Shown here: positions 1-64,000 of the stretch, in pieces | How the letters are laid out: each line of letters begins with the position of its first letter | Position numbering within the stretch: position 1 is the first letter of the stretch | Assembly: GCA_000403255.2 (NCBI GenBank) | Contig: KE159582.1 | Coordinates: 1-64,000 of the forward strand | Origin: Lachnospiraceae bacterium 3-1 | Lineage (GTDB): Bacteria; Bacillota; Clostridia; Lachnospirales; Lachnospiraceae | Length of the DNA stretch: 64,000 bases | Direction: 5' to 3' | Position numbers and translations under genes: made by a program | Notes under the pieces: model-generated | Database searches by the model: none | What the model was told of the DNA's origin: nothing | What the model saw: the letters and a program-made list of their open reading frames with translations, nothing else

Positions 1-7
1 GGGGAGA

Positions 8-1984
8 CTGTCCGAAAACTCGGATAATTTAACCTAAAGAAATAAAGATTGATACGCTCTTGTGAGTGTTCAATATAAATTAAAATTGTACATTGAAAAC
101 TGAATAAAGTACACAGAAAATCATGCATCTATGGCTCAAATATAGTATAATGGAAGCTGAGAAAAATTTATTCCGGGGTGAATTGAAATGCCGTATGTTT
201 CAGGTTTTAACAGGGATCAGCTGATGTATTGTTCATGGGATGCATTTGTAGATAAAGAAAGTATTGCAAGGATCATTGATGCGTTTGTAAATCATCTTGA
301 TATAGAAAAGTACGGTGTAAAACCTGTAGCAGCAGAAGGCCGTCCATCTTACGATCCTAAAAGCCTTTATAAGGTTTATATTTATGGAAGCAGAAAGGGT
401 ATCCGCTCCTCACGAAAACTGGCAGAAAGCTGTAAAGTAAATCTTGAAGTGAAATGGATGACCGGCGGTGTGGAACCTGATTTTCGTACCATTGCAGATT
501 TCAGGAAAGACAACATAGACAGCCTGAAAGAAATTTTTCATGAATTCAACCGGCGGATTTCCAGTGCAGTGGAATGGGGATTTGCTTCTGTTGACGGGAC
601 AAAGATTCAGGCGAATAATGCAAAGGATAACAACTTCACCAAAAATAAGCTGGATGACAGGATCAAATGGCTGAATGGCCATACAGATGAATATCTGCGG
701 ATTCTGAATGAAATGGATGAGCAGGAAGAAGCAGATGGAATTCCTGGGGAACTGACAAGAGAAAGTCTTGAGACTAAGTTAAAAGAGGCACGGGAGAGAC
801 TTGCCAGATATGAAGGTTATCAGAAACTGATGGAAGAAACGGGGGCATCCCAGCTTTCCATTACAGACGCAGACGCAAGGCTCATGAAAAATAAAAATGG
901 TTTTGCAGTAGCATATAACCCACAGACGGCGGTAGATTCTGAAACGCATCTGATTCGTGACTTTCAGATGACCAATCAGGTAACTGACCATGGATTACTG
1001 GGAAGTGCCATGCAGGGAATAAAGGATTCCGATCCGGAAAAAATCATAGAAGCAGTGGCTGATAAAGGTTATGAAGCTACGGAAGATATGGCAGAGTGTC
1101 TGGAAAAGGGTATTATCCCACATGTCATAGCGGATGATGGAAAAGATGGTTACGAAATAGAAATACCTTATGAAGAAGCAGAAGCTGATACTGCCGGCAC
1201 GGCTCCTGAAGAACTGAAAAAAGCACTGCACGCAGGCAGGATTCCGGAAGCTTATGCAGAAGTGATACAGGATATGAGGGTGGAAACAGTCCGGCGTAAA
1301 GTGGTGGATGAAAAACAGGAAAACAGCAGCGTGTATGGAAGCCCTGAGGAAATGCTGGAAAAGGCAAAAGAAGGTTATTTTGTTAGAGATCCTGAGAGAA
1401 ACATGGTATACTGTCCGGCAGGAGAAATCCTGAGACAGAAAAGTATAAAGAAAAACGGGAACATCCGCTATTCTAATAAAAATGCCTGCAGGCACTGTCC
1501 AAGGCGTAATAAGTGTTATAAGGGAAAAGGTGAATGGAAAGAGACTGACTTTAGCAAAGACCAGCTGATAAAACCCTGTAAGGACTGGCTAAAGGCAGAA
1601 GGAAAGAAGCCAGAAGAAACGAAAGCCAATGAAAAATGGCATTATGAAAAAAGAAAGGTTGTAAAGTTTTTTCTGAAACCAAACAAGGAAAAGATGCGCC
1701 AAAGAATGTGTTTATCGGAGCATCCGTTTGGGACAATAAAACGAGCGATGGGAGCCACTTATTTCCTACTGAGGGGGATGCGAAAAGTGGCTGGAGAGTT
1801 TGCGCTCTTCTGTCTGGGGTATAATCTTGAACGGGCGAAAAATCTTCTTGGATTTCAAAAAATGATGGAATTGATGGAACAGGCATAAGCCTCTTTCTTT
1901 ATACTGTGTATTTTATTCAGTTTTCAATGTCACAGAAGAAGGAAAGGGGCTAAATTTATGCCTAAAAATCTAGTTTTCGGACAG
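8..1984 (+). mobile_element. IS1182-family insertion sequence, complete
   Basis: A perfect 13-bp terminal inverted repeat is visible: ctgtccgaaaact at 8-20 and its reverse complement at 1972-1984. It encloses one transposase gene. No clear target duplication is seen; the left flank is G-rich (1-4) and the right flank carries eight Gs (1988-1995), so the target may have been a G run. Base composition is far more AT-rich than the phage genes to the right, which fits recent arrival. The insertion lies 20 bp upstream of the DUF4314 gene and separates it from whatever preceded it. Confidence 0.9.
188..1888 (+). CDS. IS1182-family DDE transposase
   Basis: A 566-residue protein with the organisation of IS1182-type (IS5-superfamily-like) transposases. 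An N-terminal helical DUF772-type DNA-binding region (about 20-110) is followed by a DDE catalytic core. Candidate acidic residues are the Asp in SVDGTKIQANNAK (about residue 137), the Asp in AVADKGYEA (about 292) and the Glu in SEHPFGTIKRAMG near 515. A cysteine cluster CRHCPRRNKC (about 436-445) is typical of the family. It catalyses cut-and-paste movement of its own IS. A TATAAT-like -10 box lies near 145-150 and a GGGGTG ribosome-binding site precedes the ATG. The reading frame is full length, so the element is probably active. Confidence 0.93.
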   Translation: MPYVSGFNRDQLMYCSWDAFVDKESIARIIDAFVNHLDIEKYGVKPVAAEGRPSYDPKSLYKVYIYGSRKGIRSSRKLAESCKVNLEVKWMTGGVEPDFRTIADFRKDNIDSLKEIFHEFNRRISSAVEWGFASVDGTKIQANNAKDNNFTKNKLDDRIKWLNGHTDEYLRILNEMDEQEEADGIPGELTRESLETKLKEARERLARYEGYQKLMEETGASQLSITDADARLMKNKNGFAVAYNPQTAVDSETHLIRDFQMTNQVTDHGLLGSAMQGIKDSDPEKIIEAVADKGYEATEDMAECLEKGIIPHVIADDGKDGYEIEIPYEEAEADTAGTAPEELKKALHAGRIPEAYAEVIQDMRVETVRRKVVDEKQENSSVYGSPEEMLEKAKEGYFVRDPERNMVYCPAGEILRQKSIKKNGNIRYSNKNACRHCPRRNKCYKGKGEWKETDFSKDQLIKPCKDWLKAEGKKPEETKANEKWHYEKRKVVKFFLKPNKEKMRQRMCLSEHPFGTIKRAMGATYFLLRGMRKVAGEFALFCLGYNLERAKNLLGFQKMMELMEQA

Positions 1985-2004
1985 GCTGGGGGGGGCGGCA
2001 GACG

Positions 2005-2223
2005 ATGAAATTTCCGAGTAAAGAAATTGTGGAGCGCGTCCGCAGGGAGTACCCTGCGGGGACGCGGGTGGCTTTGGTCAGGATGGAAGACTGCCAGGCT
2101 CCGCCAGCCGGGACGGAGGGCGTGGTGGAAGGTGTGGACGACACGGCTTCTTTGATGGTCCGCTGGAACAACGGTTCGCACCTCCATGTGATCTACGGCG
2201 AGGACGAAGTCCGCAAAATATAG
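2005..2223 (+). CDS. DUF4314 family small protein
   Basis: A 72-residue protein beginning MKFPSKEIVERVRREYPAG and containing the repeated G-x-V-x-x-V-D-D pattern and MVRWNNGS-LHVIYGED ending typical of DUF4314, a small beta-barrel-like domain of unknown function common in clostridial phages and plasmids. It starts 20 bp after the IS right end, so its native promoter may have been lost. A GGGGGCGG stretch could act as a weak ribosome-binding site. It is followed by copy 1 of the repeated promoter module and the amidoligase gene. Confidence 0.75.
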   Translation: MKFPSKEIVERVRREYPAGTRVALVRMEDCQAPPAGTEGVVEGVDDTASLMVRWNNGSHLHVIYGEDEVRKI

Positions 2224-2234
2224 TGGGAGGAACC

Positions 2235-2363
2235 CATAAACTACACAAAATACGGCATCAAACCTTGTGTACTTTATGCCCGTAATTGACTTGCTATTAT
2301 CCCCTTTTAGAGCGAATATGTGTACTACCGAAAGGGAAAACACACAAAACGGAGGTAAAAGGA
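2235..2363 (+). promoter_or_regulatory. Repeated promoter/inverted-repeat module, copy 1
   Basis: Inverted repeat cataaactacacaa (2235-2248) and ttgtgtactttatg (2265-2278), 13 of 14 positions paired, lies 12 bp upstream of TTGCTA (2291-2296). A 17-bp spacer and GAATAT (2314-2319) follow, then the leader gtgtactaccgaaaggg and a GGAGG ribosome-binding site for the amidoligase ATG at 2364. The same layout recurs in front of other cargo genes in this prophage. I read it as a sigma-70-like promoter with an upstream operator or activator site; an RNA function of the palindrome is unlikely because it lies upstream of the predicted start site. Confidence 0.7.
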
Positions 2364-2722
2364 ATGAACGAAAAAATGGCAAGGCAGATAGCGGAAGCAA
2401 AGAAACAGACCATCGGGGTGGAGATAGAGATGAACGGCATCACGAGGAGCAGGGCGGCAAAAGCAGCAGCGGAGTTTTTCGGGACCGGGCGGTACAAGGA
2501 CACGGCGGCACGGAACGGATACTGTACCTGGAGCGCCTGGGACGCGGACGGCAGGGAATGGAAATTCCAGAGGGACGTCAGCATCGCGGGGCCGGACAGC
2601 GAAAAATGCGAGCTGGTAACGCCAATCCTCACCTACGCGGACATTGAAACCCTGCAGGAGCTTGTCCGGCAGCTCCGGCACGCCGGCGCGAAGAGCGACG
2701 CGGGGAGGGGCTGCGGGGTCCA
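2364..2722 (+). pseudogene. Putative amidoligase, 5' part (split by RIT element)
   Basis: The N-terminal 119 codons of an amidoligase-fold (ATP-grasp/glutamine-synthetase-like, PF12224) enzyme, containing QTIGVEIEMNGITRSRAA, the conserved start of this family with metal-binding Glu residues, and ending at GCGVH. The reading continues into foreign DNA (YASSRVIRKIYA, stop at 2762). The family is predicted to form amide bonds between an amino group and a glutamate-type carboxylate; no substrate can be deduced here. Joining 2722 to 6199 restores the family motif GCGVHIHIGAKGH and an uninterrupted 313-residue protein. A ribosome-binding site ggaggt lies 8 nt before the ATG. Confidence 0.82.
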
Positions 2723-2754
2723 TTATGCATCGTCCAGAGTTATAAGAAAGATTT
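2721..2754. repeat. RIT element left terminal inverted repeat
   Basis: The 34-nt stretch beginning cattatgcatcg and ending aagaaagattt matches, as reverse complement, 6135-6168 at about 29 of 34 positions. It overlaps the last two bases of the left GGTCCA. It is presumably the recombinase binding region at the element end. Confidence 0.8.
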
Positions 2755-2877
2755 ATGCATAACCTTTGATTTTACAAGGATTCCCGCCACATTATCAGAC
2801 TTGTAAACTTTCCATAACATCCTACAATATATCTCACAGGCAGAAGCCTGAATATATTTGTAGGAGAACTCATCAGT

Positions 2878-4089
2878 ATGAATGCATCATTTGAGAACCT
2901 GACAGGGGCAGTCGACCAACTGCTCCATACGCTGCAGTATGACGGGCATACAATAGCGGCATACCATCGGTTTTGGAACCGTTTATCTGAATTCATGGAA
3001 CAGGAAGGGATTCACGAATTCAGCAGGGAATGCGGGGAACGGTATTTTTACCAGACTTACGGCATCACGCTAAGTGAACCATCCAAAGCCTGCCCGAGGG
3101 ATTCCCGCCACTGCCACCGTGCCATCACGGTACTCCTGGAGTACCAGGCAAGCGGCACCATTTACAGGCGGAGGCTGGGCAAAGACCATTCTTTCAGCCA
3201 GGCTTTCCAGCCGGCAATCGGGGAATTCATGGATTCCGTCACGGAAACAATGGCAAGGACATCGCACAGACAGATAAGGTTCCGCATGGAATCCTTCCTT
3301 GGGTTCCTCGAAAGGCGCGGCTGCACCGATTTTACAAAACTTGACAGGGATACGATCCTCGCATATCGCAAGACCCGCTCCCATGTCTGCCGCACAACAC
3401 AGACCTATGACGCCTATGTTTTAAGGAAGTTCTTCGACTTCCTGTATAAGCACGGATATACTGTTGTTGATAATTCTGTCTTTGTGCCAAATGTACAGGG
3501 AAACCATAAAGGGCGCATACCATCCTTTTACACGGCAGCTGAGATAACAACGCTGCTTTCCAATGTTGACCGGGAAAACCCTGCCGGGAAACGGGATTAC
3601 GCAATCCTTCTGTTTGCCATAAGGTACGGCATGCGCGTCGGGGACATCCGGGACCTGCGGCTGTCCGACATTGACTGGAATGCGTCATCCTTTTCCTTCT
3701 GCCAGGGAAAGACCGGCACTGCAATGACCTTCCCGCTGCTGGATGATGTTGCGGCGGCGCTCGTTGACTACTTCAAAAACGGACGCCCGGAAACCTCCTG
3801 CCGGAACATTTTTGTCCGGCACAACGCCCCATACGAGGCTTTCGGGCAGGATGACAACCTTCACTATATCATCAATAAATATATGAAGATTTCAGGCTTT
3901 ACCGATTTCCACCACAGGAAAAGGGGGCTGCATTCGCTGCGGCACAGCATTGCCGGGAACATGCTGAACCAGGGCGTGCCGATGCCGACGATTTCAGAAG
4001 TCCTCGGGCACAGCTCCACTGACACTACGATGATCTATACAAAAATCGGAACCGGCCAGCTCCGGAACTGCGCATTGGAGGTGGACTGA
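2878..4089 (+). CDS. Tyrosine recombinase 1 of RIT trio (RitA-like)
   Basis: A 403-residue phage-integrase-family recombinase. N-terminal SAM-like core-binding regions are followed by the catalytic domain with the complete set of residues: Arg in YGMRVGDIRDLR (about 252), HSLRH (about 353-357), GH in EVLGHSS (about 377) and nucleophile Tyr in MIYTKI (about 386). It acts with the two downstream recombinases in strand exchange at the element ends; how labour is divided among RIT proteins is not established. Its stop shares one base with the next start (TGATG at 4087-4091), indicating translational coupling. Confidence 0.92.
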   Translation: MNASFENLTGAVDQLLHTLQYDGHTIAAYHRFWNRLSEFMEQEGIHEFSRECGERYFYQTYGITLSEPSKACPRDSRHCHRAITVLLEYQASGTIYRRRLGKDHSFSQAFQPAIGEFMDSVTETMARTSHRQIRFRMESFLGFLERRGCTDFTKLDRDTILAYRKTRSHVCRTTQTYDAYVLRKFFDFLYKHGYTVVDNSVFVPNVQGNHKGRIPSFYTAAEITTLLSNVDRENPAGKRDYAILLFAIRYGMRVGDIRDLRLSDIDWNASSFSFCQGKTGTAMTFPLLDDVAAALVDYFKNGRPETSCRNIFVRHNAPYEAFGQDDNLHYIINKYMKISGFTDFHHRKRGLHSLRHSIAGNMLNQGVPMPTISEVLGHSSTDTTMIYTKIGTGQLRNCALEVD

Positions 4090-5069
4090 TGGTGCCGTAC
4101 AACACGCCCGCTTTCTCAAGCGGGTACGCTTCCCTCCTCTATGGGTTTGTCGAGTCCAAACGGCTTGAAGGCTGCAAATATAACGGCGAGGTAAAGGAGC
4201 TGCAGAGGCTGGACCGCTATTTCCGGACGCACGGCGTCACCCCCGCAGACCATCCGGAAAAAACAGTGTACGGATGGCTTGGGAAACGCAGTTCGGAATC
4301 GGACAAGACGTTTTCAACCAGGAACAGCGTATACCGCCAGTTTTACTCCTATCTGCTGTCGCAGGGGGACGATGTGCTGCCGGTCCCTCCCAATGCAAGG
4401 GAAAAACTGAACGGGAGCGGTTTCACCCCGTATATTTTCACGCATGATGAAATGCGCCTCATATTTGATGCAGCTGACAACTGGAAAAGCCAGGGCGCGT
4501 CCTATGTCCGCTGCGCACCCCTGCTGTTCCGGCTCCTTTACGGGACGGGGCTGCGGATCAACGAAGCATTATCGCTTACAGCCGGGGACATTTCCATCCG
4601 CCAGGAGATGCTGCTGGTCCGTGAAGCAAAGAATGATAATTCCCGGCTGGTGCCGATGTCGCAGAGCCTCTCGGGACGGGTGGCAGATTACCTGTCCGCA
4701 CACGGCTATCCGGAAGGGGAGCCTGTTTTCCAGCATGACGGCGGGAAACAGTTCAGTACAAACACAGCCTACGACTGGTTCAGGCAGACGCTTTGGAAAG
4801 CCGGCATACCGCACAGGGGACGCGGGAAAGGCCCGCGCCTGCACGATGTCCGCCATACCTTCGCGGTCCATTCCCTGCAGGCGGCGGTGGAGGCCGGGAC
4901 AGACCCCAATGCCTTCCTCCCGCTCCTGTGTACTTATCTTGGACACCGGCGGCTGTCGGCAACGGAACGGTACCTGAGGCTGACAGCGGAGGCATACCCA
5001 TCCGTCATAAAGGCTATGGACGGCATCATGGATAAGATCATCCCGGAGGTGGAAAGCTATGAAGGATAA
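4089..5069 (+). CDS. Tyrosine recombinase 2 of RIT trio (RitB-like)
   Basis: A 326-residue tyrosine recombinase with catalytic Arg in YGTGLRINEALSL (about 155), HDVRH (about 252-256), GH in YLGHRRLS (about 283) and Tyr in ATERYLRL (about 294). The N-terminal half (VESKRLEGCKYNGEVKEL...) is the usual core-binding helical domain. It overlaps the preceding gene by one base and the following one by 11, so the three products are probably made in fixed proportion from one transcript. The residues needed for catalysis all appear intact. Confidence 0.92.
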   Translation: MVPYNTPAFSSGYASLLYGFVESKRLEGCKYNGEVKELQRLDRYFRTHGVTPADHPEKTVYGWLGKRSSESDKTFSTRNSVYRQFYSYLLSQGDDVLPVPPNAREKLNGSGFTPYIFTHDEMRLIFDAADNWKSQGASYVRCAPLLFRLLYGTGLRINEALSLTAGDISIRQEMLLVREAKNDNSRLVPMSQSLSGRVADYLSAHGYPEGEPVFQHDGGKQFSTNTAYDWFRQTLWKAGIPHRGRGKGPRLHDVRHTFAVHSLQAAVEAGTDPNAFLPLLCTYLGHRRLSATERYLRLTAEAYPSVIKAMDGIMDKIIPEVESYEG

Positions 5070-6081
5070 AAACCTGCAGTATTATATTTCCCGTTTCCTG
5101 ACAACCTACCTTGGCGGGGAACGCGGGCTGTCTGAGAACACATTCATTTCATACAACCATACATTCCAGCTCCTGATACCGTTTTTCCATGACAGTTTGA
5201 AAAAGCCAATCAATAAAGTGACGATGGATGAATTTACATCTGACAATATCAAAGCATTCCTGTCATCGCTTGAAGAAAAGGGATGCTCCGCATCAACCAG
5301 GAACCAGAGGCTTGCCGCAATAAAGTCGTTCTGCAGGTATGTCCAAGCCGATTCACCGCAGGACCTGTATAACATGCAGCAGATACTTGCGATCCCATCC
5401 AAGAAACAGGAAAAGCCCGCCATGCAGTACCTTACCGCAGGGCAGCTTGAGATGCTCCTTGCCAGGCCTGACAGCAGCAACAAATATGGGTTCAAAGACC
5501 TGCTCATACTGACCATCCTTTCAGATACGGGTGTGAGGGTCAGCGAACTGGTCGGCATCCGTGTATCTGACGTCCGTCTCGGAACCCCGGCTCAGATCCT
5601 CGTGCATGGAAAAGGGAACAAAAACCGGTATGTCCCCGTCAGCAGCAATACGGCGAAGCTGCTCAGCCTTTATTTCAATAATGAAGGGCTCCGGAATCCG
5701 GCACAGGCAGGGCGCTTCCTTTTCCTTAACAGGAGCGGGAACCAGTTCACAAGGGCAGGGATAACATATATCCTGCAAAAATATACATCCGAAATCCATG
5801 AGGAGTGCCCCATGGATTTCCCTGCAAAACTCACACCGCACTGCCTGAGGCATACAAAAGCCATGTTGATGCTGCAGGCCGGGCAGAACCTTATTTACAT
5901 CCGTGACCAGCTTGGGCATGAACACATAAAAACAACTGAGGTATATGCGCGGATTGACAGCAGGCAGCGTCAGGATGCACTCAAAGCGGCAAGTGAACAG
6001 ATAAAATCCCCTGACACAGCACCGATCGAATACCGGAATAACCCATCGCTTCTTGACTGGCTTAATAAATACTGCGAATGA
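5059..6081 (+). CDS. Tyrosine recombinase 3 of RIT trio (RitC-like)
   Basis: A 340-residue recombinase most like XerD/integrase in layout. The N-terminal SAM-like domain (GERGLSENTFISYNHTFQLL) is followed by the catalytic core with Arg in DTGVRVSELVG (about 158), HCLRH (about 260-264), GH in QLGHEHIKTTE (about 287) and nucleophile Tyr in VYARID (about 296). The ATG at 5059 lies inside the end of the previous gene, preceded by GGAGG at 5046-5050. It is the last gene of the element; about 50 bp separate its stop from the right inverted repeat. Confidence 0.92.
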   Translation: MKDKNLQYYISRFLTTYLGGERGLSENTFISYNHTFQLLIPFFHDSLKKPINKVTMDEFTSDNIKAFLSSLEEKGCSASTRNQRLAAIKSFCRYVQADSPQDLYNMQQILAIPSKKQEKPAMQYLTAGQLEMLLARPDSSNKYGFKDLLILTILSDTGVRVSELVGIRVSDVRLGTPAQILVHGKGNKNRYVPVSSNTAKLLSLYFNNEGLRNPAQAGRFLFLNRSGNQFTRAGITYILQKYTSEIHEECPMDFPAKLTPHCLRHTKAMLMLQAGQNLIYIRDQLGHEHIKTTEVYARIDSRQRQDALKAASEQIKSPDTAPIEYRNNPSLLDWLNKYCE

Positions 6082-6134
6082 TTATTATGGAAAGATTTTG
6101 ACAAAACAGGCTTGATAAAACGGCGGTTTTTTCA

Positions 6135-6168
6135 AAATCTTTTTTATAATTCTGAGCGATGCATAATG
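6135..6168. repeat. RIT element right terminal inverted repeat
   Basis: Reverse complement of the left repeat at 2721-2754, with the shared core cgatgcataatg at the outer end and aaatctt/ttataa blocks inward. It is followed by 24 nt not matched at the left end, then the right GGTCCA. Confidence 0.8.
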
Positions 6169-6198
6169 TACCTTATGGAAAGCTATTCATAAGGTCCA

Positions 6199-6781
6199 CA
6201 TCCACATCGGGGCGAAGGGCCACACGCCGCAGAGCCTGAGAAACCTCGCCAACATCATGGCGGGCCACGAGGGCCTGATCGCGGAAGCCCTCGACCTTGA
6301 CCGGGGCAGGATGAGCCGCTACTGCCGCACGGTGGACCCGCGCTTCCTGGAGCAGCTCAACAAAAAGAAGCCGCAGACCATGGCAGCCCTCGCGGACATC
6401 TGGTACGCAAGCCACGGCGCGGGCTACAACCGCAGCGCCCACTACAACGACAGCCGGTACCATATGCTCAACTACCACGCGACCTTCACGAAGGCCACGG
6501 TCGAGTTCCGGCTCTTCCAGTTCGACGCCCCGGCAGACGGGAAGCGGAACGGCCTCCACGCCGGGCAGCTCAAGGGGTACATCCAGTTCTGCCTCCTCCT
6601 CAGCCAGATGGCGAAGGAATTAAAGAGCGCAAGCCCGAAGCCGCAGCAGCACGAGAACCCGAAATACGCCATGAGGACCTGGCTCCTCCGGCTCGGCTTC
6701 ATCGGGGACGAATTCAAGACCGCGAGGGAGGTTCTGACCCGCCGCTTAAGCGGGGACGCATCCTTCCGCAACGGGAGATAA
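6199..6781 (+). pseudogene. Putative amidoligase, 3' part (split by RIT element)
   Basis: The C-terminal 193 codons of the interrupted amidoligase. They begin CACATCCACATCGGG (HIHIG), completing the G-x-G-x-H-x-H-x-G motif of the family. The catalytic-domain stretches ADIWYASHGAGYNRSAHYND, HATFTKATVEFRLFQFDA and the helical C-terminus are intact and no stop interrupts the frame, so the gene would work if the element left. In its present state the 3' half has no recognisable start signal, although GTG/ATG codons occur in frame (for example 6257). It is followed within 100 bp by a gamma-glutamylcyclotransferase-like gene. Confidence 0.8.
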
Positions 6782-6800
6782 ACCGCAGGGCCCAGCCTCC

Positions 6801-6840
6801 TGCCGCCTTACCCAAGCCGCAAAAAAGCGGCCTTAAGGCA
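6801..6840. other. Intergenic hairpin between amidoligase and cyclotransferase genes
   Basis: The perfect stem gccgc/gcggc (6816-6820 with 6827-6831) encloses an A6 loop, with outer pairs tgcc/ggca. It has no T run, so it is not a standard terminator. It may affect mRNA stability between the two halves of the amidoligase/cyclotransferase operon. Confidence 0.4.
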
Positions 6841-6878
6841 GTAGAAGGGTAGGCCCTTCGGAAAGGAAGGAAAACACT

Positions 6879-7550
6879 ATGGAAAAAAGATACTACATCG
6901 CATACGGCTCCAATTTAAACATCCCCCAGATGCGGATGCGCTGCCCTGGGGCGAGGATCATCGGCACTTCGGTGATTGAAGGCTACCGGCTGCTGTTCAA
7001 AGGCAGCAGGACCGGCTCCTACCTCACCATCGAGCCGCAGGAGGGCGCGCGTGTCCCCGTGGCGGCCTGGGAGGTGAGCGCGGAGAACGAGGTGGCCCTG
7101 GACCGCTACGAGGGCTTCCCAACATTTTACTACAAAAAGGAGATGGAGCTGCCGCTCAAGGGGATTAAGACCGGCAAGGTCCGCAGGCGCAGGGTGTTCG
7201 TCTACATCATGCATGAGGACCGCCCGCTGGGGCTGCCGAGCCGATCCTACATGGAGACCTGCAGACAGGGCTACCGGAGCTTCGGTTTTGACGAGGCGTT
7301 CCTGGAACGGGCATATGCCGACAGCGCGGCGGGGGAGGCGCGGGAATTTCCGGGCGGGTGGAAGGCGGGGGACGCCTGCTTCCTGGTGACGAACCGGAAG
7401 AACGGCTGCACCGGCGCATACACCGTGCGGGCGTTTGACGGGAGGTACTTCTGCCTGCAGAACAGGAATGGGAGCCAGTGCCGCGCATCCGCAGGGCGGA
7501 TGTTCCGCAGCAGGGAGGCGGCGCTTGGAAGGGAGGCAGATGCGGAATGA
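6879..7550 (+). CDS. Gamma-glutamylcyclotransferase (AIG2/GGCT) family protein
   Basis: A 223-residue protein whose first half is a GGCT-like beta-barrel. It has the substrate-loop motif YIAYGSNL near residue 7, the RMRCPGAR-IIGTSVIEGYRLLFKG stretch, and ALDRYEGFPTFYYKKEM containing the acidic catalytic Glu (about residue 80) expected in cyclotransferases. These enzymes release 5-oxoproline from gamma-glutamyl amines or peptides. Its neighbour is an amidoligase that could make such gamma-glutamyl bonds, a linkage noted before in comparative studies of amidoligases. The C-terminal third (about 150-223, GDACFLVTNRKNGCTGAYTVRAF) is an added domain I do not recognise. The stop overlaps the next start. 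Confidence 0.85.
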   Translation: MEKRYYIAYGSNLNIPQMRMRCPGARIIGTSVIEGYRLLFKGSRTGSYLTIEPQEGARVPVAAWEVSAENEVALDRYEGFPTFYYKKEMELPLKGIKTGKVRRRRVFVYIMHEDRPLGLPSRSYMETCRQGYRSFGFDEAFLERAYADSAAGEAREFPGGWKAGDACFLVTNRKNGCTGAYTVRAFDGRYFCLQNRNGSQCRASAGRMFRSREAALGREADAE

Positions 7551-7759
7551 AACACACGGACAGGAAAAAGAGGGTATGCCCCAGGTGCGGGCAGGCTTAC
7601 CGCGGGAGGCCGGCAGTCTCGCGGGAGGATGGAAGGACACCCATATGTCCTGACTGCGGAACGCGGCAGGCGCTTGAAAGCATCGGTGTGGATGAAAAGG
7701 AGCAGGATGCCATCCTTGCAGCCATCCACAGATGCGCGGAAGGGGGCGGCGAAGGATGA
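7547..7759 (+). CDS. Small zinc-ribbon protein
   Basis: A 70-residue protein with two CxxC knuckles, CPRCGQ (about 11-16) and CPDCGTRQAL (about 34-43), separated by a basic linker; this is a predicted rubredoxin-like zinc ribbon. The ATG at 7547 overlaps the cyclotransferase stop (ATGA) and follows GGGAGGCAG, indicating coupling. The C-terminal part is helical and acidic. Its function is unknown; it resembles small phage zinc-ribbon proteins found near amidoligase genes. Confidence 0.7.
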   Translation: MKHTDRKKRVCPRCGQAYRGRPAVSREDGRTPICPDCGTRQALESIGVDEKEQDAILAAIHRCAEGGGEG

Positions 7760-7956
7760 AGGCATATGGCAGGAACCTCCGGTGGATCGAGGACCACCAG
7801 TACGGGGATGAGATGCACACCGGGATCGCCATGCCCGCGTCCGGAAAAAGGCGCGGGCAGAGGCGGAGGCGCTACAAGCGGCCGTTCAAAAAGTCGGAGC
7901 GGCAGCACTCCAAACACGTGATCCGCCGGGAGCTTGGCGGGGATCAGGCGCCATAA
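7756..7956 (+). CDS. Small basic protein, paralog of the 11211 gene
   Basis: A 66-residue, strongly basic protein beginning MKAYGRNLRWIEDHQYGDEM and containing RRRRYKRPFKKSERQHSK. The ATG overlaps the zinc-ribbon stop (ATGA). The pattern M-[KR]-A-Y-G near the start and RR-[YW]-KRP-[FL]-KK near the end recurs in the protein at 11211-11375, so the two are likely paralogs. Basic character suggests nucleic-acid binding, but this is only inference. Its TAA stop is the first part of the next repeated promoter module. Confidence 0.65.
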   Translation: MKAYGRNLRWIEDHQYGDEMHTGIAMPASGKRRGQRRRRYKRPFKKSERQHSKHVIRRELGGDQAP

Positions 7957-8084
7957 ACTACACAATTCCCGGCGCGGATATTTGTACAGTTTATGCCCGT
8001 AAATAACTTGATAATATGTGCTTTTAGAGCGAATATGTGTACTACCGAAAGGGAAAACAAAAAAACAAAACGGAGGTACACACC
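7952..8084 (+). promoter_or_regulatory. Repeated promoter/inverted-repeat module, copy 2
   Basis: Arms cataaactacacaa (7952-7965) and ttgtacagtttatg (7982-7995) pair at 12 of 14 positions. Downstream are TTGATA (8008-8013), a 17-bp spacer and GAATAT (8031-8036), followed by the conserved ctaccgaaaggg leader and a CGGAGGT ribosome-binding site for the ATG at 8085. The left arm contains the stop codon of the preceding gene. Confidence 0.7.
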
Positions 8085-8453
8085 ATGAAGAAGATCGAAC
8101 TTTTTGAGAAGGCCATCGCAGAGAAAGCAGCAAGCCTTAAGGAATGGGGGATCAACCCGACACTGTTCTGGGCATACCGCAACAGCATCACGGCGGGCAA
8201 CGACAGGATAGACTTCGGCGAGGCCATCTGGGACAGCGAGGTCGGGGAGATCACGGAAACGCTGAAGGAGAACGGCATCACCGAGTTCACCATCAGCAGC
8301 ACCTTTTCCAGCCTGATCCCGACGCTTGCGGAATTTGCAAAGCATGGCTTCCAGATGGCGGGGCTGACCGAAGTGAAGGCGAACTACACGGACTTCCAGA
8401 CCCAGGAGCGGGCGGTCATCCCGGCGATCCAGATGGCGGCGGAAGAAGCGTAA
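8085..8453 (+). CDS. Phage cargo protein of unknown function
   Basis: A 122-residue acidic protein, MKKIELFEKAIAEKAASLK..., with a mixed alpha/beta prediction and no motif I can assign. The central ITETLKENGITEFTISSTFSS looks like a helix-strand unit. The start is fixed by CGGAGGT 8 nt upstream and by the conserved leader. Similar short proteins occur in clostridial prophages and conjugative elements. It is transcribed from its own repeated promoter module, like the other cargo genes. Confidence 0.65.
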   Translation: MKKIELFEKAIAEKAASLKEWGINPTLFWAYRNSITAGNDRIDFGEAIWDSEVGEITETLKENGITEFTISSTFSSLIPTLAEFAKHGFQMAGLTEVKANYTDFQTQERAVIPAIQMAAEEA

Positions 8454-8463
8454 GGCACGGGGC

Positions 8464-8492
8464 GGCCTGCCGGGAAGGAAAACCGGCAGGCC
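8464..8492. other. Strong GC hairpin downstream of the 8085 gene
   Basis: Perfect 10-bp arms ggcctgccgg (8464-8473) and ccggcaggcc (8483-8492) around a 9-nt loop. No T run follows. It could protect the 3' end of the upstream message or limit read-through. Confidence 0.55.
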
Positions 8493-8564
8493 GGAAGCCC
8501 CGGAAAAAACTGGAAGGCAAAAAATACATCCGCAGGGCAGTGCGGGGCGAAGGAGGATTTTTTT

Positions 8565-8885
8565 ATGGCAGGGATGAAATGGTATAAAGTATGGCTGGTG
8601 GTTCCGGGTACGGATTTTAATGCGGAAGGCTGGCCCTGCGAGCCGGAATGGTGGAACGACATGGAGCAGACCCCCGATGAGGAGACGGCGATCCGGCAGG
8701 CAAATGAAAAGGCCCGGAGGCAGTGGGAGGAGCCGAACCAGTATGAGCCTGGGGCGGAGGCACCGTCGGACAGGGAGCTTGGACAGGAATGCCCGGTCTG
8801 CACCGGGGCGGCGGAAGTCACCGACGAGGAATATGCGGAGTGGAAAAGAGAGATGGAAGAGTCGGTGGAGCTTCCGTTCCAATAG
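8565..8885 (+). CDS. Small acidic hypothetical phage protein
   Basis: A 106-residue protein starting at ATG 8565 after GAAGGAGG. It is rich in Glu and Trp (WPCEPEWWNDMEQTPDEETA), with a CPVCTG pair (about 78-81) that could bind a metal with another chain. The C-terminus is acidic and helical. I do not recognise a family. It lies between two cargo genes that have their own promoter modules and has none itself, so it is probably co-transcribed with the 8085 gene. Confidence 0.6.
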   Translation: MAGMKWYKVWLVVPGTDFNAEGWPCEPEWWNDMEQTPDEETAIRQANEKARRQWEEPNQYEPGAEAPSDRELGQECPVCTGAAEVTDEEYAEWKREMEESVELPFQ

Positions 8886-8943
8886 CATCCAGGCGGGTTT
8901 TCCGCAGGGCAGCCGGACCGGAAGGCTCTTTTGCCCGTGGCAG

Positions 8944-9072
8944 ATATACACAGTTTCCCCAGCAGATATTTGTGTACTTTATGCCCGTTATTCACTTGCT
9001 ATTACCGGCAGAAAGAGCGAATATGTGTACTACCGAAAGGGAAAACAAAAAAGAAAACGGAGGACACAGACC
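8944..9072 (+). promoter_or_regulatory. Repeated promoter/inverted-repeat module, copy 3
   Basis: The right arm atttgtgtactttatg (8968-8983) is well kept but the left arm (atatacacagttt, from 8944) pairs only around the acaca core. TTGCTA (8997-9002), a 17-bp spacer and GAATAT (9020-9025), the ctaccgaaaggg leader and CGGAGG before the ATG at 9073 are conserved. Confidence 0.65.
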
Positions 9073-9348
9073 ATGAAGATCAACGATGCAATGAAAACCT
9101 ACAGACTGCCGAACCCCACCACGCCGGAAGATTTGGAATGCAGATGGAGCAAAACGCTGACCTTCGGCGACAGGGTGGTCATCGCCGGGTACTTTTTCAA
9201 CGGCCCGAACAAGCCCTGCTACTTCGGGGCGGCTTACGAATTTCTTGGCGACGACCACACCTGCGAAGGCGCCATCGGGCTCCGGGCGGCAAGCGGAGTC
9301 GAGTTTGAGGATGACGGCCACGCAATCGCCTGGGCGATGCAGCAGTAA
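9073..9348 (+). CDS. Phage cargo protein of unknown function
   Basis: A 91-residue protein, MKINDAMKTYRLPNPTTPED..., with a beta-rich central part (DRVVIAGYFFNGPNKPCYFGAA). No family assigned. The start is set by ACGGAGG in the repeated leader. Together with the genes at 8085, 11211 and 11522 it belongs to the set expressed from the repeated promoter module. A hairpin built on ggtac/gtacc and gagcc/ggctc (about 9370-9402) follows before the terminase gene. Confidence 0.6.
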   Translation: MKINDAMKTYRLPNPTTPEDLECRWSKTLTFGDRVVIAGYFFNGPNKPCYFGAAYEFLGDDHTCEGAIGLRAASGVEFEDDGHAIAWAMQQ

Positions 9349-9465
9349 ACGGAGGCGGGAAAATCCCAGGGTACGGAGCCGGAAGGCTCTGTATCTTGTA
9401 CCAATAGATTTCAGGCTTGCCATTGGCAGGCCATTTTTGATGCCATCTTTGGGGAGGTGATGCCG

Positions 9466-11073
9466 ATGGCAATGCGGAAGCTGAAAAAATACAGGCCGAC
9501 GAAGTTCAGGGCGAAGGACAGCCGCTATGATAAGGACGCCGCCGATTTTGCCGTGATGTTCATCGAGAGCCTCTGCCATACAAAAGGCACCTGGGCGGGG
9601 AAGCCCTTTGAGCTGATCGACTGGCAGGAGCAGATCATCCGTGACATTTTCGGCACTCTGAAACCGAACGGCTACCGGCAGTTCAACACGGCCTATGTGG
9701 AGATACCGAAGAAGCAGGGGAAGTCGGAGCTTGCCGCCGCCGTGGCGTTGCTCCTGACCTGCGGGGACGGGGAGGAGCGGGCGGAGGTGTACGGGTGCGC
9801 CGCCGACCGGCAGCAGGCCGCCATCGTCTTTGACGTGGCGGCGGACATGGTGCGGATGTGCCCTGCGCTGAATAAGCGGGTGAAGATACTCGCCTCGCAG
9901 AAACGGATCATATACACCCCGACCAATTCCTTCTACCAGGTGCTTTCGGCGGAGGCATATTCCAAGCACGGCTTCAACATCCACGGCGTGGTGTTTGACG
10001 AGCTGCACACGCAGCCGAACCGGAAGCTGTTTGACGTCATGACCAAAGGCTCCGGGGACGCCAGGATGCAGCCGCTGTATTTCCTCATCACAACGGCGGG
10101 GACGGACACCCATTCCATCTGCTACGAGACGCACCAGAAGGCAAAGGACATTTTGGAAGGGCGGAAGATTGACCCCACCTTCTATCCCGTTATTTACGGC
10201 GCGGATGAGGCGGACGACTGGACGGACCCGAAGGTGTGGAAGAAAGCGAACCCCTCTTTAAATATCACAGTCGGGATTGACAAGGTGGAGGCCGCCTGCG
10301 AGTCGGCAAAGCAGAACCCCGGCGAGGAGAACAGCTTCCGGCAGCTCCGCCTGAACCAGTGGGTGAAACAGGCGGTGCGGTGGATGCCCATGGATAAATG
10401 GGATGCCTGCGCCTTCCCGGTTTCCGAGGATGGTCTGGAGGGGCGCATCTGCTATGGCGGGCTGGACTTGTCCTCCACCACGGACATCACGGCGTTCGTC
10501 CTGGTGTTCCCTCCGCTGGACGAGGAGGATAAATACTGCATCCTTCCGTATTTCTGGGTGCCGGAGGAAACGCTGGAGCTGCGCGTCCGGCGCGACCATG
10601 TCCCCTACGATGTGTGGGAGCGGCAGGGGAAGCTGATGACCACGGAGGGGAACGTGGTGCATTACGGCTTTATCGAGAAATACATCGAGCGGCTTGGGGA
10701 GCGGTTCAACATCCGGGAGATCGCCTTTGACCGGTGGGGCGCGGTGCAGATGGTGCAGAACCTTGAGGGGATGGGCTTCACGGTGGTCCCGTTCGGGCAG
10801 GGCTTCAAGGATATGTCCCCGCCCACCAAAGAACTGATGAAGCTGGTGCTGGAGCAGATGATCGCCCACGGCGGGCATCCGGTCCTGCGGTGGATGATGG
10901 ACAACATCTTCATCCGCACCGACCCGGCGGGCAACATCAAGGCCGACAAGGAAAAGTCCACGGAGAAGATAGACGGGGCGGTGGCAACGATCATGGGGCT
11001 TGACCGTGCCATACGCTGCGGGAATGATGCAGGGGCTTCCGTCTATGACAGCCGGGGACTTCTTGTTTTCTGA
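9466..11073 (+). CDS. terL: Phage terminase large subunit
   Basis: A 535-residue ATPase/nuclease that packages DNA into procapsids. The N-terminal ATPase has a Walker A-like IPKKQGKSELAAA (about 80-92) and Walker B plus catalytic Glu in GVVFDELHTQ (about 170). The C-terminal RNase H-like nuclease has LDLSSTTDITAF (about 335), EIAFDRWG (about 415) and the terminal Asp in KIDGAVATIMG. I chose ATG 9466 (8 nt after GGAGG); GTG 9457 and ATG 9460 overlap the ribosome-binding site. It resembles Terminase_1/HK97-type enzymes. No small subunit gene is seen between the cargo genes and this one. Confidence 0.93.
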   Translation: MAMRKLKKYRPTKFRAKDSRYDKDAADFAVMFIESLCHTKGTWAGKPFELIDWQEQIIRDIFGTLKPNGYRQFNTAYVEIPKKQGKSELAAAVALLLTCGDGEERAEVYGCAADRQQAAIVFDVAADMVRMCPALNKRVKILASQKRIIYTPTNSFYQVLSAEAYSKHGFNIHGVVFDELHTQPNRKLFDVMTKGSGDARMQPLYFLITTAGTDTHSICYETHQKAKDILEGRKIDPTFYPVIYGADEADDWTDPKVWKKANPSLNITVGIDKVEAACESAKQNPGEENSFRQLRLNQWVKQAVRWMPMDKWDACAFPVSEDGLEGRICYGGLDLSSTTDITAFVLVFPPLDEEDKYCILPYFWVPEETLELRVRRDHVPYDVWERQGKLMTTEGNVVHYGFIEKYIERLGERFNIREIAFDRWGAVQMVQNLEGMGFTVVPFGQGFKDMSPPTKELMKLVLEQMIAHGGHPVLRWMMDNIFIRTDPAGNIKADKEKSTEKIDGAVATIMGLDRAIRCGNDAGASVYDSRGLLVF

Positions 11074-11081
11074 CTGGAAAA

Positions 11082-11210
11082 ATGCACAAACCCCACTGCG
11101 GATGTTTGTGCATGATACCTCCGGAATCCGCTTGCTATTTTGTGCTTTCAGAGCGAATATGTCACTTACCGGGAGGGCATCCCGGAAACCAGAGAATGGA
11201 GGCATTGCAG
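11082..11210 (+). promoter_or_regulatory. Repeated promoter/inverted-repeat module, copy 4
   Basis: Arms atgcacaaac (11082-11091) and gtttgtgcat (11104-11113) are a perfect 10-bp palindrome whose sequence differs from copies 1 and 5 but is changed symmetrically. TTGCTA (11132-11137), a 17-bp spacer and GAATAT (11155-11160) follow. The leader is more divergent (cttaccgggaggg) and leads to the ATG at 11211. It begins 8 bp after the terminase stop. Confidence 0.7.
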
Positions 11211-11375
11211 ATGAGGGCATACGGAGAGATGGAGCAGCACGGGAAATATACGCTGGAGGATTTCGGCGGCTGGTCAAGGAACCACACAAAAGCGGCGTCC
11301 ATCCGCAGGTGGAAGCGGCCGCTGAAAAAGAGGGCGAGGCAGGTCTGCCGCGCCGCGCTGAGACGGCTGGTCTGA
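11211..11375 (+). CDS. Small basic protein, paralog of the 7756 gene
   Basis: A 54-residue protein beginning MRAYGEMEQHGKYTLEDFGG and containing RRWKRPLKKRARQ. It shares the M-[KR]-A-Y-G start and RR-[YW]-KRP-[FL]-KK block with the 66-residue protein at 7756-7956. ATG 11211 follows AATGGAGGC. It lies between terminase and portal, a place where phages often carry extra (moron) genes, and is flanked on both sides by repeated promoter modules. A nucleic-acid-binding role is possible from its charge only. Confidence 0.6.
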   Translation: MRAYGEMEQHGKYTLEDFGGWSRNHTKAASIRRWKRPLKKRARQVCRAALRRLV

Positions 11376-11389
11376 GCGGTTTTCCGGAG

Positions 11390-11521
11390 CATAAACTACA
11401 CAAAAACCGCCCCGGAACATTGTGTAGTTTACGGCGGGAATTAACTTGCTATTATCCGCATTCAGAGCGAATATGTGTACTACCGAAAGGCAAATCAAAA
11501 AACAAAACGGAGGTAATGCAC
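11390..11521 (+). promoter_or_regulatory. Repeated promoter/inverted-repeat module, copy 5
   Basis: Arms cataaactacacaa (11390-11403) and ttgtgtagtttacg (11420-11433) pair at 13 of 14 positions. TTGCTA (11447-11452), a 17-bp spacer and GAATAT (11470-11475) follow, with the ctaccgaaagg leader and CGGAGGT before the ATG at 11522. Confidence 0.7.
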
Positions 11522-11707
11522 ATGCAGGTACAGGAATTTATGGAGAAACACGGGATTGGCGAGTCGAGGGTGAGGATTTTTGATGCGGAACTGGGGAAAG
11601 AGATATGCGGGATTTTCGAGACGGGCCTTTATTATGACTGCAAGGTGACCGGGGCATATCCGGCGGGCAGGAACACGGTCTTGGAGGTCGCATCGGTAAC
11701 CGGTTAA
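11522..11707 (+). CDS. Small phage cargo protein of unknown function
   Basis: A 61-residue protein, MQVQEFMEKHGIGESRVRIFD..., predicted as one helix followed by a small beta sheet (GIFETGLYYDCKVTGAYP). No family recognised. The start is defined by CGGAGGT in the repeated leader. It is the last cargo gene before the structural operon, which begins with the portal gene 74 bp downstream. Confidence 0.6.
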   Translation: MQVQEFMEKHGIGESRVRIFDAELGKEICGIFETGLYYDCKVTGAYPAGRNTVLEVASVTG

Positions 11708-11780
11708 GACAGGACGGCAAAGGGGCGCTGCTTCGGCGGCACCTTTTGGCTGTCCGTTTCTGGAAAGGAGAGTGGTATTT

Positions 11781-13127
11781 ATGGGATTATTCAGCGGATT
11801 GTTCCGGGCGAGGGATGCGCCGCAGAACAGGACGTCGGGGAGCGCCTACAGCTTTTTCCTTGGGAACAGCACATCTGGGAAAAGGGTGAACGAGCGCACC
11901 TCCATGCAGATGACGGCGGTGTACTCCTGCGTCCGGATTCTGTCGGAAGCGGTGGCGGGGCTGCCGCTGCATTTTTATAGATACACGGATGACGGCGGGA
12001 AGGAGAAAGCCACGGGCCACCCGCTGTATTTTTTACTCCATGACGAGCCGAACCCGGAGATGACTTCCTTCGTGTTCCGGGAGACGCTGATGACGCACCT
12101 GCTCTTGTGGGGGAATGCCTATGCGCAGATCATCCGCAACGGCAAAGGGGAGGTCATCGGGCTTTACCCTTTGATGCCGGACCGGATGGGCGTGGAGCGG
12201 GACTCCAAAGGGCAGCTCTATTACGAGTACACGGTCAGCATGGAAGACGCGCCTACGGTAAAGGGCAGCACGGTCGTCCTGCCGCCCACGGAGGTGCTGC
12301 ACATCCCTGGCCTTGGCTTTGACGGGCTGGTGGGCTATTCCCCCATTGCCATGGCAAAGAACGCCATCGGCATGGCGATAGCCTGTGAGGAGTACGGGGC
12401 GAAGTTCTTCGCCAACGGCGCGCAGCCAAGCGGCGTGCTGGAGCATCCGGGGACGTTAAAAGACCCAGCCAGGGTGCGGGAGAGCTGGCAGTCCGCTTTC
12501 GGCGGCAGCCATAACGCCAACAAGGTGGCCGTTTTGGAGGAGGGCCTTAAGTACACGCCTATTTCCGTCCCGCCGGAACAGGCGCAGTTCCTTGAAACGC
12601 GGAAGTTCCAGATCAATGAGATCGCGCGGATCTTCCGTGTGCCTCCGCACATGGTGGGCGACCTGGAAAAGAGCAGCTTCTCCAATATCGAGCAGCAGAG
12701 CCTTGAGTTTGTGAAATACACCCTCGACCCGTGGGTGTCGAGATGGGAGCAGTCCATGGCGCGGTCTTTGCTTACTGCGGAGGAGAAAAAGAAGTATTTC
12801 GTGAAATTCAACGTGGACGGTCTTTTACGGGGCGATTACCAGAGCCGCATGAACGGGTATGCCGTGGGGAGGCAGAACGGGTGGATGTCTGCCAACGACA
12901 TCCGGGAGTTGGAGAACCTTGACCGCATCCCGGAGGAAGCGGGCGGCGACCTGTATCTCATTAACGGGAACATGATGCCGCTTTCCATGTCCGGGGCGGC
13001 ATATCAAAAAGGGAAGGAGGAGTCGGATGAAGACGAAGAAGTTTTGGAACTGGAAGAAAGTGAAAAACCAGGAAACGGGGGCGGAGGAGCGCATCCTGGA
13101 ACTGAGCGGCACCATCGCGGAAGATAG
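11781..13127 (+). CDS. Phage portal protein, HK97 family
   Basis: A 448-residue portal protein that forms the dodecameric ring at one capsid vertex through which DNA enters and to which the tail attaches. Family features are the N-terminal NERTSMQMTAVYSCVRILSEAVAGLPL, the central GLVGYSPIAMAKNAIGMAIACEEYGAKFFANG, and FSNIEQQSLEFVKYTLDPW before the C-terminal crown helices. ATG 11781 follows AAAGGAG by 10 nt; GTG 11772 is too close. The last 101 nt overlap the protease gene in another frame, and the tail is a charged, low-complexity extension. Confidence 0.92.
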   Translation: MGLFSGLFRARDAPQNRTSGSAYSFFLGNSTSGKRVNERTSMQMTAVYSCVRILSEAVAGLPLHFYRYTDDGGKEKATGHPLYFLLHDEPNPEMTSFVFRETLMTHLLLWGNAYAQIIRNGKGEVIGLYPLMPDRMGVERDSKGQLYYEYTVSMEDAPTVKGSTVVLPPTEVLHIPGLGFDGLVGYSPIAMAKNAIGMAIACEEYGAKFFANGAQPSGVLEHPGTLKDPARVRESWQSAFGGSHNANKVAVLEEGLKYTPISVPPEQAQFLETRKFQINEIARIFRVPPHMVGDLEKSSFSNIEQQSLEFVKYTLDPWVSRWEQSMARSLLTAEEKKKYFVKFNVDGLLRGDYQSRMNGYAVGRQNGWMSANDIRELENLDRIPEEAGGDLYLINGNMMPLSMSGAAYQKGKEESDEDEEVLELEESEKPGNGGGGAHPGTERHHRGR

Positions 13128-13866
13128 CTGGTTTGACGATGACGTCACGCCGCAGCTTTTCAAGGATGAGTTGAATGCCGGGAGCGGTGACATTACCGTC
13201 TGGATCAACTCGCCGGGCGGCGACTGCGTGGCGGCGGCACAGATCTATAACATGCTCTCCAATTACAGAGGAAAAGTCACAGTAAAAATAGACGGCATCG
13301 CTGCAAGCGCCGCCAGTGTGATCGCCATGGCGGGCGACGCCGTCCTGGTATCCCCCGTTTCGATGCTCATGATCCACAACCCCGCCACCATGGCCTGGGG
13401 CGACCATGCCGAGATGCAGAAGGCCATGGATATGCTCTCCGAGGTGAAGGAGTCCATCATCAACGCCTATGTGTTAAAGACCGGGCTGTCCCGCCCGAAG
13501 CTGTCGCACCTGATGGATGCGGAGACCTGGATGGACGCCAACAAGGCGGTGGAGCTTGGCTTTGCGGATGACATCATGGCAAGGGCGAAAGCGGAGCCGG
13601 GGGAAGATGGCGGAGGGGATACAGACGGGGAGGAAAATGGGGACGGGAAAAAGCCGTCCGCCCATGGCTCCATGCTGTTCTCCCGCAGGGCGGCGGACAA
13701 TGCCCTGCTGAACAAGGTCATTGCCAAATACGGGGAGAAAAAGCCAAAGGCGGGCATCGGGGAGCAGGCAAGAATCCCCGCGCCAGAGGAGAAAACAGCA
13801 CCGGAAACAGAAACCGGCCGTTCCGTGGACGCACTCATGGAGCGGCTTAATTTATTGAGACATTAA
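13027..13866 (+). CDS. Phage head maturation protease, ClpP-like (S14)
   Basis: A 279-residue serine protease of the ClpP/crotonase fold that trims the capsid scaffold domain. Catalytic Ser lies in AASAASVIAMAGD (about residue 97), His in MLMIHNPAT (about 121) and a candidate Asp in HLMDAETWMDA (about 165). The N-terminal VWINSPGGDC (oxyanion loop) is also clear. Residues 190-279 are an acidic, proline-rich tail. It overlaps the portal gene by 101 nt, starts after AAGGAGG and is followed by the capsid gene, the usual portal/protease/capsid order. Confidence 0.92.
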   Translation: MKTKKFWNWKKVKNQETGAEERILELSGTIAEDSWFDDDVTPQLFKDELNAGSGDITVWINSPGGDCVAAAQIYNMLSNYRGKVTVKIDGIAASAASVIAMAGDAVLVSPVSMLMIHNPATMAWGDHAEMQKAMDMLSEVKESIINAYVLKTGLSRPKLSHLMDAETWMDANKAVELGFADDIMARAKAEPGEDGGGDTDGEENGDGKKPSAHGSMLFSRRAADNALLNKVIAKYGEKKPKAGIGEQARIPAPEEKTAPETETGRSVDALMERLNLLRH

Positions 13867-13882
13867 GAAGGAGGATTCCATT

Positions 13883-15103
13883 ATGACGATTCTTGAACTG
13901 CGTGAGAAACGCGCGAAGGCATGGGAGGCGGCGAAGGCGTTCTTAGATTCCCACAGGAAAGACAACGGCACCCTTTCCGCAGAGGATGACGCCGCATACA
14001 CGAGGATGGAGCAGGAGATCACCGATTTGGGGAAGGAGATTGCAAGGCTGGAGCGGCAGGAGGCGCTGGACGCGGAGCTGAACCGCCCGGTCAACAAGCC
14101 CCTTACGGGGAAGCCGGGCGGAAAGGCGGATGCGGACGGCGGGGAGGATAAGACCGGGCGTGCCTCCGACGATTACCGGAAGAATTTCTGGAACGCCATG
14201 CGCTCCAAGGCGCCGATGCCTGCCGTCACCAATGCCCTGCAGGTCGGCACGGATTCCGAAGGCGGCTACCTGGTTCCGGACGAATACGAAAGGACGCTGG
14301 TGGAGGCATTGGAAGAAGAGAACATCTTCCGCCAGATGGCGAAGGTCATCCAGACCTCCAGCGGTGACCGGAAGATCCCGGTGGTGGCTACCAAAGGTAC
14401 GGCATCGTGGATTGACGAGGAAGGGGCGTTCCCGGAGAGCGACGACTCCTTTGGGCAGGTTTCCATCGGCGCCTACAAGCTGGGCACCATGATCAAGGTT
14501 TCCGAGGAGCTTTTAAACGACAGTGTCTTTGACCTGCAGTCCTATATCTCCCGCGAGTTTGCCCGCAGGATCGGGGCAAAGGAAGAGGAGGCGTTCTTCA
14601 CGGGCAACGGCACAGGCAAGCCGTTAGGGGTGCTTGCAGCCACGGGCGGTGCGGAAACGGGCGTGACCGCCGCATCCTCCACGGCAGTGACGGCGGATGA
14701 GCTGATGGACCTGTATTATTCGCTGAAATCCCCGTACCGCAAGAAATCCGTGTGGGTGTTAAACGACTCCACCATCAAGGCCATCCGCAAGCTGAAGGAT
14801 AATAACGGGCAGTATTTATGGCAGCCGTCTTTGGTGGCAGGCACGCCGGACACGATCTTAGGACGACCGGTCAAGACCTCCGCCTATATGCCGGCCATTG
14901 CCGCAGGCGCAAAGACTATCGCCTTTGGCGATTTCTCCTATTATTGGATCGCAGACCGGCAGGGGCGCAGCTTCAAGCGCCTGAACGAGCTGTATGCGGC
15001 CACCGGGCAGGTGGGCTTCCTCGCTTCGCAGCGCGTGGACGGCAAGCTGATCCTTGCGGAGGCGGTAAAGGTGCTGGCACAGAAGGCGGCATCCGGAACC
15101 TAA
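13883..15103 (+). CDS. Major capsid protein, HK97 family
   Basis: A 406-residue capsid subunit. Residues 1-90 are a charged coiled-coil delta (scaffold) domain (EQEITDLGKEIARLERQ). The HK97 fold follows from about residue 105: VGTDSEGGYLVPDEYERTLV, IPVVATKGTASWIDEEGAF, MIKVSEELLNDSVFDLQSYI and AKTIAFGDFSYYWIADRQG. Cleavage by the upstream protease would fall between the two parts, near 90-105, but the site cannot be fixed here. The ribosome-binding site AAGGAGG and ATG 13883 are clear. Confidence 0.94.
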   Translation: MTILELREKRAKAWEAAKAFLDSHRKDNGTLSAEDDAAYTRMEQEITDLGKEIARLERQEALDAELNRPVNKPLTGKPGGKADADGGEDKTGRASDDYRKNFWNAMRSKAPMPAVTNALQVGTDSEGGYLVPDEYERTLVEALEEENIFRQMAKVIQTSSGDRKIPVVATKGTASWIDEEGAFPESDDSFGQVSIGAYKLGTMIKVSEELLNDSVFDLQSYISREFARRIGAKEEEAFFTGNGTGKPLGVLAATGGAETGVTAASSTAVTADELMDLYYSLKSPYRKKSVWVLNDSTIKAIRKLKDNNGQYLWQPSLVAGTPDTILGRPVKTSAYMPAIAAGAKTIAFGDFSYYWIADRQGRSFKRLNELYAATGQVGFLASQRVDGKLILAEAVKVLAQKAASGT

Positions 15104-15131
15104 AAAGAAATACAGATTTTGATGGAAGGCG

Positions 15132-15416
15132 GTGGCGGGCGTGCTGGTGACGCTGGAAGAGATGAAGAATTACCTCCGTGTGGACTATGACGAGGACGAT
15201 GCCCTGATTGAGAATATCATCGGGGCATCGGAACGCCTCTGCATGGATGTGGCGCGGATGGACGACATGGAAGAGTTTTCTGCCGTGGAGAATGCGAAGA
15301 TATCCGTGCTGTATGCGGCGGCCTACCTCTACGAACACCGGGAGGAGGCAGACCACCGCGCCCTCATGCTCACCCTGCGGGCATTGCTCTTCGGGGCGAG
15401 GAAGGAGGCGTTCTGA
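15132..15416 (+). CDS. Head-tail connector protein (gp6-like)
   Basis: A protein of about 94 residues with the helical bundle typical of gp6/gp15 adaptors: VTLEEMKNYLRVDYDEDDALIENIIGASE, then two more helices. It would form a ring beneath the portal. The start is a GTG, either 15132 or 15141 (giving MLVTLEEMK); the spacing to the GGAAGG region favours the second but neither is certain. The stop shares one base with the next start. Confidence 0.8.
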   Translation: MAGVLVTLEEMKNYLRVDYDEDDALIENIIGASERLCMDVARMDDMEEFSAVENAKISVLYAAAYLYEHREEADHRALMLTLRALLFGARKEAF

Positions 15417-15757
15417 TGGACGTGGCGGCAATGAACGTGCGGATCATGTTCCAGAAAAATGAAATGGTGTCCGATGCCATCGGGAACCATGAAAATGTGT
15501 GGACGGACTACTATTCCTGCCATGCCACCGTCAGCGATTCCCAGGGGAAGTCCTCTGCGGAAACCGGGGCGGCGGGACAGACTGTGGCGCACCCGGACAT
15601 CAGCTTCACGGTGCGTTTCTGTAGGAAAGCAAAGGCTGTGGACACCACGGGCTTCCGTATCCTGTGGGACGGCGGCATTTATGACATTTTAAAGGTAGAC
15701 CATCTGAACAATAAAAAACGGGCATTGAAATTCAAGTGTGAGAAAGCGGGGCGGTGA
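15416..15757 (+). CDS. Phage head closure / head-tail adaptor protein
   Basis: A 113-residue beta-rich protein with the head-tail adaptor pattern: N-terminal MDVAAMNVRIMFQKNEMV, then SFTVRFCRKAKAVDTTGFRILWDGGIYDILKVDHLNNKKRALKFKCEKA, the conserved end of SPP1 gp16-type closure proteins. It seals the filled head before tail joining. It overlaps the upstream gene by one base (TGATG). Confidence 0.8.
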   Translation: MDVAAMNVRIMFQKNEMVSDAIGNHENVWTDYYSCHATVSDSQGKSSAETGAAGQTVAHPDISFTVRFCRKAKAVDTTGFRILWDGGIYDILKVDHLNNKKRALKFKCEKAGR

Positions 15758-15758
15758 A

Positions 15759-16139
15759 ATGTCGGACAGGGTAAGGATTGACCAGCTCGCGGCCGCAGTG
15801 ATGGAAGGGCTGGCGGAGTATGCAGACCTTGCGGCGGATGAGATGAAAAAGGCAGTGAAGAAAGCGGGGAATTCCGTGAAGAAGGATATCCAGGAGGGCG
15901 CGCCGAAGGACACGGGCGCCTATGCGAAAAGCTGGTCTGTGAAAAATATAAAAGAGACTTCCAATTCCATCGAGCTGGTGGTGCATTCCAGGAACCGCTA
16001 CCAGCTCTCGCACCTTCTGGAGTTCGGCCACGCCAAACGGGGCGGTGGGCGCGTTCCCGGAAGGGAGCACATCGCGCCTGCGGAGGAACGGGCGGAACGG
16101 ACGCTGGAGCAGGAAATAGAAAAGGCTCTGAGGGGGTGA
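15759..16139 (+). CDS. HK97 gp10-like tail/neck component
   Basis: A 126-residue protein of the HK97 gp10 family. It has an N-terminal helix (LAAAVMEGLAEYADLAADEMKKAVKKAGN), VKKDIQEGAPKDTGAYAKSW (the conserved P-x-D-T-G block) and LLEFGHAKRGGGRV. The ATG at 15759 lies just after the previous stop. This family sits at the head-tail joint. Confidence 0.85.
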   Translation: MSDRVRIDQLAAAVMEGLAEYADLAADEMKKAVKKAGNSVKKDIQEGAPKDTGAYAKSWSVKNIKETSNSIELVVHSRNRYQLSHLLEFGHAKRGGGRVPGREHIAPAEERAERTLEQEIEKALRG

Positions 16140-16146
16140 TGTATTT

Positions 16147-16464
16147 ATGGAAAAACTTGTAAGCATGATCGCGGAGATGGGAATCCCTTCTGCCTATGAC
16201 CACTTCGCGGAAGGCGAGTCGCCGGAGCCGCCGTTTTTGTGTTATCTCCTGCCGGGGAGCGACAATTTCGCGGCGGACGGGAAAGTGTACCACAAGGGCG
16301 CAAACGTGCATCTGGAAATCTATACGGATAAGAAAGACCCGGAGCTGGAACAGCGGGTGGAGGATGTGCTGGACGCGCATGAGATTTTTTACAATAAATC
16401 GGAAACAAGGATCAGCAGCGAGCGGCTCTACGAAGTTCTGTATATTTTTGGATGGGAGGCATGA
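16147..16464 (+). CDS. Putative tail terminator/completion protein
   Basis: A 105-residue alpha/beta protein between the gp10-like and major tail genes, the normal place for a tail terminator. Visible features: PFLCYLLPGSDNFAADGKVYHKGANVHLEIYTDKKDPELE, resembling gp11/DUF3168-type proteins. The family assignment rests on position and secondary-structure pattern more than on firm motifs. Confidence 0.65.
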   Translation: MEKLVSMIAEMGIPSAYDHFAEGESPEPPFLCYLLPGSDNFAADGKVYHKGANVHLEIYTDKKDPELEQRVEDVLDAHEIFYNKSETRISSERLYEVLYIFGWEA

Positions 16465-16467
16465 CAG

Positions 16468-17088
16468 ATGGCAAATAACAGCAAAAAGAACAAAGTGAAA
16501 TACAACCTTAAAAATACGCATTATGCGATGCTCAATATTTCGGAGGACGGGACAGTCTCCTACAGCACGCCGGTCCCGATGCCCGGCTCAGTGTCCATTT
16601 CACTGGACGCCAACGGCGAGCCGGAGAATTTCTATGCGGACGGCACGGCCTATTATGTCATCAACAACAACATGGGTTATGACGGCGACCTGGAGCTTGC
16701 CATGATCCCGGAGTCCTTCCGCAAGGACGCTCTGCGGGAGGAACTGGACAGCAAGGGCGTGCTGATCGAGAACGCATCGGCGGAGCTTGCGGCGTTCGCC
16801 CTGCTCTTTGAATTTGACGGCGACCAGCGGCACATCCGCCACGTCCTCTACAACTGCTCTGCGTCAAGGCCGGGCATTGAGGGCAAGACCAATGAGGAGA
16901 GCCGGGAAGTGCAGACGGAGACGCTGACCGTCAAGGCCACGCCGCTGGCGGACGGGATGGTGAAGGCGAAGACCGGGGATTCCACGGATGAAACGGTGTA
17001 TAACGACTGGTACAAGGCGGTGTATATGCCCGCGGCTGCGGATGAGACAGGCGGCGGTGGACAGGATAACGGGGAGGAAACGGTATGA
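16468..17088 (+). CDS. Major tail protein, phi13 type
   Basis: A 206-residue tail tube protein, starting MANNSKKNKVKYNLKNTHYA, with PVPMPGSVSISLDANGEPENFYADG, NNNMGYDGDLELAMIPESFR and a C-terminal PLADGMVKAKTGDSTDETVYNDWYKAVYMP, all typical of phi13-family tail proteins of Gram-positive siphophages. A short Gly-rich acidic tail ends the protein. It overlaps the next gene by 4 nt (ATGA). Confidence 0.88.
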   Translation: MANNSKKNKVKYNLKNTHYAMLNISEDGTVSYSTPVPMPGSVSISLDANGEPENFYADGTAYYVINNNMGYDGDLELAMIPESFRKDALREELDSKGVLIENASAELAAFALLFEFDGDQRHIRHVLYNCSASRPGIEGKTNEESREVQTETLTVKATPLADGMVKAKTGDSTDETVYNDWYKAVYMPAAADETGGGGQDNGEETV

Positions 17089-17462
17089 GCATGACGAGGA
17101 AGATCGAGATTGACGGGAAAGAGGTGCCTTTCCGGGCATCGGCGGCCGTGCCGCGCATTTACCGCATCAAGTTCCACCGGGATATCTACAAGGACCTGAG
17201 CGCACTGGAGAAGAGCATAGGGAAGAGCGATGAGGAGAATTCCAATTTAGACCTGTTCTCGCTGGAGCTGTTCGAGAACATCGCCTTCATCATGGCGAAG
17301 CACGCCGACCCTTCCATCCCGGACACGCCGGAGGAATGGCTGGACGGCTTCGGCACGTTCTCCATCTACCAGGTGCTGCCGCAGCTCATCGAACTGTGGG
17401 GGCTGAACGTGAAGACCGATGTGGAGGCTAAAAAAAACTTCGCGCAACTGACCGCCCGATGA
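17085..17462 (+). CDS. Tail assembly chaperone (gpG-like), zero-frame product
   Basis: A 125-residue protein beginning MSMTRKIEIDGKEVPFRASAAVPRIYRIKF, the pattern of siphophage gpG-like chaperones that coat the tape measure protein during tail assembly. Near its end a slippery heptamer (17432-17438) allows a -1 shift into the open frame that runs to 17623, giving a predicted 179-residue gpGT fusion. The location between major tail and tape measure genes is the classical one. Confidence 0.85.
   Translation: MSMTRKIEIDGKEVPFRASAAVPRIYRIKFHRDIYKDLSALEKSIGKSDEENSNLDLFSLELFENIAFIMAKHADPSIPDTPEEWLDGFGTFSIYQVLPQLIELWGLNVKTDVEAKKNFAQLTAR
17432..17438 (+). promoter_or_regulatory. Programmed -1 frameshift site A-AAA-AAC
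   Basis: In the zero frame the codons are GCT AAA AAA AAC, so A-AAA-AAC is in perfect slippery register (X-XXY-YYZ). After slipping the ribosome reads CTT CGC GCA ACT from 17438 and stays open for 61 codons until TAA 17621-17623. Eight consecutive As (17430-17437) precede the C. Confidence 0.85.
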
Positions 17463-17623
17463 CCACGCCGCTGTTCCTGCTGCGGTGTGTGCAGCTTGGC
17501 ATCTCTATCCGGGATTTAGACCTGCTGACCATCGGCATGGTCAACGATATGTATGCGGAGAGCAGCAACGACAGCGCGGACTACTCCATTATCGCAGGGC
17601 AGGACGAGTTCGATTTATTTTAA
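17438..17623 (+). CDS. Tail assembly chaperone T extension (made by -1 frameshift)
   Basis: The 61-codon -1 frame downstream of the slippery site encodes LRATDRPMTTPLFLLRCVQLG and a C-terminus ending GQDEFDLF. Fused to gpG it would bind tail tube subunits. An ATG at 17459 could allow independent initiation but has no good ribosome-binding site, so frameshifting is the favoured route. Length and position agree with G-T pairs of other siphophages. Confidence 0.8.
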   Translation, partial: LRATDRPMTTPLFLLRCVQLGISIRDLDLLTIGMVNDMYAESSNDSADYSIIAGQDEFDLF

Positions 17624-17650
17624 CCGCAGATTTGGATTTTTTTTGGTAAT

Positions 17651-17673
17651 GCCTGGGCATCCGGGCTTTTTTT
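17651..17673 (+). terminator. Weak intrinsic terminator before the tape measure gene
   Basis: The six-pair stem gcctgg/ccgggc (one G-T pair) with loop gcat is followed by seven Ts. It could lower tape measure expression relative to the tail tube genes. Confidence 0.55.
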
Positions 17674-17695
17674 GTGCCGTTAAGGGGGTGCTGGT

Positions 17696-20632
17696 GTGGC
17701 GGCAAACAGGATAAAAGGGATTACGGTAGAGATCGGCGGCGACACCACGAAGCTCCAGACGGCCTTAAAAGGCGTGAACACGGAGATCCGGAACACGCAG
17801 TCGCAGCTTAAGGATGTGGAGAAGCTGCTGAAGCTGGACCCCGGCAACACGGAGCTGATGGCGCAGAAGCACCGGCTCCTGGGGGATGCAGTCAGAGAGA
17901 CGAAGGAGAAGCTGGAGACGCTGAAAACGGCGGCGGAGCAGGCGAACGCGGCTCTTGCCAATGGGGAAATCTCACAGAGCCAGTATGACGCCCTCCAGCG
18001 TGAGATCATTGAGACGGAGAATAACCTGCGTGACCTGGAGCGGCAGGCGGGGCAGTCCGCCGTGGCATTGCAGAAGATTGCCGCCACGGGTGAGAAGTTA
18101 AAGACCGTCGGCTCCGCCATCGAGGGCGTGGGGCAGAAGCTGATGCCGGTCACTGCGGCGGTGGGCGGGCTTGGCGCGGCTGCCGTGAAGGTGGCGTCCG
18201 ACTTCGACTCCGCCATGAGCCAGGTGGCGGCGGTCTCCGGGGCGACCGGGAAAGACCTGGAAGCCCTGCGTGACAAGGCAAGGGAGATGGGCAGCAAGAC
18301 CAAGTTCTCCGCATCGGAAGCCGCTGAAGCGATGAATTACATGGCCATGGCGGGGTGGAAGACGAACGATATGCTCTCCGGCATCGAGGGCATCATGAAC
18401 CTTGCCGCCGCCTCCGGGGAGGACCTTGCCACGACTTCCGACATTGTGACGGACGCGCTGACCGCCCTGGGGCTTTCCGCAAAGGATTCCGGGCATTTCG
18501 CTGACATCCTTGCGGCGGCAAGCTCGAATGCCAACACGAACGTATCCATGATGGGCGAGACGTTCAAATACTGTGCGCCCGTGGCTGGCGCGCTCGGCTT
18601 TTCCGCAGAGGACACTGCCGAGGCCATCGGCCTGATGGCGAATGCGGGCATCAAGTCCTCCCAGGCAGGCACGGCCATGCGCTCCATGATGACGAACCTC
18701 ACCGGGGAAGTGAAGTTCGTGGGGGACGCCTTCGGGGAGCTGACGGTACAGACCACGAACACGGACGGCAGCATGAGGAGCCTTGGGGACATCCTGGCAG
18801 ACTGCCGCGCGGCATTCGCACAGATGTCGGAATCAGAAAAAGCCGCCAATGCGGAGGCGCTGGTGGGCAAGAATGCCATGTCCGGCTTCCTTGCGGTGAT
18901 GAACGCCGCACCGGGCGACATTGAGAAATTAAACAGCGCCATCAACAACTGCGACGGCACGGCGGAGAAAATGGCGGCCACCATGCAGGATAACCTTGCA
19001 GGGCAGCTTACAATCTTAAAGAGCCAGCTTGAGGAGCTTGCCATCTCCATCGGGGAAATCCTGATGCCTTACATCCGGCAGATCGTGGGGTGGATTCAGG
19101 GGCTTGTGGACTGGCTGAACAGCCTGGACGAAGGCACGAAGAAGATCATTGTCACAGTCGCCCTTGTGGCTGCGGCGCTCGGCCCCGTCCTGATTGTCAT
19201 CGGGAAAGTGGTCGGGGCAGTCGGCACGATCATGACCGTGGTGCCGCAGATCGCCAGCGCCATTTCCGGCGTGATTGCCTTTGTGTCTGGGACGGTGATC
19301 CCGGCGATCTCCGCCGTGGTGGCGGCTATTGGATGGGTGCCTTTGGCGATTGCAGCGGTAGTGGCGATCCTCGTGGTGCTGTACAACAAATGCGAATGGT
19401 TCCGGGAGGCGGTGAACGCCATCTGGACGCAGATTAAGGAATTTTTTGTTTCCGCCTGGGAGGTTATCTGTTCTTTCTTTACGGAAACCATACCGAATGC
19501 GTGGAATTCCCTGGTGTCATTCTTCCAGGGCATCCCGGCATGGTGGAGCGGGCTGTGGCAGTCCGTGGGTGACTTCTTTGGCAACATCTGGACGAATATG
19601 ATGAACAATCCGGTGCTTACGGGCATCGTGGACATGATACGCTCCCTGTGGGAGAACCTCTCCACGACGCTGCAGGGCATCTGGAACGGCATCAAGACGG
19701 CGGCTTCCGGGGCATGGGAGCTGATTAAGAATGTCGTGCTGGGGCCGGTGCTTCTTCTTATCGACCTGGTGACGGGGAATTTTACCAAGCTGAAGGAAGA
19801 CGCCGCCAACATCTGGAACAACATCAAGAATGCGGCTTCCAATATCTGGAACGGCATCAAACAGGTGGTGGGATCGCTGGCGCAGGGGCTTGCGAACCAC
19901 GTCTCCATCCTGTTCAACGGGCTGAAAAACACAATCGCAAATATCTGGACGGCAATCAAGAATACAGCCTCGTCCGCCTGGAACGGGCTGAAAAATCTTG
20001 TGTCGTCCATCGCGTCCAATCTGAAACAGGCGGCGGTGAACGCTTTCAAGGCCATGGTGTCCGGGATACGCTCCGCGCTTTCCTCCCTGGGGAGCGTGGT
20101 GCAGTCCGGGTTCCAGTCCGCCATCAGCTTCATCACCTCGCTGCCGGGGAAGGCGCTGGAATGGGGGAAGGACTTCATCAACGGGATCGCGGACGGCATC
20201 CGCGGCGCCATCGGCAACGTGGTAAATGCGGTATCGGACGTGGCGGACAAGATACGCTCCTTCCTGCATTTTTCCGTGCCGGACGAGGGACCGCTGACAG
20301 ACTACGAAAGCTGGATGCCGGACTTCATGTCCGGGCTGGCAGAGGGCATCGAAAAGAGCCGGGGCATGGTGAAGAAGGCCGTGTCCGGCGTGGCGTCCGA
20401 CTTAATGCTCCAGCCGCAGGCGGCAGTCCAGGGGATGCAGGGCGGACGGGATTCCTCCGGGGATTCTTCCGTAAGCGAGCTTTTAGGAGGGCTCCGGGAG
20501 ATGCTTTCCGGCCTGCAGGAAATGGCGGGCGGCGGGACCATCTGCATCCCCGTGTATGTAGGCGGGACGCTGCTGGACGAAGTTGTGGTGGACGCGCAGG
20601 CAAGGCAGAACTTAAGGTCGGGAGGGAGGTAA
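17696..20632 (+). CDS. Tail tape measure protein
   Basis: A 978-residue protein that sets tail length. Residues 1-130 are coiled coil (NTEIRNTQSQLKDVEKLLKLD), residues about 150-330 form the TP901-type core domain (SDFDSAMSQVAAVSGATG; NYMAMAGWKTNDMLSGIEGI), and about 470-560 are hydrophobic membrane-like segments. A long run of Trp-containing helical repeats (IWNNIKNAASNIWNGIK) follows. The GTG start at 17696 follows AAGGGGG; there is no better ATG. It has no lysozyme or peptidase domain that I can see. Confidence 0.92.
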   Translation: MAANRIKGITVEIGGDTTKLQTALKGVNTEIRNTQSQLKDVEKLLKLDPGNTELMAQKHRLLGDAVRETKEKLETLKTAAEQANAALANGEISQSQYDALQREIIETENNLRDLERQAGQSAVALQKIAATGEKLKTVGSAIEGVGQKLMPVTAAVGGLGAAAVKVASDFDSAMSQVAAVSGATGKDLEALRDKAREMGSKTKFSASEAAEAMNYMAMAGWKTNDMLSGIEGIMNLAAASGEDLATTSDIVTDALTALGLSAKDSGHFADILAAASSNANTNVSMMGETFKYCAPVAGALGFSAEDTAEAIGLMANAGIKSSQAGTAMRSMMTNLTGEVKFVGDAFGELTVQTTNTDGSMRSLGDILADCRAAFAQMSESEKAANAEALVGKNAMSGFLAVMNAAPGDIEKLNSAINNCDGTAEKMAATMQDNLAGQLTILKSQLEELAISIGEILMPYIRQIVGWIQGLVDWLNSLDEGTKKIIVTVALVAAALGPVLIVIGKVVGAVGTIMTVVPQIASAISGVIAFVSGTVIPAISAVVAAIGWVPLAIAAVVAILVVLYNKCEWFREAVNAIWTQIKEFFVSAWEVICSFFTETIPNAWNSLVSFFQGIPAWWSGLWQSVGDFFGNIWTNMMNNPVLTGIVDMIRSLWENLSTTLQGIWNGIKTAASGAWELIKNVVLGPVLLLIDLVTGNFTKLKEDAANIWNNIKNAASNIWNGIKQVVGSLAQGLANHVSILFNGLKNTIANIWTAIKNTASSAWNGLKNLVSSIASNLKQAAVNAFKAMVSGIRSALSSLGSVVQSGFQSAISFITSLPGKALEWGKDFINGIADGIRGAIGNVVNAVSDVADKIRSFLHFSVPDEGPLTDYESWMPDFMSGLAEGIEKSRGMVKKAVSGVASDLMLQPQAAVQGMQGGRDSSGDSSVSELLGGLREMLSGLQEMAGGGTICIPVYVGGTLLDEVVVDAQARQNLRSGGR

Positions 20633-20638
20633 GGCGGC

Positions 20639-21001
20639 ATGGCGTATATACAGTATCTGGCAATTGACGGTGTGCTGCTCCCCCTGCCCGATTCCTACGA
20701 GGTGCAGATGGCGGACGTGGAGGCGGATTCCGGCGGAGAGACGGAGGCCGGGACCACGCAGCGGGACGTGGTGAGGATGGGCGTGGTGTCCATCCCCGCC
20801 GCTTTCTCCGTCTCCCCGAAATGGCTGAAACTGCTGACAGGGTTTAAACAGAAAGAAAAACTGACTGTGGACTACTTTGACACGGAGACGCTGGAAATAA
20901 AGCGGACGGAGATGTTTATCAGCGGCTATAAGGCAAGCCTCGTAAAAGACACGTCCTATAAGGGGCTTTGGAAGGTGTCGTTCACACTGAAAGAATTATA
21001 A
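20639..21001 (+). CDS. Phage tail protein of unknown role
   Basis: A 120-residue protein, MAYIQYLAIDGVLLPLPDSYEVQMADV, placed between the tape measure and the tail-tip gene. Beta-rich, with KEKLTVDYFDTETLEIKRTEMFISGY. By position it may be a distal-tail or baseplate adaptor; similar small proteins occur here in clostridial siphophages. No catalytic motif is visible. Confidence 0.7.
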   Translation: MAYIQYLAIDGVLLPLPDSYEVQMADVEADSGGETEAGTTQRDVVRMGVVSIPAAFSVSPKWLKLLTGFKQKEKLTVDYFDTETLEIKRTEMFISGYKASLVKDTSYKGLWKVSFTLKEL

Positions 21002-21034
21002 AAACACAGGGAATCCCGGAAGGAGGTGTGGCGG

Positions 21035-22945
21035 ATGTACCCGGTGAGCGATGCGTTCCTGCGGGCGGTGCAGGAGAACACACGGAACTACCGCTGGACG
21101 GGGCAGATCACGACAAAGGGCGGCGCTGTATACCCGTTTGTTTATGAAGATATCGTGAAGGGGAGCGGGTACATCACGGCGCAGTGCTGCGGCAGCGCGG
21201 AGATCGAGCTGGGGACGGTGTACGCCGCCGAGATGGGCATCACGCTCTTTTCCCAGATTGACCGCTATACGCTGGAAGGGGCGGAAGTGCGGCTGTCCTA
21301 CCACCTGCGGCTTGCGGATGGAAGTTATGAGGAAGTGCCGATGGGCATCTTCGAGGTCAGCGAGGCGAACCGGACGGCGCACTGCCTGGAGCTGAAAGCC
21401 TATGACTATATGCTGCGCTTCGAGAAGAGTTTCAACGGCTTTGAGACGGTGGGCAACGCCTGGGCTTTCCTGGATTTATGCTGTAAAGCCTGTGCCGTGG
21501 AGCTGGCGCACACACAGGCGGAGATCGAAGCCATGCCAAACGGCACGGAGCTGCTCTCCATCTACCCGGAGAATGACATCGAAACTTACCGTGACGTGCT
21601 GTACTTTGTCGGGCAGGTGCTTGGCGGCTTTTTCTGCATCAGCCGGGAAGGGAAGCTGGAGCTGCGCAAATACGGGACACAGCCGGTGATGGAGGTAAAG
21701 AGCAGGCACCGGTTCACCAGCAGCTTTTCCGACTTCATCACCCGGTACACTGCGGTCAGCTCCACGAACCTCCGCACACAGACGGCAGAGTATTATGCCC
21801 TGGAGCCGGACGACGGGCTGACCATGAACCTGGCGGTGAACCCGCTCCTGCAGTTCGGGCTGGAGGAAACGCGGGAAACGCTCTGCCGGAACATTTTAAG
21901 AGACCTGTCGGTAGTCAGTTATGTGCCGTTTGATTCCAGCACCATTGGGAACCCGGCGCTTGACCTTGGGGATGTGCTGACCTTTTCGGGCGGGCAGGCG
22001 GACGGGAGCCAGACCGCGTGTATCACTTCCTCCAACTGTAAGATCGGCGGCAAACACACTTTGAAATGCGTTGGGAAGAACCCAAGGCTGGCGCAGGCGA
22101 AGTCCAAGAACGACAAGAACATCTCCGGCCTCTTAAACCAGATCGAGGCGGGGAAGATCGGGATACACACCTTTACCAACGCCTCCGCTTATACGGTGGC
22201 AGAGACCAATGTGCGGATCATCAGCATTGAGTTCGCAGCGAAGGAGGAGACCCATGTGCAGTTTTTCGGGCAGGTGCTGGTGGATGTGTCTGCGGAGCAG
22301 GTGGGCCGGTCCGCCACTGCCAGCGGGAGCATCGTGGTACCATTCCCGGCATCGGGAGGGAGCAGTGGGGATGTGTCTGCTGGGACTGGTGAGGATGGAG
22401 GGGAAAACACGGGAACCGGCACAGGGGATGGCAGCGGGGAGCCTGGCACGGATACGGAGAATGTCGCGGTGGATGTGGAGCTTCCGGTCACATGGACGGA
22501 GGACGGGAAGGCGGTGGCGTATGTCACCTACGAATTCAACGATTCTGAAATACTCATCCATTACCCGGCGGAGACCTGGGGGAGCGGGAAACATATCCTT
22601 TCCCTCTATTATCCAATCGATAACCTTGTGCCGAACATCACAAATACATTCAACGTCCACCTGCGGATGGAGGGAGGCACAGCGGCGATCAGCACGGGCG
22701 GGTGCATAGCCTCCATCAGCGGCCAGGGCATGGCTGCGGGCGCGGCATGGGACGGCACGGTCACAATAGAGGAATATGTGCAGCCGTTTGCGGTCGGCGG
22801 CGGTCTGCGAGCAAAGGCGTTTTCTGGGGAGATGGGATTTGAGACAATGGAGCTGGTGAAGAAATTTTATTCCGACAACATCAAAAAGGCGGTCATCGGC
22901 GCGTTCGGGAAGCCCGTGGAGCTGCCGCAGGAAGGAGAAAGGTAA
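21035..22945 (+). CDS. Tail tip / baseplate protein
   Basis: A 636-residue protein. The N-terminal 380 residues (SDAFLRAVQENTRNYRWTGQI; MGIFEVSEANRTAHCLELKAYDYM) resemble the DUF5048-like baseplate hub proteins of Gram-positive phages. A low-complexity Gly/Ser/Thr-rich acidic linker at about 445-490 separates this from a C-terminal beta-rich domain that may contact the receptor. ATG 21035 lies 8 nt after AGGAGG; GTG 21026 is closer than usual. Confidence 0.75.
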   Translation: MYPVSDAFLRAVQENTRNYRWTGQITTKGGAVYPFVYEDIVKGSGYITAQCCGSAEIELGTVYAAEMGITLFSQIDRYTLEGAEVRLSYHLRLADGSYEEVPMGIFEVSEANRTAHCLELKAYDYMLRFEKSFNGFETVGNAWAFLDLCCKACAVELAHTQAEIEAMPNGTELLSIYPENDIETYRDVLYFVGQVLGGFFCISREGKLELRKYGTQPVMEVKSRHRFTSSFSDFITRYTAVSSTNLRTQTAEYYALEPDDGLTMNLAVNPLLQFGLEETRETLCRNILRDLSVVSYVPFDSSTIGNPALDLGDVLTFSGGQADGSQTACITSSNCKIGGKHTLKCVGKNPRLAQAKSKNDKNISGLLNQIEAGKIGIHTFTNASAYTVAETNVRIISIEFAAKEETHVQFFGQVLVDVSAEQVGRSATASGSIVVPFPASGGSSGDVSAGTGEDGGENTGTGTGDGSGEPGTDTENVAVDVELPVTWTEDGKAVAYVTYEFNDSEILIHYPAETWGSGKHILSLYYPIDNLVPNITNTFNVHLRMEGGTAAISTGGCIASISGQGMAAGAAWDGTVTIEEYVQPFAVGGGLRAKAFSGEMGFETMELVKKFYSDNIKKAVIGAFGKPVELPQEGER

Positions 22946-22946
22946 G

Positions 22947-24341
22947 ATGAAGCTGAAAGGGACGATGGTAATGGAACTGACGGATGAGGCCACGGGGGAA
23001 GTGGAAACGGTCACAGAGGGGAACATGGTGACGGAGGCGGTGAACGACATCCTGGGCATGAACCCCATGGGCGTGTTCTACTCCGAGGAGGAGCTGGGGG
23101 ATGTGCTTGCATGGAACAATGTGCTGCTCCCCATCTGCCCGAACATGGTCGGCGGCATCCTGCTCTTCCCCCAGACGCTGGAGGAGGATGCCGCCCACAT
23201 CTATGAGATGTCGGGCAACCTCCCGGTGGCGTATGCCTCCAACAACGTGAACACCACGGCGAACACGGCCAGGGGCAGCATGAACCAGACGGAGAGCAAG
23301 GCGTTAGAAAACGGCTATAAATTTGTGTGGGAGTTTACGCCCAGCCAGGGCAACGGCACCATCGCGGCGGTGGCGCTGACCAGCGCCCAGGGCGGGCAGA
23401 ACGCCTACGGGAGCCTTGTGGGGGACGCCAGCACGTTCCTCAAGATAAAAAAGCTGGACATCGGGGACCTTGGGAAGGCGAAGCAGATGGTGCTGTTCGA
23501 GGCGGCGGAGGTGGATTTTGGAAATGACCTGCTGTACTCCATCACCTTTGCGGATTCCAGCGTGCGGATACGGAAAGTCCGCATCCCCATCTTCACTATC
23601 GGGCTGAACGAAAAGCTGGACGATTCCACCTATACCGTGCTGGAAGACCATGCCGTACAGACGGAGACGTTCCTGTTTTTGGGCAGCTACACGAAGTACG
23701 GGGAGTTCCTGGACGGGCAGGACGGGTACTGGTACGGCTTCTCCAACCAGGGGAATTCCTCCGGGAACGCAAAGATGCTGTGGGTGAAGATCTCCAAGGC
23801 CGACTATTCCATGACGGAAGGGGAATGGACGCTCTCCAACGCAAAGCTGATGGCGGTGGGGGAGCGGGACACGGACAGTAGCTATCCGGAAAGGAGCTGC
23901 CGGTGCTGTATGCGGGGCGGTTACCTGTATGTCCCTGCGTATGACAAGAAGGGCATCTATAAGATCAATGTGGCGAATACGGCAGACGTGACGCTGCTCG
24001 CCTTCGGCTTCACTTCCAAGATGAAGCCGCTGGGCGAGTCCGGGACCTGCGAGCTGTACCTGACGCTGGTGGGCGACCTCATCGTCGGCGGGGACTTCCA
24101 GGTCACGGCGGCGGATGCGGTCATCCATACCCAGGGGAGCGCGAGGCTTGGCTGCCTGGCTACGCCGCTGTTCCAGCACAAGCAGTTCCTTGTGGGGTGG
24201 GGAGGCAGCTATGGGAACGAGTACCGCCATATGTACCTGCTGACGCCGTACCTTGCCACCATCAACAACCTGTCCTCGGCGGTGGTGAAGGATGCCAACA
24301 AGACCATGAAGATCACCTACACGCTGACGGAGGAGGCATGA
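22947..24341 (+). CDS. Tail fibre-like structural protein
   Basis: A 464-residue beta-rich protein, MKLKGTMVMELTDEATGEVETVTEGNMVTEAVND, with repeated propeller-like segments (FLFLGSYTKYGEFLDGQDGYWYGF; RCCMRGGYLYVPAYDKKGIYKINV). It is the last structural gene before lysis and so a good candidate for the receptor-binding fibre. Specificity cannot be inferred. A strong hairpin follows at 24353-24381. Confidence 0.7.
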   Translation: MKLKGTMVMELTDEATGEVETVTEGNMVTEAVNDILGMNPMGVFYSEEELGDVLAWNNVLLPICPNMVGGILLFPQTLEEDAAHIYEMSGNLPVAYASNNVNTTANTARGSMNQTESKALENGYKFVWEFTPSQGNGTIAAVALTSAQGGQNAYGSLVGDASTFLKIKKLDIGDLGKAKQMVLFEAAEVDFGNDLLYSITFADSSVRIRKVRIPIFTIGLNEKLDDSTYTVLEDHAVQTETFLFLGSYTKYGEFLDGQDGYWYGFSNQGNSSGNAKMLWVKISKADYSMTEGEWTLSNAKLMAVGERDTDSSYPERSCRCCMRGGYLYVPAYDKKGIYKINVANTADVTLLAFGFTSKMKPLGESGTCELYLTLVGDLIVGGDFQVTAADAVIHTQGSARLGCLATPLFQHKQFLVGWGGSYGNEYRHMYLLTPYLATINNLSSAVVKDANKTMKITYTLTEEA

Positions 24342-24352
24342 CGGACAGCTTT

Positions 24353-24381
24353 ACGGCAGGGGGATGCGTTTCCCCTGCCGT
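24353..24381. terminator. Hairpin at the end of the structural operon
   Basis: Perfect arms acggcagggg (24353-24362) and cccctgccgt (24372-24381). No clear T run on either strand, but its place between converging genes suggests a 3'-end or termination role. Confidence 0.5.
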
Positions 24382-24427
24382 GATAAAAGGGTGGTGTGTG
24401 CCGGGTGCCCCGGCGTGCGGCGTTTCT

Positions 24428-24799
24428 TTAGTTCCGGGAGTCCGGTTCAGATGCGGCGTATTTTGTGGACGGCTCCGCGACCATGGAGAGGGAGGCGGCT
24501 TCGGCTTCAATGCCGCGCTTCATCTGCTCAAGCTGCGCGATCCTTTTTTCAAGCTCCGCCTGTGCCTCCCGCTGCTCCTTTGCCGCCAGCTCTTCTGCGG
24601 TGAGGGTGCGGATGTGGATGGAGCCTTCCTCATATTCAACGATGAGCGGCGCCCCGATGGTGAAGCCGAGCTGCTCCAGCCACCACCCTTCCATCTGTAT
24701 CTTCGGGACTGCGGTGCATGGACCGGTGCCGCTGTGCAGGGTGCCGCCGCTCTGGCAGTGGCGGTAGGTGTAAACGACTTTGATGTTCTTTGTCTTCAT
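24428..24799 (-). CDS. SymE-family toxin-like protein
   Basis: A 123-residue reverse-strand protein. It has a YTYRHCQSGG block, then PKIQMEGWWLEQLGFTIGAPLIVEYEEGSIHIRTL, which matches the SymE toxin domain (PF08845, an AbrB-like swapped hairpin), and a Glu-rich coiled-coil tail (about 75-105). E. coli SymE is an SOS-induced RNA-binding toxin repressed by the antisense RNA SymR; no antisense gene is obvious here. It converges on the tail genes and is divergent from holin. AGGAGG precedes its ATG, and its upstream region is a reversed copy of the repeated promoter module. Confidence 0.82.
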   Translation of the reverse strand: MKTKNIKVVYTYRHCQSGGTLHSGTGPCTAVPKIQMEGWWLEQLGFTIGAPLIVEYEEGSIHIRTLTAEELAAKEQREAQAELEKRIAQLEQMKRGIEAEAASLSMVAEPSTKYAASEPDSRN

Positions 24800-24965
24800 A
24801 AGGTGTCCTCCTGATTATTTTGTTTTCCCCTGCCGCCTCCCGGTTTTTTTGCAGGCGGGGCTTCGGGTAGTGTTATTAATCACTCTGAAGCCGTGAAATA
24901 GCAAGGAAAACAGGGGCATAAATGTGACAAAGATCCCCACAGATACTTGTGTAAACGACACAAAT
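24800..24965 (-). promoter_or_regulatory. Repeated promoter module, copy 6 (reverse strand)
   Basis: Read on the minus strand: a partly preserved inverted repeat (24917-24930 and 24947-24957), then TTGCTA (24904 to 24899), a 17-bp spacer ending in agagt, the sequence gattaa, the cactaccc-gaag leader, a gggaaaacaaaa stretch and AGGAGG for the SymE-like gene. The leader contains extra GC-rich sequence not found in the other copies. Confidence 0.6.
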
Positions 24966-25046
24966 AAATGTTTCACGGAAACTGGCGGATGCCCATTGCG
25001 GACACCCGCTTTTTCATACAAAAAACTTTTAAAGGAGGGTTTCACT

Positions 25047-25469
25047 ATGAAGGAATTCTGGAACACGATCCAACTCATCTTTACGGCCATCGGTGGATGG
25101 CTCGGCTGGTTCCTCGGCGGCTGTGACGGGCTGCTGTATGCACTCATCGCTTTTGTCGTGGTGGATTATATCACGGGCGTGATGTGCGCTGCAGCGGATA
25201 AGAAGCTGTCCAGCGAGGTGGGCTTCAAGGGCATTGCGAAGAAGGTGCTGGTCTTCCTGCTGGTGGGGATCGCCAACATTCTCGATGTGCAAGTCATCGG
25301 GAGCGGTTCGGTTTTACGGACGGCGGTTATCTTTTTCTATATTTCCAATGAGGGCGTGAGCCTCCTGGAGAATGCCGGACACCTTGGGCTGCCCATTCCG
25401 GAGAAGCTGAAGGACATCCTGGCGCAATTACACGACCGGGCAGAAAACGGGAAGGGGGACGGAGAGTAA
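25047..25469 (+). CDS. Phage holin (toxin-secretion/lysis holin family)
   Basis: A 140-residue membrane protein with hydrophobic segments at about 5-25 (TIQLIFTAIGGWLGWFLG), 28-48 (LLYALIAFVVVDYITGVM) and 70-110, the pattern of Holin_4 family proteins (DYITGV motif). It opens the membrane for the endolysin. Its ATG 25047 is preceded by AAAGGAGG, so the long upstream extension of the frame is not used. It overlaps the endolysin gene by one base. Confidence 0.9.
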   Translation: MKEFWNTIQLIFTAIGGWLGWFLGGCDGLLYALIAFVVVDYITGVMCAAADKKLSSEVGFKGIAKKVLVFLLVGIANILDVQVIGSGSVLRTAVIFFYISNEGVSLLENAGHLGLPIPEKLKDILAQLHDRAENGKGDGE

Positions 25470-26892
25470 TGAGACTGGTGGAATCGATCATGACAAGGAA
25501 CCCCTGTTATGCCGTAGGGAGGAAGATCACAGTGAAAGGGCTGATGCTCCATTCCGTGGGCTGCCCGCAACCGAAGGCATCCGCTTTCATCAATAGCTGG
25601 AACAGTCCGTCGCATGACGGTTCCTGCGTCCACGGCTTCATTGACGGGAACGATGGCACGGTGTACCAGACGCTCCCGTGGAACCACCGGGGATGGCACT
25701 GCGGAAGCGGTAGCAAGGGGAGCGGGAACAATACCCATATCGGGGTGGAGATGTGCGAGCCTGCGTGTATCAAGTATACGGCAGGATCAAACTTTACCTG
25801 TTCCGATATTGCCACGGCAAAAGCGGTGGCAAAAAGGACCTATGAGGCGGCGGTGGAGTTGTTTGCCATGCTCTGTAAGAAATACAGCCTCAATCCATTG
25901 GCGGACGGTGTCATCATCAGCCATCGGGAAGGGCACAGCCGGGGCATTGCCAGCAACCACGGTGACCCGGAGCATCTGTGGGCCAGCTTGGCATGGGATA
26001 TACGATGGATGGTTTCCGTAAGGCGGTCAAAGCAGCGATGGGCGGCACAGTTTCCGACGGCAGCGGTACGGAGGGATACACAAAGATCATGGGAAATGCG
26101 GCAGCAACAGCGGAACAGATGCGGACTTACCTCAAAGCGAAGAATCCGGATGTGGCGCAGTCTGTCCTTGACATGGTTCCGCTGTATCTTTCGGAAGGAA
26201 AAGCGGAGGGAGTACGGGGCGACATCGCCTTTGCGCAGTCCTGCCTTGAGACCGGGAACTTCACCTTTTCCGGCTCTGCGGTCACGCTCTCACAGAACAA
26301 TTTCTGCGGCATGGGTGTGACTTCTAACGGTGTGAAGGGGAATTCCTTTGACACGCCGCAGTTTGGCATCCGGGCGCAGGTGCAGCACCTGAAAGCCTAC
26401 GCATCTACGGATACCCTTAAGAATGCCTGCATTGACCCGCGTAATAAGTATGTTACGAGGGGCTGTGCAGAATATGTGGAGTGGCTTGGGCAGAAGGAGA
26501 ATCCGGATAGGAAGGGATGGGCGGCAGGCGTCGGTTATGGGGAGAAGATCATCGCTATCCTCAAAGGCATCCTCGGAACGTCCGTCACTCCCACGGAAAC
26601 CTGGTACCGTGTCCGTAAGACATGGGCGGATGTTGCATCACAGAAGGGAGCGTTCAAAGTGCTGGAGAACGCGAAGAAATGTGCGGATGCCAATCTGGGC
26701 TATTCCGTCTTTGACGGGAAGGGCAGCAAAATCTATCCTACAAATTCATCTGCAAAGAAGTCTGTTGACGCCATTGTCCGCGAGGTGATCCAGGGTAAGT
26801 GGGGCAACGGAGCGGAACGTAAGCAGAAGCTGACCGCCGCAGGTTACGATTACTCGGCGGTGCAGAAAAGGGTAAATGAATTATTGAGATAA
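25469..26892 (+). pseudogene. Endolysin: amidase plus glucosaminidase plus CW_7 domain, frameshifted
   Basis: Frame 1 from ATG 25469 encodes an N-acetylmuramoyl-L-alanine amidase (PGRP/Amidase_2) with zinc ligands His in LMLHSVG, His in THIGVEMCE region and SHREGHSRGIASNHGDPEHLW. Frame 2 (to 26892) continues with GQLGMGYTMDGFRKAV, a glucosaminidase-like region (FAQSCLETGNFTFSG), a wall-binding module WYRVRKTWADVASQKGAFK and a C-terminal Cpl-7/CW_7 repeat. Restoring one G in the GGG run at 25980-25982 joins both. So this is one 1-nt deletion or sequencing error; as it stands, only the amidase domain plus an aberrant tail is made. Confidence 0.85.
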
Positions 26893-26899
26893 ATCTTAT

Positions 26900-26946
26900 G
26901 AGCCGCGGGTGTTTGGATAGATTCTAAATACCTGCGGCTCTTTTTT
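26900..26946 (+). terminator. Strong intrinsic terminator after endolysin
   Basis: Arms gagccgc (26900-26906) and gcggctc (26934-26940), extended by gggt/acct with a bulge, precede six Ts. It ends the lysis operon. Confidence 0.85.
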
Positions 26947-27015
26947 CGTTGAACAGCACTTCGGATTCTGCCGTTTTCTTTTGCCTATAGACACATCAAG
27001 AGCGTGGAGGTGCCT

Positions 27016-27411
27016 ATGATGACGGCAGAACAAAAATCAGATATTATTTCGTTGCGTTCCAATGGACTCACATATTCGGAAATAGCAGACCGATTGGAGC
27101 TTTCCATAAATACGGTCAAATCTTTTTACAGGCGGTGCAAAGATACTTCCAAGGAAACCGCCTCATCATACTGCAAATGCTGTGGAAAGCCTATCGTGCA
27201 GCCGACAGGGGCGAGGGAAAAGAAATTCTGCTCTGATGTGTGCAGGATGAAATGGTGGAACAGCCACAGGGAAGCCGTCAACAAAAAGGCGGTTTACAGT
27301 TATAAGTGCGAGTGCTGCGGCAAACAGTTTCAAGCCTATGGAAGCAAAAACCGCAAATATTGTGGACGCGTCTGTTATATCAGGCACAGGTTTGGAGATG
27401 GCGATGAATAA
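27016..27411 (+). CDS. Sigma-like HTH protein with zinc fingers
   Basis: A 131-residue protein. Residues 5-45 are an HTH of the sigma-70 region 4/transposase type (SLRSNGLTYSEIADRLELSINTVKSFYRRC). Two zinc-finger pairs follow, CKCCGKP with CSDVC, and CECCGKQ with CGRVC. ATG 27016 follows TGGAGG. Proteins like this precede serine recombinase pairs in clostridial mobile elements, where a role in controlling recombination is plausible but unproven. It overlaps the next small gene. Confidence 0.75.
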   Translation: MMTAEQKSDIISLRSNGLTYSEIADRLELSINTVKSFYRRCKDTSKETASSYCKCCGKPIVQPTGAREKKFCSDVCRMKWWNSHREAVNKKAVYSYKCECCGKQFQAYGSKNRKYCGRVCYIRHRFGDGDE

Positions 27412-27595
27412 GGAAGAATTCAGAAATGAAAAGCTGTACCAGACCACCATGCACCTTGCCCGGAAAATGCTCTCCGATGGGCTTATATCAGAGGATGAGT
27501 ATCGTCAGATTGATACAATGTTCCTTGAGAAATACCGTCCAACTTTGGGTACATTATTTTCCGAATCCGCTTGCTATTTGGGGCGAAAAGAGTGA
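27404..27595 (+). CDS. Small SHOCT-like protein preceding the recombinases
   Basis: A 63-residue helical protein, MNKEEFRNEKLYQTTMHLARKMLSDGLISEDEYRQIDTMFLEKYRP, resembling the short SHOCT-type proteins (L-x-x-G-x-I-s-x-x-E-Y) found before serine recombinase genes in clostridial elements. Its end (SESACYLGRKE) is encoded by the repeated promoter motif at 27571. The role is unknown; a recombination directionality factor is one possibility to test. Confidence 0.65.
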   Translation: MNKEEFRNEKLYQTTMHLARKMLSDGLISEDEYRQIDTMFLEKYRPTLGTLFSESACYLGRKE

Positions 27596-27622
27596 TGTAT
27601 AGCAGCGGAAGGAAGTGATTTT
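27571..27622 (+). promoter_or_regulatory. Repeated promoter motif, copy 7 (reduced), before the recombinases
   Basis: gaatccgcttgctattt (27564-27580) is identical to the corresponding part of copy 4. TTGCTA (27571-27576), a 17-bp spacer ending agagt and gatgta (27594-27599) follow. No inverted repeat is seen upstream; the motif lies within the end of the preceding gene. GGAAGGAAG precedes ATG 27623. Confidence 0.5.
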
Positions 27623-29044
27623 ATGGCGAAAATAACAAAGGTCGAGCAGACACTGCCGACCATAAAAGAAAAGAAAAAAGTCGCCGCCTATGCCCGCGTT
27701 TCGATGGAATCAGAGCGCATGAACCATTCCCTTTCCGCACAGATCAGCTACTACAGTTCTCTGATACAGAAAAATCCTGACTGGCAGTACGCGGGCGTGT
27801 TTGCGGATGATGGAGTTTCCGGTACGGGGACGGCCAAGCGAAGCGAATTCCGGCGGATGATTGAAACCGCTGAAAACGGCGAAATTGATATCATCCTCAC
27901 AAAGTCGATTCAGCGGTTTGCAAGAAACACGGTAGATTTGCTGGAAACGGTGCGGCACTTAAAGGACATCGGCGTGGAAGTGCGTTTCGAGAAGGAGCAT
28001 ATCAATTCCATGAGCGGTGACGGCGAACTGATGCTCACTATCCTTGCATCCTTTGCGCAGGAAGAGAGCCGCAGCATTTCTGAAAATGTGAAGTGGGGAA
28101 CAAGAAAACGCTTTGAAAAGGGCATACCGAATGGGAAATTCCGCGTCTATGGATACCGCTGGGAAGGTGACGAGCTGGTCATCGTGCCGGAGGAAGCGAA
28201 GATTGTGAGACGGATTTTCCAGAATTTCCTGGACGGTAAGTCGAGACTGGAAACAGAGCGGGAATTTGCTGCCGAGGGCATCACCACGAGGGAGGGATGC
28301 CGCTGGGTGGATTCCAACATCAAGGTGGTGCTGACGAACATCACATACACGGGAAACCTTCTCCTGCAGAAAGAGTTCATTGCTGATCCCATTTCCAAAC
28401 AGCGGAAAAAGAACCACGGCGAGCTTCCCCAGTATTATGTGGAGGACACGCATCCCGCCATCATTGACAAGGCGACATTCGATTATGTCCAGTCCGAGAT
28501 TGCGAGACGGAAGGAATTAGGCTGCTTTGCGAACAAGGCTCTGAACCTTTCCTGTTTCTCCACGAAAATCAAGTGCGGGAACTGTGGACGGAGTTATGTC
28601 CGCTCCGCCAGAAAGCGCGGCCAGTATGTCCTCTGGACCTGCGGCTCAAAAAAAGGCAGGGGCAAGGTAAGCTGCGGAGCAAAGGACGTGCCGGAGGAGC
28701 AGCTAAAGCGTATCTGCTGTGACGTGCTGAGGCTTGGTGAATTCGATGCCGACATATTTTCGGGGCGGATTGAACAGGTCAGAATCATCGGCACGGACAC
28801 GATGGAGTTCCATTTTTACGATAGAAGCTCCGTTGAAACGAAATGGAAAACCACGGCGAAACGAGATATGTGGACACCAGAGAGAAAAGCACTCTGGAGC
28901 GAATATAATTATGCTGGCGGCAGGAATGGCACGGGCATGGGCTTCAATGAGTATGTGAAACGGAAGGAGGGGAAGATGCATGGCACAAAGAAAAGTGACG
29001 ACAATTCCGCCGACAATCAGCCGCTACACGGCGGTGCCGATTAG
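27623..29044 (+). CDS. Large serine recombinase 1
   Basis: A 473-residue site-specific recombinase. Its N-terminal resolvase domain has the catalytic Ser in YARVSMESE (about residue 26) and the Arg residues of SIQRFARNTVD (about 95). The Recombinase domain spans about 170-290, and a zinc ribbon CGNCGRSY (about 317) to CG-x-C completes the family architecture. It most likely integrates and excises the prophage together with the second recombinase. The coding sequence ends 65 nt inside that gene, a typical tandem arrangement. Confidence 0.9.
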   Translation: MAKITKVEQTLPTIKEKKKVAAYARVSMESERMNHSLSAQISYYSSLIQKNPDWQYAGVFADDGVSGTGTAKRSEFRRMIETAENGEIDIILTKSIQRFARNTVDLLETVRHLKDIGVEVRFEKEHINSMSGDGELMLTILASFAQEESRSISENVKWGTRKRFEKGIPNGKFRVYGYRWEGDELVIVPEEAKIVRRIFQNFLDGKSRLETEREFAAEGITTREGCRWVDSNIKVVLTNITYTGNLLLQKEFIADPISKQRKKNHGELPQYYVEDTHPAIIDKATFDYVQSEIARRKELGCFANKALNLSCFSTKIKCGNCGRSYVRSARKRGQYVLWTCGSKKGRGKVSCGAKDVPEEQLKRICCDVLRLGEFDADIFSGRIEQVRIIGTDTMEFHFYDRSSVETKWKTTAKRDMWTPERKALWSEYNYAGGRNGTGMGFNEYVKRKEGKMHGTKKSDDNSADNQPLHGGAD

Positions 29045-30560
29045 TAGCACAAAAAAACGCCGTGTTGCCGGATATGCCCGCGTTTCGACCGAGCACGAGG
29101 ATCAGGCCACAAGCTATGAAGCACAGGTCGATTACTACACGAATTACATCAAAAGCCGAGACGATTGGGAGTTTGCAGCCATATATACGGACGAAGGTAT
29201 CTCTGCGACGAACACCAAAAAACGCGAGGGATTTAAAGCAATGATTGCCGATGCCCTTGCCGGGAAAATCGACCTTATCATCACCAAGAGCGTCTCCCGT
29301 TTCGCAAGGAACACGGTGGACAGCCTGACCACCATCCGGCAGCTGAAGGAGCATAACGTCGAGTGCTATTTTGAAAAGGAAAATATCTGGACATTTGACT
29401 CCAAGGGTGAACTGCTTATCACCATCATGTCGAGCCTTGCACAGGAAGAGAGCCGCTCCATTTCCGAGAATGTCACATGGGGGCAGCGCAAGCGCATGGC
29501 GGACGGCAAGGTCAGCTTTGCCTACAGCCGCTTCATGGGGCTGGATATGGACAAAGAGACAGGAAAGATTGTGGTCAATCCTGAACAGGCGGAAGTTGTG
29601 AGGCTGATTTTCCGACTGTTCCTTGAAGGCATGACGCCGCATTCCATCGCTGCGGAACTTACACACCGGGGCATCAAAACGCCTGGCGGCAAGGATGTGT
29701 GGAACCAGCAGACGGTTCGCAGGATGCTCTCGAACGAGAAATACAAAGGCGATGCGCTCCTGCAGAAGGAATTCACGGTAGACTTCCTGCAGAAGAAAAT
29801 GAAGAAGAATGAGGGTGAGGTGCCGCAGTACTATGTGGAAGGAAACCACGAAGCCATAATCAGTCCCGCTGTATTCGATATGGTGCAGGCGGAGCTTGCG
29901 AGACGAAGCAAAGGCGGCACACGCTACAGCGGCGTGAGCATTTTCTCCAACAAGATAAAATGCGCCGACTGCGGCGGGTGGTTCGGCTCGAAGGTCTGGC
30001 ATTCCACAGACCGGTACCGCAAGGTCATCTACCGCTGCAACCGCAAGTACAATGGCGAGAAATGCGGGACTCCCCACGTCACGGAGGACGAGGTCAAGGC
30101 GGCGTTCGTGTCAGCTTACAACCAGCTGGTGACCGAGAAGAAAGAGATCATCGCCAATGCGGAGATTATCCGCAGGACGCTCTGCGCTACCGACTCCCTG
30201 CGGGAAGAAAGGCAGAAGCTGGAGGACGAGATGTTGGTACTGGTGGAGATGACGCAGAGCATCGTAGCAGAAAACGCCCGCATCGCGCAGGACCAGGACG
30301 AGTACCAGAATCGATACGATGGACTGGTTCAGAGGTATGAAACGGCAAAGACGCGGTACGATGAGGTGGCAGCCGCCATCTCCGCCAAGGAAGCGCAGAG
30401 CGAAAGGCTGGTGGACTTTATCAGAATGCTGAAAAAGCAGGACGGCTCCATTGCAGAATTTGACGAACGGCTCTGGGGCTGCATGGTGGACTTCGTGACG
30501 GTCGGCAGGAAAAAGGAAATCACGGTCACCTTCCGCGATGGGACGGAGATTCAGGCATAA
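28980..30560 (+). CDS. Large serine recombinase 2
   Basis: A 526-residue serine recombinase: catalytic Ser in YARVSTEHEDQ (about 36), SVSRFARNTVDS, Recombinase domain about 180-300, zinc ribbon CADCGGWF to CNRKYNGEKCG (about 325-360), and a C-terminal coiled coil (about 390-480) of the kind that controls synapsis in large serine integrases. It starts inside the previous gene. The presence of two related but different recombinases suggests that both are needed. A UUCG-loop terminator follows. Confidence 0.9.
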   Translation: MAQRKVTTIPPTISRYTAVPISSTKKRRVAGYARVSTEHEDQATSYEAQVDYYTNYIKSRDDWEFAAIYTDEGISATNTKKREGFKAMIADALAGKIDLIITKSVSRFARNTVDSLTTIRQLKEHNVECYFEKENIWTFDSKGELLITIMSSLAQEESRSISENVTWGQRKRMADGKVSFAYSRFMGLDMDKETGKIVVNPEQAEVVRLIFRLFLEGMTPHSIAAELTHRGIKTPGGKDVWNQQTVRRMLSNEKYKGDALLQKEFTVDFLQKKMKKNEGEVPQYYVEGNHEAIISPAVFDMVQAELARRSKGGTRYSGVSIFSNKIKCADCGGWFGSKVWHSTDRYRKVIYRCNRKYNGEKCGTPHVTEDEVKAAFVSAYNQLVTEKKEIIANAEIIRRTLCATDSLREERQKLEDEMLVLVEMTQSIVAENARIAQDQDEYQNRYDGLVQRYETAKTRYDEVAAAISAKEAQSERLVDFIRMLKKQDGSIAEFDERLWGCMVDFVTVGRKKEITVTFRDGTEIQA

Positions 30561-30578
30561 CAGAATAATGGCGAAACT

Positions 30579-30608
30579 GGCATTCGGCTTCGGCCGGGTG
30601 TCTTTTTT
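30579..30608 (+). terminator. Intrinsic terminator after the recombinases
   Basis: Arms ggcattcggc and gccgggtgtc (three wobble pairs) around a ttcg tetraloop are followed by six Ts (30603-30608). Confidence 0.85.
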
Positions 30609-30700
30609 CTCCGATGGATTGAAAATGTGGAAATAAAGTGATACAATAAATTGTACGGATAGGATAATTTATTTCAAAGGACATGGGCAGGTGAGGGGCA

Positions 30701-30910
30701 ATGTTGAAAAACAACATAGAAGTCGATGTAAAGGTCAAATGCATAGAAGCGGAAACTACACAGGCAAAACTCGCCGAAGATATCGGTACCACGCCGTCTT
30801 ATGTGAATCGGCTGATTAAGAAAAGCGAAAAAATTGTAAATAAGACGTTCATACAGATGCTTGAATCCTTGGGGTATGATGTCGAATTGACTTATGTGAA
30901 GAAAGAATAA
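30701..30910 (+). CDS. XRE-type HTH regulator, small
   Basis: A 69-residue Cro/CI-type protein with the helix-turn-helix TQAKLAEDIGTTPSYVNRLIKKSE (about 20-43). Almost nothing lies outside the HTH, so it is probably a repressor for its own operon. It begins after GGTGAGGGGCA, and a promoter with TACAAT-like -10 is possible at 30640-30650. It is followed closely by two membrane-associated proteins, together forming a separate AT-rich module after the recombinases. Confidence 0.75.
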   Translation: MLKNNIEVDVKVKCIEAETTQAKLAEDIGTTPSYVNRLIKKSEKIVNKTFIQMLESLGYDVELTYVKKE

Positions 30911-30931
30911 TCCGAAAGGAGCAGCTTGTTC

Positions 30932-31768
30932 ATGGGTGAGAAAGTATATAAACCTATAGTGAAAGATGGAGATCATCTTATTCGCTCCAAGGATAATCCT
31001 GATCGCGTGAGGGGATTGACACGGGATGAGAATAACCAAAACCCTGATATTATTGAATGGGAAGAATACGATATTGATGATTTAATAAACGATGATTATG
31101 AACCATACCCTTATGAGGAGCGCCGTGTTCGGCTTACACCGGAGCAGGAGGAATTTGCCCAGCAAGTTGGCGAAGCCTTGGGAGCGGCTATTGTTGCAGG
31201 AGGTATTTTCCTGTTCCGAAATGTTGTTTCTCCATGGTGGAAGAACACAGCATGGCCTTGGATTAAAGAAAAAGGACACAGAATAAAAAGCAAGGTTGGT
31301 GGGAAAACAGAGCAGAAATCTTCCTTTACCACAAAAACTGCAATAATGGAGAAAACCAAACCTGACAGGCGACTTGAAGAAGTTTCAACACAAATCGATA
31401 AGGCTTTTGAGCAGCTCTATTTTGATATGGATGAAAATGAAGCCAAAACGCACATGATGCGTCTGGTTTACCATATGCTCGGAGTAGTTAATGAAATCCG
31501 TATTATCAGTAATGCCCGCATTCGTAAGGACTGCGAATCGGAAGAAGGGTGTATTGAACGTCAGAAAGAGGCTGAGAAATTTCTTTCAAGGAAAGTGGCT
31601 TTTGAACTTGACCAGTTACTCTCAAACGAGAATCTACGACTGGATTTAAACACTTCCAGAGAATTATTTTCATTGACTGGCGGAGGTGTTCGTCTCAATG
31701 GTGAGTATGTTCCCGTACAAGCTATTAAGATAGATGAAGCGTTAAAAGCTATCACAATTTCGGAATAA
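30932..31768 (+). CDS. Unknown protein with a hydrophobic segment, HTH operon gene 2
   Basis: A 278-residue protein with no recognised domain. Residues 1-65 are acidic; RVRLTPEQEEFAQQVGEALGAAIVAGGIFLFRNVV includes a short hydrophobic stretch (about 80-98). WWKNTAWPWIKEKGHRIKSK follows and then a helical C-terminal half (EEVSTQIDKAFEQLYFDMDENEAKTHMMRLVYHML). ATG 30932 follows AAAGGAGC; TTG 30926 is an alternative. The position behind an XRE gene in a phage end suggests a lysogeny-conversion or defence gene, by context only. Confidence 0.55.
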   Translation: MGEKVYKPIVKDGDHLIRSKDNPDRVRGLTRDENNQNPDIIEWEEYDIDDLINDDYEPYPYEERRVRLTPEQEEFAQQVGEALGAAIVAGGIFLFRNVVSPWWKNTAWPWIKEKGHRIKSKVGGKTEQKSSFTTKTAIMEKTKPDRRLEEVSTQIDKAFEQLYFDMDENEAKTHMMRLVYHMLGVVNEIRIISNARIRKDCESEEGCIERQKEAEKFLSRKVAFELDQLLSNENLRLDLNTSRELFSLTGGGVRLNGEYVPVQAIKIDEALKAITISE

Positions 31769-31804
31769 GAAAAGTGTAATTGATTTTATAAAAAGGTGAT
31801 TTAT

Positions 31805-32578
31805 ATGAGAGGCAATGTTAAAGTAATAAAATTCACTGCGTTTGTGTCAATCTTGTTTTTGGCACTAACTTATTTTACTACGGTAAACATGGAAACACAT
31901 ATGCTTGAGTTAAATACGATATGGTTTTCAAATAATTTCGTCCTTACAATATTTGGAGGAGCTTTTGCAAGTATGCTCGTTGTTTTGATTTGCGAGGTGC
32001 AAAAATATATCACAGCAAAGGCATCTGTTGAGGAATATATTTTTTATCAGGCACTCTATCTGTATCAGGCATTATTTTTGATGAAACAAAACATATGTGA
32101 TTATCAAAGAAATACAGAAGCTGGTGTTCCGGATAATCTTTTAGATGAAACATCAAGAATGATTCAAAGTGAGATTTTTGCATTGCAGAGTACTGATTAT
32201 GCACCGTTCAAACAAAAAAATCTCTTGCTAACAGCACACCAGAAGTTTTGCAGGGAAACAGCAATAGATTTTCAGCCCATTTTGAAAGGTTGCAATGCAG
32301 TAAAAATTGCAATCAATAAAGTGAAAATTGATTATTTGCAGCAGAATGTTTTAAACAGAATTGTTACTTCTGCAGATGAACCGCTTCAAACAGTATTGTC
32401 TATCCAGCTTGGTAGAGTTTCAGATGCTTTAAGGAAAGTTGATGAATATCTGAAAGATATTGATAAGTATTGTAACCAGCGATATGATTGGGAAAAACAA
32501 AGAGAACAGATACATTCCAACTATGTGAATATATTTGAAGCATGGAATTTTGAAAAAGAGTTCCAAAAAGAAACCTAG
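31805..32578 (+). CDS. Two-pass membrane protein of unknown function, HTH operon gene 3
   Basis: A 257-residue protein with two N-terminal membrane segments, KFTAFVSILFLALTYFTTV (about 8-26) and FVLTIFGGAFASMLVVLICEV (about 43-63). A long helical cytoplasmic region (EEYIFYQALYLYQALFLMKQN onward) ends in a coiled coil. ATG 31805 follows AAAAGGTG. No enzyme motif is visible. It is AT-rich compared with the phage genes and ends 190 bp before the truncated conjugative-element gene. Confidence 0.55.
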   Translation: MRGNVKVIKFTAFVSILFLALTYFTTVNMETHMLELNTIWFSNNFVLTIFGGAFASMLVVLICEVQKYITAKASVEEYIFYQALYLYQALFLMKQNICDYQRNTEAGVPDNLLDETSRMIQSEIFALQSTDYAPFKQKNLLLTAHQKFCRETAIDFQPILKGCNAVKIAINKVKIDYLQQNVLNRIVTSADEPLQTVLSIQLGRVSDALRKVDEYLKDIDKYCNQRYDWEKQREQIHSNYVNIFEAWNFEKEFQKET

Positions 32579-32767
32579 CCTAAAAACCATATATTCCGCA
32601 ATGGTGCATACGGCATCGTTATGATGAGTATGCAAAATGTACCTATGCGGATAACATCGTTAAGGAAAGAAGCAAAAAGAGATCCAGCGGCATTTGCACC
32701 AAAAATGCACCAAAGGGCAGGCTTGGGTGCAAATTTTAGAGGTTCGTGTAATTGTATCATTTTAGAC
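32579..32767. other. Junction between prophage/cargo and truncated ICE gene (candidate attR)
   Basis: The reading frame that enters the helicase/methylase gene runs through this segment, but the translated residues ([22 protein letters not shown] and onward) do not resemble the family. Family similarity begins only at about 32770 ([11 protein letters not shown], methylase motif I). The breakpoint therefore lies near 32768-32775, a likely serine-recombinase attachment site or deletion joint. Confidence 0.5.
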
Positions 32768-35234
32768 ATGGCAACAGAGCCGTCTATGGGTACGGGGCAT
32801 TTCTTTGGGACCATGCCGGAGCAGCTGCGGGGCAGCAGGCTTTTTGGCGTGGAAAAGGACAGTATCAGCGGCAGGATTGCAAAAATTTTATACCCGCAGG
32901 CAGAGATACAGGTAAAGGGGTTTGAGGAAACAGATTTTACGGACAACTTTTTTGACGTGGCAGTAGGCAACGTGCCCTTCGGGGATTTTAAGGTCTATGA
33001 CAGGAAGTACAATGCGGAGAATTTCAAAATCCACGATTACTTTGTGGCAAAATCCATTGACAAGGTAAGGCCGGGCGGTATCGTTGCAGTAATTACCACA
33101 AAGGGAACGATGGACAAGAAAAATAACAGCGTCCGGAAATATCTGGCGGAGCGTGCAGAGCTTGTCGGGGCGGTCAGGCTTCCAAACAGTGCATTTAAGG
33201 CAGAGGCGGGTACGGAGGTCACCAGTGATATTTTATTCTTCCAGAAAAGGGAGAGAAAAATATCGGCAGAGCCGGACTGGATTCATCTCGGCATGACGGA
33301 AAACGGAGTACCGGTCAATTCGTATTTTGTGGAACATCCGGAAATGATGTTAGGACGCATGGAGTATGACACCGGCAGGTATGGCAGTGATTCCGGTTAT
33401 ACAGTATGTGTCAATGATGATAAGGATTTTGACCTGCAGGGGGCATTGCAGCAGGCGTTAGGCCGCCTTTCCGTACAGATACCGGATTATGAGGTTTTAT
33501 CAGGGCCGGGGGAGGAACCGGAGGAAAGCCTGCCTGCCGATCCGGACGTGAAGAATTACACCTACACGTTTGTGGACGGGGTGCTGTATTACCGGAAAGA
33601 TTCCAGGATGTACCGGCAGGAGGTGGGAAATACGGTGCTTGAAAGGATAAGGGGAATGGACGGCATCCGGAAATGCACAAGGCATCTGATAAACATCCAG
33701 TTAAAAGGCTGCAGTGAGGGGGAATTAAAGGCAGTGCAGGAAAAATTAAATGCCGTATATGATAAATATATAAAAAAATACGGGTATATCACTTCACAGG
33801 GTAATTCGAGGGCCTTCCGGGACGACGAGGATTACCCTCTTTTATGCTCACTGGAAAACGTGGACGAGGAAGGGATTGTCACGAAAGCGGACATGTTCAC
33901 AAAGCAGACCATCCGGGCAGCAAATAAGACAGAACGGGTGGAAACGGCGGTGGAGGCGCTGAACCTTTCCGTATGTGAATACAACGGCGTCAACATCCCC
34001 TATATGCTGGAAGTCTATGAGCCGGACATCGTCGGGCAGATTAACAAACTGCGGGCAGGGCAGCAGGACAGTGTGGAGAGAGAGAACAGCCTGCAGCAAA
34101 GCAAAGCGGAGCCTGCCCCTGCGGAACAGGCCATGTTATCAGAAGAAACAAAAGAGGAATTAAAGCGGGACAAGCTGCTGGAGGAGCTGAAAGGCATTAT
34201 CTTCCTAAACCCGCTGAAATATCTGGAGCATGACAAAAACCGGGGATGGGAGACAGCAGATGAATACCTGTCCGGCAACGTGAGGGATAAGCTGCGGCTG
34301 GCGAAAGCGGCTGCGGGGGAGCGCCCGGAACTGTTCGGGGACAACGTGGCGGCGCTGGAGCAGGTGCAGCCGCAGGATCTGGATGCCGGGGAGATTGACG
34401 TGCGGATCGGCACGACGTGGATTGAGCCGGAGGACTATGAGAGATTCCTGTATGAAACCCTCCACACACCGGAGAGGGCGCAGGCAAAGAGGAGTCTGTA
34501 TTTTTCACACGGCATACAGGTACATCTCAACAAGTTCCAGATGGAGTGGTTCGTGGAAAATAAATCTCTGGATAAAACTTCGGTAGCAGCAACAAAAACC
34601 TATGGCACTTCAAGGATGGATGCCTACACGATTTTTGAGAACACTTTGAACCTGCGTACCGTCACGGTCAGGGACCGCATTGAGGATGGCGGCGGGAAGT
34701 ACCATTATGAGGAAAACCAGAAAGAAACCATGTTAGCAAGGGAGAAACAGAACCAGTTAAAGGAGGCATTCCGTGAGTGGATATTCGCTGATCCGGAAAG
34801 GAGGAACAAATATGTCAGGTATTATAATGAGACCTTTAATAACGTGCGGCTGCGGGAGTATGACGGCAGCCATTTACAGTTCCCCGGCATGAACCCGGAC
34901 ATACAGCTAAAGCCGCACCAGAAGAATGCCATTGCAAGGGTTTTGATGGGCGGGAACACGCTGCTTGCCCACTGTGTGGGTGCGGGCAAGAGCTTCGAGA
35001 TGATGGCGGCGTGCATGGAGCAGAAACGGCTCGGCCTGGCAAATAAGACGGCAATGGTGGTGCCGAAGCCGTTAATCAGCCAGACCGCCAGTGAGTTCCT
35101 GCGCCTCTACCCTTCTGCCAACATTCTTGTGGCAACGGAACGGGATTTTGAGAAAAAAAGGAGGAAACAGTTCATTTCCCGCATTGCCACCGGGGATTAT
35201 GACTGCATCATCATGTCACACTCGCAGTTTGAGA
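32768..35234 (+). pseudogene. ICE DNA methylase/SNF2-type helicase, 5'-truncated, exon 1
   Basis: The central part of the large methylase-helicase fusion found in Tn1549-like conjugative elements. From the start it shows methylase motif I ([11 protein letters not shown]), motif IV-like [11 protein letters not shown], then a long linker, and the helicase Walker A-type [16 protein letters not shown] (about 34970-35010). The N-terminal portion usually present before motif I (several hundred residues or more in full-length relatives) is missing. The frame enters a group II intron at 35235 and stops at 35251. Splicing joins codon GAG-A to AA-ATC (E-K-I-P), giving the family motif SQFEKIP. With the 5' part lost, function is doubtful. 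Confidence 0.8.
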
Positions 35235-37864
35235 GTACGACTTGTTGCTAGACAAAGGCAGTGCGTAGGTACTGCGTACAAAACTAGCGTGGATTATTTT
35301 AATCCATAACTGTTATTGCGATAGGTGGAATGAGAGGGTAACGCCTTGAAACGCCTGCTCAAAGAAACGCCATGCAAAAGGGGAGATAATGCCCCTGCTG
35401 TATGAAGTGCGTTAAGATGTCCAGTGTCCGCCCTAACAAGTAATGTTGAGGAAAACCGAACCAGAGGTGGTCGAGCGGTATAGGGCTAGAGTCTATAAAA
35501 TACCTATGGTTAGGATGTTATTGAATTAGCTGACGAAGTGGGGAATGTACGAATCTAAAATTGGACTGCGTAGAAATGCGTAGAGGGACACGTAAGTGTG
35601 GCAACTGTGGTAGAGTAAAAATTTTCGATATGAAATACCATATAGTGTTACAGGCACTATCAAGGTTGCAGGTTCATACTCACGACCTAAGGGTATAGAT
35701 GGAAAGATAGCAGTAACGGAACAAGGAAAGCCTGAAAGACGGAGAAATTATCTTCGGCGAAGTCTTAGTAAGGAAAAGCAGAGGCTATAACTTACTTTAA
35801 TTCAGGTGAAAGTGGTGGCACCAAGCTATGAAGTTTCTGTAATGGAAATGGAGCGATAGCCACCAGACGGAAAATTACAATGGAAAGAGAGGTAGATTCG
35901 TTCAAGGTTCGGGTATGACTAAGAGATGCTGAAATTCCGAAAGGGAGGTTAGCAGACTTGGACACGAAAGCCAAAAAGAGAAAACAGCTAAGAAATAATG
36001 AGTATTACGATATGCAGGAGATTTTTGACCAACTGTATGCAAACGCAGGGAATAATGCAAAATTCACACATTTAATGCAAATCGTAATGAGTGCGGAAAA
36101 CATCAAACTTGCATATAGGAATATCAAGAAAAACAAGGGTTCAGATACCAAAGGGACTGACGGAAAGACAATAAGGGACTATGAAAGTATGAATGAGGAA
36201 GAAATGATTGCATACTTTCAGTCCAAAATGATGAATTATAATCCGAAAAGCGTCAGACGGGTAGAGATACCAAAACCGAATGGGAAAATGAGACCACTGG
36301 GTATTCCGTGCATGGAAGACAGAATCATACAGCAGTGCCTAAAGCAAGTGCTTGAACCGATATGCGAAGCAAAGTTTTACAAGCATAGCTACGGGTTCAG
36401 ACCAAACCGTTCCACAAGGCACGCGGTAGCAAGATATTCTTATCTTGTAAACATCATGCGGCTGTACTATGTGGTTGATGTCGATATAAAAGGATTTTTC
36501 GACAATGTAAACCATGCAAAACTAATGAAGCAGTTGTGGGCAATCGGCATAAGGGATAAATGCGTCCTGAGTGTCATCGGCAAGATACTGAAATCAGAGA
36601 TAGAGGGTATCGGAATTGCGAGAAAAGGTGTTCCACAGGGCGGAGTTATCAGTCCGTTGCTTGCGAATGTTGTACTGAATGAACTGGACTGGTGGGTTGC
36701 AGGTCAATGGGAGAATCTTCCGACAAGATATGAATACAAAGGCACGAACCATAAGTACAAAGCCATTAGAAATACAGGGCTGAAAGAAATGCACATCGTA
36801 CGTTATGCTGATGATTTTAAGATATTTTGCAGCAATCCCAAAACAGCAGAGAAAGTGCTGGCAGCGACAAAAATGTGGCTGAAAGAAAGACTGGGTTTGG
36901 AAGTGAGTGAGGAAAAGACCAAAATAACTTACTTAAAGAAAAACTCAAGTGAATTTCTGGGAATTAAATTCAAGGCTGTGCCAAAAGGCAGGAAATTTGT
37001 AGCCAGAAGCCACATGACAGACAAAAATATCAATAAAGTTGCTGAAAACATCAAGAAACAGATAACAGCAATACAACACCACACTGTGAAGAATGAAGTA
37101 GTGAAGCTCAACTCCATCATTTTAGGAGTGCATAACTACTATTCAATGGCTACCATGTGTAACATTGATTTCCACAGGGTATATTTCTTAGTCAAACCGA
37201 CCATGAACAGACTGAAAAAGAATTACACAAGGGGACACCCTACCAATGCAATTTATCTGAAATTATATGGGAATTACACAACCAACATTTATAACATTGC
37301 AGGAATAGACGTATTTCCGCTGTACGGTGTAGTGCTGAAAAAGACTTTAAGTTTTAAACAGGAAATCTGCAACTACACGAAAGAGGGAAGAAACCTAATC
37401 CACAGCAAGCTGAATGACGGTCTGCAAGTGCTGATTGAGTATTTATTGGAAAATCGTGATGAAACTGAAACAGTGAAATTTAACGATAACCGTATTTCAA
37501 AGTTAGCAGGGCAGAATGGGAAAAGTTTTATATCGGGTATGAAACTGCAAATAGGAAACATGGTCTGTTGTAGAAAGTCGCCAAAGAACAAAGGCGGCAC
37601 AGACGACTATGACAACCTTATGTGGATTACCAAAAAAGAGCAAGAGCTGATTACCAAAGTGGAAATTTCTGAAAAAGATTTAGTAGGTGTGGAACTGAAT
37701 GACAAGGCTAAGAAAAAGCTTAATTCTTTGAGGTTATTAGTGGAAAATCTACCAATTTAACAGAGTAAGGATTCGTTGGGGCGCCGTATGAGCAGGAAAC
37801 TCTCACGTACGGTGCTAAGTGGGGGAAAAGGTGGAGACAACATCAAAACCTTACCTATCACAAT
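35235..37864 (+). mobile_element. Group II intron with reverse transcriptase/maturase
   Basis: 2,630 nt interrupting the helicase gene in sense orientation. The 5' end is GTACGACTTG (variant of the GUGYG consensus) and the 3' end CTATCACAAT (AY). The 3' region has a domain V-like hairpin (gccgtatgagc ... acgtacggtgc, about 37782-37815) and a domain VI-like stem before the end. Bases 35235-35957 hold RNA domains I-III and part of IV and no separate gene. The boundaries were set by restoring the host frame: 35234 joined to 37865 gives GAG AAA ATC CCG. It is mobile by retrohoming through its encoded protein. Confidence 0.88.
35958..37760 (+). CDS. ltrA: Group II intron reverse transcriptase/maturase
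   Basis: A 600-residue intron-encoded protein. The RT domain spans about 50-320 with PKPNGKMRPLGIPCMEDRIIQQ, FRPNRSTRHA, VDVDIKGFFDNVNH (first catalytic Asp), GVPQGGVISPLLANVVLNELD and the YADD box (about residue 283). The maturase X domain follows (about 340-450). The C-terminal 130 residues (GNMVCCRKSPKNKGGTDDYDNLMWI) look like a reduced HNH endonuclease that lacks the usual paired histidines. It starts at TTG 35958 after GGGAGGT. It helps splicing and inserts the intron into new DNA. Confidence 0.93.
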   Translation: MDTKAKKRKQLRNNEYYDMQEIFDQLYANAGNNAKFTHLMQIVMSAENIKLAYRNIKKNKGSDTKGTDGKTIRDYESMNEEEMIAYFQSKMMNYNPKSVRRVEIPKPNGKMRPLGIPCMEDRIIQQCLKQVLEPICEAKFYKHSYGFRPNRSTRHAVARYSYLVNIMRLYYVVDVDIKGFFDNVNHAKLMKQLWAIGIRDKCVLSVIGKILKSEIEGIGIARKGVPQGGVISPLLANVVLNELDWWVAGQWENLPTRYEYKGTNHKYKAIRNTGLKEMHIVRYADDFKIFCSNPKTAEKVLAATKMWLKERLGLEVSEEKTKITYLKKNSSEFLGIKFKAVPKGRKFVARSHMTDKNINKVAENIKKQITAIQHHTVKNEVVKLNSIILGVHNYYSMATMCNIDFHRVYFLVKPTMNRLKKNYTRGHPTNAIYLKLYGNYTTNIYNIAGIDVFPLYGVVLKKTLSFKQEICNYTKEGRNLIHSKLNDGLQVLIEYLLENRDETETVKFNDNRISKLAGQNGKSFISGMKLQIGNMVCCRKSPKNKGGTDDYDNLMWITKKEQELITKVEISEKDLVGVELNDKAKKKLNSLRLLVENLPI

Positions 37865-40098
37865 AAATCCCGGTATCGAAAGAGAGGCGGGAGATGCTGT
37901 TAAACCGCCAGATTGACGACATCAGCTTTGCCATAGCGGAAATGAAGGAGCGAAACCGGGAACAGTGGACCGTCAAGCAGATGGAGGGGCAGAAAGCACG
38001 GATGGAGGAACAGCTGCAGAAAATGGCGGATGAAATACGGAAAGATGACAACATTACCTTTGAGGAGCTGGGCATTGACTCTCTTCTGGTGGACGAGGCC
38101 CACGCCTTTAAGAACCTTGCCGTATTTTCAAAGATGAACGTGGCGGGCATCACCGGCAGCGGCAGCCAGAGGGCGATGGACATGTACCTCAAGTGCCAGT
38201 ATATCAATGAAATCAACGGTGGGCGGGGCATCGTGTTTGCCACGGGAACCCCCATCAGCAACACAATGGTGGAGATGTATGTCATGCAGCAGTTCTTACA
38301 GAAGGACACGCTGGAGCAGCTTGGCATTTACCATTTTGATTCATGGGCGGCAAACTTCGGGGAACAGACGACAGCGCTGGAACTGGATGTCACGGGCAGC
38401 GGGTTCCGTTCCAAGACAAGGTTCAATAAGTTTACCAACCTGCCGGAGCTGATGAACATTTTCCGGGAGACGGCAGACATCCAGACAAGGGACATGCTTG
38501 ACCTTGACACCCCGGAGCTTCGGGATGGGAAATACATCATTGTGGAGAGCGAGCCGGACTGGTATGTGAAACAGGTCATGGAGACCTTTGTGCAGAGGGC
38601 GGAGGCAATCCGTAACGGGAGGGTCGATCCGAAAGAGGACAACTTCCTGAAAATCACCCATGAGGCAAGGCTTTTAGGCACAGACGCAAGGCTGTTGACA
38701 GCGGATGCACCGGGCAGCCCGGACGGCAAGTTAAACAAAGTGGTGGAAAACGTGCTGTATGAATACCATAAGGCGGAAGATGAGGGGAAGACCGGCACGC
38801 AGCTTATCTTTTCCGACATTGGAACACCGAAAAGACCGTGGAACCGGGAAATGTTAAGTACACAGTGGCATGAGACAGGCAGTTTTGATGTTTACAACTA
38901 TATCAAGACGGAGCTGGTAAGGCAGGGCATCCCTGCGGAAGAAATCGCATTCATACATGACTGTAAATCAGACGCACAGAGGGATGCCCTGTTCCGGGAA
39001 ATGCGTGCCGGCACAAAGAAAATCCTGCTCGGTTCCACCGACAAGTGCGGCACCGGGGTAAACGTGCAGACACACCTTGTGGCAATGCACCACTGCGACT
39101 GCCCGTGGAAACCTTCAAGCATTGAACAGCGCGAGGGAAGGGGGCTGCGGCAGGGCAATGAGAATGATGAGGTTGCCGTGTACCGCTATGTGACGAAAGG
39201 GACCTTTGATGCCTATTCATGGGCGCTGGTCGAAAACAAGCAGCGTTTTATCTCGCAGGTAATGACAGGAAAATCCGTGTCACGGACCTGTGAGGATATA
39301 GACGAGGCAACCCTTTCCTATGCGGAGATAAAGGCAGTGGCGACAGGCAACCCGATGATAAAAGAAAAGATGGAGGTTGACAATGACGTGCAGCGCCTGA
39401 AAATGCTCAAATCTACCTATGACAGCCAGCACTATGCCATGCAGGACAGCTTCATGGTAAAATTCCCAAAACTGATTGCAGCGGCAGAGGAGAAATTAAA
39501 GTGCGTCCATGAGGATGTCAGGGAGCGCGATAAAAGGCTGTCTGCCGGGGCAGATTTTTCTATCCGGGTAGGCGGGATGACGTTTACGGAGAGGGTGGAT
39601 GGCGGCACCGCTTTTCTGTCTGCCGCCGGCAAATGCAGGACAGGGCAGACGACGGAAGTAGCGGAATACAAAGGCTTTTCCGTCCTTGTGGAAAAGAATT
39701 TCATGGGGGCGGATTATCTGGTGCTGCGGGGAAAGACGGAGTATAAGGCGGAGATTTCCACTTCCCCGGTGGGCTGCATGACAAGGCTGGAGAACCTCTT
39801 TAACGGCATTCAGGAAAAAATCAGCTTTCTGGAGGAAAGGCTGGAGAAATACCGTCTTGACATGGAGCAGGCAGAGGCAGAATATGAAAAGCCGTTCCAG
39901 TATGAGGAGGAATTAAAAACAAAGCTGGCAAGGCAGTTTGAGTTAAATGCCCTGTTGGACATGGAAAATCGGAAATCCCCGGAGGCGGCACAAAGCCCGG
40001 AGGAGGAAAGAACGGAGACGCATAATCCGGAGGAACAGGTTCCCCATGTGGCGGAGCAGCCATACCGGTATGGGGAAGGAAGGGAGGAGAACCGTTGA
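37865..40098 (+). CDS. ICE SNF2-type helicase, exon 2 (C-terminal part)
   Basis: The continuation of the helicase after the intron: IPVSKERREMLLNRQIDDISF, DEAH-type motif II LLVDEAHAFKNLA (about 38080), motif III FATGTPISNTMVEMY, motif VI EQREGRGLRQGNENDE (about 39125-39170), then a coiled-coil C-terminus. It needs splicing to be joined with exon 1; otherwise ATG 37894 could start a C-terminal fragment without motif I. It overlaps the sortase start by 4 nt. Confidence 0.82.
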
Positions 40099-40709
40099 GA
40101 AGCAAAAAAGCAGTATTTTTTATCCTGCTGGGGATAGCCATTGCGGCTGTCCCTTTTCTTCTGCGGATGCGGGAGCAGCAGAGGGCAGATCAGTATATGG
40201 AACAGTTTGAGGAGGATGGAGATGAGGATGAGACGCGTAAAGAAACCGGCAGCCGTAAAAAGGAGGCTTCCCCATATCTGGCGGAGGGTGCAGCCGGGAT
40301 GGTGGAGATACCGGAATTAAAGATAAAGTACCCGGTATTTGAGGGGACAGGCACGGTGCAGTTAAATGAGGGGATCGGACACATGGAAAGCACCGCACCC
40401 TTATGTGGGGAGGGCAACTGCGTCCTTGCCGGGCATAACGGCAGCAGGCGGGGAGTTTTCTTTACCAACCTGAGCAGCGCAAAAGCGGGGACGGAGGTAA
40501 AACTCACCACGAAAGCAGGCGTGACGCACTGTTACACGGTGGAAGAAATGCGGGTGGTAAATCCCTATGACGGATGGGTAACGGAAGAATGTGATACGGA
40601 GGTGCTTACTCTGTTCACCTGTGCGGAACACGGTACAAAGAGGTTTGCCTGCCGGTGTGTCCCGGTTGAGGATTACGGCAGTGAAAGGGGGGATGCGGAA
40701 AGTAAATGA
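40095..40709 (+). CDS. Sortase, ICE-associated (class B/D-like)
   Basis: A 204-residue transpeptidase with an N-terminal membrane anchor (AVFFILLGIAIAAVPFLL, about 6-23) and a charged linker. The sortase fold carries catalytic His in VLAGHNGSRRG (about 115), Cys in LTLFTCAEHG (about 177) and Arg in GTKRFACRC (about 184-188). It would attach surface proteins to the cell wall, as in other conjugative elements of Firmicutes where substrates promote mating contact. It starts at TTG 40095 after GGGAGGAG, overlapping the helicase stop. Confidence 0.87.
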   Translation: MRSKKAVFFILLGIAIAAVPFLLRMREQQRADQYMEQFEEDGDEDETRKETGSRKKEASPYLAEGAAGMVEIPELKIKYPVFEGTGTVQLNEGIGHMESTAPLCGEGNCVLAGHNGSRRGVFFTNLSSAKAGTEVKLTTKAGVTHCYTVEEMRVVNPYDGWVTEECDTEVLTLFTCAEHGTKRFACRCVPVEDYGSERGDAESK

Positions 40710-40846
40710 GTGTAACTCGTAAATCATAAAATCTGCTTTGTGCCTCCGCATAAGCAAAGCAGCGGGAAACGGCACACAGCAGTTTTATGGGCAGCAGCCG
40801 GAAAACCGGCAGGCGCATACAGGTGTATGCAGGAATGGAGGAAAAT

Positions 40847-41509
40847 ATGAAGTATGAGATTACCGTAGGGGAAGTAAAAACACAGAACAGCAATGTAAGG
40901 GGCTATGCATCGGTGGTGTTTGGCGACAGTTTCAAGGTCAGCAATATCACGATTCTTGCGAACCGGGATAACCGGCTGTATATTTCCATGCCGCATTATG
41001 CAAAAAGCGGGGAAGGGGAGAGAAAAGACATCTGCTACCCGACGACAAAGGAGTTCCGCGGAGAGCTGGAGGCAAATATTCTCCTTGCACTGGAGAATTT
41101 ACAGCAGACAAAACAGAATAAGTACCTTGTGGGGGATGCACAGGACATGGAGCTGCCCTTTACCGTGGCGGTCACGCCTTTTGAAAAGGAGAACAGCAGC
41201 ATCCGGGGGCTTGCCCGGATTTATATTGCCGACTGTTTTGCTGTCAGCAATATCAGCCTTATCATGGGGAAGAAGGGCTTGTTTGTTTCCATGCCTTCTT
41301 ACAAGACGAACCAGATCGACGAGAATAACCGCAGTGTGTACCGTGACATTTGTTTCCCTGTTACGGCAGAGTTCCGTGGAAAACTGAATACCCTGCTGAC
41401 GGATGCCTACGAAAAGGCAGCAGCAGAAGTGCAGGAACAGATCAGGGGGCAGGAGGAAGGCTTCATGCCGGGGCAGGACTTCCCGGATATGGATTTGCCG
41501 ACCAGATAA
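40847..41509 (+). CDS. Tandem SpoVG-domain protein
   Basis: A 220-residue protein made of two SpoVG-like domains. Residues about 1-85 (KYEITVGEVKTQNSNVRGYASVVFGDSFKVSNITIL) and about 105-195 (FTVAVTPFEKENSSIRGLARIYIADCFAVSNISLI) each contain the family pattern ending in a P-T/V-x-x-E-F-R-G/K block. SpoVG is a small nucleic-acid-binding regulator; the fused double form is known from conjugative elements. ATG 40847 follows AATGGAGG. The C-terminus is acidic and disordered. Confidence 0.8.
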   Translation: MKYEITVGEVKTQNSNVRGYASVVFGDSFKVSNITILANRDNRLYISMPHYAKSGEGERKDICYPTTKEFRGELEANILLALENLQQTKQNKYLVGDAQDMELPFTVAVTPFEKENSSIRGLARIYIADCFAVSNISLIMGKKGLFVSMPSYKTNQIDENNRSVYRDICFPVTAEFRGKLNTLLTDAYEKAAAEVQEQIRGQEEGFMPGQDFPDMDLPTR

Positions 41510-41511
41510 AA

Positions 41512-41597
41512 AGGTGCGAAGTTTTTCCAAACTCGAAAATACCTCGTCAGGAAAAACTACTGTCGCACCTAAGAAGAATGCAAAAGCAGCATTCTTC
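41512..41597 (+). repeat. Two-hairpin repeat, copy A
   Basis: Hairpin 1: aggtgcgaagtttttcc pairs with ggaaaaact...tcgcacct (41512-41570). Hairpin 2: gaagaatgc (41573-41581) with gcattcttc (41589-41597), loop aaaagca. The same two-hairpin architecture recurs in reverse orientation at 51957-52043 and 53204-53292. No T run follows directly, so it is not a normal terminator. Confidence 0.65.
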
Positions 41598-41683
41598 ACA
41601 AAAGATATTATAATACAGTAATATGCCGGAGCCGGGAAGTGTTTGTTTCCCCGGCTCTGGTGCAATGAAAGGAGAGAACAGGA

Positions 41684-42334
41684 TTGGCAGAAGGACAGGC
41701 AATCAGTAATGACAGCCGCATTGTGGAATTATTGGAGTTACTGGCTAAGAACCAGATGAACGCACAGGCAGAGCAGGTCAAACAGATGTGTGATTATGTG
41801 GGAACGCTGGAAAAGCAGATAAATTCCATGACGGAAGAAATCAAATCCGTGCGGCAGGAGCTGGTGTCGATGAAAGAGGACACCATATCAAAGCATGTAA
41901 AGGACGGCCTGAAAAAAGTGACAGATGCCATGCAGAAACAGTGTGATTCCCTCAAACAGCAGGTTACGGAATTAAAGGAGAAAATCTGCAATAAGGCAGG
42001 GAAGATTGTGGATGCGGCAAAGCGGAAGGGTAAGAGGGCGCTTTATAAAATCACGCAGGTAACCGGCATGAGGAAAAAGCTGGATGCCGTCAAAAATAAG
42101 GTAGATCGGGTAATCGACAGAGTTGACAATTTGGAAAAAGCAGTGGGGGAATGTCAGGGGCAGCGGGAACGTGGCAGCCGGGCAGAAACCCCGTTGACGA
42201 ACCTTGTGGTGGCAGAACCACAGCCGGAGTATGGTGCGGAACTGTTTGAGCAGTACCAGAGGGAGCATGGTCCAGAACAAATGACTGAGGTAGTAGGGCG
42301 GGCGGTAGCGCAGGATGTGGAAAAAAGAAGATAG
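41684..42334 (+). CDS. ICE-associated coiled-coil protein
   Basis: A 216-residue, highly charged protein dominated by coiled coil (AEQVKQMCDYVGTLEKQINSM through KLDAVKNKVDRVIDRVDNLE, about 25-155) with a basic middle (AKRKGKRALYK) and an acidic C-terminus. TTG start at 41684 after AAAGGAGAG. Similar proteins of unknown function occur after SpoVG-like genes in Tn1549-type elements. No membrane segment. Confidence 0.65.
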   Translation: MAEGQAISNDSRIVELLELLAKNQMNAQAEQVKQMCDYVGTLEKQINSMTEEIKSVRQELVSMKEDTISKHVKDGLKKVTDAMQKQCDSLKQQVTELKEKICNKAGKIVDAAKRKGKRALYKITQVTGMRKKLDAVKNKVDRVIDRVDNLEKAVGECQGQRERGSRAETPLTNLVVAEPQPEYGAELFEQYQREHGPEQMTEVVGRAVAQDVEKRR

Positions 42335-42344
42335 GAAATGCCAA

Positions 42345-42374
42345 AGGGGGTATGGTGACAGCATACCTCTTTTT
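42345..42374 (+). terminator. Intrinsic terminator, left border of AT-rich cassette
   Basis: ggggtatg pairs with gcatacctct around gtgaca, followed by a T run. It is nearly identical to the terminator at 43229-43258, including the upstream gaaatgcca sequence. Confidence 0.75.
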
Positions 42375-42495
42375 GTATTAGCAAATAAACATTGTAAATT
42401 TAATTTGAAAAATTAATTTAGAAAATACTCTTTGATTTATACAATGAGTATGATATAATATAAAATTATACGATTTTGATTTAGGAGGAACAGAA

Positions 42496-42792
42496 ATGAC
42501 AAAACGTGATTTTGCTGAAGAATTATATGTTAAGTTAAGCCAGAACCATAATAGTCAAGAGATTGTAGAATCTATTCAATCTGTAACTAGAAATAATGAG
42601 CCACTGAGTGTCACTGAACAATTAGAAATTGTTAATTTAATAAAAGACATACATATAAAACAATCAAGGGGGATATTTGAAAGTGTAGATGCTTTTTTAG
42701 CTCTTGTTGGTAAGGTAGAAACACAGATAAAGTCACAAAGTGAGCCTGCATCAGGAAATGGAGCGAGTCAAAAAAATGATACAAACAAGTGA
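42496..42792 (+). CDS. Hypothetical protein in AT-rich cassette
   Basis: A 98-residue helical protein, MTKRDFAEELYVKLSQNHNSQEIVESIQSV, with a Ser/Asn-rich C-terminus. ATG 42496 follows AGGAGGA. Base composition is much more AT-rich than the ICE genes to the left. Its end overlaps the next gene in another frame. I recognise no family. Confidence 0.6.
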   Translation: MTKRDFAEELYVKLSQNHNSQEIVESIQSVTRNNEPLSVTEQLEIVNLIKDIHIKQSRGIFESVDAFLALVGKVETQIKSQSEPASGNGASQKNDTNK

Positions 42793-43210
42793 TATAATAA
42801 CTCTCATACTAGGAATTGCCTCTTTAGTAACAGCATGTGGAACAATATTATTGTCATTTAGATATAATAAATTGGTACAAGGGCAGGTGGAAATGCAGAT
42901 AAGGGAGCGTATTACAAATGCTCGTATTCGTTATGAAGATTTAACCATTCAGTACAATGAAGAACTTAATAACGATTTAATAATAAGTGTTTTTGAGTCT
43001 GCTAAGGAGGAGTTTTTGAATTCCTATGATGAGGCTTGTCAAAAGTATTTAGACAAAAAAGTTGATAAAGAACGATTTAAGAAATCTTATTTCGTTGAGA
43101 TACAAAGTATTGTGAAAAACGATAACTTTAAAGAGAAATATGATTCCCAATCGACTGATTACAAGGCAACTGTAAAAGTTTATAATGAATGGTTTAATTT
43201 AGAGAAGTAA
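42776..43210 (+). CDS. Hypothetical membrane-anchored protein in AT-rich cassette
   Basis: A protein of about 144 residues with one N-terminal membrane segment (IITLILGIASLVTACGTILL) and a long charged helical region (MQIRERITNARIRYEDLTIQY). The start is ambiguous: ATG 42776 has GGAG upstream, while ATG 42758 or GTG 42740 would lengthen it by 6 or 12 residues. It overlaps the previous gene. The pairing of a small soluble protein with a membrane-anchored one resembles a toxin/immunity layout, but no motif supports that. Confidence 0.55.
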   Translation: MIQTSDIITLILGIASLVTACGTILLSFRYNKLVQGQVEMQIRERITNARIRYEDLTIQYNEELNNDLIISVFESAKEEFLNSYDEACQKYLDKKVDKERFKKSYFVEIQSIVKNDNFKEKYDSQSTDYKATVKVYNEWFNLEK

Positions 43211-43228
43211 AGAAATGCCACGTGTATG

Positions 43229-43258
43229 AGGGGTATGTGTAACAGCATACTTTTTTTT
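43229..43258 (+). terminator. Intrinsic terminator, right border of AT-rich cassette
   Basis: ggggtatg (with tgtaaca loop) pairs with gcatac and is followed by eight Ts. It is a near copy of the 42345-42374 terminator. Confidence 0.75.
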
Positions 43259-43360
43259 GATGTAACAATTATTGATTTTCTGTTATAGTTATTATAGTAT
43301 ACAGGGGATTTTGAAATTGAGAATATTAGTGTTTTCATAAATGGAGCATGGAAAAAAATA

Positions 43361-43792
43361 ATGAAAGAGCAGATATTATGTGTGTTGTATAGCAGCAATA
43401 TACCAAAAGAATATTCGTTGGAAAATCAAAAAAAGGTACTGGAATTAGTATTGCAGATACTTGGCATAAATCAAAAAGTAATAGTGAAAGGATTGGGCAT
43501 ATTGGAAAAATATTCTTCTGGTTGCCCTATATTAGACAGGGGGTTGCGTTTGGTAAGGGATGGTTTAGAACACGATTATATAGAAATGATATTATTGAAT
43601 ACCGCTATATCAAACAATACAGATTTGCTGACTGCTTTGGTAGTGATGGAAGGGGTTTATGCCATTCAGACGGTGCAGTCGCCCCATATAACAAGAGAAT
43701 TGCTAAAAGCATATTTTATTTTTGAATTTGAAAAGGAATTTGACAGTGGGATAAATAAAAGCAATATTAAATTAAATGACGTTCAGTCCTAA
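43361..43792 (+). CDS. Hypothetical helical protein
   Basis: A 143-residue, all-helical protein, MKEQILCVLYSSNIPKEYSLENQKKVLELVL, with HDYIEMILLNTAISNNTDLLTALVVMEGVYAI. No family recognised. It is AT-rich and preceded by TGGAAAAAAATA with no strong ribosome-binding site, so expression may be low. Confidence 0.5.
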   Translation: MKEQILCVLYSSNIPKEYSLENQKKVLELVLQILGINQKVIVKGLGILEKYSSGCPILDRGLRLVRDGLEHDYIEMILLNTAISNNTDLLTALVVMEGVYAIQTVQSPHITRELLKAYFIFEFEKEFDSGINKSNIKLNDVQS

Positions 43793-43950
43793 AATGCAGA
43801 GGAGATTGCACAATTAGTAAATCCAACTCTGCCTACATAGAGAAACAATAAAAAATGTTTGGGAATTGGACACCTATTTCCATTTACATAGAAAAAACAT
43901 AGTTTCATGCTATACTTAATATAGGAAGAATAAGAATAGAGGTAATGCAA

Positions 43951-44976
43951 ATGTATGATGTAATAGTCATTGGTGCGGGACCGGCGGGCAGTACAGCGGC
44001 AAAAGTCTTGTCGGAAAAAGGATACAAGGTTTTGCTTGTGGAAAAGTTTAAGATGCCACGTTATAAATCATGTTCCGGCATTTTGATAAAAAAATCAATG
44101 GATTTGGTGGAACTTTATTTTGGCGAAAGTACCCCAAAGTCTGTTATGTGTATTCCGACGGATAATAGGGGGATGGTTTTTACAGATGATAAGGGGAGAG
44201 AGTTTTGTTTTGAGCAGGAAGGTGTTAATGTTTGGCGCAGTTCGTTTGATAGTTGGCTTGCAACAAAGGCAAAGGAAAACGGCACTGAAATCAGAGATGA
44301 GACCGTTACTGCTCTTTGTGAGGAAAAAGACGATTATGTTAGTGTTACTCTGCATGGAAAAGACACTTACACGGAAAATGCAAGATATGTTCTTGACTGT
44401 GAGGGTGTTGTAGGAACAATAAAACGTAAAATTATCAAAGATACTCCTGAATATATCACTACATTTCAGACATTTAATAAAGGGAGTATTGACTTAAATC
44501 CTCAATATTTCTATGCGTATTTGCAGCCGGAGTTGTCAGAGTATGACGCATGGTTTAATGTAAAAGATAATCTTCTGATATTTGGTGTTGCTGTAAAAGA
44601 CAGGGACAAAATTCAGTATTATTATGATAAGTTTCTTGCTTATATGAAAAATCGTCATCATTTGCAGATTGATGAACAGACAAAGGATGAGAAGTGGCTG
44701 TTGCCGCATATCCGTCCTGGTTATCATATTGATTATGGTGTAAATCGGATATTGTTTGCTGGAGAGATTGCAGGCTTCCTGAATCCTATGGGCGAGGGCA
44801 TTTCAGCAGGAATGGAGAGTGGATACCATGTTGCTTGTGCAATCGCAGATTATTTTGAGGATATAGAATCGGTATGTGCTAATTATCAGCAGAATACAAA
44901 AAAATTGAAATTATATATGGAACGGCAATGGAGGCTTGTCGGAGGAATGGCAGATACTTTCAAGGAAATGAAATAA
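43951..44976 (+). CDS. FAD-dependent oxidoreductase, geranylgeranyl-reductase-like
   Basis: A 341-residue flavoprotein with an N-terminal Rossmann motif VIVIGAGPAGSTAAKVLSEKG (GxGxxG, about 6-11), an acidic strand end (LLVEKFKMPRYKSCSGILIK, containing the family CSG block) and the late FAD motif ILFAGEIAGFLNPMGEGISAGMESG (about 267-290). Geranylgeranyl-reductase-type enzymes reduce or hydroxylate lipid and quinone-like substrates; the substrate here is unknown. ATG 43951 has AGAGGT 7 nt upstream, so ATG 43945 is less likely. An MBL-fold hydrolase gene follows. Confidence 0.8.
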   Translation: MYDVIVIGAGPAGSTAAKVLSEKGYKVLLVEKFKMPRYKSCSGILIKKSMDLVELYFGESTPKSVMCIPTDNRGMVFTDDKGREFCFEQEGVNVWRSSFDSWLATKAKENGTEIRDETVTALCEEKDDYVSVTLHGKDTYTENARYVLDCEGVVGTIKRKIIKDTPEYITTFQTFNKGSIDLNPQYFYAYLQPELSEYDAWFNVKDNLLIFGVAVKDRDKIQYYYDKFLAYMKNRHHLQIDEQTKDEKWLLPHIRPGYHIDYGVNRILFAGEIAGFLNPMGEGISAGMESGYHVACAIADYFEDIESVCANYQQNTKKLKLYMERQWRLVGGMADTFKEMK

Positions 44977-45017
44977 AATGTTGCCATTGAATAAAATACA
45001 GAATGTGAGATGTGAGT

Positions 45018-45782
45018 ATGGCAGATTGGTTTACAATAGAAACGATTGACCGTGACACTTTTGCGATTAGCGAATATAAGCATTGGGAAGAAACCCATTG
45101 CTATCTGTTGTGTGGAACGGAAAAAGCTGTTTTGATTGATACAGGTTTAGGAGTGGATAATATAAAGAGAATTGTGGATAGATTAACATCATTACCTGTT
45201 ATGGTAATTACTACACATATCCATTGGGATCATATTGGCGGACATAAATATTTTAAGGACATTGCAGTGTATGAAAAGGAAAAAGACTGGTTATCGGTGC
45301 AGTTTCCTATCCCTTTACAAACAGTAAAAAGCAATCTGATGTGTAAACCATGTGATTTTCCGAAAAATTTTAGCATTGATGAATATCAAATTTTCAATGG
45401 AACACCGCAGAGGATTTTGTGTGATGGGGACAGTCTGGATTTAGGGGATAGAAAGCTGACGGTTATCCATACTCCCGGACATTCACCGGGGCATTGTTGC
45501 TTTTATGAACCGGATAGAAAATATTTGTTTTCTGGAGACTTAATATATCAGGGCTGTCTTGACGCATTTTATCCTACTACAGATCCGCAGTTATTTTTAA
45601 AGTCTGTGAAGAAAATACAACATTTAGGTATAAGCAGGGTATTACCCGGACATCATCAGTTGAACATTCCTGTTGATATAATTGGCAGGATTGAAAATGG
45701 ATTTAGCAAATTATCAGATGAAGGAAAGTTAAAGCAGGGGAATGGTTTATTTGATTTTGGAGATTTTCAGATACATATTTAA
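45018..45782 (+). CDS. MBL-fold metallo-hydrolase 1
   Basis: A 254-residue metallo-beta-lactamase-fold protein. The metal site is visible: THIHWDHIGGH (HxHxDH, about 74-79), HTPGHSPGHCCFY (about 151-155), SGDLIYQGC (bridging Asp, about 177) and the last His in VLPGHHQL (about 213). Members hydrolyse thioesters, glutathione adducts, lactones or phosphodiesters; no single choice can be made. ATG 45018 is chosen over GTG 45012. Confidence 0.85.
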   Translation: MADWFTIETIDRDTFAISEYKHWEETHCYLLCGTEKAVLIDTGLGVDNIKRIVDRLTSLPVMVITTHIHWDHIGGHKYFKDIAVYEKEKDWLSVQFPIPLQTVKSNLMCKPCDFPKNFSIDEYQIFNGTPQRILCDGDSLDLGDRKLTVIHTPGHSPGHCCFYEPDRKYLFSGDLIYQGCLDAFYPTTDPQLFLKSVKKIQHLGISRVLPGHHQLNIPVDIIGRIENGFSKLSDEGKLKQGNGLFDFGDFQIHI

Positions 45783-45879
45783 TGCCCTGTTTTTACAGTG
45801 GTGATTTTAAGGCTTATATAGTATTTAAGAAAGTTAATAGAAAAGAGCAGAACTGGGAAAGCGGAAGGAGTTTTTGCCT

Positions 45880-46245
45880 ATGAAAATACGCACAGAATAT
45901 ACATGCCCTTTGGAGCTGGTACATGACATGATTAAGGGGAAATGGAAACCCATTATTCTATGGCGGCTGCGTCTTGGAGCTACATCTTTAGCGAAACTGG
46001 AGCGTGATATAGACGGCATTACACAAAAAATGTTGTTAGAGCAGCTAAAAGAATTAACGGAATATGGATTTGTAGAAAAGAAATCTTATGAGGGATACCC
46101 ACTTCATGTAGAATATTCCCTCACAAACGACATGGGTATGGAAATACTGGAGGCATTAAGGATCATGCAGCATATAGGGATTGATTATCTGAGAGTAAAT
46201 GGTATGGAACACATATTGCAGGAAAAAGGGGTAGTTCCGGATTAG
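45880..46245 (+). CDS. HxlR-family regulator 1
   Basis: A 121-residue winged-helix regulator with the HxlR pattern: an N-terminal Cys (YTCPLELVHDMIKGKWKPIILWRL), recognition region ITQKMLLEQLKELTEYGFVEKK and wing PLHVEYSLTNDMG. In related YodB/CatR-type proteins the Cys senses quinones or other electrophiles. ATG 45880 follows GGAAGGA; TTG 45874 is too close. A palindrome right after its stop, in front of the PEBP-like gene, may be its operator. Confidence 0.85.
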   Translation: MKIRTEYTCPLELVHDMIKGKWKPIILWRLRLGATSLAKLERDIDGITQKMLLEQLKELTEYGFVEKKSYEGYPLHVEYSLTNDMGMEILEALRIMQHIGIDYLRVNGMEHILQEKGVVPD

Positions 46246-46265
46246 TACCCACGAAAAAGTGGGTA
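46246..46265. promoter_or_regulatory. Candidate HxlR operator
   Basis: A perfect inverted repeat TACCCAC-N6-GTGGGTA lies immediately after the HxlR stop and about 65 bp upstream of the PEBP-like gene. The centre gaaaaa is shared with palindromes near other HxlR genes in the window. Confidence 0.6.
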
Positions 46266-46328
46266 ATTTACTGTTTGGGAACCACTGTTTATAATATTGT
46301 CAGAAAATCGAATGGGAGGTTATTGAAG

Positions 46329-46832
46329 ATGAATGTTACAAGCAGTGGTATTATAGGCGGGGTAATTGGGCCTCAGTATGGTGGGCATGGGACACAGTTC
46401 AATGAAAACGGTATCCCTACTTATTCTCTGCCTTTTACAGTGGAAAATGCACCACAGGAAACAGTATCGCTTGCCATTGTCTTAGAGGATAAGGATGCTT
46501 ATCCAGTGACAGGGGGCTTTGCATGGATACACTGGCTGGCGGCAAACATAACGCGTTTTGAAATCAAAGAGAATGAGAGCCAGACGGCAGATGATTTTGT
46601 GCAGGGACGGAATAGCTGGACAAGCATACAGGGTGGTGAACAGTCCGCAGAGCTTTCTTCCTGTTATGGCGGAATGACGCCACCCGATAAACCACACATA
46701 TATGAACTTCATGTATATGCTTTGGATAAAATGCTTGATTTGGAACCGGGCTTTCTGTTGAATGAGCTTTGCCATCAGATGGATGGGCATATCTTAGAGC
46801 AGTTTACCTTGAAAGGCATATATGAAAATTAG
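46329..46832 (+). CDS. YbhB/YbcL (PEBP-like) family protein
   Basis: A 167-residue phosphatidylethanolamine-binding-protein-like domain with the family blocks PTYSLPFTVENAPQETVSLAIVLEDKDAYPVTGGFAWIHWLAANI (including the D-x-D-A region) and DKPHIYELHVYALDKMLDLE. Bacterial members have no agreed biochemical role. ATG 46329 lies 9 nt after GGGAGG. It is downstream of HxlR 1 and overlaps the next gene by 11 nt, so the three probably form one regulated unit. Confidence 0.85.
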   Translation: MNVTSSGIIGGVIGPQYGGHGTQFNENGIPTYSLPFTVENAPQETVSLAIVLEDKDAYPVTGGFAWIHWLAANITRFEIKENESQTADDFVQGRNSWTSIQGGEQSAELSSCYGGMTPPDKPHIYELHVYALDKMLDLEPGFLLNELCHQMDGHILEQFTLKGIYEN

Positions 46833-47331
46833 CGGTCTGAAAGTCGGTGGGCGCACATTAAAAACAGTTGTGGCAGTATTCCTGTGTTTGCTGACAGGTA
46901 TAGTAAGGAAATCAGATACGGCATTTTATGCTGCCATTGCTGCCGTGCTGTGCGTTCAACGTACTTCTGAGGATAGTTTCCGTGAGGCATTTAACCGTGA
47001 GGTGGCAACAGTGATTGGTGGAATATGCGGGATGCTTGTTTTGGTTTTTGAGAGGAATATCTATTGTGTCACATATGAAGTGTTACGATGCCTTTTATTA
47101 TCCGTTTTGCTTATTCCCATTATCAATTTATCCGTTCTGATAAAACAGGAAAAGGGAACATTCCTTATGTGTGTTGTTTTTCTTTGCATTACCGTGACAC
47201 ATGGAAATGATGGGAATCCTTTGGCTTTTGGTATGGCAAGGATTATAGATACCACGGTTGGTATTGTGATTGCATTGGTTATAAATCGGTTTTCGTTCTG
47301 TAGGTCAAAAGAACCGTCGCATATGGAATAA
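46822..47331 (+). CDS. Aromatic acid exporter/FUSC-like membrane protein
   Basis: A 169-residue membrane protein with about four to five segments (LKTVVAVFLCLLTGIV; DTAFYAAIAAVLCVQ; ATVIGGICGMLVLVF; CLLLSVLLIPIINLSV; IIDTTVGIVIALVINRF) and the conserved R-x-x-D-T-x-x-G motif of ArAE/FUSC proteins. Full-length exporters add a cytoplasmic domain that is absent here. It may export the compound sensed by HxlR 1, by context only. Confidence 0.75.
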   Translation: MKISGLKVGGRTLKTVVAVFLCLLTGIVRKSDTAFYAAIAAVLCVQRTSEDSFREAFNREVATVIGGICGMLVLVFERNIYCVTYEVLRCLLLSVLLIPIINLSVLIKQEKGTFLMCVVFLCITVTHGNDGNPLAFGMARIIDTTVGIVIALVINRFSFCRSKEPSHME

Positions 47332-47368
47332 ACCATAGCGGCGGTCTGATTTTCATTTATCTATATGA

Positions 47369-47701
47369 TTATTTTCTTTGATATTCCTGGTATATTTTTC
47401 CCCATTTGCACAATTCACCTAAGACCGGTTTAAGGGTAATACCTATTTCGCTCAATGAATATTCAACCCTCGGAGGAACTTCCGGAAAAACATTTCTCAG
47501 GACAATCTTTTGTTCTTCCAATTCCCGGAGTTGCTGTGTCAGGGTTTTCGTTGTGATATTTCCTAAAAGCCTTTGCAATTCATTAAAACGGACTGTCCCT
47601 TTGGAAATGTGCCATAATATTTTTAATTTCCATTTTCCACTCAGAATATTTAACCCCAACTCAATCGGACACTGCTCATTTACCGCCTGCGCCTTTGCCA
47701 T
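47369..47701 (-). CDS. HxlR-family regulator 2
   Basis: A 110-residue regulator with N-terminal Cys (NEQCPIELGLNILSGKWKLKILW), the ITTKTLTQQLRELEEQKIV helix and PPRVEYSLSEIG wing. ATG 47701 follows AAGGAG with 6-nt spacing, so the longer GTG-started form is unlikely. It is divergent from the amidohydrolase gene, the usual geometry for a repressor of the neighbour. Confidence 0.85.
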   Translation of the reverse strand: MAKAQAVNEQCPIELGLNILSGKWKLKILWHISKGTVRFNELQRLLGNITTKTLTQQLRELEEQKIVLRNVFPEVPPRVEYSLSEIGITLKPVLGELCKWGKIYQEYQRK

Positions 47702-47822
47702 GTATTGCTCCTTTCCACGCACGGTTTCAAAAAGGAAACTTTATATCATAAAAGTGCGTTCTTGAATTTGGCATTTTTTAATGCTACTTTCATTATAACA
47801 AAATTGTCAAGGAGGATATGGA
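47702..47822. promoter_or_regulatory. Divergent promoter region, HxlR 2 / amidohydrolase
   Basis: Contains GCATT-tttt-AATGC (47771-47784), a perfect short palindrome, and aaagtgcgttcttg, which nearly matches aaagtgcattcttg upstream of the nitroreductase gene (about 52073). GGAGG precedes ATG 47823. Confidence 0.45.
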
Positions 47823-48629
47823 ATGATTATAGACAGCCACGAACATATTATGTTTCCTGTGAAAATGCAGCTGGATAAAATGGATATGGCAGGAGTGGAT
47901 AAAACGGTTTTATTTTGTACGGCGGCACATCCGGAAAGGGCCAGCACGTTAAATGAGTTAGAAATGGAAATGGAATCCCTGAATAGAATTTTAGCTGGCT
48001 CCAATAGCAGGGAAGATAATATCACCCGTATGAAGAATAACATTTTAGAAGTTGTTAAAACTGTGAAAGAATACCCCAACCGCTTTTTAGGTTTTGGTTC
48101 TGTCCCATTAGGCATGGAATTGAGAGAAACAGAAGAATGGATTGATATGTTAGTTTCTGCCAATTCACTATATGGAGTCGGGGAATTCACTCCCGGCAGT
48201 GAACAGCAAATGAAACAGTTGGATATTCTTTTTCAGGCATTAAGAAATACAAAGATTTATCCCGTATGGGTGCATACCTTCCATCCGGTTACAATGGATG
48301 GGATAAGGATATTGATGTCTTTGTGTGAAAAATATCCCGATATTCCCGTTATTTTCGGTCACTTGGGTGGCACAAACTGGATGGATGTGATAAGATTTGC
48401 AAAAGGGCATAACAATGTTTACTTAGACCTTTCAGCAGCGTTTTCTTCCCTTGCTGCTAAAATTGCATTGACAGAATTGCCGGAAAGATGTTTATACAGT
48501 TCAGATGCACCTTATGGAGAACCGTATCTATACAGACAGCTTATTGAATTTGTAGGTTCAGATAAGAGGACGGTGGAAATGGCATTAGGAGAAAATATAT
48601 CCCGGCTGCTGGCTTTGGATGAAAGATAG
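47823..48629 (+). CDS. Amidohydrolase family (PF04909-like) protein
   Basis: A 268-residue TIM-barrel hydrolase or decarboxylase of the amidohydrolase-2 family. N-terminal metal motif IIDSHEHIM (H-x-H, about 6-8), His in VWVHTFHP (about 149), His in VIFGHLGG (about 181) and the terminal Asp in LYSSDAPYGEP (about 226) are all present. Substrates of the family include aromatic acids such as resorcylate or ACMS. ATG 47823 follows AAGGAGG. Divergent HxlR 2 is the likely regulator. Confidence 0.85.
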   Translation: MIIDSHEHIMFPVKMQLDKMDMAGVDKTVLFCTAAHPERASTLNELEMEMESLNRILAGSNSREDNITRMKNNILEVVKTVKEYPNRFLGFGSVPLGMELRETEEWIDMLVSANSLYGVGEFTPGSEQQMKQLDILFQALRNTKIYPVWVHTFHPVTMDGIRILMSLCEKYPDIPVIFGHLGGTNWMDVIRFAKGHNNVYLDLSAAFSSLAAKIALTELPERCLYSSDAPYGEPYLYRQLIEFVGSDKRTVEMALGENISRLLALDER

Positions 48630-48706
48630 TAGAGAGGAAAAAGGATTGTAATGTCCTTTTTCCTCGTTCTGAACAGGATGACAACTGTTAGAATATTGTT
48701 GTTTTA

Positions 48707-49090
48707 CTATTGGATAAGTCCTCTCTCCGAAAACACCTTTTTGGCCGCAAATACAGCATTTAGCACTTTTGGAAATCCCGTATATGGAATACACTGCAAA
48801 AATGTTTCTATCATTTTTTCGGGAGATATTCCTGCATTCAATGCGCCATTAATATGTACCTCTAACTGTGGCTCGCACCCTCCGGCAGTAAGCAGGCTGG
48901 ACAGGGTTATCATTTCCCGTTCTTCTGTTGTCAGTCCTCCTCTTGTGTAAATTTCGCCAAAGGCAAACTCAACAATGAATTTTCCTAAATCGGGTGCTAT
49001 GTCCTCAAGGGACTTTATGACATTTTCGCCTCCTTTGCCGTCAATCGTCTTTAACTGTTCCATGCCCTGTGTAAACCTTGTGTTTTCCAT
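48707..49090 (-). CDS. Carboxymuconolactone decarboxylase-like (CMD) protein
   Basis: A 127-residue helical protein of the CMD/AhpD family: DLGKFIVEFAFGEIYTRGGLTTEEREMITLSSLLTAGGCEPQLEVHINGALNAGISPEKMIE. It lacks the CxxC redox pair of AhpD (only one Cys before the conserved His), so it is probably CMD-type rather than a peroxidase. AAAGGAGG precedes the ATG. The MerR-type operator and promoter at 49123-49153 drive it; the MerR gene is divergent. Confidence 0.82.
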   Translation of the reverse strand: MENTRFTQGMEQLKTIDGKGGENVIKSLEDIAPDLGKFIVEFAFGEIYTRGGLTTEEREMITLSSLLTAGGCEPQLEVHINGALNAGISPEKMIETFLQCIPYTGFPKVLNAVFAAKKVFSERGLIQ

Positions 49091-49122
49091 TTGATTTTAC
49101 CTCCTTTTTTGATTACAATAAG

Positions 49123-49153
49123 AGCATATTACTTAGAGTATAGTGTAAGTCAA
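49123..49153 (-). promoter_or_regulatory. MerR-type promoter/operator for the CMD gene
   Basis: Read on the minus strand: TTGACT (49153 to 49148), a 19-bp spacer and TATGCT (49128 to 49123). The over-long spacer is the hallmark of MerR-activated promoters and holds the palindrome acttacactatactctaagt (49131-49150, reverse complement), with ACTTA and TAAGT half-sites. Confidence 0.7.
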
Positions 49154-49253
49154 GGACTTTTTCAGGAGTGGTTAGTGTGAAAAATAAATTTTTCACACGC
49201 AAGATTTGTGCTTACGCCCAAACTTGTGGTCTGATTAAGTATGGGGGATTGTC

Positions 49254-49604
49254 ATGAGGATTGGAGAGATGGCAAAAGCAGCCGGGATTAGTGAATATAC
49301 CCTGCGGTATTATGAGAAGAAAGGGCTGATTCGGGTAAAGCGGGATGATGTCGGCAGACGCTGTTATGATGAAAGCGATATTGAATGGATAAAATTTATT
49401 AGACGCCTGAAAGACACCGGTATGCTGCTAAAGGATATTAAGGAATATTCAAGGCTGCGGTATGAAGGAAATACCACCATGCCGGAACGTCTGAAAATGC
49501 TTGAAAGGCACAAAGAGTATGTATTAGAGCAGCAGAAAAAATGGGCGGAATATTTAAGCAATCTGGATGATAAGATTGCTTTTTACAGAGATTCAATACT
49601 ATGA
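49254..49604 (+). CDS. MerR-family regulator
   Basis: A 116-residue MerR protein: MRIGEMAKAAGISEYTLRYYEKKGLIRVKR (HTH and wing), YDESDIEWIKFIRRLKDTGMLLKDIKEYSRL and a dimerising coiled coil (ERHKEYVLEQQKKWAEYLSNL). It has no metal-binding cysteines, like the AdhR/NmlR-type aldehyde- and stress-responsive members. It is divergent from the CMD gene and near the operator typical of this family. The downstream MBL hydrolase starts 34 bp after its stop and is probably co-transcribed. Confidence 0.88.
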   Translation: MRIGEMAKAAGISEYTLRYYEKKGLIRVKRDDVGRRCYDESDIEWIKFIRRLKDTGMLLKDIKEYSRLRYEGNTTMPERLKMLERHKEYVLEQQKKWAEYLSNLDDKIAFYRDSIL

Positions 49605-49637
49605 GGAAGGTAAAGGGGATTTGGAAGGAGAAACAGT

Positions 49638-50300
49638 ATGAGTGAAATTCACAGGATAAAGTGTGGAAATGGTAACTGCTATATTATCGAAAATGGAGTT
49701 GATGGAATATTAGTCGATACAGGTAAGAAGGAGTTTGTAAACCGGGTGATGGAGGCGTGCAGACAGTATCATGTTAAACTAATCGTTTTGACACACGCAC
49801 ACTTTGATCATGCAGAGAATGCGGCACAAATATCAAGTGCCCTTGGTATTCCCATTGGGATGAGTGAAAAGGACTGCAATCTGATTCAGTCCAATGCAAA
49901 TCAAGGACTTTCCGCAGAAACTTTTTTGGGGAAAATTGTTTTGTGGGCTTCCCTCAAAGATTTTTCAGTGTGTACTTTGGAGGAATTTAAGCCGGATATA
50001 TTTTTGGAGGATGGGGACAGTTTATCAGAATATGGAGTCGATGCCAGTATTATTGCCCTGCCTGGACATACGGATGGTTCGATTGGTATTGATGTGGAGA
50101 ATAAAGGTCTCATAGTGGGGGATGCACTGATGAATATGTTTTATCCAACCGTATCTATGTTGTTCCATGATAAAAGTGAAATGTTAGACAGCGCAGGAAA
50201 AATCAGCAGGCTCGGCAATAGAACCATATATTTTGGACATGGTAAACCGATGCCGAACAAACAGTGGGTAAAACAACGGACAGTACGTTCCATCAACTAA
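49638..50300 (+). CDS. MBL-fold metallo-hydrolase 2
   Basis: A 220-residue hydrolase with THAHFDHAEN (HxHxDH, about 56-61), LPGHTDGSIG (about 140), VGDALMNM (Asp, about 158) and the terminal IYFGHGKP (about 200). The short length suggests a glyoxalase-II-like or related thioester hydrolase. ATG 49638 follows GGAAGGAG. Follows MerR in the same direction. Confidence 0.85.
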   Translation: MSEIHRIKCGNGNCYIIENGVDGILVDTGKKEFVNRVMEACRQYHVKLIVLTHAHFDHAENAAQISSALGIPIGMSEKDCNLIQSNANQGLSAETFLGKIVLWASLKDFSVCTLEEFKPDIFLEDGDSLSEYGVDASIIALPGHTDGSIGIDVENKGLIVGDALMNMFYPTVSMLFHDKSEMLDSAGKISRLGNRTIYFGHGKPMPNKQWVKQRTVRSIN

Positions 50301-50303
50301 CTG

Positions 50304-50351
50304 TATCTTTAATAAGAAATGGTCTTTTCAGGCCATTTCTTATTAAAGATA
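50304..50351. terminator. Bidirectional terminator, 19-bp perfect palindrome
   Basis: Arms tatctttaataagaaatgg (50304-50322) and the exact reverse complement (50333-50351) enclose tcttttcagg. A and T tracts flank the stem on both strands, and it lies between converging MBL and cupin genes. Confidence 0.75.
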
Positions 50352-50358
50352 TCTGGGG

Positions 50359-50742
50359 TCAGCACAGGGCAGGCATGAACTTGGCAAATAAGTACAATCC
50401 ATCTTCGCTAGCGTTTACTTCATGTGGGACATTGGCAGGGAAAACAGAGATTACTCCCGGTTCATAAGGGATTGTTGTTCCCTTGTTGGTGCAGGTGCCG
50501 TTTCCTGCAATAACTTCGTGGGTTTCTAACTGCGTTTTATGGATGTGTTCTCCAATGCTGCAATTTGGAGCAATCCGTACCAGATGGTAGCTGTAAGCGC
50601 CGTCAGTTTCCTCCGAAGTCAGGATATGTTTTAACACCACACCTGTAAAGGCAGGGTGTTCTGACCACGGAATGTCACTGAAATCTTTCGTGGTAGCAGG
50701 GGTAATCAGTTTTCCATTGTTAAAAATTTCAAACGTATTCAT
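50359..50742 (-). CDS. Cupin-domain protein
   Basis: A 127-residue single-domain cupin. Motif 1 is CSIGEHIHKTQLETHEVIAGNGTC (about 74-95, metal-binding His and Glu) and motif 2 PGVISVFPANVPHEVNAS (about 105-120). Such small cupins bind metals and may be isomerases or sensors. ACGGAGG lies before the ATG. It is transcribed alone toward the shared terminator. Confidence 0.82.
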   Translation of the reverse strand: MNTFEIFNNGKLITPATTKDFSDIPWSEHPAFTGVVLKHILTSEETDGAYSYHLVRIAPNCSIGEHIHKTQLETHEVIAGNGTCTNKGTTIPYEPGVISVFPANVPHEVNASEDGLYLFAKFMPALC

Positions 50743-50845
50743 AGTTCGTGTCCTCCGTTTTGTTTTTATATTGTACCTGTGTTTACAGTATAAAAATAAC
50801 GGAGGATTTTTGCTTGTAAAAAATTGCTGTCATGGGTAGAACCGG

Positions 50846-51580
50846 TTAGAGGATTTTGCTTGAGGCAAGAAATTCTGTTGGGGAAATCCCGACTATGTTT
50901 TTGAAAGCTCTGTCGAAGTGGCTCTGGTCGTAAAATCCTGTATTTACAGAGGCCTCGGTTACGGATTTGTTTGTAAACAGTAAAGTCTGTGCTTTGCGGA
51001 TTCGGTTCTGAAGGTGGAATTTATGGGGTGTCAATCCTAAGTTTCTTTTGCATTTGCGGATCAGGTAATATTTGCTGAGATATAAGTCTTTCGCAAGATT
51101 GTCCAGTGGTAAGGATTCCGAAATATGATTTGCCAGCCTGGCATAGAGGATGAGCATATCGTTTTCCATTTCTTCCTTATGTGTATCATGTAACTCATAT
51201 ACATGGGAGACTGCCTGGAGTAAGAGTTCCGTCTGGAGCCTTGTTATCCATTTTTGGATTTTTGGGGACAGCAGTAACATTTCCAAAATTTTTATGCCTT
51301 TTTGGGAACTGTAATCCTCTATAAAAGATTTATCCATGCAGAGAGATACAAGGACGGAAGTGTCAGTAAGGCTCACTGCATGGGGCATAAATGGCGGCAC
51401 AGTAAAGAAATCATTTTCCTTTATTTGCAGGGATTTATTTTTCAGTGTGGCGCTAACACTGCCTTTTATGCAGAGGGAAATGATGTAATGGCTTGCATGG
51501 TTGTGGGAAGAAAATTCTTTGTTTATGTTTTCGGACAGGACAAATTCAATCGGGTATTGATCCGAACGGAAATATTTCAT
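50846..51580 (-). CDS. AraC-family regulator 1
   Basis: A 244-residue regulator: N-terminal cupin-like sensing domain (SSHNHASHYIISLCIKGSVSATL) and C-terminal double HTH (LDNLAKDLYLSKYYLIRKCKRNLGLTPHKF; VTEASVNTGFYDQSHFDRAFKNIVGISPTEF). Its start overlaps the end of the upstream HxlR gene by 4 nt, so the two regulators are translated from one message. The likely target is the cupin gene or its own operon. Confidence 0.85.
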   Translation of the reverse strand: MKYFRSDQYPIEFVLSENINKEFSSHNHASHYIISLCIKGSVSATLKNKSLQIKENDFFTVPPFMPHAVSLTDTSVLVSLCMDKSFIEDYSSQKGIKILEMLLLSPKIQKWITRLQTELLLQAVSHVYELHDTHKEEMENDMLILYARLANHISESLPLDNLAKDLYLSKYYLIRKCKRNLGLTPHKFHLQNRIRKAQTLLFTNKSVTEASVNTGFYDQSHFDRAFKNIVGISPTEFLASSKIL

Positions 51581-51924
51581 TGGCAGTTCTCCTTACAGTT
51601 TTGTGTTTCAGATAAATAGTTTTCGCCCCAGTCGCACAGGGCATCCAGTATGGGGGCAAGTGTTTTCCCATATTCTGTGAGACTGTATTCTGTCTTTGGC
51701 GGCACGACAGGATAGACGACACGGTTAATCAGGCCGTCCTTTTCCAGTTCTCTTAATTGTTGGGCAAGCATTTTATCCGTTGCCTTTGGCATTTTGCGGT
51801 GCAGTTCGCTGTACCGCAAGGTGTTGTTCATCAGATGCCATAATATGACCGCCTTGTACTTGCCTCCGATCAGGGAGATTGTAGCCTCCACAGGGCAGGT
51901 AAATCCGCTGCATTGTTCTGTCAT
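51577..51924 (-). CDS. HxlR-family regulator 3
   Basis: A 115-residue regulator with two N-terminal Cys (MTEQCSGFTCPVEATISLIGGKYKAVILW), ATDKMLAQQLRELEKDGLINRV and PPKTEYSLTEYGKTLAPIL. AAGGAGAC precedes the ATG. It is first in an operon with AraC 1 and divergent from the nitroreductase gene, whose upstream region holds an exact palindrome. The two-hairpin repeat copy B lies in its 5' leader. Confidence 0.86.
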   Translation of the reverse strand: MTEQCSGFTCPVEATISLIGGKYKAVILWHLMNNTLRYSELHRKMPKATDKMLAQQLRELEKDGLINRVVYPVVPPKTEYSLTEYGKTLAPILDALCDWGENYLSETQNCKENCQ

Positions 51925-51956
51925 TCTTTGTCTCCTTTATTTCAGATATAGTTTGA

Positions 51957-52043
51957 AAGGATGCTGCTTTTGCATTCTTCATAGGTGCGATTGTAGTTTT
52001 TCTTGCACATGGTTTTTTATGTGCTATGAAAAACTTCGCACCT
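51957..52043 (-). repeat. Two-hairpin repeat, copy B
   Basis: On the minus strand it reads aggtgcgaagtttttc ... gaaaaact ... tcgcacct, then gaagaatgc-aaaagca-gcatcctt, nearly the same sequence and order as copy A. An inner stem gcacat/atgtgc is added. It lies 33-119 nt upstream of HxlR 3, in its likely 5' leader. Confidence 0.65.
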
Positions 52044-52146
52044 TACTTACTTTTTAGGAAGTATATACCCAAAAAGTGCATTCTTGTTTATTTATCTGTT
52101 TCTGCTATCATTATACTATGACCGGTCAAGTATTCAAGAAGGAAAG

Positions 52147-52165
52147 ACGAAAAGTTACTTTTCGT
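52147..52165. promoter_or_regulatory. Candidate HxlR operator upstream of nitroreductase
   Basis: Exact 19-bp palindrome ACGAAAAGT-t-ACTTTTCGT in the HxlR 3 / nitroreductase interval, 53 bp before ATG 52219. Confidence 0.65.
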
Positions 52166-52218
52166 TTTGATTTGTAGTGCCGCTGCGGCGGCATATTAAA
52201 GAAAGGAAGGATACCAAA

Positions 52219-52731
52219 ATGTCAGTATTAGATACAGCAAAGGCACGTTCTTCTGTCCGTGCCTATACGGAGCAGGCAGTGGAGGAAGAAAAACTGCAAA
52301 AGATTTTGGAGATTGCCCATGTGGCGCCAACAGCGGCAAACATGCAGCTGGTACGGCTGGTGGTTGTAAGGAGCAGGGAGGGGCTGTCGGCAGTTTCAGA
52401 ATCGGCAAATATTTATGGCGCCCCGGTAGCGATTGTGGTATGTGCAGATAAAAGCAAGGCATGGACACGTCCATTTGACGGCATGGTAACAACAGATATA
52501 GATGCCTCCATTCTGACTGACCACATGATGCTTATGGCCACGGAGCTGGGACTTGGCAGCGTATGGATTTGTTATTTTAAGCCGGATGTATTGAAACAGG
52601 GGTTAGTTCTGCCGGAAAATCTGGAGCCGATAAATATCCTTGCATTGGGATATTCAGCAGAACCGGAGGCAGACAAAGATAGGCACAGCCAGACGAGAAT
52701 ACCGATGGATGAGTTCGTGCAGTACAAATAA
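52219..52731 (+). CDS. Nitroreductase-family protein
   Basis: A 170-residue FMN-dependent nitroreductase-fold protein: TAKARSSVRAYTEQAVEEEKLQKILEIAHVAPTAANMQ (R-S-x-R and the P-T/S-x-x-N FMN-binding motif), MMLMATELGLGSVWICYFKPDVLKQ and LALGYSAEPEADKDRH. These enzymes reduce nitro or quinone compounds with NAD(P)H. ATG 52219 follows GAAAGGAAGG. Regulation by divergent HxlR 3 through the palindrome at 52147-52165 is likely. Confidence 0.88.
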   Translation: MSVLDTAKARSSVRAYTEQAVEEEKLQKILEIAHVAPTAANMQLVRLVVVRSREGLSAVSESANIYGAPVAIVVCADKSKAWTRPFDGMVTTDIDASILTDHMMLMATELGLGSVWICYFKPDVLKQGLVLPENLEPINILALGYSAEPEADKDRHSQTRIPMDEFVQYK

Positions 52732-52805
52732 GATAAAACGAAAAAATACGGATAGGCTGAAATTATTTTAAGGAAAGGAACATGCCTTGAGAATAAAGTT
52801 TCAGC

Positions 52806-53174
52806 CTATTCTTTATTATAGGGATTTACATAATCCGGGCAGAGGTATTTCTCACTCCACTCAAACATGGTTTCCAGTACAGGAAGGAAACTCTGTCCTA
52901 ACTCCGTCAGGGTGTACTCCACTTTAGGCGGTATTTCCTCATATATCTTTCTATGGATAAATCCGTCCTTTTCCAGTTCACGGAGCTGTTTTGTCAGGGT
53001 GGATTGCGTAATGCCGTCTAACCGCCGCATTAGTTCCCCAAACCGTTGTACTTTGTAAAAAGATATATACCATAATATCAGGATTTTCCATTTGCCCGCA
53101 ATACAGGACTGGAGCCTGCTCATTGGCTCACAGCGGGCAAGCTGTTTTTCTTCACTGAATTTGTTGTCTGCCAT
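52806..53174 (-). CDS. HxlR-family regulator 4
   Basis: A 122-residue regulator with Cys at about 15 and 24 (EEKQLARCEPMSRLQSCIAGKWKILILW), STLTKQLRELEKDGFIHRKI and PPKVEYTLTELGQSFLPVL. ATG 53174 follows GGGAGGG, so the longer form is rejected. It is divergent from the radical SAM gene at 53457, and it is closely similar to HxlR 5, which is likewise divergent from a radical SAM-containing operon. Copy C of the two-hairpin repeat lies upstream. Confidence 0.86.
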   Translation of the reverse strand: MADNKFSEEKQLARCEPMSRLQSCIAGKWKILILWYISFYKVQRFGELMRRLDGITQSTLTKQLRELEKDGFIHRKIYEEIPPKVEYTLTELGQSFLPVLETMFEWSEKYLCPDYVNPYNKE

Positions 53175-53203
53175 GCTTAGCCCTCCCAATATAAATAAAT
53201 TCT

Positions 53204-53292
53204 GAAGAACGCTGGTCTTGCGTTCTTCTTATGTGCAACCATAGAATTTCTTAGGCATGGTTTTTTCATGCCTTATGAAATTCTTTGCACAT
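53204..53292 (-). repeat. Two-hairpin repeat, copy C
   Basis: On the minus strand: atgtgcaaagaatttcat with inner aggcatg/catgcct, closing gaaattc...ttgcacat, then gaagaacgc/gcgttcttc. The sequence differs from copies A and B in many places, but changes occur on both sides of the stems, so pairing is kept. Confidence 0.65.
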
Positions 53293-53355
53293 TTACCTCA
53301 CCATTAGTATAGGATACACCGTATAAAAAAACAAGAACTGGCTTTTTTGCTACTA

Positions 53356-53373
53356 AGTACGAAAAAAGGTACT
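53356..53373. promoter_or_regulatory. Candidate HxlR operator upstream of radical SAM gene
   Basis: AGTAC-N8-GTACT around gaaaaaag, in the HxlR 4 / radical SAM interval. A similar acgaaaaaag...gtact string occurs at about 62284-62301 near HxlR 5. It resembles the AGTA/TACT half-sites known for YodB/CatR-type regulators. Confidence 0.55.
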
Positions 53374-53456
53374 ATCACTAAGAAAAGACAGGACTTGTGG
53401 AATCTTCCCCGGTTTGTGTAACCTTATGGCAGAACATTTTCAAAGGAGGAAAGATT

Positions 53457-54366
53457 ATGCACTATACAGGAACAATCTGGAGACCGCCTTATGAGGCAGG
53501 CTCGTTACTGCTGGAGGCGACAGCGGGATGCACCCACCATAAATGCAAATTCTGCACATTATACAATGACCTGCCTTTTTCTTTTCGGATGTCTCCATTA
53601 GAAGACATCGAGGATGATTTGCAGGAGGCGGCAAAGAGGAACCGGATGTGGGGATGGGAATGCCGGCGTGTATTTCTGACCGGAGCGAATCCATTTGTTT
53701 TGAAATTCGATCTGCTGATGGAAATTTCTGCTTTGGTAAAGAGGTATTTTCCATCTTGTGAAAGCATTGGCTCTTTTGCAAGGATTACCGATATTGGGCT
53801 GAAATCCGATGAAGAATTGCAGCGGTTAAAAAGTGCAGGGTTTGACGGACTGACGATAGGCATGGAAACGGCAGATGGGGAGGCACTGCATTTTATGAAT
53901 AAAGGCTATGGGAAAAATGACATTCTGGTGCAGAGTAGACGTCTGGATAAGGCAGGCATATCCTATAAATTTTTCTATCTGGTGGGCATATCAGGGAAAG
54001 GAAGGGGAGCAGAGGGTGCAAAAGTGACCGCAGAGGTGTGTAACCAGCTGCACCCCAAACTGGTCGGTGCCAATATGCTCACAATCTATCCGGATTCTGA
54101 ATTATATCAGGAGATCAGGAAAGGGAACTGGCAGCGGTCGGGAGAAAGGGAAAAGTACATGGAAATGAAAACCCTAGATGAAAACCCTAGATGAAAACCT
54201 TGCCATAGAGGCAGAATTTGCGGCAATGGGAGCCTCCAATGCGGTACAGCTATATGGGGTTCTCCCAAAGGATAAAGCAAAGCTGCTGGCTGTTCTGGAT
54301 GAGATTATGGGCAGTGTGGATGAGAAAGAGCTGGAGCATTACCGCAAAAATCTCCGGCATTTATAA
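53457..54366 (+). pseudogene. Radical SAM protein 1, frameshifted by 13-bp duplication
   Basis: From ATG 53457: MHYTGTIWRPPYEAGSLLLEATAGCTHHKCKFCTLY with a CX4CX2C cluster motif for the 4Fe-4S centre, FLTGANPFVL (SAM-binding glycine region), GLTIGMETAD and ANMLTIYPDSELYQEI. The frame ends at 54194 because gaaaaccctagat occurs twice in tandem (54167-54192). Removing one copy gives TLDENLAIEAEFAAMGAS and a protein ending at 54366, about 298 residues. Reaction unknown; closely related to the gene at 63273. Confidence 0.85.
54167..54192 (+). repeat. 13-bp tandem duplication inside radical SAM gene 1
   Basis: gaaaaccctagat is repeated exactly at 54167-54179 and 54180-54192. A 13-bp change shifts the frame; replication slippage could reverse it. 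Confidence 0.9.
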
Positions 54367-54379
54367 GGGGGAAAGAATT

Positions 54380-55260
54380 ATGCACTTTAGCGGACGGACG
54401 TGGAGGCCGCATTATGAGGCGGATTCCTGTATTATTGAGCTGACGGCGGGATGTACCTATGGGAAATGTAATTTTTGCAATCTGTATGAGAACGAGTCCT
54501 TTCGGATGGTTTCATTGGAACAGTTTGAGGAGGACTTGCAGGAAATCAAGGCTTGCCAGCCCCATGCAAGAAGGCTGTTCCTGACGGGGGCAAATCCCTT
54601 TGCGCTGTCCTATGAACGGTTAAAGCCCTATGTGCTGACAGTGAGGGATTACCTGATTAAATGCCAGTCCATTGCCATGTTTGCCAGTATCCGTGATATT
54701 CAGAATAAGGAGGTATGGCAGCTCCGGAAATTGCGGGCGATGGGAGTGAATGGCCTGAGCATCGGGACGGAAAGCGGGGATGATGACACCCTTGCCCTTG
54801 CCGGGAAAGGATACACGGCAGATGATATTCTAAAGCAGTGCCGGAAACTGGATGAGGCAGGCATAGAATATTATTTTGTATATATGACCGGGCTGGCAGG
54901 AAAGGGAGGCGGAACCTGCAATGCAGTAAACAGCGCCAGACTGTTTAGCAGGCTGAATCCATACTTTATTTCTGTGGATGCACTGACATTATTTCCTAAT
55001 ACCAAACTTTATGATATGGCAGGACGGGCAGTTTTATCCCGGCAGGGGAGAAAGAGAGATTGCAGGAGTTACAGGTGTTTATTCAGAATTTGCAGATCAG
55101 GACACATTTGTTTGCCAATTCTTCCTCAAATTTTTATCCATTATCTGTTTATCTGCCAAAAGAAAGGGAAAGCGCCATTTCAGAGCTGCAATATGTGATG
55201 GATCATCACAGCGAGGAGGAGATGGCGGCATATCGGGCAGGGCTGAAATCATTAGGATAA
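54380..55260 (+). pseudogene. Radical SAM protein 2, frameshifted near its 3' end
   Basis: From ATG 54380: MHFSGRTWRPHYEADSCIIELTAGCTYGKCNFCNLYENE (CX4CX2C), FLTGANPFAL and LSIGTESGDDDTLALAGKGYTADDIL. The frame derails at about 55020-55035 after KLYDMAG; a different frame then continues FIPAGEKERLQELQVFIQN and ends at 55260. A one-base deletion (or equivalent) explains it. Paralogous to genes at 53457 and 63273, but with a changed N-terminal RPHYEAD. Confidence 0.82.
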
Positions 55261-55461
55261 AAAGAAATTTTCGATGAAAGGCAGGAACTTTAAAAGACGG
55301 GTTTCTGTCTTTTTTCGTGCAAAAAGGCAGTAGAGGTAACGGAAAAATAATTTCAAAAAACAGGCTGACTTATGAAATGGAGCGCGGTATAATTTTATTA
55401 AATAAAGATAAGCATGCTATTTTTAGAATAACACAGACGATTTTTAAGGAGGCAGTTAATT

Positions 55462-56523
55462 ATGAGGAGAAAAAACAGAATAGTCATTCTCTTTGTTCTG
55501 GTGCTGCTAATGCTGATACCCGGCATGGCAGCAGAGGCAAAAACAAAGCCAAAACTGACAGCGAAGAAAAAGACAATGACCGTAGGGCAGACATATAAGC
55601 TGAAACTAAAAGGTGTACCCGGTAAAGCAAAAGTGAAATGGAAAACCAGTAAAAAATCTGTAGTTTCTATTTCTAAGCAAAAGGGAAACATCATCACTCT
55701 TAAAGCGAAGAAAAAGGGAACAGCGGTAATTACAGCTACTTATAAGAAAAAGAAATATAAGTGCAAGGTTACGGTTAAGGCAAAGGAAAAGACAGAACCG
55801 ACGGCAGATAATCCGGTATTAAACAGCAGGGATGTGACATTATATTATCTTTCTGAAGAATATAAGGGTTACATAACCTATGACAGCAGCCATCTTAGGG
55901 AATACCGTTTCCGGGTATCTGGCACAAAAAAAGAAGTGAGGGACTGGAAGATAACTGGCAAAGGGGCAGACTATTTCAGAATTACAGATTATGGGTTGTT
56001 ACAGATGGATTGGGAGCCGGCTTATGTTGAACCGTGTGTAACTGCAACGGTAACCGCCATCCTGGAGGATGGAAGAAAGCTAACGGCAACAGTGAGGGCA
56101 TATTCAGAAACGAATATCTATATAGATAAGATTTTTACAGACTTTGAAAAGCAATATATCACTTCTTCCATGACACAAAAAGAAAAAGCAGAAAAGGCAG
56201 CATGGTATATTAGCACAACCTCTGATTATGAATTATACAATCCAAACTGGTTTGATATTTTTATCAAAGGGAAAGGGGATTGTTCTGCCAGCCGCTATGC
56301 TTTGCAATATATGTGCAATCATATGGGGATTAAGGCGTCAGGTTGCAGAAATCTGGATGCACATGGGAAAACACTGGTCTATGCAGATGGTAGGTTTTAT
56401 GTAATCACTACAGGTTTTAATGAACCAAAGCCGCGGCATTATGAAATATATGAAATAAGCGGTGCCGCTTTGGAGGAACTGGCGGAACAGAATAATTTGG
56501 ATTTGGACTATTTCCGTCAATAG
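55462..56523 (+). CDS. Secreted Ig-like plus transglutaminase-like protein
   Basis: A 353-residue exported protein. A signal peptide (IVILFVLVLLMLIPGMAAEA, about 7-26) is followed by a Lys-rich BIG2-like domain (about 27-110, SISKQKGNIITLKAKKKGTA), a middle beta-rich part and a C-terminal transglutaminase-like domain (about 225-340) with GKGDCSASRYAL (Cys), NLDAHGKTLVY (His) and FNEPKPRHYEI. No wall anchor is seen. Such proteins act at the cell surface; whether it cross-links or hydrolyses is unknown. AAGGAGG precedes ATG 55462. Confidence 0.82.
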   Translation: MRRKNRIVILFVLVLLMLIPGMAAEAKTKPKLTAKKKTMTVGQTYKLKLKGVPGKAKVKWKTSKKSVVSISKQKGNIITLKAKKKGTAVITATYKKKKYKCKVTVKAKEKTEPTADNPVLNSRDVTLYYLSEEYKGYITYDSSHLREYRFRVSGTKKEVRDWKITGKGADYFRITDYGLLQMDWEPAYVEPCVTATVTAILEDGRKLTATVRAYSETNIYIDKIFTDFEKQYITSSMTQKEKAEKAAWYISTTSDYELYNPNWFDIFIKGKGDCSASRYALQYMCNHMGIKASGCRNLDAHGKTLVYADGRFYVITTGFNEPKPRHYEIYEISGAALEELAEQNNLDLDYFRQ

Positions 56524-56538
56524 AAGGGAGAGAGGATT

Positions 56539-57102
56539 TTGGATTTTATATCAAAAGAATTTCTTGATGCCCGTACCGGGGAGGCACTGGAGGCAAGGCT
56601 GCGTGACAGTGATTCATTCCGGCAGCAGGTGAAATGTCTGCATGAGGCGTCAAAAGCATTTTCAAAGGATTCAGGAATGTCAAAGAAATGCTGGAAACTG
56701 TATGACACACTGGAAAATGAGTGGTCAAAGTATAATATCATGTATGGGGAAGAATCCTACCGCCTGGGCTTTGAGGATGGTATGCAGATAGCATCAGAAA
56801 AGGAAATCCGGGCGAAAGGTTCCGTCCTGTCTTTTCAGGATATGACACATCTGGTTTATCTGTATGATGCCGTCAAAAAACTGAACATGTTCCTGCTTGG
56901 GGAATGGGATAATTACGACAGGGACAGAGGTACGTTGAAAGAGTTGGACCGGGTGTGTAAGGTAATTGAGAATGGAACCTGTGCTGAAATCAGACTGCGG
57001 GGTGAGGATGAAACCTATGAATGTCTGACCGATATTTTGGATAATTCAGGGATAGCACCGGAGGAACGGGCAAGAATGCTGACAGACTATGGCAGGGTCT
57101 AA
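56539..57102 (+). CDS. Hypothetical helical protein
   Basis: A 187-residue, mainly helical acidic protein beginning at TTG 56539 (after AGAAGGGAGAGAGGA), MDFISKEFLDARTGEALEARL. Its last 30 residues (GIAPEERARMLTDYGRV) resemble the end of the next protein (NLTPEQRADILMNGTVRIG), so the two probably share a short C-terminal module. No domain recognised. Confidence 0.6.
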   Translation: MDFISKEFLDARTGEALEARLRDSDSFRQQVKCLHEASKAFSKDSGMSKKCWKLYDTLENEWSKYNIMYGEESYRLGFEDGMQIASEKEIRAKGSVLSFQDMTHLVYLYDAVKKLNMFLLGEWDNYDRDRGTLKELDRVCKVIENGTCAEIRLRGEDETYECLTDILDNSGIAPEERARMLTDYGRV

Positions 57103-57127
57103 ACAGGAGTATGACAGAGGGGGGACA

Positions 57128-57445
57128 GTGGATAACAAAAAATCAGTGATTACATGGGAGGATTGTGTTTTGGAAAAAAAGGATATGGCATTATTGATAG
57201 AGGTGGAGGATACACTGGCTGATATGGATGAAGCGCTGGGGCGGCTTGCCGGGCATGGGCACGCAAGCGGGGAATTTATCAAGCTGGATAATGTGTTTGA
57301 TGTGATTTACCGTAATTCCCATACGGTTTATTCAGGGAATCCGGAAGAAGGACAGGAGTTGTTTTTTCAGATTTTAATGAGCCGGAATCTGACACCGGAG
57401 CAGCGGGCGGATATTCTGATGAATGGAACGGTTCGGATAGGGTAA
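57128..57445 (+). CDS. Hypothetical protein, related C-terminus to 56539 gene
   Basis: A 105-residue protein starting at GTG 57128, preceded by AGAGGGGGG; ATG 57089 is a weaker alternative. Its C-terminal part (FFQILMSRNLTPEQRADILMNG) is like that of the preceding gene. The genes lie 25 bp apart and are probably one transcript. Confidence 0.55.
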   Translation: MDNKKSVITWEDCVLEKKDMALLIEVEDTLADMDEALGRLAGHGHASGEFIKLDNVFDVIYRNSHTVYSGNPEEGQELFFQILMSRNLTPEQRADILMNGTVRIG

Positions 57446-57631
57446 TAAGATGTGGTGCAGATGGCAGAAACAGTGAAAAAGGAATAAGTGGAATTGATTA
57501 AGGAGTGATTTTGTGGAGGGAATTGCTCCTTATTTGTATTATGTTTTTTTCAGAAACCGAAAAATGAAGATATTTTACAAGACGCAGTTCATAATAAGGG
57601 GTAAAATGGGTGTGACAAGGAGGAAATCCAT

Positions 57632-58495
57632 ATGAAAAAGGAAACAAGGACAGTGGTGTATGATGATGGGTTAAGGCTGGAGGCGTACCATTTTGAGGGG
57701 ATTGTGCAACCGTTTCCCAACCACTTCCACGAACATTATGTGATTGGGTTTGTGGAGGCTGGAACACGCAGGCTTTCCTGCAGGAACAGGGAATATATTA
57801 TAGAAAAGGGCAGTATCGTACTTTTCAATCCGGGAGATAACCATGCCTGTGTGCAGAGTGACGAGGGGACATTTGATTACCGGGGGTTCAATATCGCAAA
57901 GGAGACCATGCTTAATCTGGCAGAGGAAGTCAGTGGGAAACGGCAGCTTCCGGGCTTTTCAGAGAATATCATTTATGATGATGAAGCTGCCTTCTATCTG
58001 AGGCGGCTGCATGAGATGGTTATGAAAGGAAATGATGATTTTGGGAAGGAGGAAACTTTGCTGTTCCTGATTTCACTTCTTATCCAAAATTATGGGCAAC
58101 CATTTGAAAACTGTATCCCGGAGTGTAGCGGCGAGATTGAAAAAGCCTGTGAGTATATGGAGCAGCATTTTACAGAGCGTATCTATCTGGATCAGATATG
58201 CCGTTATGCGGGGCTTAGCAAATCAACGCTGCTGCGTGCCTTTACGAAGTCAAAGGGCGTCACGCCATACCGTTATCTTGAAACAATCCGTATCAATGAA
58301 GCGAAAAGACTGTTAGCAGAGGAAGTGCCGCCTGTGGAGGTGGCTATTCGGACGGGCTTTTCAGACCAGAGCCATTTCACGAACTATTTTAACCAGTTTA
58401 TCGGGCTTGCTCCGGGCATTTACCGTGAAATTTTTTCGGAAAAGGATGGGGATGGCAGGCAGATGGAAAGGAAGAATAGATCTGATGGGAAATAG
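57632..58495 (+). CDS. AraC-family regulator 2
   Basis: A 287-residue regulator: N-terminal cupin sensor (FPNHFHEHYVIGFVEAGTRRLSCRNREYIIEKGSIVLFNPGDNHACVQ) and C-terminal double HTH (IYLDQICRYAGLSKSTLLRAFTKSKGVTPYRY; PPVEVAIRTGFSDQSHFTNYFNQFIGLAPGIYR). This arrangement is frequent next to EamA or LysE-type exporters. Its end overlaps the EamA gene by 11 nt, so it likely regulates that transporter in cis. AAGGAGG precedes ATG 57632. Confidence 0.9.
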   Translation: MKKETRTVVYDDGLRLEAYHFEGIVQPFPNHFHEHYVIGFVEAGTRRLSCRNREYIIEKGSIVLFNPGDNHACVQSDEGTFDYRGFNIAKETMLNLAEEVSGKRQLPGFSENIIYDDEAAFYLRRLHEMVMKGNDDFGKEETLLFLISLLIQNYGQPFENCIPECSGEIEKACEYMEQHFTERIYLDQICRYAGLSKSTLLRAFTKSKGVTPYRYLETIRINEAKRLLAEEVPPVEVAIRTGFSDQSHFTNYFNQFIGLAPGIYREIFSEKDGDGRQMERKNRSDGK

Positions 58496-59384
58496 GAGGA
58501 TAGCCGGGCATTTGGCAGCAGTGTTTACTATACTTATATGGGGAACGACCTTTATATCCACCAAAGTCCTGCTGGAAGATTTCATGCCGGTGGAAATTCT
58601 GTTTTTCCGTTTTGTAATGGGATTTGTAGCATTGTTTCTGGTCTGCCCACATCGGCTGAAAGCTGCGGACCACAGGCAGGAGATAACTTTCGTTCTGGCT
58701 GGGCTGTGCGGGGTTTGCCTGTATTATCTGCTGGAGAATATCGCCCTCACTTATACAATGGCTTCTAATGTGGGTGTCATCATATCAGTTGCACCATTTT
58801 TTACAGCGGTGCTGTCACATCTGTTCATGAGGTCAGAAGGGAAACTCAGGATAAACTTCTTTATTGGTTTTGTGGTGGCGATGGCTGGTGTTTCCCTTAT
58901 CAGTTTTAACGGCCGGGAACTGGAACTGAACCCTATGGGGGATATCCTGGCGGTTCTGGCGGCTTCCCAGTGGGCATGTTATTCCATACTCACAAGGAAA
59001 ATCAGCAGTTTTGGTTATCCGGTCATTCTTACCACACGCAGGACATTCTTTTATGGCATTCTTTTCATGGTTCCGGCATTGTTCTTTTTTGATTTTAAGA
59101 TTGGAGCCAAGCGGTTTACTGATATGACGGTTCTGTTTAATCTTCTGTATCTAGGGCTTGGGGCGTCGGCACTCTGTTTTGTCACATGGAATGTTGCGGT
59201 AAAAGTGCTGGGTGCAGTTAAGACAAGCGTTTATATCTATATGGTTCCCGTGATAACGGTTGTGACATCTGTGCTTGTGCTGAATGAGCCGGTAACATGG
59301 GTTTCCGTAGCGGGAACGGTTTTAGCAGTCGCAGGGCTTTCCCTTTCTGAGTATCATGGAAAGGGGCGTGAGTTGGATGAATGA
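58485..59384 (+). CDS. EamA/DMT-superfamily transporter
   Basis: A 299-residue protein with ten membrane segments and two EamA repeats, starting MGNRRIAGHLAAVFTILIWGTTFISTKVLLEDF and having YYLLENIALTYTMASNVGVIISVAPFF and the second repeat PMGDILAVLAASQWACYSIL. These transporters export metabolites or amino acids. ATG 58485 follows AAAGGAAG. Translational coupling with AraC 2 suggests that the inducer of AraC 2 is the substrate. Confidence 0.88.
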   Translation: MGNRRIAGHLAAVFTILIWGTTFISTKVLLEDFMPVEILFFRFVMGFVALFLVCPHRLKAADHRQEITFVLAGLCGVCLYYLLENIALTYTMASNVGVIISVAPFFTAVLSHLFMRSEGKLRINFFIGFVVAMAGVSLISFNGRELELNPMGDILAVLAASQWACYSILTRKISSFGYPVILTTRRTFFYGILFMVPALFFFDFKIGAKRFTDMTVLFNLLYLGLGASALCFVTWNVAVKVLGAVKTSVYIYMVPVITVVTSVLVLNEPVTWVSVAGTVLAVAGLSLSEYHGKGRELDE

Positions 59385-59451
59385 GTCAGCGGTAAGGCTG
59401 GAAGAACAGATTTATGGTAATTAGTCTCAAATGAATAGGAGGGTTTGAATA

Positions 59452-59874
59452 ATGGATTTACAGAATGGAAAATGTGTCATGGTAATTGATGAAAGCCTGC
59501 CGCTTGGTATCATTGCAAACACGGCGGCAATTATGGGGATCACGATGGGAAAACAGATGCCGGAGGTTGTTGGTGCAGATGTATATGATAGGACAGGAAA
59601 TGAACATTTGGGGATTATCGAGTTTCCGGTGCCAATCTTAAAGGGAAACGGGGAGGTCATCAAAACGATCCGTGAAAGGCTGTATGAACCGGAATTTTCC
59701 GATTTGACGGTGGTGGATTTCTCGGACTTGGCGCAGGGGTGCAAAACCTATGATGAATTTATTGAAAAAATGAAAGATGTATCAGAAACGGGGCTGAATT
59801 ATTTGGGGATTGCCATCTGTGGGCCGAAAAAGAAGGTCAACAAATTAACCGGAAGTATGGCATTGTTGAGATAA
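59452..59874 (+). CDS. DUF2000 family protein
   Basis: A 140-residue protein, MDLQNGKCVMVIDESLPLGIIANTAAIMGITMG, followed by LGIIEFPVPILKGNGEVIKTIRE and LNYLGIAICGPKKKVNKLTGSMALL. It matches DUF2000, a peptidyl-tRNA hydrolase II-like fold of unknown function often found with AraC regulators and EamA transporters. GGAGGGTTTG precedes the ATG. Confidence 0.85.
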   Translation: MDLQNGKCVMVIDESLPLGIIANTAAIMGITMGKQMPEVVGADVYDRTGNEHLGIIEFPVPILKGNGEVIKTIRERLYEPEFSDLTVVDFSDLAQGCKTYDEFIEKMKDVSETGLNYLGIAICGPKKKVNKLTGSMALLR

Positions 59875-59944
59875 AAAATTCTTTCCTTTCGCCTGCTTGT
59901 ATGTTATAATATATTATATATGCAAAAACATACAAGGGGGCGTC

Positions 59945-60502
59945 ATGGAACAGGTTTCATTAAAGATAGGAGAACGTCTGAAAGAAATCCGTAACACAAG
60001 GCATCTTACGCTGGATGAGGCTGCGGAGCTGACGGGAGTAAGCAAGCCGATGTTAGGGCAGATTGAGCGGGGGCAGTCCTCGCCCACCATTAACGTATTG
60101 TGGAAAATCTCAACGGGGCTGAAGATACCGTTATCCTTTTTCTGCAGGCAGCCAGAAACAGAGTATACGGTTGCCGGGCTTTCGGAAAAAGAAATGATTA
60201 CGGAGGAAGATGGGGGAATGAGGGCGTACCCGTTATTTCCTTTTGATCCGGCAAGGAATGTGGAAGTGTTCTATATTGAGTTCGATGCAGGAGTGCAGCA
60301 TGATTCCATGCCTCATGTGGAGGGTGTGGAAGAATATATTTTTTTAGTGCAAGGGGCATTGAAAATGATAATCGGGGGAAAGGAAGTTGTTTTGCAGGAA
60401 AAGCAGTCCATACGGTTTGGGGCAGATATTTCCCATACATACCATAATGTTTCAGATGAAGTGTGTACTGTTTACAACGTGATTTTTTATCCAGATAATT
60501 AA
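59945..60502 (+). CDS. XRE HTH plus cupin regulator
   Basis: A 185-residue regulator with an N-terminal HTH (GERLKEIRNTRHLTLDEAAELTGVSKPMLGQIERGQSSPTINVLWKISTGL, about 8-58) and C-terminal cupin (VEGVEEYIFLVQGALKMIIGGKEVVLQEKQSIRFGADISHTYHN). Proteins of this design sense small molecules. ATG 59945 follows AAGGGGG; the longer upstream reading has no ribosome-binding site. The gene is followed by a multi-hairpin leader and an MBL hydrolase. Confidence 0.9.
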   Translation: MEQVSLKIGERLKEIRNTRHLTLDEAAELTGVSKPMLGQIERGQSSPTINVLWKISTGLKIPLSFFCRQPETEYTVAGLSEKEMITEEDGGMRAYPLFPFDPARNVEVFYIEFDAGVQHDSMPHVEGVEEYIFLVQGALKMIIGGKEVVLQEKQSIRFGADISHTYHNVSDEVCTVYNVIFYPDN

Positions 60503-60503
60503 A

Positions 60504-60557
60504 GGAGGAGAAATCCTCCCAAAGACAGGAGGAAAAATCCTCCAAAAGATAGGAGGA
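60504..60557 (+). promoter_or_regulatory. Alternating SD/anti-SD leader of MBL hydrolase 3
   Basis: Three GGAGGA units (60504-60509, 60528-60533, 60552-60557) alternate with two exact complements TCCTCC (60514-60519, 60538-60543). Units one and two form GGAGGA hairpins with loops gaaa and aaaa; the third is the ribosome-binding site of ATG 60566. TCCTCC could mask that site. Confidence 0.65.
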
Positions 60558-60565
60558 TTAGTAAA

Positions 60566-61444
60566 ATGTATGAGCTGAAACAGATTAGTGAGAAATGCTA
60601 TTATATAGACTGCCCGGCAAAGATAGGCGTTTACGTCCGGGACAAGGATAATGTCTTTCTGGTTGACAGCGGGAATGATAAGGATGCAGGGAGGAAGGTC
60701 CGGCAGATTTTAGACAAGAATGGATGGCATTTGGCCGCCATACTGAATACCCATTCCAATGCAGACCATATTGGTGGTAACCGTTACCTGCAGGGACAGA
60801 CAGGATGTAAGGTTTATTCCGGTGGTATTGAGGCAGCATTCACAAAATATCCGGTTCTGGAGCCGTCTTTCCTTTATGGTGGTTATCCATGTAAAGACTT
60901 GCGGCACAAGTTTCTGATGGCACAGGAAAGTGATGTGATGGATTTTTCTGATGGAGGATTCCCAAAGGAAATTAAAGTGATACCGCTGCCGGGGCATTTC
61001 TTTGATATGGTGGGATTCCGTATGCCAGATGGAGTGGTATTCCTTGCGGACTGTATTAGCAGCAGGGAAACGCTGGATAAGTATGCCGTCTCGTTCATTT
61101 ATGATGTGGGCGCTTATCTGGAAACACTGGATATGGTGGAGGGGATGGAAGCTGCCATGTTCGTTCCTGCCCATGCAGAAGCATCTGCTGATATAAAGGA
61201 ACTTGTTCAATACAACAAGGATAAGGTACATGAAGTGGCGGAAAAGATTTTATCCATCTGTAAGAAGCCGATGTGCTTTGAGCGTATTTTGCAGGAAGTG
61301 TTCAAAGGTTACGGGATTGCCATGAATTTTGAACAGTATGTGTTGGTAGGTAGCACGATGCGCTCCTACCTTTCATGGATGAAGGACACAGGGAAATTGT
61401 CGGCTGAATTTCAGGATAATATGCTACTTTGGCAGAGGGTATAA
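60566..61444 (+). CDS. MBL-fold metallo-hydrolase 3
   Basis: A 292-residue hydrolase: LNTHSNADHIGG (about 64-72, variant of HxHxDH with Asn in place of the second His), PLPGHFFDMVGFR (about 139), FLADCISSRE (Asp, about 157) and FVPAHAEA (about 195). A C-terminal helical domain (about 215-290) follows. The changed metal motif HSNADH is known from some MBL subfamilies. Its leader has overlapping Shine-Dalgarno and complementary sequences. Confidence 0.82.
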   Translation: MYELKQISEKCYYIDCPAKIGVYVRDKDNVFLVDSGNDKDAGRKVRQILDKNGWHLAAILNTHSNADHIGGNRYLQGQTGCKVYSGGIEAAFTKYPVLEPSFLYGGYPCKDLRHKFLMAQESDVMDFSDGGFPKEIKVIPLPGHFFDMVGFRMPDGVVFLADCISSRETLDKYAVSFIYDVGAYLETLDMVEGMEAAMFVPAHAEASADIKELVQYNKDKVHEVAEKILSICKKPMCFERILQEVFKGYGIAMNFEQYVLVGSTMRSYLSWMKDTGKLSAEFQDNMLLWQRV

Positions 61445-61547
61445 TGGGAAATATACAAATTGCCGCTGCTCTTATAGTGCGTCCATAAATGGGGAGTCTG
61501 GTTGGAGTGGCTGTTACGGGTGTACCCAAAAGTAATAGGTATGCTTA

Positions 61548-61862
61548 TCACTCAGTGCAAAGCTCTACTAATACAATCTCCAGGCGATTATTGAAGCGGA
61601 TCGGTATGATGCTGTTGCCAATGCCGCGACTAACAACCATGTCCGTGCTGCCATCCGTATACAGCCCTGCATCATATTTGGGGAATAGCCCTTGATTGGG
61701 TGCGACCAACCCGCCGATGAAGGGCAGACGGAACTGGCCGCCATGTGCATGGCCGCTTAAGACTAAACCAATACCGCAGTCTGTATAAGTTTCAAACAGC
61801 TCCGGACGGTGGGAGAGCAGGACTGTGTAGCTGCCTTCGTTGCCTGCAGGGACTTCCCGGCA
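61548..61862 (-). pseudogene. Metallophosphoesterase C-terminal remnant
   Basis: On the minus strand the segment reads VPAGNEGSYTVLLSHRPELF, then SGHAHGGQFRLPFIGGLVAPNQ, FPKYDAGLYTDGSTDMVVSRG and GNSIIPIRFNNRLEIVLVEL with a stop at 61548-61550. This is the C-terminal third of a calcineurin-like phosphoesterase (GHAHGG metal-binding motif). The N-terminal two thirds and a start are missing; the HxlR 5 gene begins where it breaks off. Confidence 0.8.
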
Positions 61863-62189
61863 TCACATTAAATGCGTGTCGCTCCATTTTTTCATGTCTC
61901 TCAAAATAGGGATGAAACTTTTTCCCAGATCAGTCAGGGAATATTCCACCTTCGGAGGCACTTCCTGATAGATATAGCGGGAGATAAAGCCGTCCTGTTC
62001 CAGTTCGCGGAGCTGCTTGGTGAGGGTGGACTGCGTGATGTCCCCAAGCCTCCGCCTCAGTTCCCCGAACCTCTGCACTTCATATTCCGCGATGTACCAT
62101 AATATCGTTATTTTCCATTTCCCGCTTAGGATGTTCTGTACTCTGACCATAGCCGCACATTGGGGCAGCGGCGCTTTCATATTGCTCAT
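61863..62189 (-). CDS. HxlR-family regulator 5
   Basis: A 108-residue regulator: one N-terminal Cys (LPQCAAMVRVQNILSGKWKITILW), ITQSTLTKQLRELEQDGFISRYI and PPKVEYSLTDLGKSFIPIL. ATG 62189 lies 7 nt after GGAGG. It is closest in sequence to HxlR 4 and is divergent from the pyrD/radical SAM operon. Sequence between them contains ggtactatg and cagtactttt half-sites. Confidence 0.86.
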   Translation of the reverse strand: MSNMKAPLPQCAAMVRVQNILSGKWKITILWYIAEYEVQRFGELRRRLGDITQSTLTKQLRELEQDGFISRYIYQEVPPKVEYSLTDLGKSFIPILRDMKKWSDTHLM

Positions 62190-62354
62190 GTGGTTTCCTC
62201 CTTCTGGTAGCATTATACTATATCCGCCCTTTCAGTTCAAGGTACTATGTTTCTTAATACCGGTATCATTTTTTACACTATAAACGAAAAAAGACAGTAC
62301 TTTTCTTTTTCTTGCCAGTTGCTATAATGTGATTCAAGAAAGGAGGCGGACGGG

Positions 62355-63269
62355 ATAAACACATCAGTGGATATAGCGGGCATCACATTGAAGAACCCGG
62401 TGATGCCTGCGTCCGGGACATTCGGCTCCGGGCAGGAATACAGCGGGTTTATGGATTTGAACCAGTTAGGGGCAGTGGTCACAAAAGGCGTGTCCCTTGT
62501 CCCGTGGGAGGGGAACCCCACACCAAGGATCATGGAAACGCCCAGCGGCATGATAAATGCGGTGGGGCTGCAGAATCCGGGGATTGACGTCTTTATCGAG
62601 AGGGACCTTCCTTTCCTCAGACAGTTTGACACGAAAGTTTTTGTCAATGTCTGCGGCAGTACCGTGGCGGATTATCTGGAAGCTGTGGAACGGTTGGCCG
62701 GGCAGGGGATAGACATGCTGGAGATCAATATTTCCTGCCCGAACGTGGAGCATGGAGGGATAGCTTTCGGGCAGGAGCCGGGCATGGTGGAGTACATCAC
62801 GAAGGAGATAAAAAGGAAAGCGGCGCAGCCCATGTCCATGAAGCTGACACCGAATGTTACGGACATAACGGAGATTGCAAGAGCAGCAGAGGCAGGGGGA
62901 GCGGATGCTCTCTCGCTGATCAATACCATCACGGGCATGAGGATTGACGTAAAGAAAAGGGCATTCAGCGTGGCGAATAAGACGGGCGGGCTGTCCGGGC
63001 CTGCAATAAAACCGATTGCGCTGAGGATGGTATGGCAGACCTGCCGGGCGGTAAGCATCCCGGTCATAGGGATGGGAGGGATTCAGTCGGCGGAGGACGC
63101 CCTAGAATTCATCATGGCAGGAGCTGCGGCGGTGGCCGTCGGGACGGCAAATTTCAGGAACCCTTGCGCCATGCCGGAGATCATCGAGGGACTGGAAAAG
63201 TACATGGAGGAAAACGGTATCAAGGACTTGCAGGAGATCAAGGGAATCGTCAACAGGAAGGAGAAATGA
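62355..63269 (+). CDS. pyrD: Dihydroorotate dehydrogenase, class 1B type
   Basis: A 304-residue FMN enzyme oxidising dihydroorotate in pyrimidine synthesis (1B type, usually NAD-linked via PyrK). Motifs: DIAGITLKNPVMPASGTFGSG, KGVSLVPWEGNPTPR, MINAVGLQNPG, NISCPNVEHGG (catalytic Cys region), LSLINTITGMRIDVKKR and VIGMGGIQSAEDALEFIMAGA. The start is odd: the expected codon at 62355 is ATA (ATA-AAC-ACA-TCA-GTG gives NTSVDIAG), 8 nt after AGGAGG; GTG 62367 is the alternative. No pyrK lies next to it. It sits 3 bp before a radical SAM gene. Confidence 0.85.
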   Translation: MNTSVDIAGITLKNPVMPASGTFGSGQEYSGFMDLNQLGAVVTKGVSLVPWEGNPTPRIMETPSGMINAVGLQNPGIDVFIERDLPFLRQFDTKVFVNVCGSTVADYLEAVERLAGQGIDMLEINISCPNVEHGGIAFGQEPGMVEYITKEIKRKAAQPMSMKLTPNVTDITEIARAAEAGGADALSLINTITGMRIDVKKRAFSVANKTGGLSGPAIKPIALRMVWQTCRAVSIPVIGMGGIQSAEDALEFIMAGAAAVAVGTANFRNPCAMPEIIEGLEKYMEENGIKDLQEIKGIVNRKEK

Positions 63270-63272
63270 CTT

Positions 63273-64000
63273 ATGCATTACACAGGAACCATATGGAGGC
63301 CGCCCTACGAGGCATGCAGTGCGCTGATCCAGGTAACGGCAGGCTGTACACACCACAAATGTAAATTCTGCACGCTTTATGAGGACGTGCCGTTTAAGTT
63401 CCGCATGTCGCCTTTATCAGAGGTGGAGGCGGACCTGAAGGAGATGAGCCGCTATTACAGGAACGCAAAGAGGGTATTCTTCACCGGGGCAAACCCGTTC
63501 GTCTTAAGTTTTGACAAGATGAAAACACTGGCAGAACTTGTAAGGAAATATTACCCGAAGGCAGAGTCCATCGGCTGCTTTGCCCGCATTACCGACATCA
63601 CGCCAAAGACCACGGAGCAGCTAAGGGAACTGCGGGAGCTTGGGTACAACAGCCTTACCATCGGCGTGGAGGCGGGGGATGAGGAATCCCTGTCCTTTAT
63701 GTATAAAGGCTTCGGGGTAAAGGAGATCATGGGAGAGTGCGGCAGGCTGGATGAAGTGGGCATGGACTATAACTTCTTTTACCTTGCCGGGATATACGGC
63801 TCCGGGCATATGGAGGACGGGGTGAAGAACACGGCGGAGGTGTTTAACAGGCTCCACCCGAAGATCATCGTTTCCTCCATGCTGACCATCTACCCGACTT
63901 CAGAACTGTACCAGGAAATCCAGGCAGGAAACTGGACAGAGGAAACGGAGATAGAAAAGCTGTATGAACTGAGGACGCTGATTGAAAGACTTGACATTGA
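63273..64000 (+). CDS. Radical SAM protein 3 (runs off the window)
   Basis: An intact 242+-residue paralog of radical SAM 1 and 2: MHYTGTIWRPPYEACSALIQVTAGCTHHKCKFCTLYED (CX4CX2C), FFTGANPFVLSFDK, LTIGVEAGDEESLSFMYKGFG and SSMLTIYPTSELYQEIQAG. ATG 63273 follows GAAGGAG and is coupled to pyrD. The family reaction is unknown. It is probably the functional copy of the radical SAM set. Confidence 0.85.
   Translation, partial: MHYTGTIWRPPYEACSALIQVTAGCTHHKCKFCTLYEDVPFKFRMSPLSEVEADLKEMSRYYRNAKRVFFTGANPFVLSFDKMKTLAELVRKYYPKAESIGCFARITDITPKTTEQLRELRELGYNSLTIGVEAGDEESLSFMYKGFGVKEIMGECGRLDEVGMDYNFFYLAGIYGSGHMEDGVKNTAEVFNRLHPKIIVSSMLTIYPTSELYQEIQAGNWTEETEIEKLYELRTLIERLDI

Follow-up and report, generated by a model that had tools for sequence, protein, structure and literature searches.

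Six copies of a promoter-like module, all carried by a prophage, are dispersed over both strands of a 64,000-nt stretch of contig KE159582.1 from Lachnospiraceae bacterium 3-1 (the window). An earlier note had read them as a phage cargo regulon under one factor. Are these modules promoters, is the inverted repeat ahead of them a protein operator or an RNA structure, and what would read it?

Six copies, five of one layout

All six copies are present, as read directly and checked base by base (Table 1). Copies 1 to 5 have one geometry: two inverted 13-bp half-sites with a 16-bp gap (the left one weak in copies 3 and 4), a -35-like hexamer (TTGCTA four times, TTGATA once) that begins 26 bp beyond where the right half-site starts, and GAATAT after a further 17 bp. 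A leader follows, then a Shine-Dalgarno sequence and an ATG. Copy 6, on the minus strand, carries the half-sites GTCGTTTACACAA and TTGTCACATTTAT, TTGCTA, 17 bp and GATTAA. The leader motif ctaccgaaagg, ascribed to every copy, is exact in four of the six (a 12-nt match) and altered in copies 4 and 6.

With at most three mismatches allowed, a 31-nt core pattern matched five times in the window against 0.00 expected (100 shuffles), and a repeat search joined four copies along 140 nt (68-76% identity). Copy 6 scored 25.6 bits with a weight matrix that came from matches including the window copies and was iterated on its own matches, its core columns taken from sites picked together with the upstream part; over 1.17 million positions of shuffled phage DNA the same matrix never reached 12 bits. 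For the 12-nt motifs alone, at two mismatches, the excess over chance was not clear (8 versus 4.7 and 7 versus 3.6).

Each copy was also said to precede a non-structural gene. This is borne out for four of the six downstream genes, which match non-structural families, and the other two are small. The amidoligase frame behind copy 1 is interrupted by an inserted three-recombinase element (about 2735-6180), and a further open frame of this gene lies at 6257-6781. A ribosome site and an ORF lie behind 224 of 229 modules, counted without a shuffled control.

Table 1. Modules, genes and other features of the window.
Feature	Position	Strand	Details
Copy 1	2236..2319	+	half-sites 2236-2248, 2265-2277; TTGCTA 2291-2296; GAATAT 2314-2319
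Amidoligase gene, copy 1	2364..2762	+	intact homologue L001:27741-28685 matches phrog_2443 amidoligase
Copy 2	7953..8036	+	half-sites 7953-7965, 7982-7994; TTGATA 8008-8013; GAATAT 8031-8036
DUF7698 gene, copy 2	8085..8453	+	family match E 2e-52
Copy 3	8941..9024	+	half-sites 8941-8953 (weak left), 8970-8982; TTGCTA 8996-9001; GAATAT 9019-9024
Nmad4 (nucleotide modification associated domain 4) gene, copy 3	9073..9348	+	E 3e-20
Terminator-like hairpin and T run	9414..9438	+	between copy-3 gene and terL
Copy 4	11077..11160	+	half-sites about 11077-11089, 11106-11118; TTGCTA 11132-11137; GAATAT 11155-11160
54-aa gene, copy 4	11211..11375	+	
Copy 5	11391..11474	+	half-sites 11391-11403, 11420-11432; TTGCTA 11446-11451; GAATAT 11469-11474
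61-aa gene, copy 5	11522..11707	+	no match in family scan
SymE-like gene, copy 6	24428..24799	-	E 3e-10
Copy 6	24876..24959	-	half-sites 24959-24947, 24930-24918; TTGCTA 24904-24899; GATTAA 24881-24876
phrog_2308, candidate regulator	27019..27411	+	HTH and two zinc-finger-like motifs
SHOCT_2 small ORF	27404..27595	+	contains integrase-promoter half-site
Integrase promoter (seventh, partial copy)	27545..27599	+	half-site TTGGGTACATTAT 27545-27557; TTGCTA 27571-27576; GATGTA 27594-27599
Large serine recombinase	27623..29044	+	family scan
Second recombinase-like ORF	28980-30560	+	follows large serine recombinase

Occurrence in phages and genomes

The objection that the module might be absent from other phages falls, because it occurs in many of them: it was found in 35 phage records and 78 viral-contig stretches. 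The bearers are assigned to many Clostridia, and Streptococcus prophages carry it as well. A strict pattern had no match in viral contigs, plasmids yielded none either, and a pattern with at most one mismatch matched 3 of 250 family genomes.

An operator-only pattern, which misses window copies 4 and 6, gave 12 sites in the 5.08-Mb host genome at up to two mismatches. The 11 that were checked all lie at prophage modules, and the twelfth (C21) has the letters of a checked one. In 297 other genomes, at one mismatch or fewer, six operator sites were found, five followed by the promoter and one away from any module.

A probable promoter, possibly of the SigA type

As sigma-70/SigA-type we counted a -35 near TTGACA, a spacing of 16-18 bp and a -10 near TATAAT with A2 and T6. 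The -10 A2 and T6 and the 17-bp spacing are present in copies 1 to 5 and in four divergent phages, where the pair reads TTGCTA-N17-TAATAT (L103, L109), TTGACT-N17-TAATAT (L106) or TTGCTA-N17-CAATAT (L113). With a TTG-N17-AATAT-type pair thus kept in divergent phages, the module does look like a promoter/operator module, as the earlier note had it. Copy 6 and the integrase types depart from this at the -10: GATTAA, GATGTA and GATATA, in copy 6 and many integrase promoters, are poor sigma-A -10 sequences at 17 bp.

A generic promoter scanner left the TTGCTA/GAATAT pairs unlisted because GAATAT matches TATAAT at only 3 of 6 positions. Its output for copy 5 was instead TTTACG-N16-TATTAT together with a TG, and the TAT at that -10 place is well conserved. 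An overlapping extended -10 is possible at the modules. The reading in which TGCTATTAT or TGGATATAAT is the -10 and GAATAT lies inside the RNA was set aside, because L103, L106, L109 and L113 keep TTG-N17-(T/C)AATAT and L106 is without the extended element. The modules would presumably use sigma A, the host housekeeping sigma factor and RNA polymerase reading TTG(C/A)TA-N17-(G/T)AATAT.

Helically phased half-sites

A half-site was scored in 133 of 160 non-redundant modules. Its distance to the -35, counted with a matrix that itself derives from sites at the common distance, was 26 bp in 50 modules, 27 bp in 67, 36-38 bp in 7 and elsewhere in 9, so that 7 of 16 outliers stand at 36-38 bp (P 6e-7 under uniform positions). 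The gap between the arms, in the 61 of 136 modules with both half-sites recognisable, was 16 bp in 48, 26-27 bp in 9 and other in 4.

Covariation between the arms was weak. Own arms paired at 9.39 of 15 positions versus 9.10 for crossed arms (permutation sd 0.095), a small excess, and z per position was at most 2.5. The pairs with the highest mutual information in the modules are not complementary stems, and an Rfam scan matched group II intron parts elsewhere and nothing at the modules. Half-site spacing thus changes in steps of a full helical turn, while the arms covary only weakly. This makes the inverted repeat look more like an operator bound by protein than like an RNA hairpin, for which compensatory base-pair changes would be expected. 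Symmetric half-sites with helically phased spacing are what defines such a dyad and are seen here, and we call it a predicted operator.

The integrase promoter carries the same half-site

New here is that the serine-integrase promoter carries the module half-site and -35. The proposed regulon is therefore not cargo only, because the integrase promoter has these two elements in common with the modules. Also new is that the integrase half-site sits inside a short SHOCT ORF, whose codons are constrained at the DNA level: a G-T-L motif is present in 14 of 31 non-redundant loci, and there Thr is ACA in 13/14 and Leu is TTA in 14/14, for backgrounds of 0.31 and 0.14. Under loose rules for recombinase and -10, the promoter was found 120-330 nt downstream at 59 of 80 phrog_2308 loci, versus a shuffled mean of 1.2.

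We give a probability of about two in three to the following reading. Each module would be a complete transcription switch before one accessory gene or short operon. A dimeric or paired protein would bind the half-sites ATAAnnTACACAA and TTGTGTAnnTTAT, its centre some 70 bp ahead of the expected start, on the helix face common with polymerase, and would act on a sigma-A-type promoter, most likely by class I activation. One phage-borne regulator would couple integrase expression to small cargo genes, some of them likely acting on nucleic acids. Because integrase genes have the same half-site and -35, such joint control of the integrase and the scattered accessory genes is probable. Activation rather than repression, and one protein on all sites, are what we infer; the earlier "one factor" for all modules is plausible. 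The modules may descend from the integrase promoter.

Which factor would read the operator?

A candidate for this regulator, which we name with reserve, is the phrog_2308 protein (function unknown in PHROGs; at least 522 relatives in one listing), which could bind the half-sites and switch on integrase and cargo together. Its gene lies just upstream of the integrase or before a ParB-methyltransferase gene. ParB-methyltransferase was noted among widespread phage proteins. phrog_2308 was present in 13/13 module-bearing phages examined (in four only once integrase ends were added), and also in three phages without a BLAST-detected module, where divergent modules were then seen (16/16 phages). It occurs in 22 of 298 family genomes but in 4 of the 7 operator-bearing ones, the own genome counted (P 7e-4). 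The N-terminus of the window copy matches Sigma70_r4_2 above the cut-off, and residues 1-40 are modelled as a three-helix HTH (block pLDDT 86-94; pTM 0.36); the L090 copy has no Pfam match, and a match to PDB 8vd6 runs through short HTH-like repeats only. However, prophages G315 (55 kb read, 3 modules) and G298 (35 kb read, 2 modules) have no phrog_2308 in six frames, nor was it found in either genome at E 1e-10. Among the matches listed, 10 genomes have true modules as judged by eye and 5 of these have phrog_2308, and the co-occurrence may reflect common phage ancestry alone.

More speculative is a wider picture in which the phrog_2308 family, which in Firmicutes and some Actinobacteria is encoded alongside large serine integrases, would be a dedicated integrase-promoter activator; its operator-promoter would have been duplicated before cargo in Heliusvirales-like gut phages, and integration and cargo, some of it for nucleic-acid modification, would be switched together. 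We regard this picture as a whole as rather doubtful.

That the operator instead binds a repressor silencing integrase and cargo in the lysogen seems unlikely. SPBRE/MrpR of Bacillus phage SPbeta is a known case of a master repressor with dispersed identical operators: one phage protein is bound at a short operator which, like the modules, is dispersed before many phage genes. SPBRE is a 15-bp motif and its repressor has a tyrosine-recombinase-like fold; the available part of that report mentions no fixed promoter-leader module (PMC10516654). Our half-sites, about 50-91 bp ahead of the expected start, stay clear of the promoter, and their phasing toward it would be more typical of activation. 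Operator position alone is compatible with a repressor too. The operator is also more alike between phages than is usual for repressor specificities, which we counted against repression.

A host transcription factor as reader is improbable. The spread of the modules over phages of so many hosts would suit it, but the 12 host-genome matches belong to prophage modules (11 as checked, one by identical sequence), and only one of the six sites in other genomes stands apart from a module.

We judge it equally improbable that the module serves as the late promoter of the phage, with the RinA/ArpU/Ltr-type late activator (phrog_36/248), whose gene follows the SNF2 helicase, as its reader. A protein at this position matched phrog_36 in 6/6 phages scanned, relatives exist in two of the own prophages and in G315, and several modules stand directly before terL. 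But behind the activator gene lies a promoter region of its own, with 10-11-bp direct repeats in 6 of 11 regions (counted without shuffled control) that differ by phage (GGTGTACTA in L001/L090, AGTAGACTGA in L102, TGGCAC in L085). None of the 11 has a strong half-site (best 6.6 bits, versus a module median of 14.1), and module arms are similar across three activator sequence groups. Ltr of Gram-positive phages, likewise a phage-encoded activator of a phage promoter in a Firmicutes prophage, reportedly binds around four imperfect repeats beside the gene that encodes it and drives a long late transcript (PMC13123087), whereas the modules are inverted half-sites before accessory genes. With its own distinct promoter region, and inverted module operators elsewhere, the late activator was rejected as main reader.

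The late genes bear on another claim, that the regulon is separate from the structural operon. It is only half shown: the promoter region of the late activator is separate and unlike the modules, but some read-through into terL is probable. In 17 of 19 regions a terminator-like hairpin stands ahead of the terminase genes, and read-through is suspected because little promoter room remains after it.

It is most improbable that the leader acts as an RNA element in which TATGTNNC-TACC would pair with the Shine-Dalgarno region and hide it: such folds are predicted for several leaders and own pairing beats cross pairing (-4.88 versus -4.18, sd 0.136, with one leader type misanchored and relatedness uncontrolled), but the pairing is missing in many copies, the strongest mutual-information pairs are no complementary stems and, given the promoter reading, its 5' arm lies mostly upstream of the start site.

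Known systems and meaning

No description of this sequence was found in full-text literature searches, in line with the earlier note; a system of the same kind is known. The closest analogue is ESAS/SAS of cluster K mycobacteriophages (PMC3203893, PMC11373665, PMC12699233), like which the modules may work without being a member. As described there, ESAS too are present several times per phage as near-identical copies, in part on the opposite strand, and combine an inverted repeat, a SigA-like -35/-10 at 17-18 bp and a conserved start-proximal sequence. However, ESAS have arms of 15-17 bp around a spacer of 4-14 bp, whereas the gap between our 13-bp half-sites is mostly 16 or 26-27 bp. ESAS consensus varies between subclusters, whereas the module operator is phased to the promoter and alike across phages of many hosts. 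ESAS is usually linked to SAS GGGATAGGAGCCC, whereas the module leader reads CTACCGAAAGG. Recurrence of half-site and -35 at the integrase is likewise unlike ESAS. A further comparison is with morons. Each of these is a single accessory gene that sits within a phage operon and has a promoter of its own. Morons are usually described as autonomous, whereas the modules have one operator in common and, together with the integrase, may make up a regulon.

A link to metabolic syndrome has been reported for Ca. Heliusviridae/Heliusvirales phages (PMC9226167, PMC12427128). Many of their accessory genes are unnamed, and the module offers a handle for finding cargo genes automatically. It also predicts which of them share their expression and ties the control of cargo to serine integrases. 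Because its operator is helically phased, the promoter could be tested cheaply and directly in laboratory hosts.

A putative operator and promoter at fixed spacing in each copy

The six module copies described in the earlier note, five on the plus strand and one on the minus strand, were each verified base by base. In copies 1-5, the half-sites lie 16 bp apart, exactly 26 bp separate the start of the right half-site from the -35-like hexamer, and 17 bp lie between the two hexamers; copies 3 and 4 have weak left half-sites. Copy 6 follows this layout, except that GATTAA replaces GAATAT. By chance, zero occurrences of the core pattern are expected (100 shuffles).

The inverted repeat resolves to half-sites ATAAnnTACACAA and TTGTGTAnnTTAT. 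Their gap was 16 bp in 48 of 61 cases and 26-27 bp in 9. Of 133 modules scored for the distance from half-site to -35, 117 had 26-27 bp, 7 had 36-38 bp and 9 had other values, with none at 28-35 bp. These jumps by one helical turn point to a putative operator, bound by a protein that would have to face the polymerase. An RNA hairpin formed by the inverted repeat is unlikely, because covariation between the arms is weak. The operator-only pattern occurs at 12 sites in the 5.08-Mb source genome: 11 overlap module cores found separately, and the twelfth is identical in letters to one of these. In 297 other genomes, it gave 6 sites, 5 of them upstream of the module promoter.

An extended -10 at TTGCTATTAT was suspected first, but is disfavoured by the hexamers of divergent phage loci, TTGCTA-N17-TAATAT (L103 and L109), TTGACT-N17-TAATAT (L106) and TTGCTA-N17-CAATAT (L113), and by TTGACT in 13 of 31 non-redundant promoters near phrog_2308 genes. 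All four loci keep TTG-N17-(T/C)AATAT, and the original -35/-10 assignment is kept as the more probable one. Some promoter types are odd at -10 (GATTAA, GATGTA, GATATA). A generic promoter scanner did not list the module hexamer pairs, and gave TTTACG-N16-TATTAT for copy 5 instead.

Distribution and downstream genes

The module recurs in related phages. BLAST with one copy as query matched 35 of 50,697 phage records (30 PV0364xx, four Streptococcus prophages and one other), with at least 80% query coverage in 10; all 12 matching PV records examined are labelled Ca. Heliusvirales. Plasmids gave no match. A 25-nt pattern matched 78 viral-contig stretches, a stricter one none. An iterated weight matrix gave 203 matches (144 after removal of redundancy) in 2.43 Mb of locus sequence, counting both strands, and none in 0.90 Mb of shuffled DNA.

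As had been proposed, the genes following the copies appear non-structural (0/6 with a structural match). A ribosome site and ORF follow 224 of 229 modules (raw count). These ORFs form 33 protein clusters, led by amidoligase/virulence-related, Nmad4-like and DUF7698-like proteins and serine recombinases; no structural family was seen among the annotated clusters, and several carry no annotation. The grouping of amidoligase, gamma-glutamyl cyclotransferase and Nmad4 genes hints at an unusual pathway that modifies DNA or nucleotides.

Features of the window and of comparison loci (L, phage or prophage loci; G000, source genome; C, contig)
Feature	Location	Strand	Observation
Copy 1		+	Precedes amidoligase gene, cut by three-recombinase insertion
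Copy 2		+	Precedes DUF7698 protein gene
Copy 3		+	Precedes Nmad4 gene
Copies 4, 5		+	Precede two very small ORFs, no family assigned
Copy 6		-	Precedes SymE-like protein gene
Window start			Contig edge, transposase-like gene
Match to contig C8 end	1991-2811; G000:C8:44025-44845		98.8% identical
Gene cluster	2364-9348		Amidoligase, gamma-glutamyl cyclotransferase, Nmad4; similar neighbours in other phages
Three-tyrosine-recombinase-like element	2717-6172		Interrupts amidoligase gene
Element copy	G000:C12:705146-708601 (L096:15146-18601)		99.97% identical, reverse orientation, in amidoligase gene of another prophage
Terminator-like hairpin	9414-9460		Directly 5' of terminase genes; likewise in 16 other phage regions
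HTH/zinc protein gene	27019-27411	+	phrog_2308
SHOCT ORF	27404-27595	+	Before serine integrase
Integrase promoter	27545-27599		Half-site and -35, usual spacing, upstream of two serine-recombinase ORFs
Group II intron parts	35305-37864		ORF between
Direct repeat, 245 nt	52852-53096; 61879-62123		71% identical, 9 kb apart
Repeats 3' of late-activator gene	L001:34220-34410; L090:14360-14590; L102:15340-15560		Direct, 11-bp-spaced, unit phage-specific (raw observation)

Contig C8 carries the early half of a prophage similar to that of the window; no helicase, VRR-NUC, SNF2 or late-activator ORF was seen there next to an IS110-like transposase.

That cargo transcription is separate from the structural operon, as first claimed, is plausible, since 17 of 19 regions have a terminator-like hairpin upstream of the terminase genes (39/380 after shuffling). 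The window alone holds 16 such hairpins, not far above the 10.5 expected by chance. However, little space for a promoter is left between hairpin and terL, so that late transcripts probably read through into terL. This points to transcription of the late operon past the pre-terminase hairpin, by read-through or by antitermination.

Link with the integrase and candidate regulators

The integrase half-site/-35 arrangement is also readable in L085, L086, L105, L107, L108 and L112. A genome scan with the neighbouring HTH/zinc protein as query gave at least 522 relatives; among their 80 best loci, loose rules found the promoter in 59 and a serine-recombinase motif in 60. The integrase-promoter half-site falls within the SHOCT ORF. 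A G-T-L motif is present in this ORF at 14 of 31 loci; its Thr is encoded by ACA at 13 of them (background 0.31) and its Leu by TTA at all 14 (background 0.14), a bias indicating that this putative half-site is conserved as DNA, not only as protein. The integrase leader GCGGAAAGGAG is similar to the cargo leader CCGAAAGGGA, which suggests that the cargo modules may derive from the integrase promoter.

The HTH/zinc protein is a candidate reader of the modules: it is present in 13/13 module phages examined, plus three more phages, and its window copy has a predicted sigma-region-4-like HTH. Nevertheless, the prophages of two other genomes, G315 and G298, have modules but lack this protein, and it occurs in 5 of the 10 genomes in which true modules were recognised by eye. 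At the G315 and G298 integrase promoters, no TTGTGTA half-site was recognisable. The RinA/ArpU/Ltr-type late activator (phrog_36/248), also present in module phages, is a poorer candidate, as the regions 3' of its gene lack a strong half-site in 11 phages and carry direct repeats, differing between phages, in 6 of 11.

Relation to known elements

Full-text literature searches returned no description of the module sequence element, and the words "promoter" and "motif" are absent from the Heliusviridae paper. As far as these searches go, the statement that no description was known holds for this element, but a similar arrangement exists. According to three papers (PMC3203893, PMC11373665, PMC12699233), the ESAS/SAS elements of cluster K mycobacteriophages combine an inverted repeat, a SigA-like promoter and a start-associated sequence; each phage has several of them, and their role is described as unclear. 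The module is alike in kind, with an inverted repeat, a putative promoter and a conserved start-proximal sequence that recur within one phage. Beyond this likeness, the module stands out by its spacing-phase rule and its link with the integrase.
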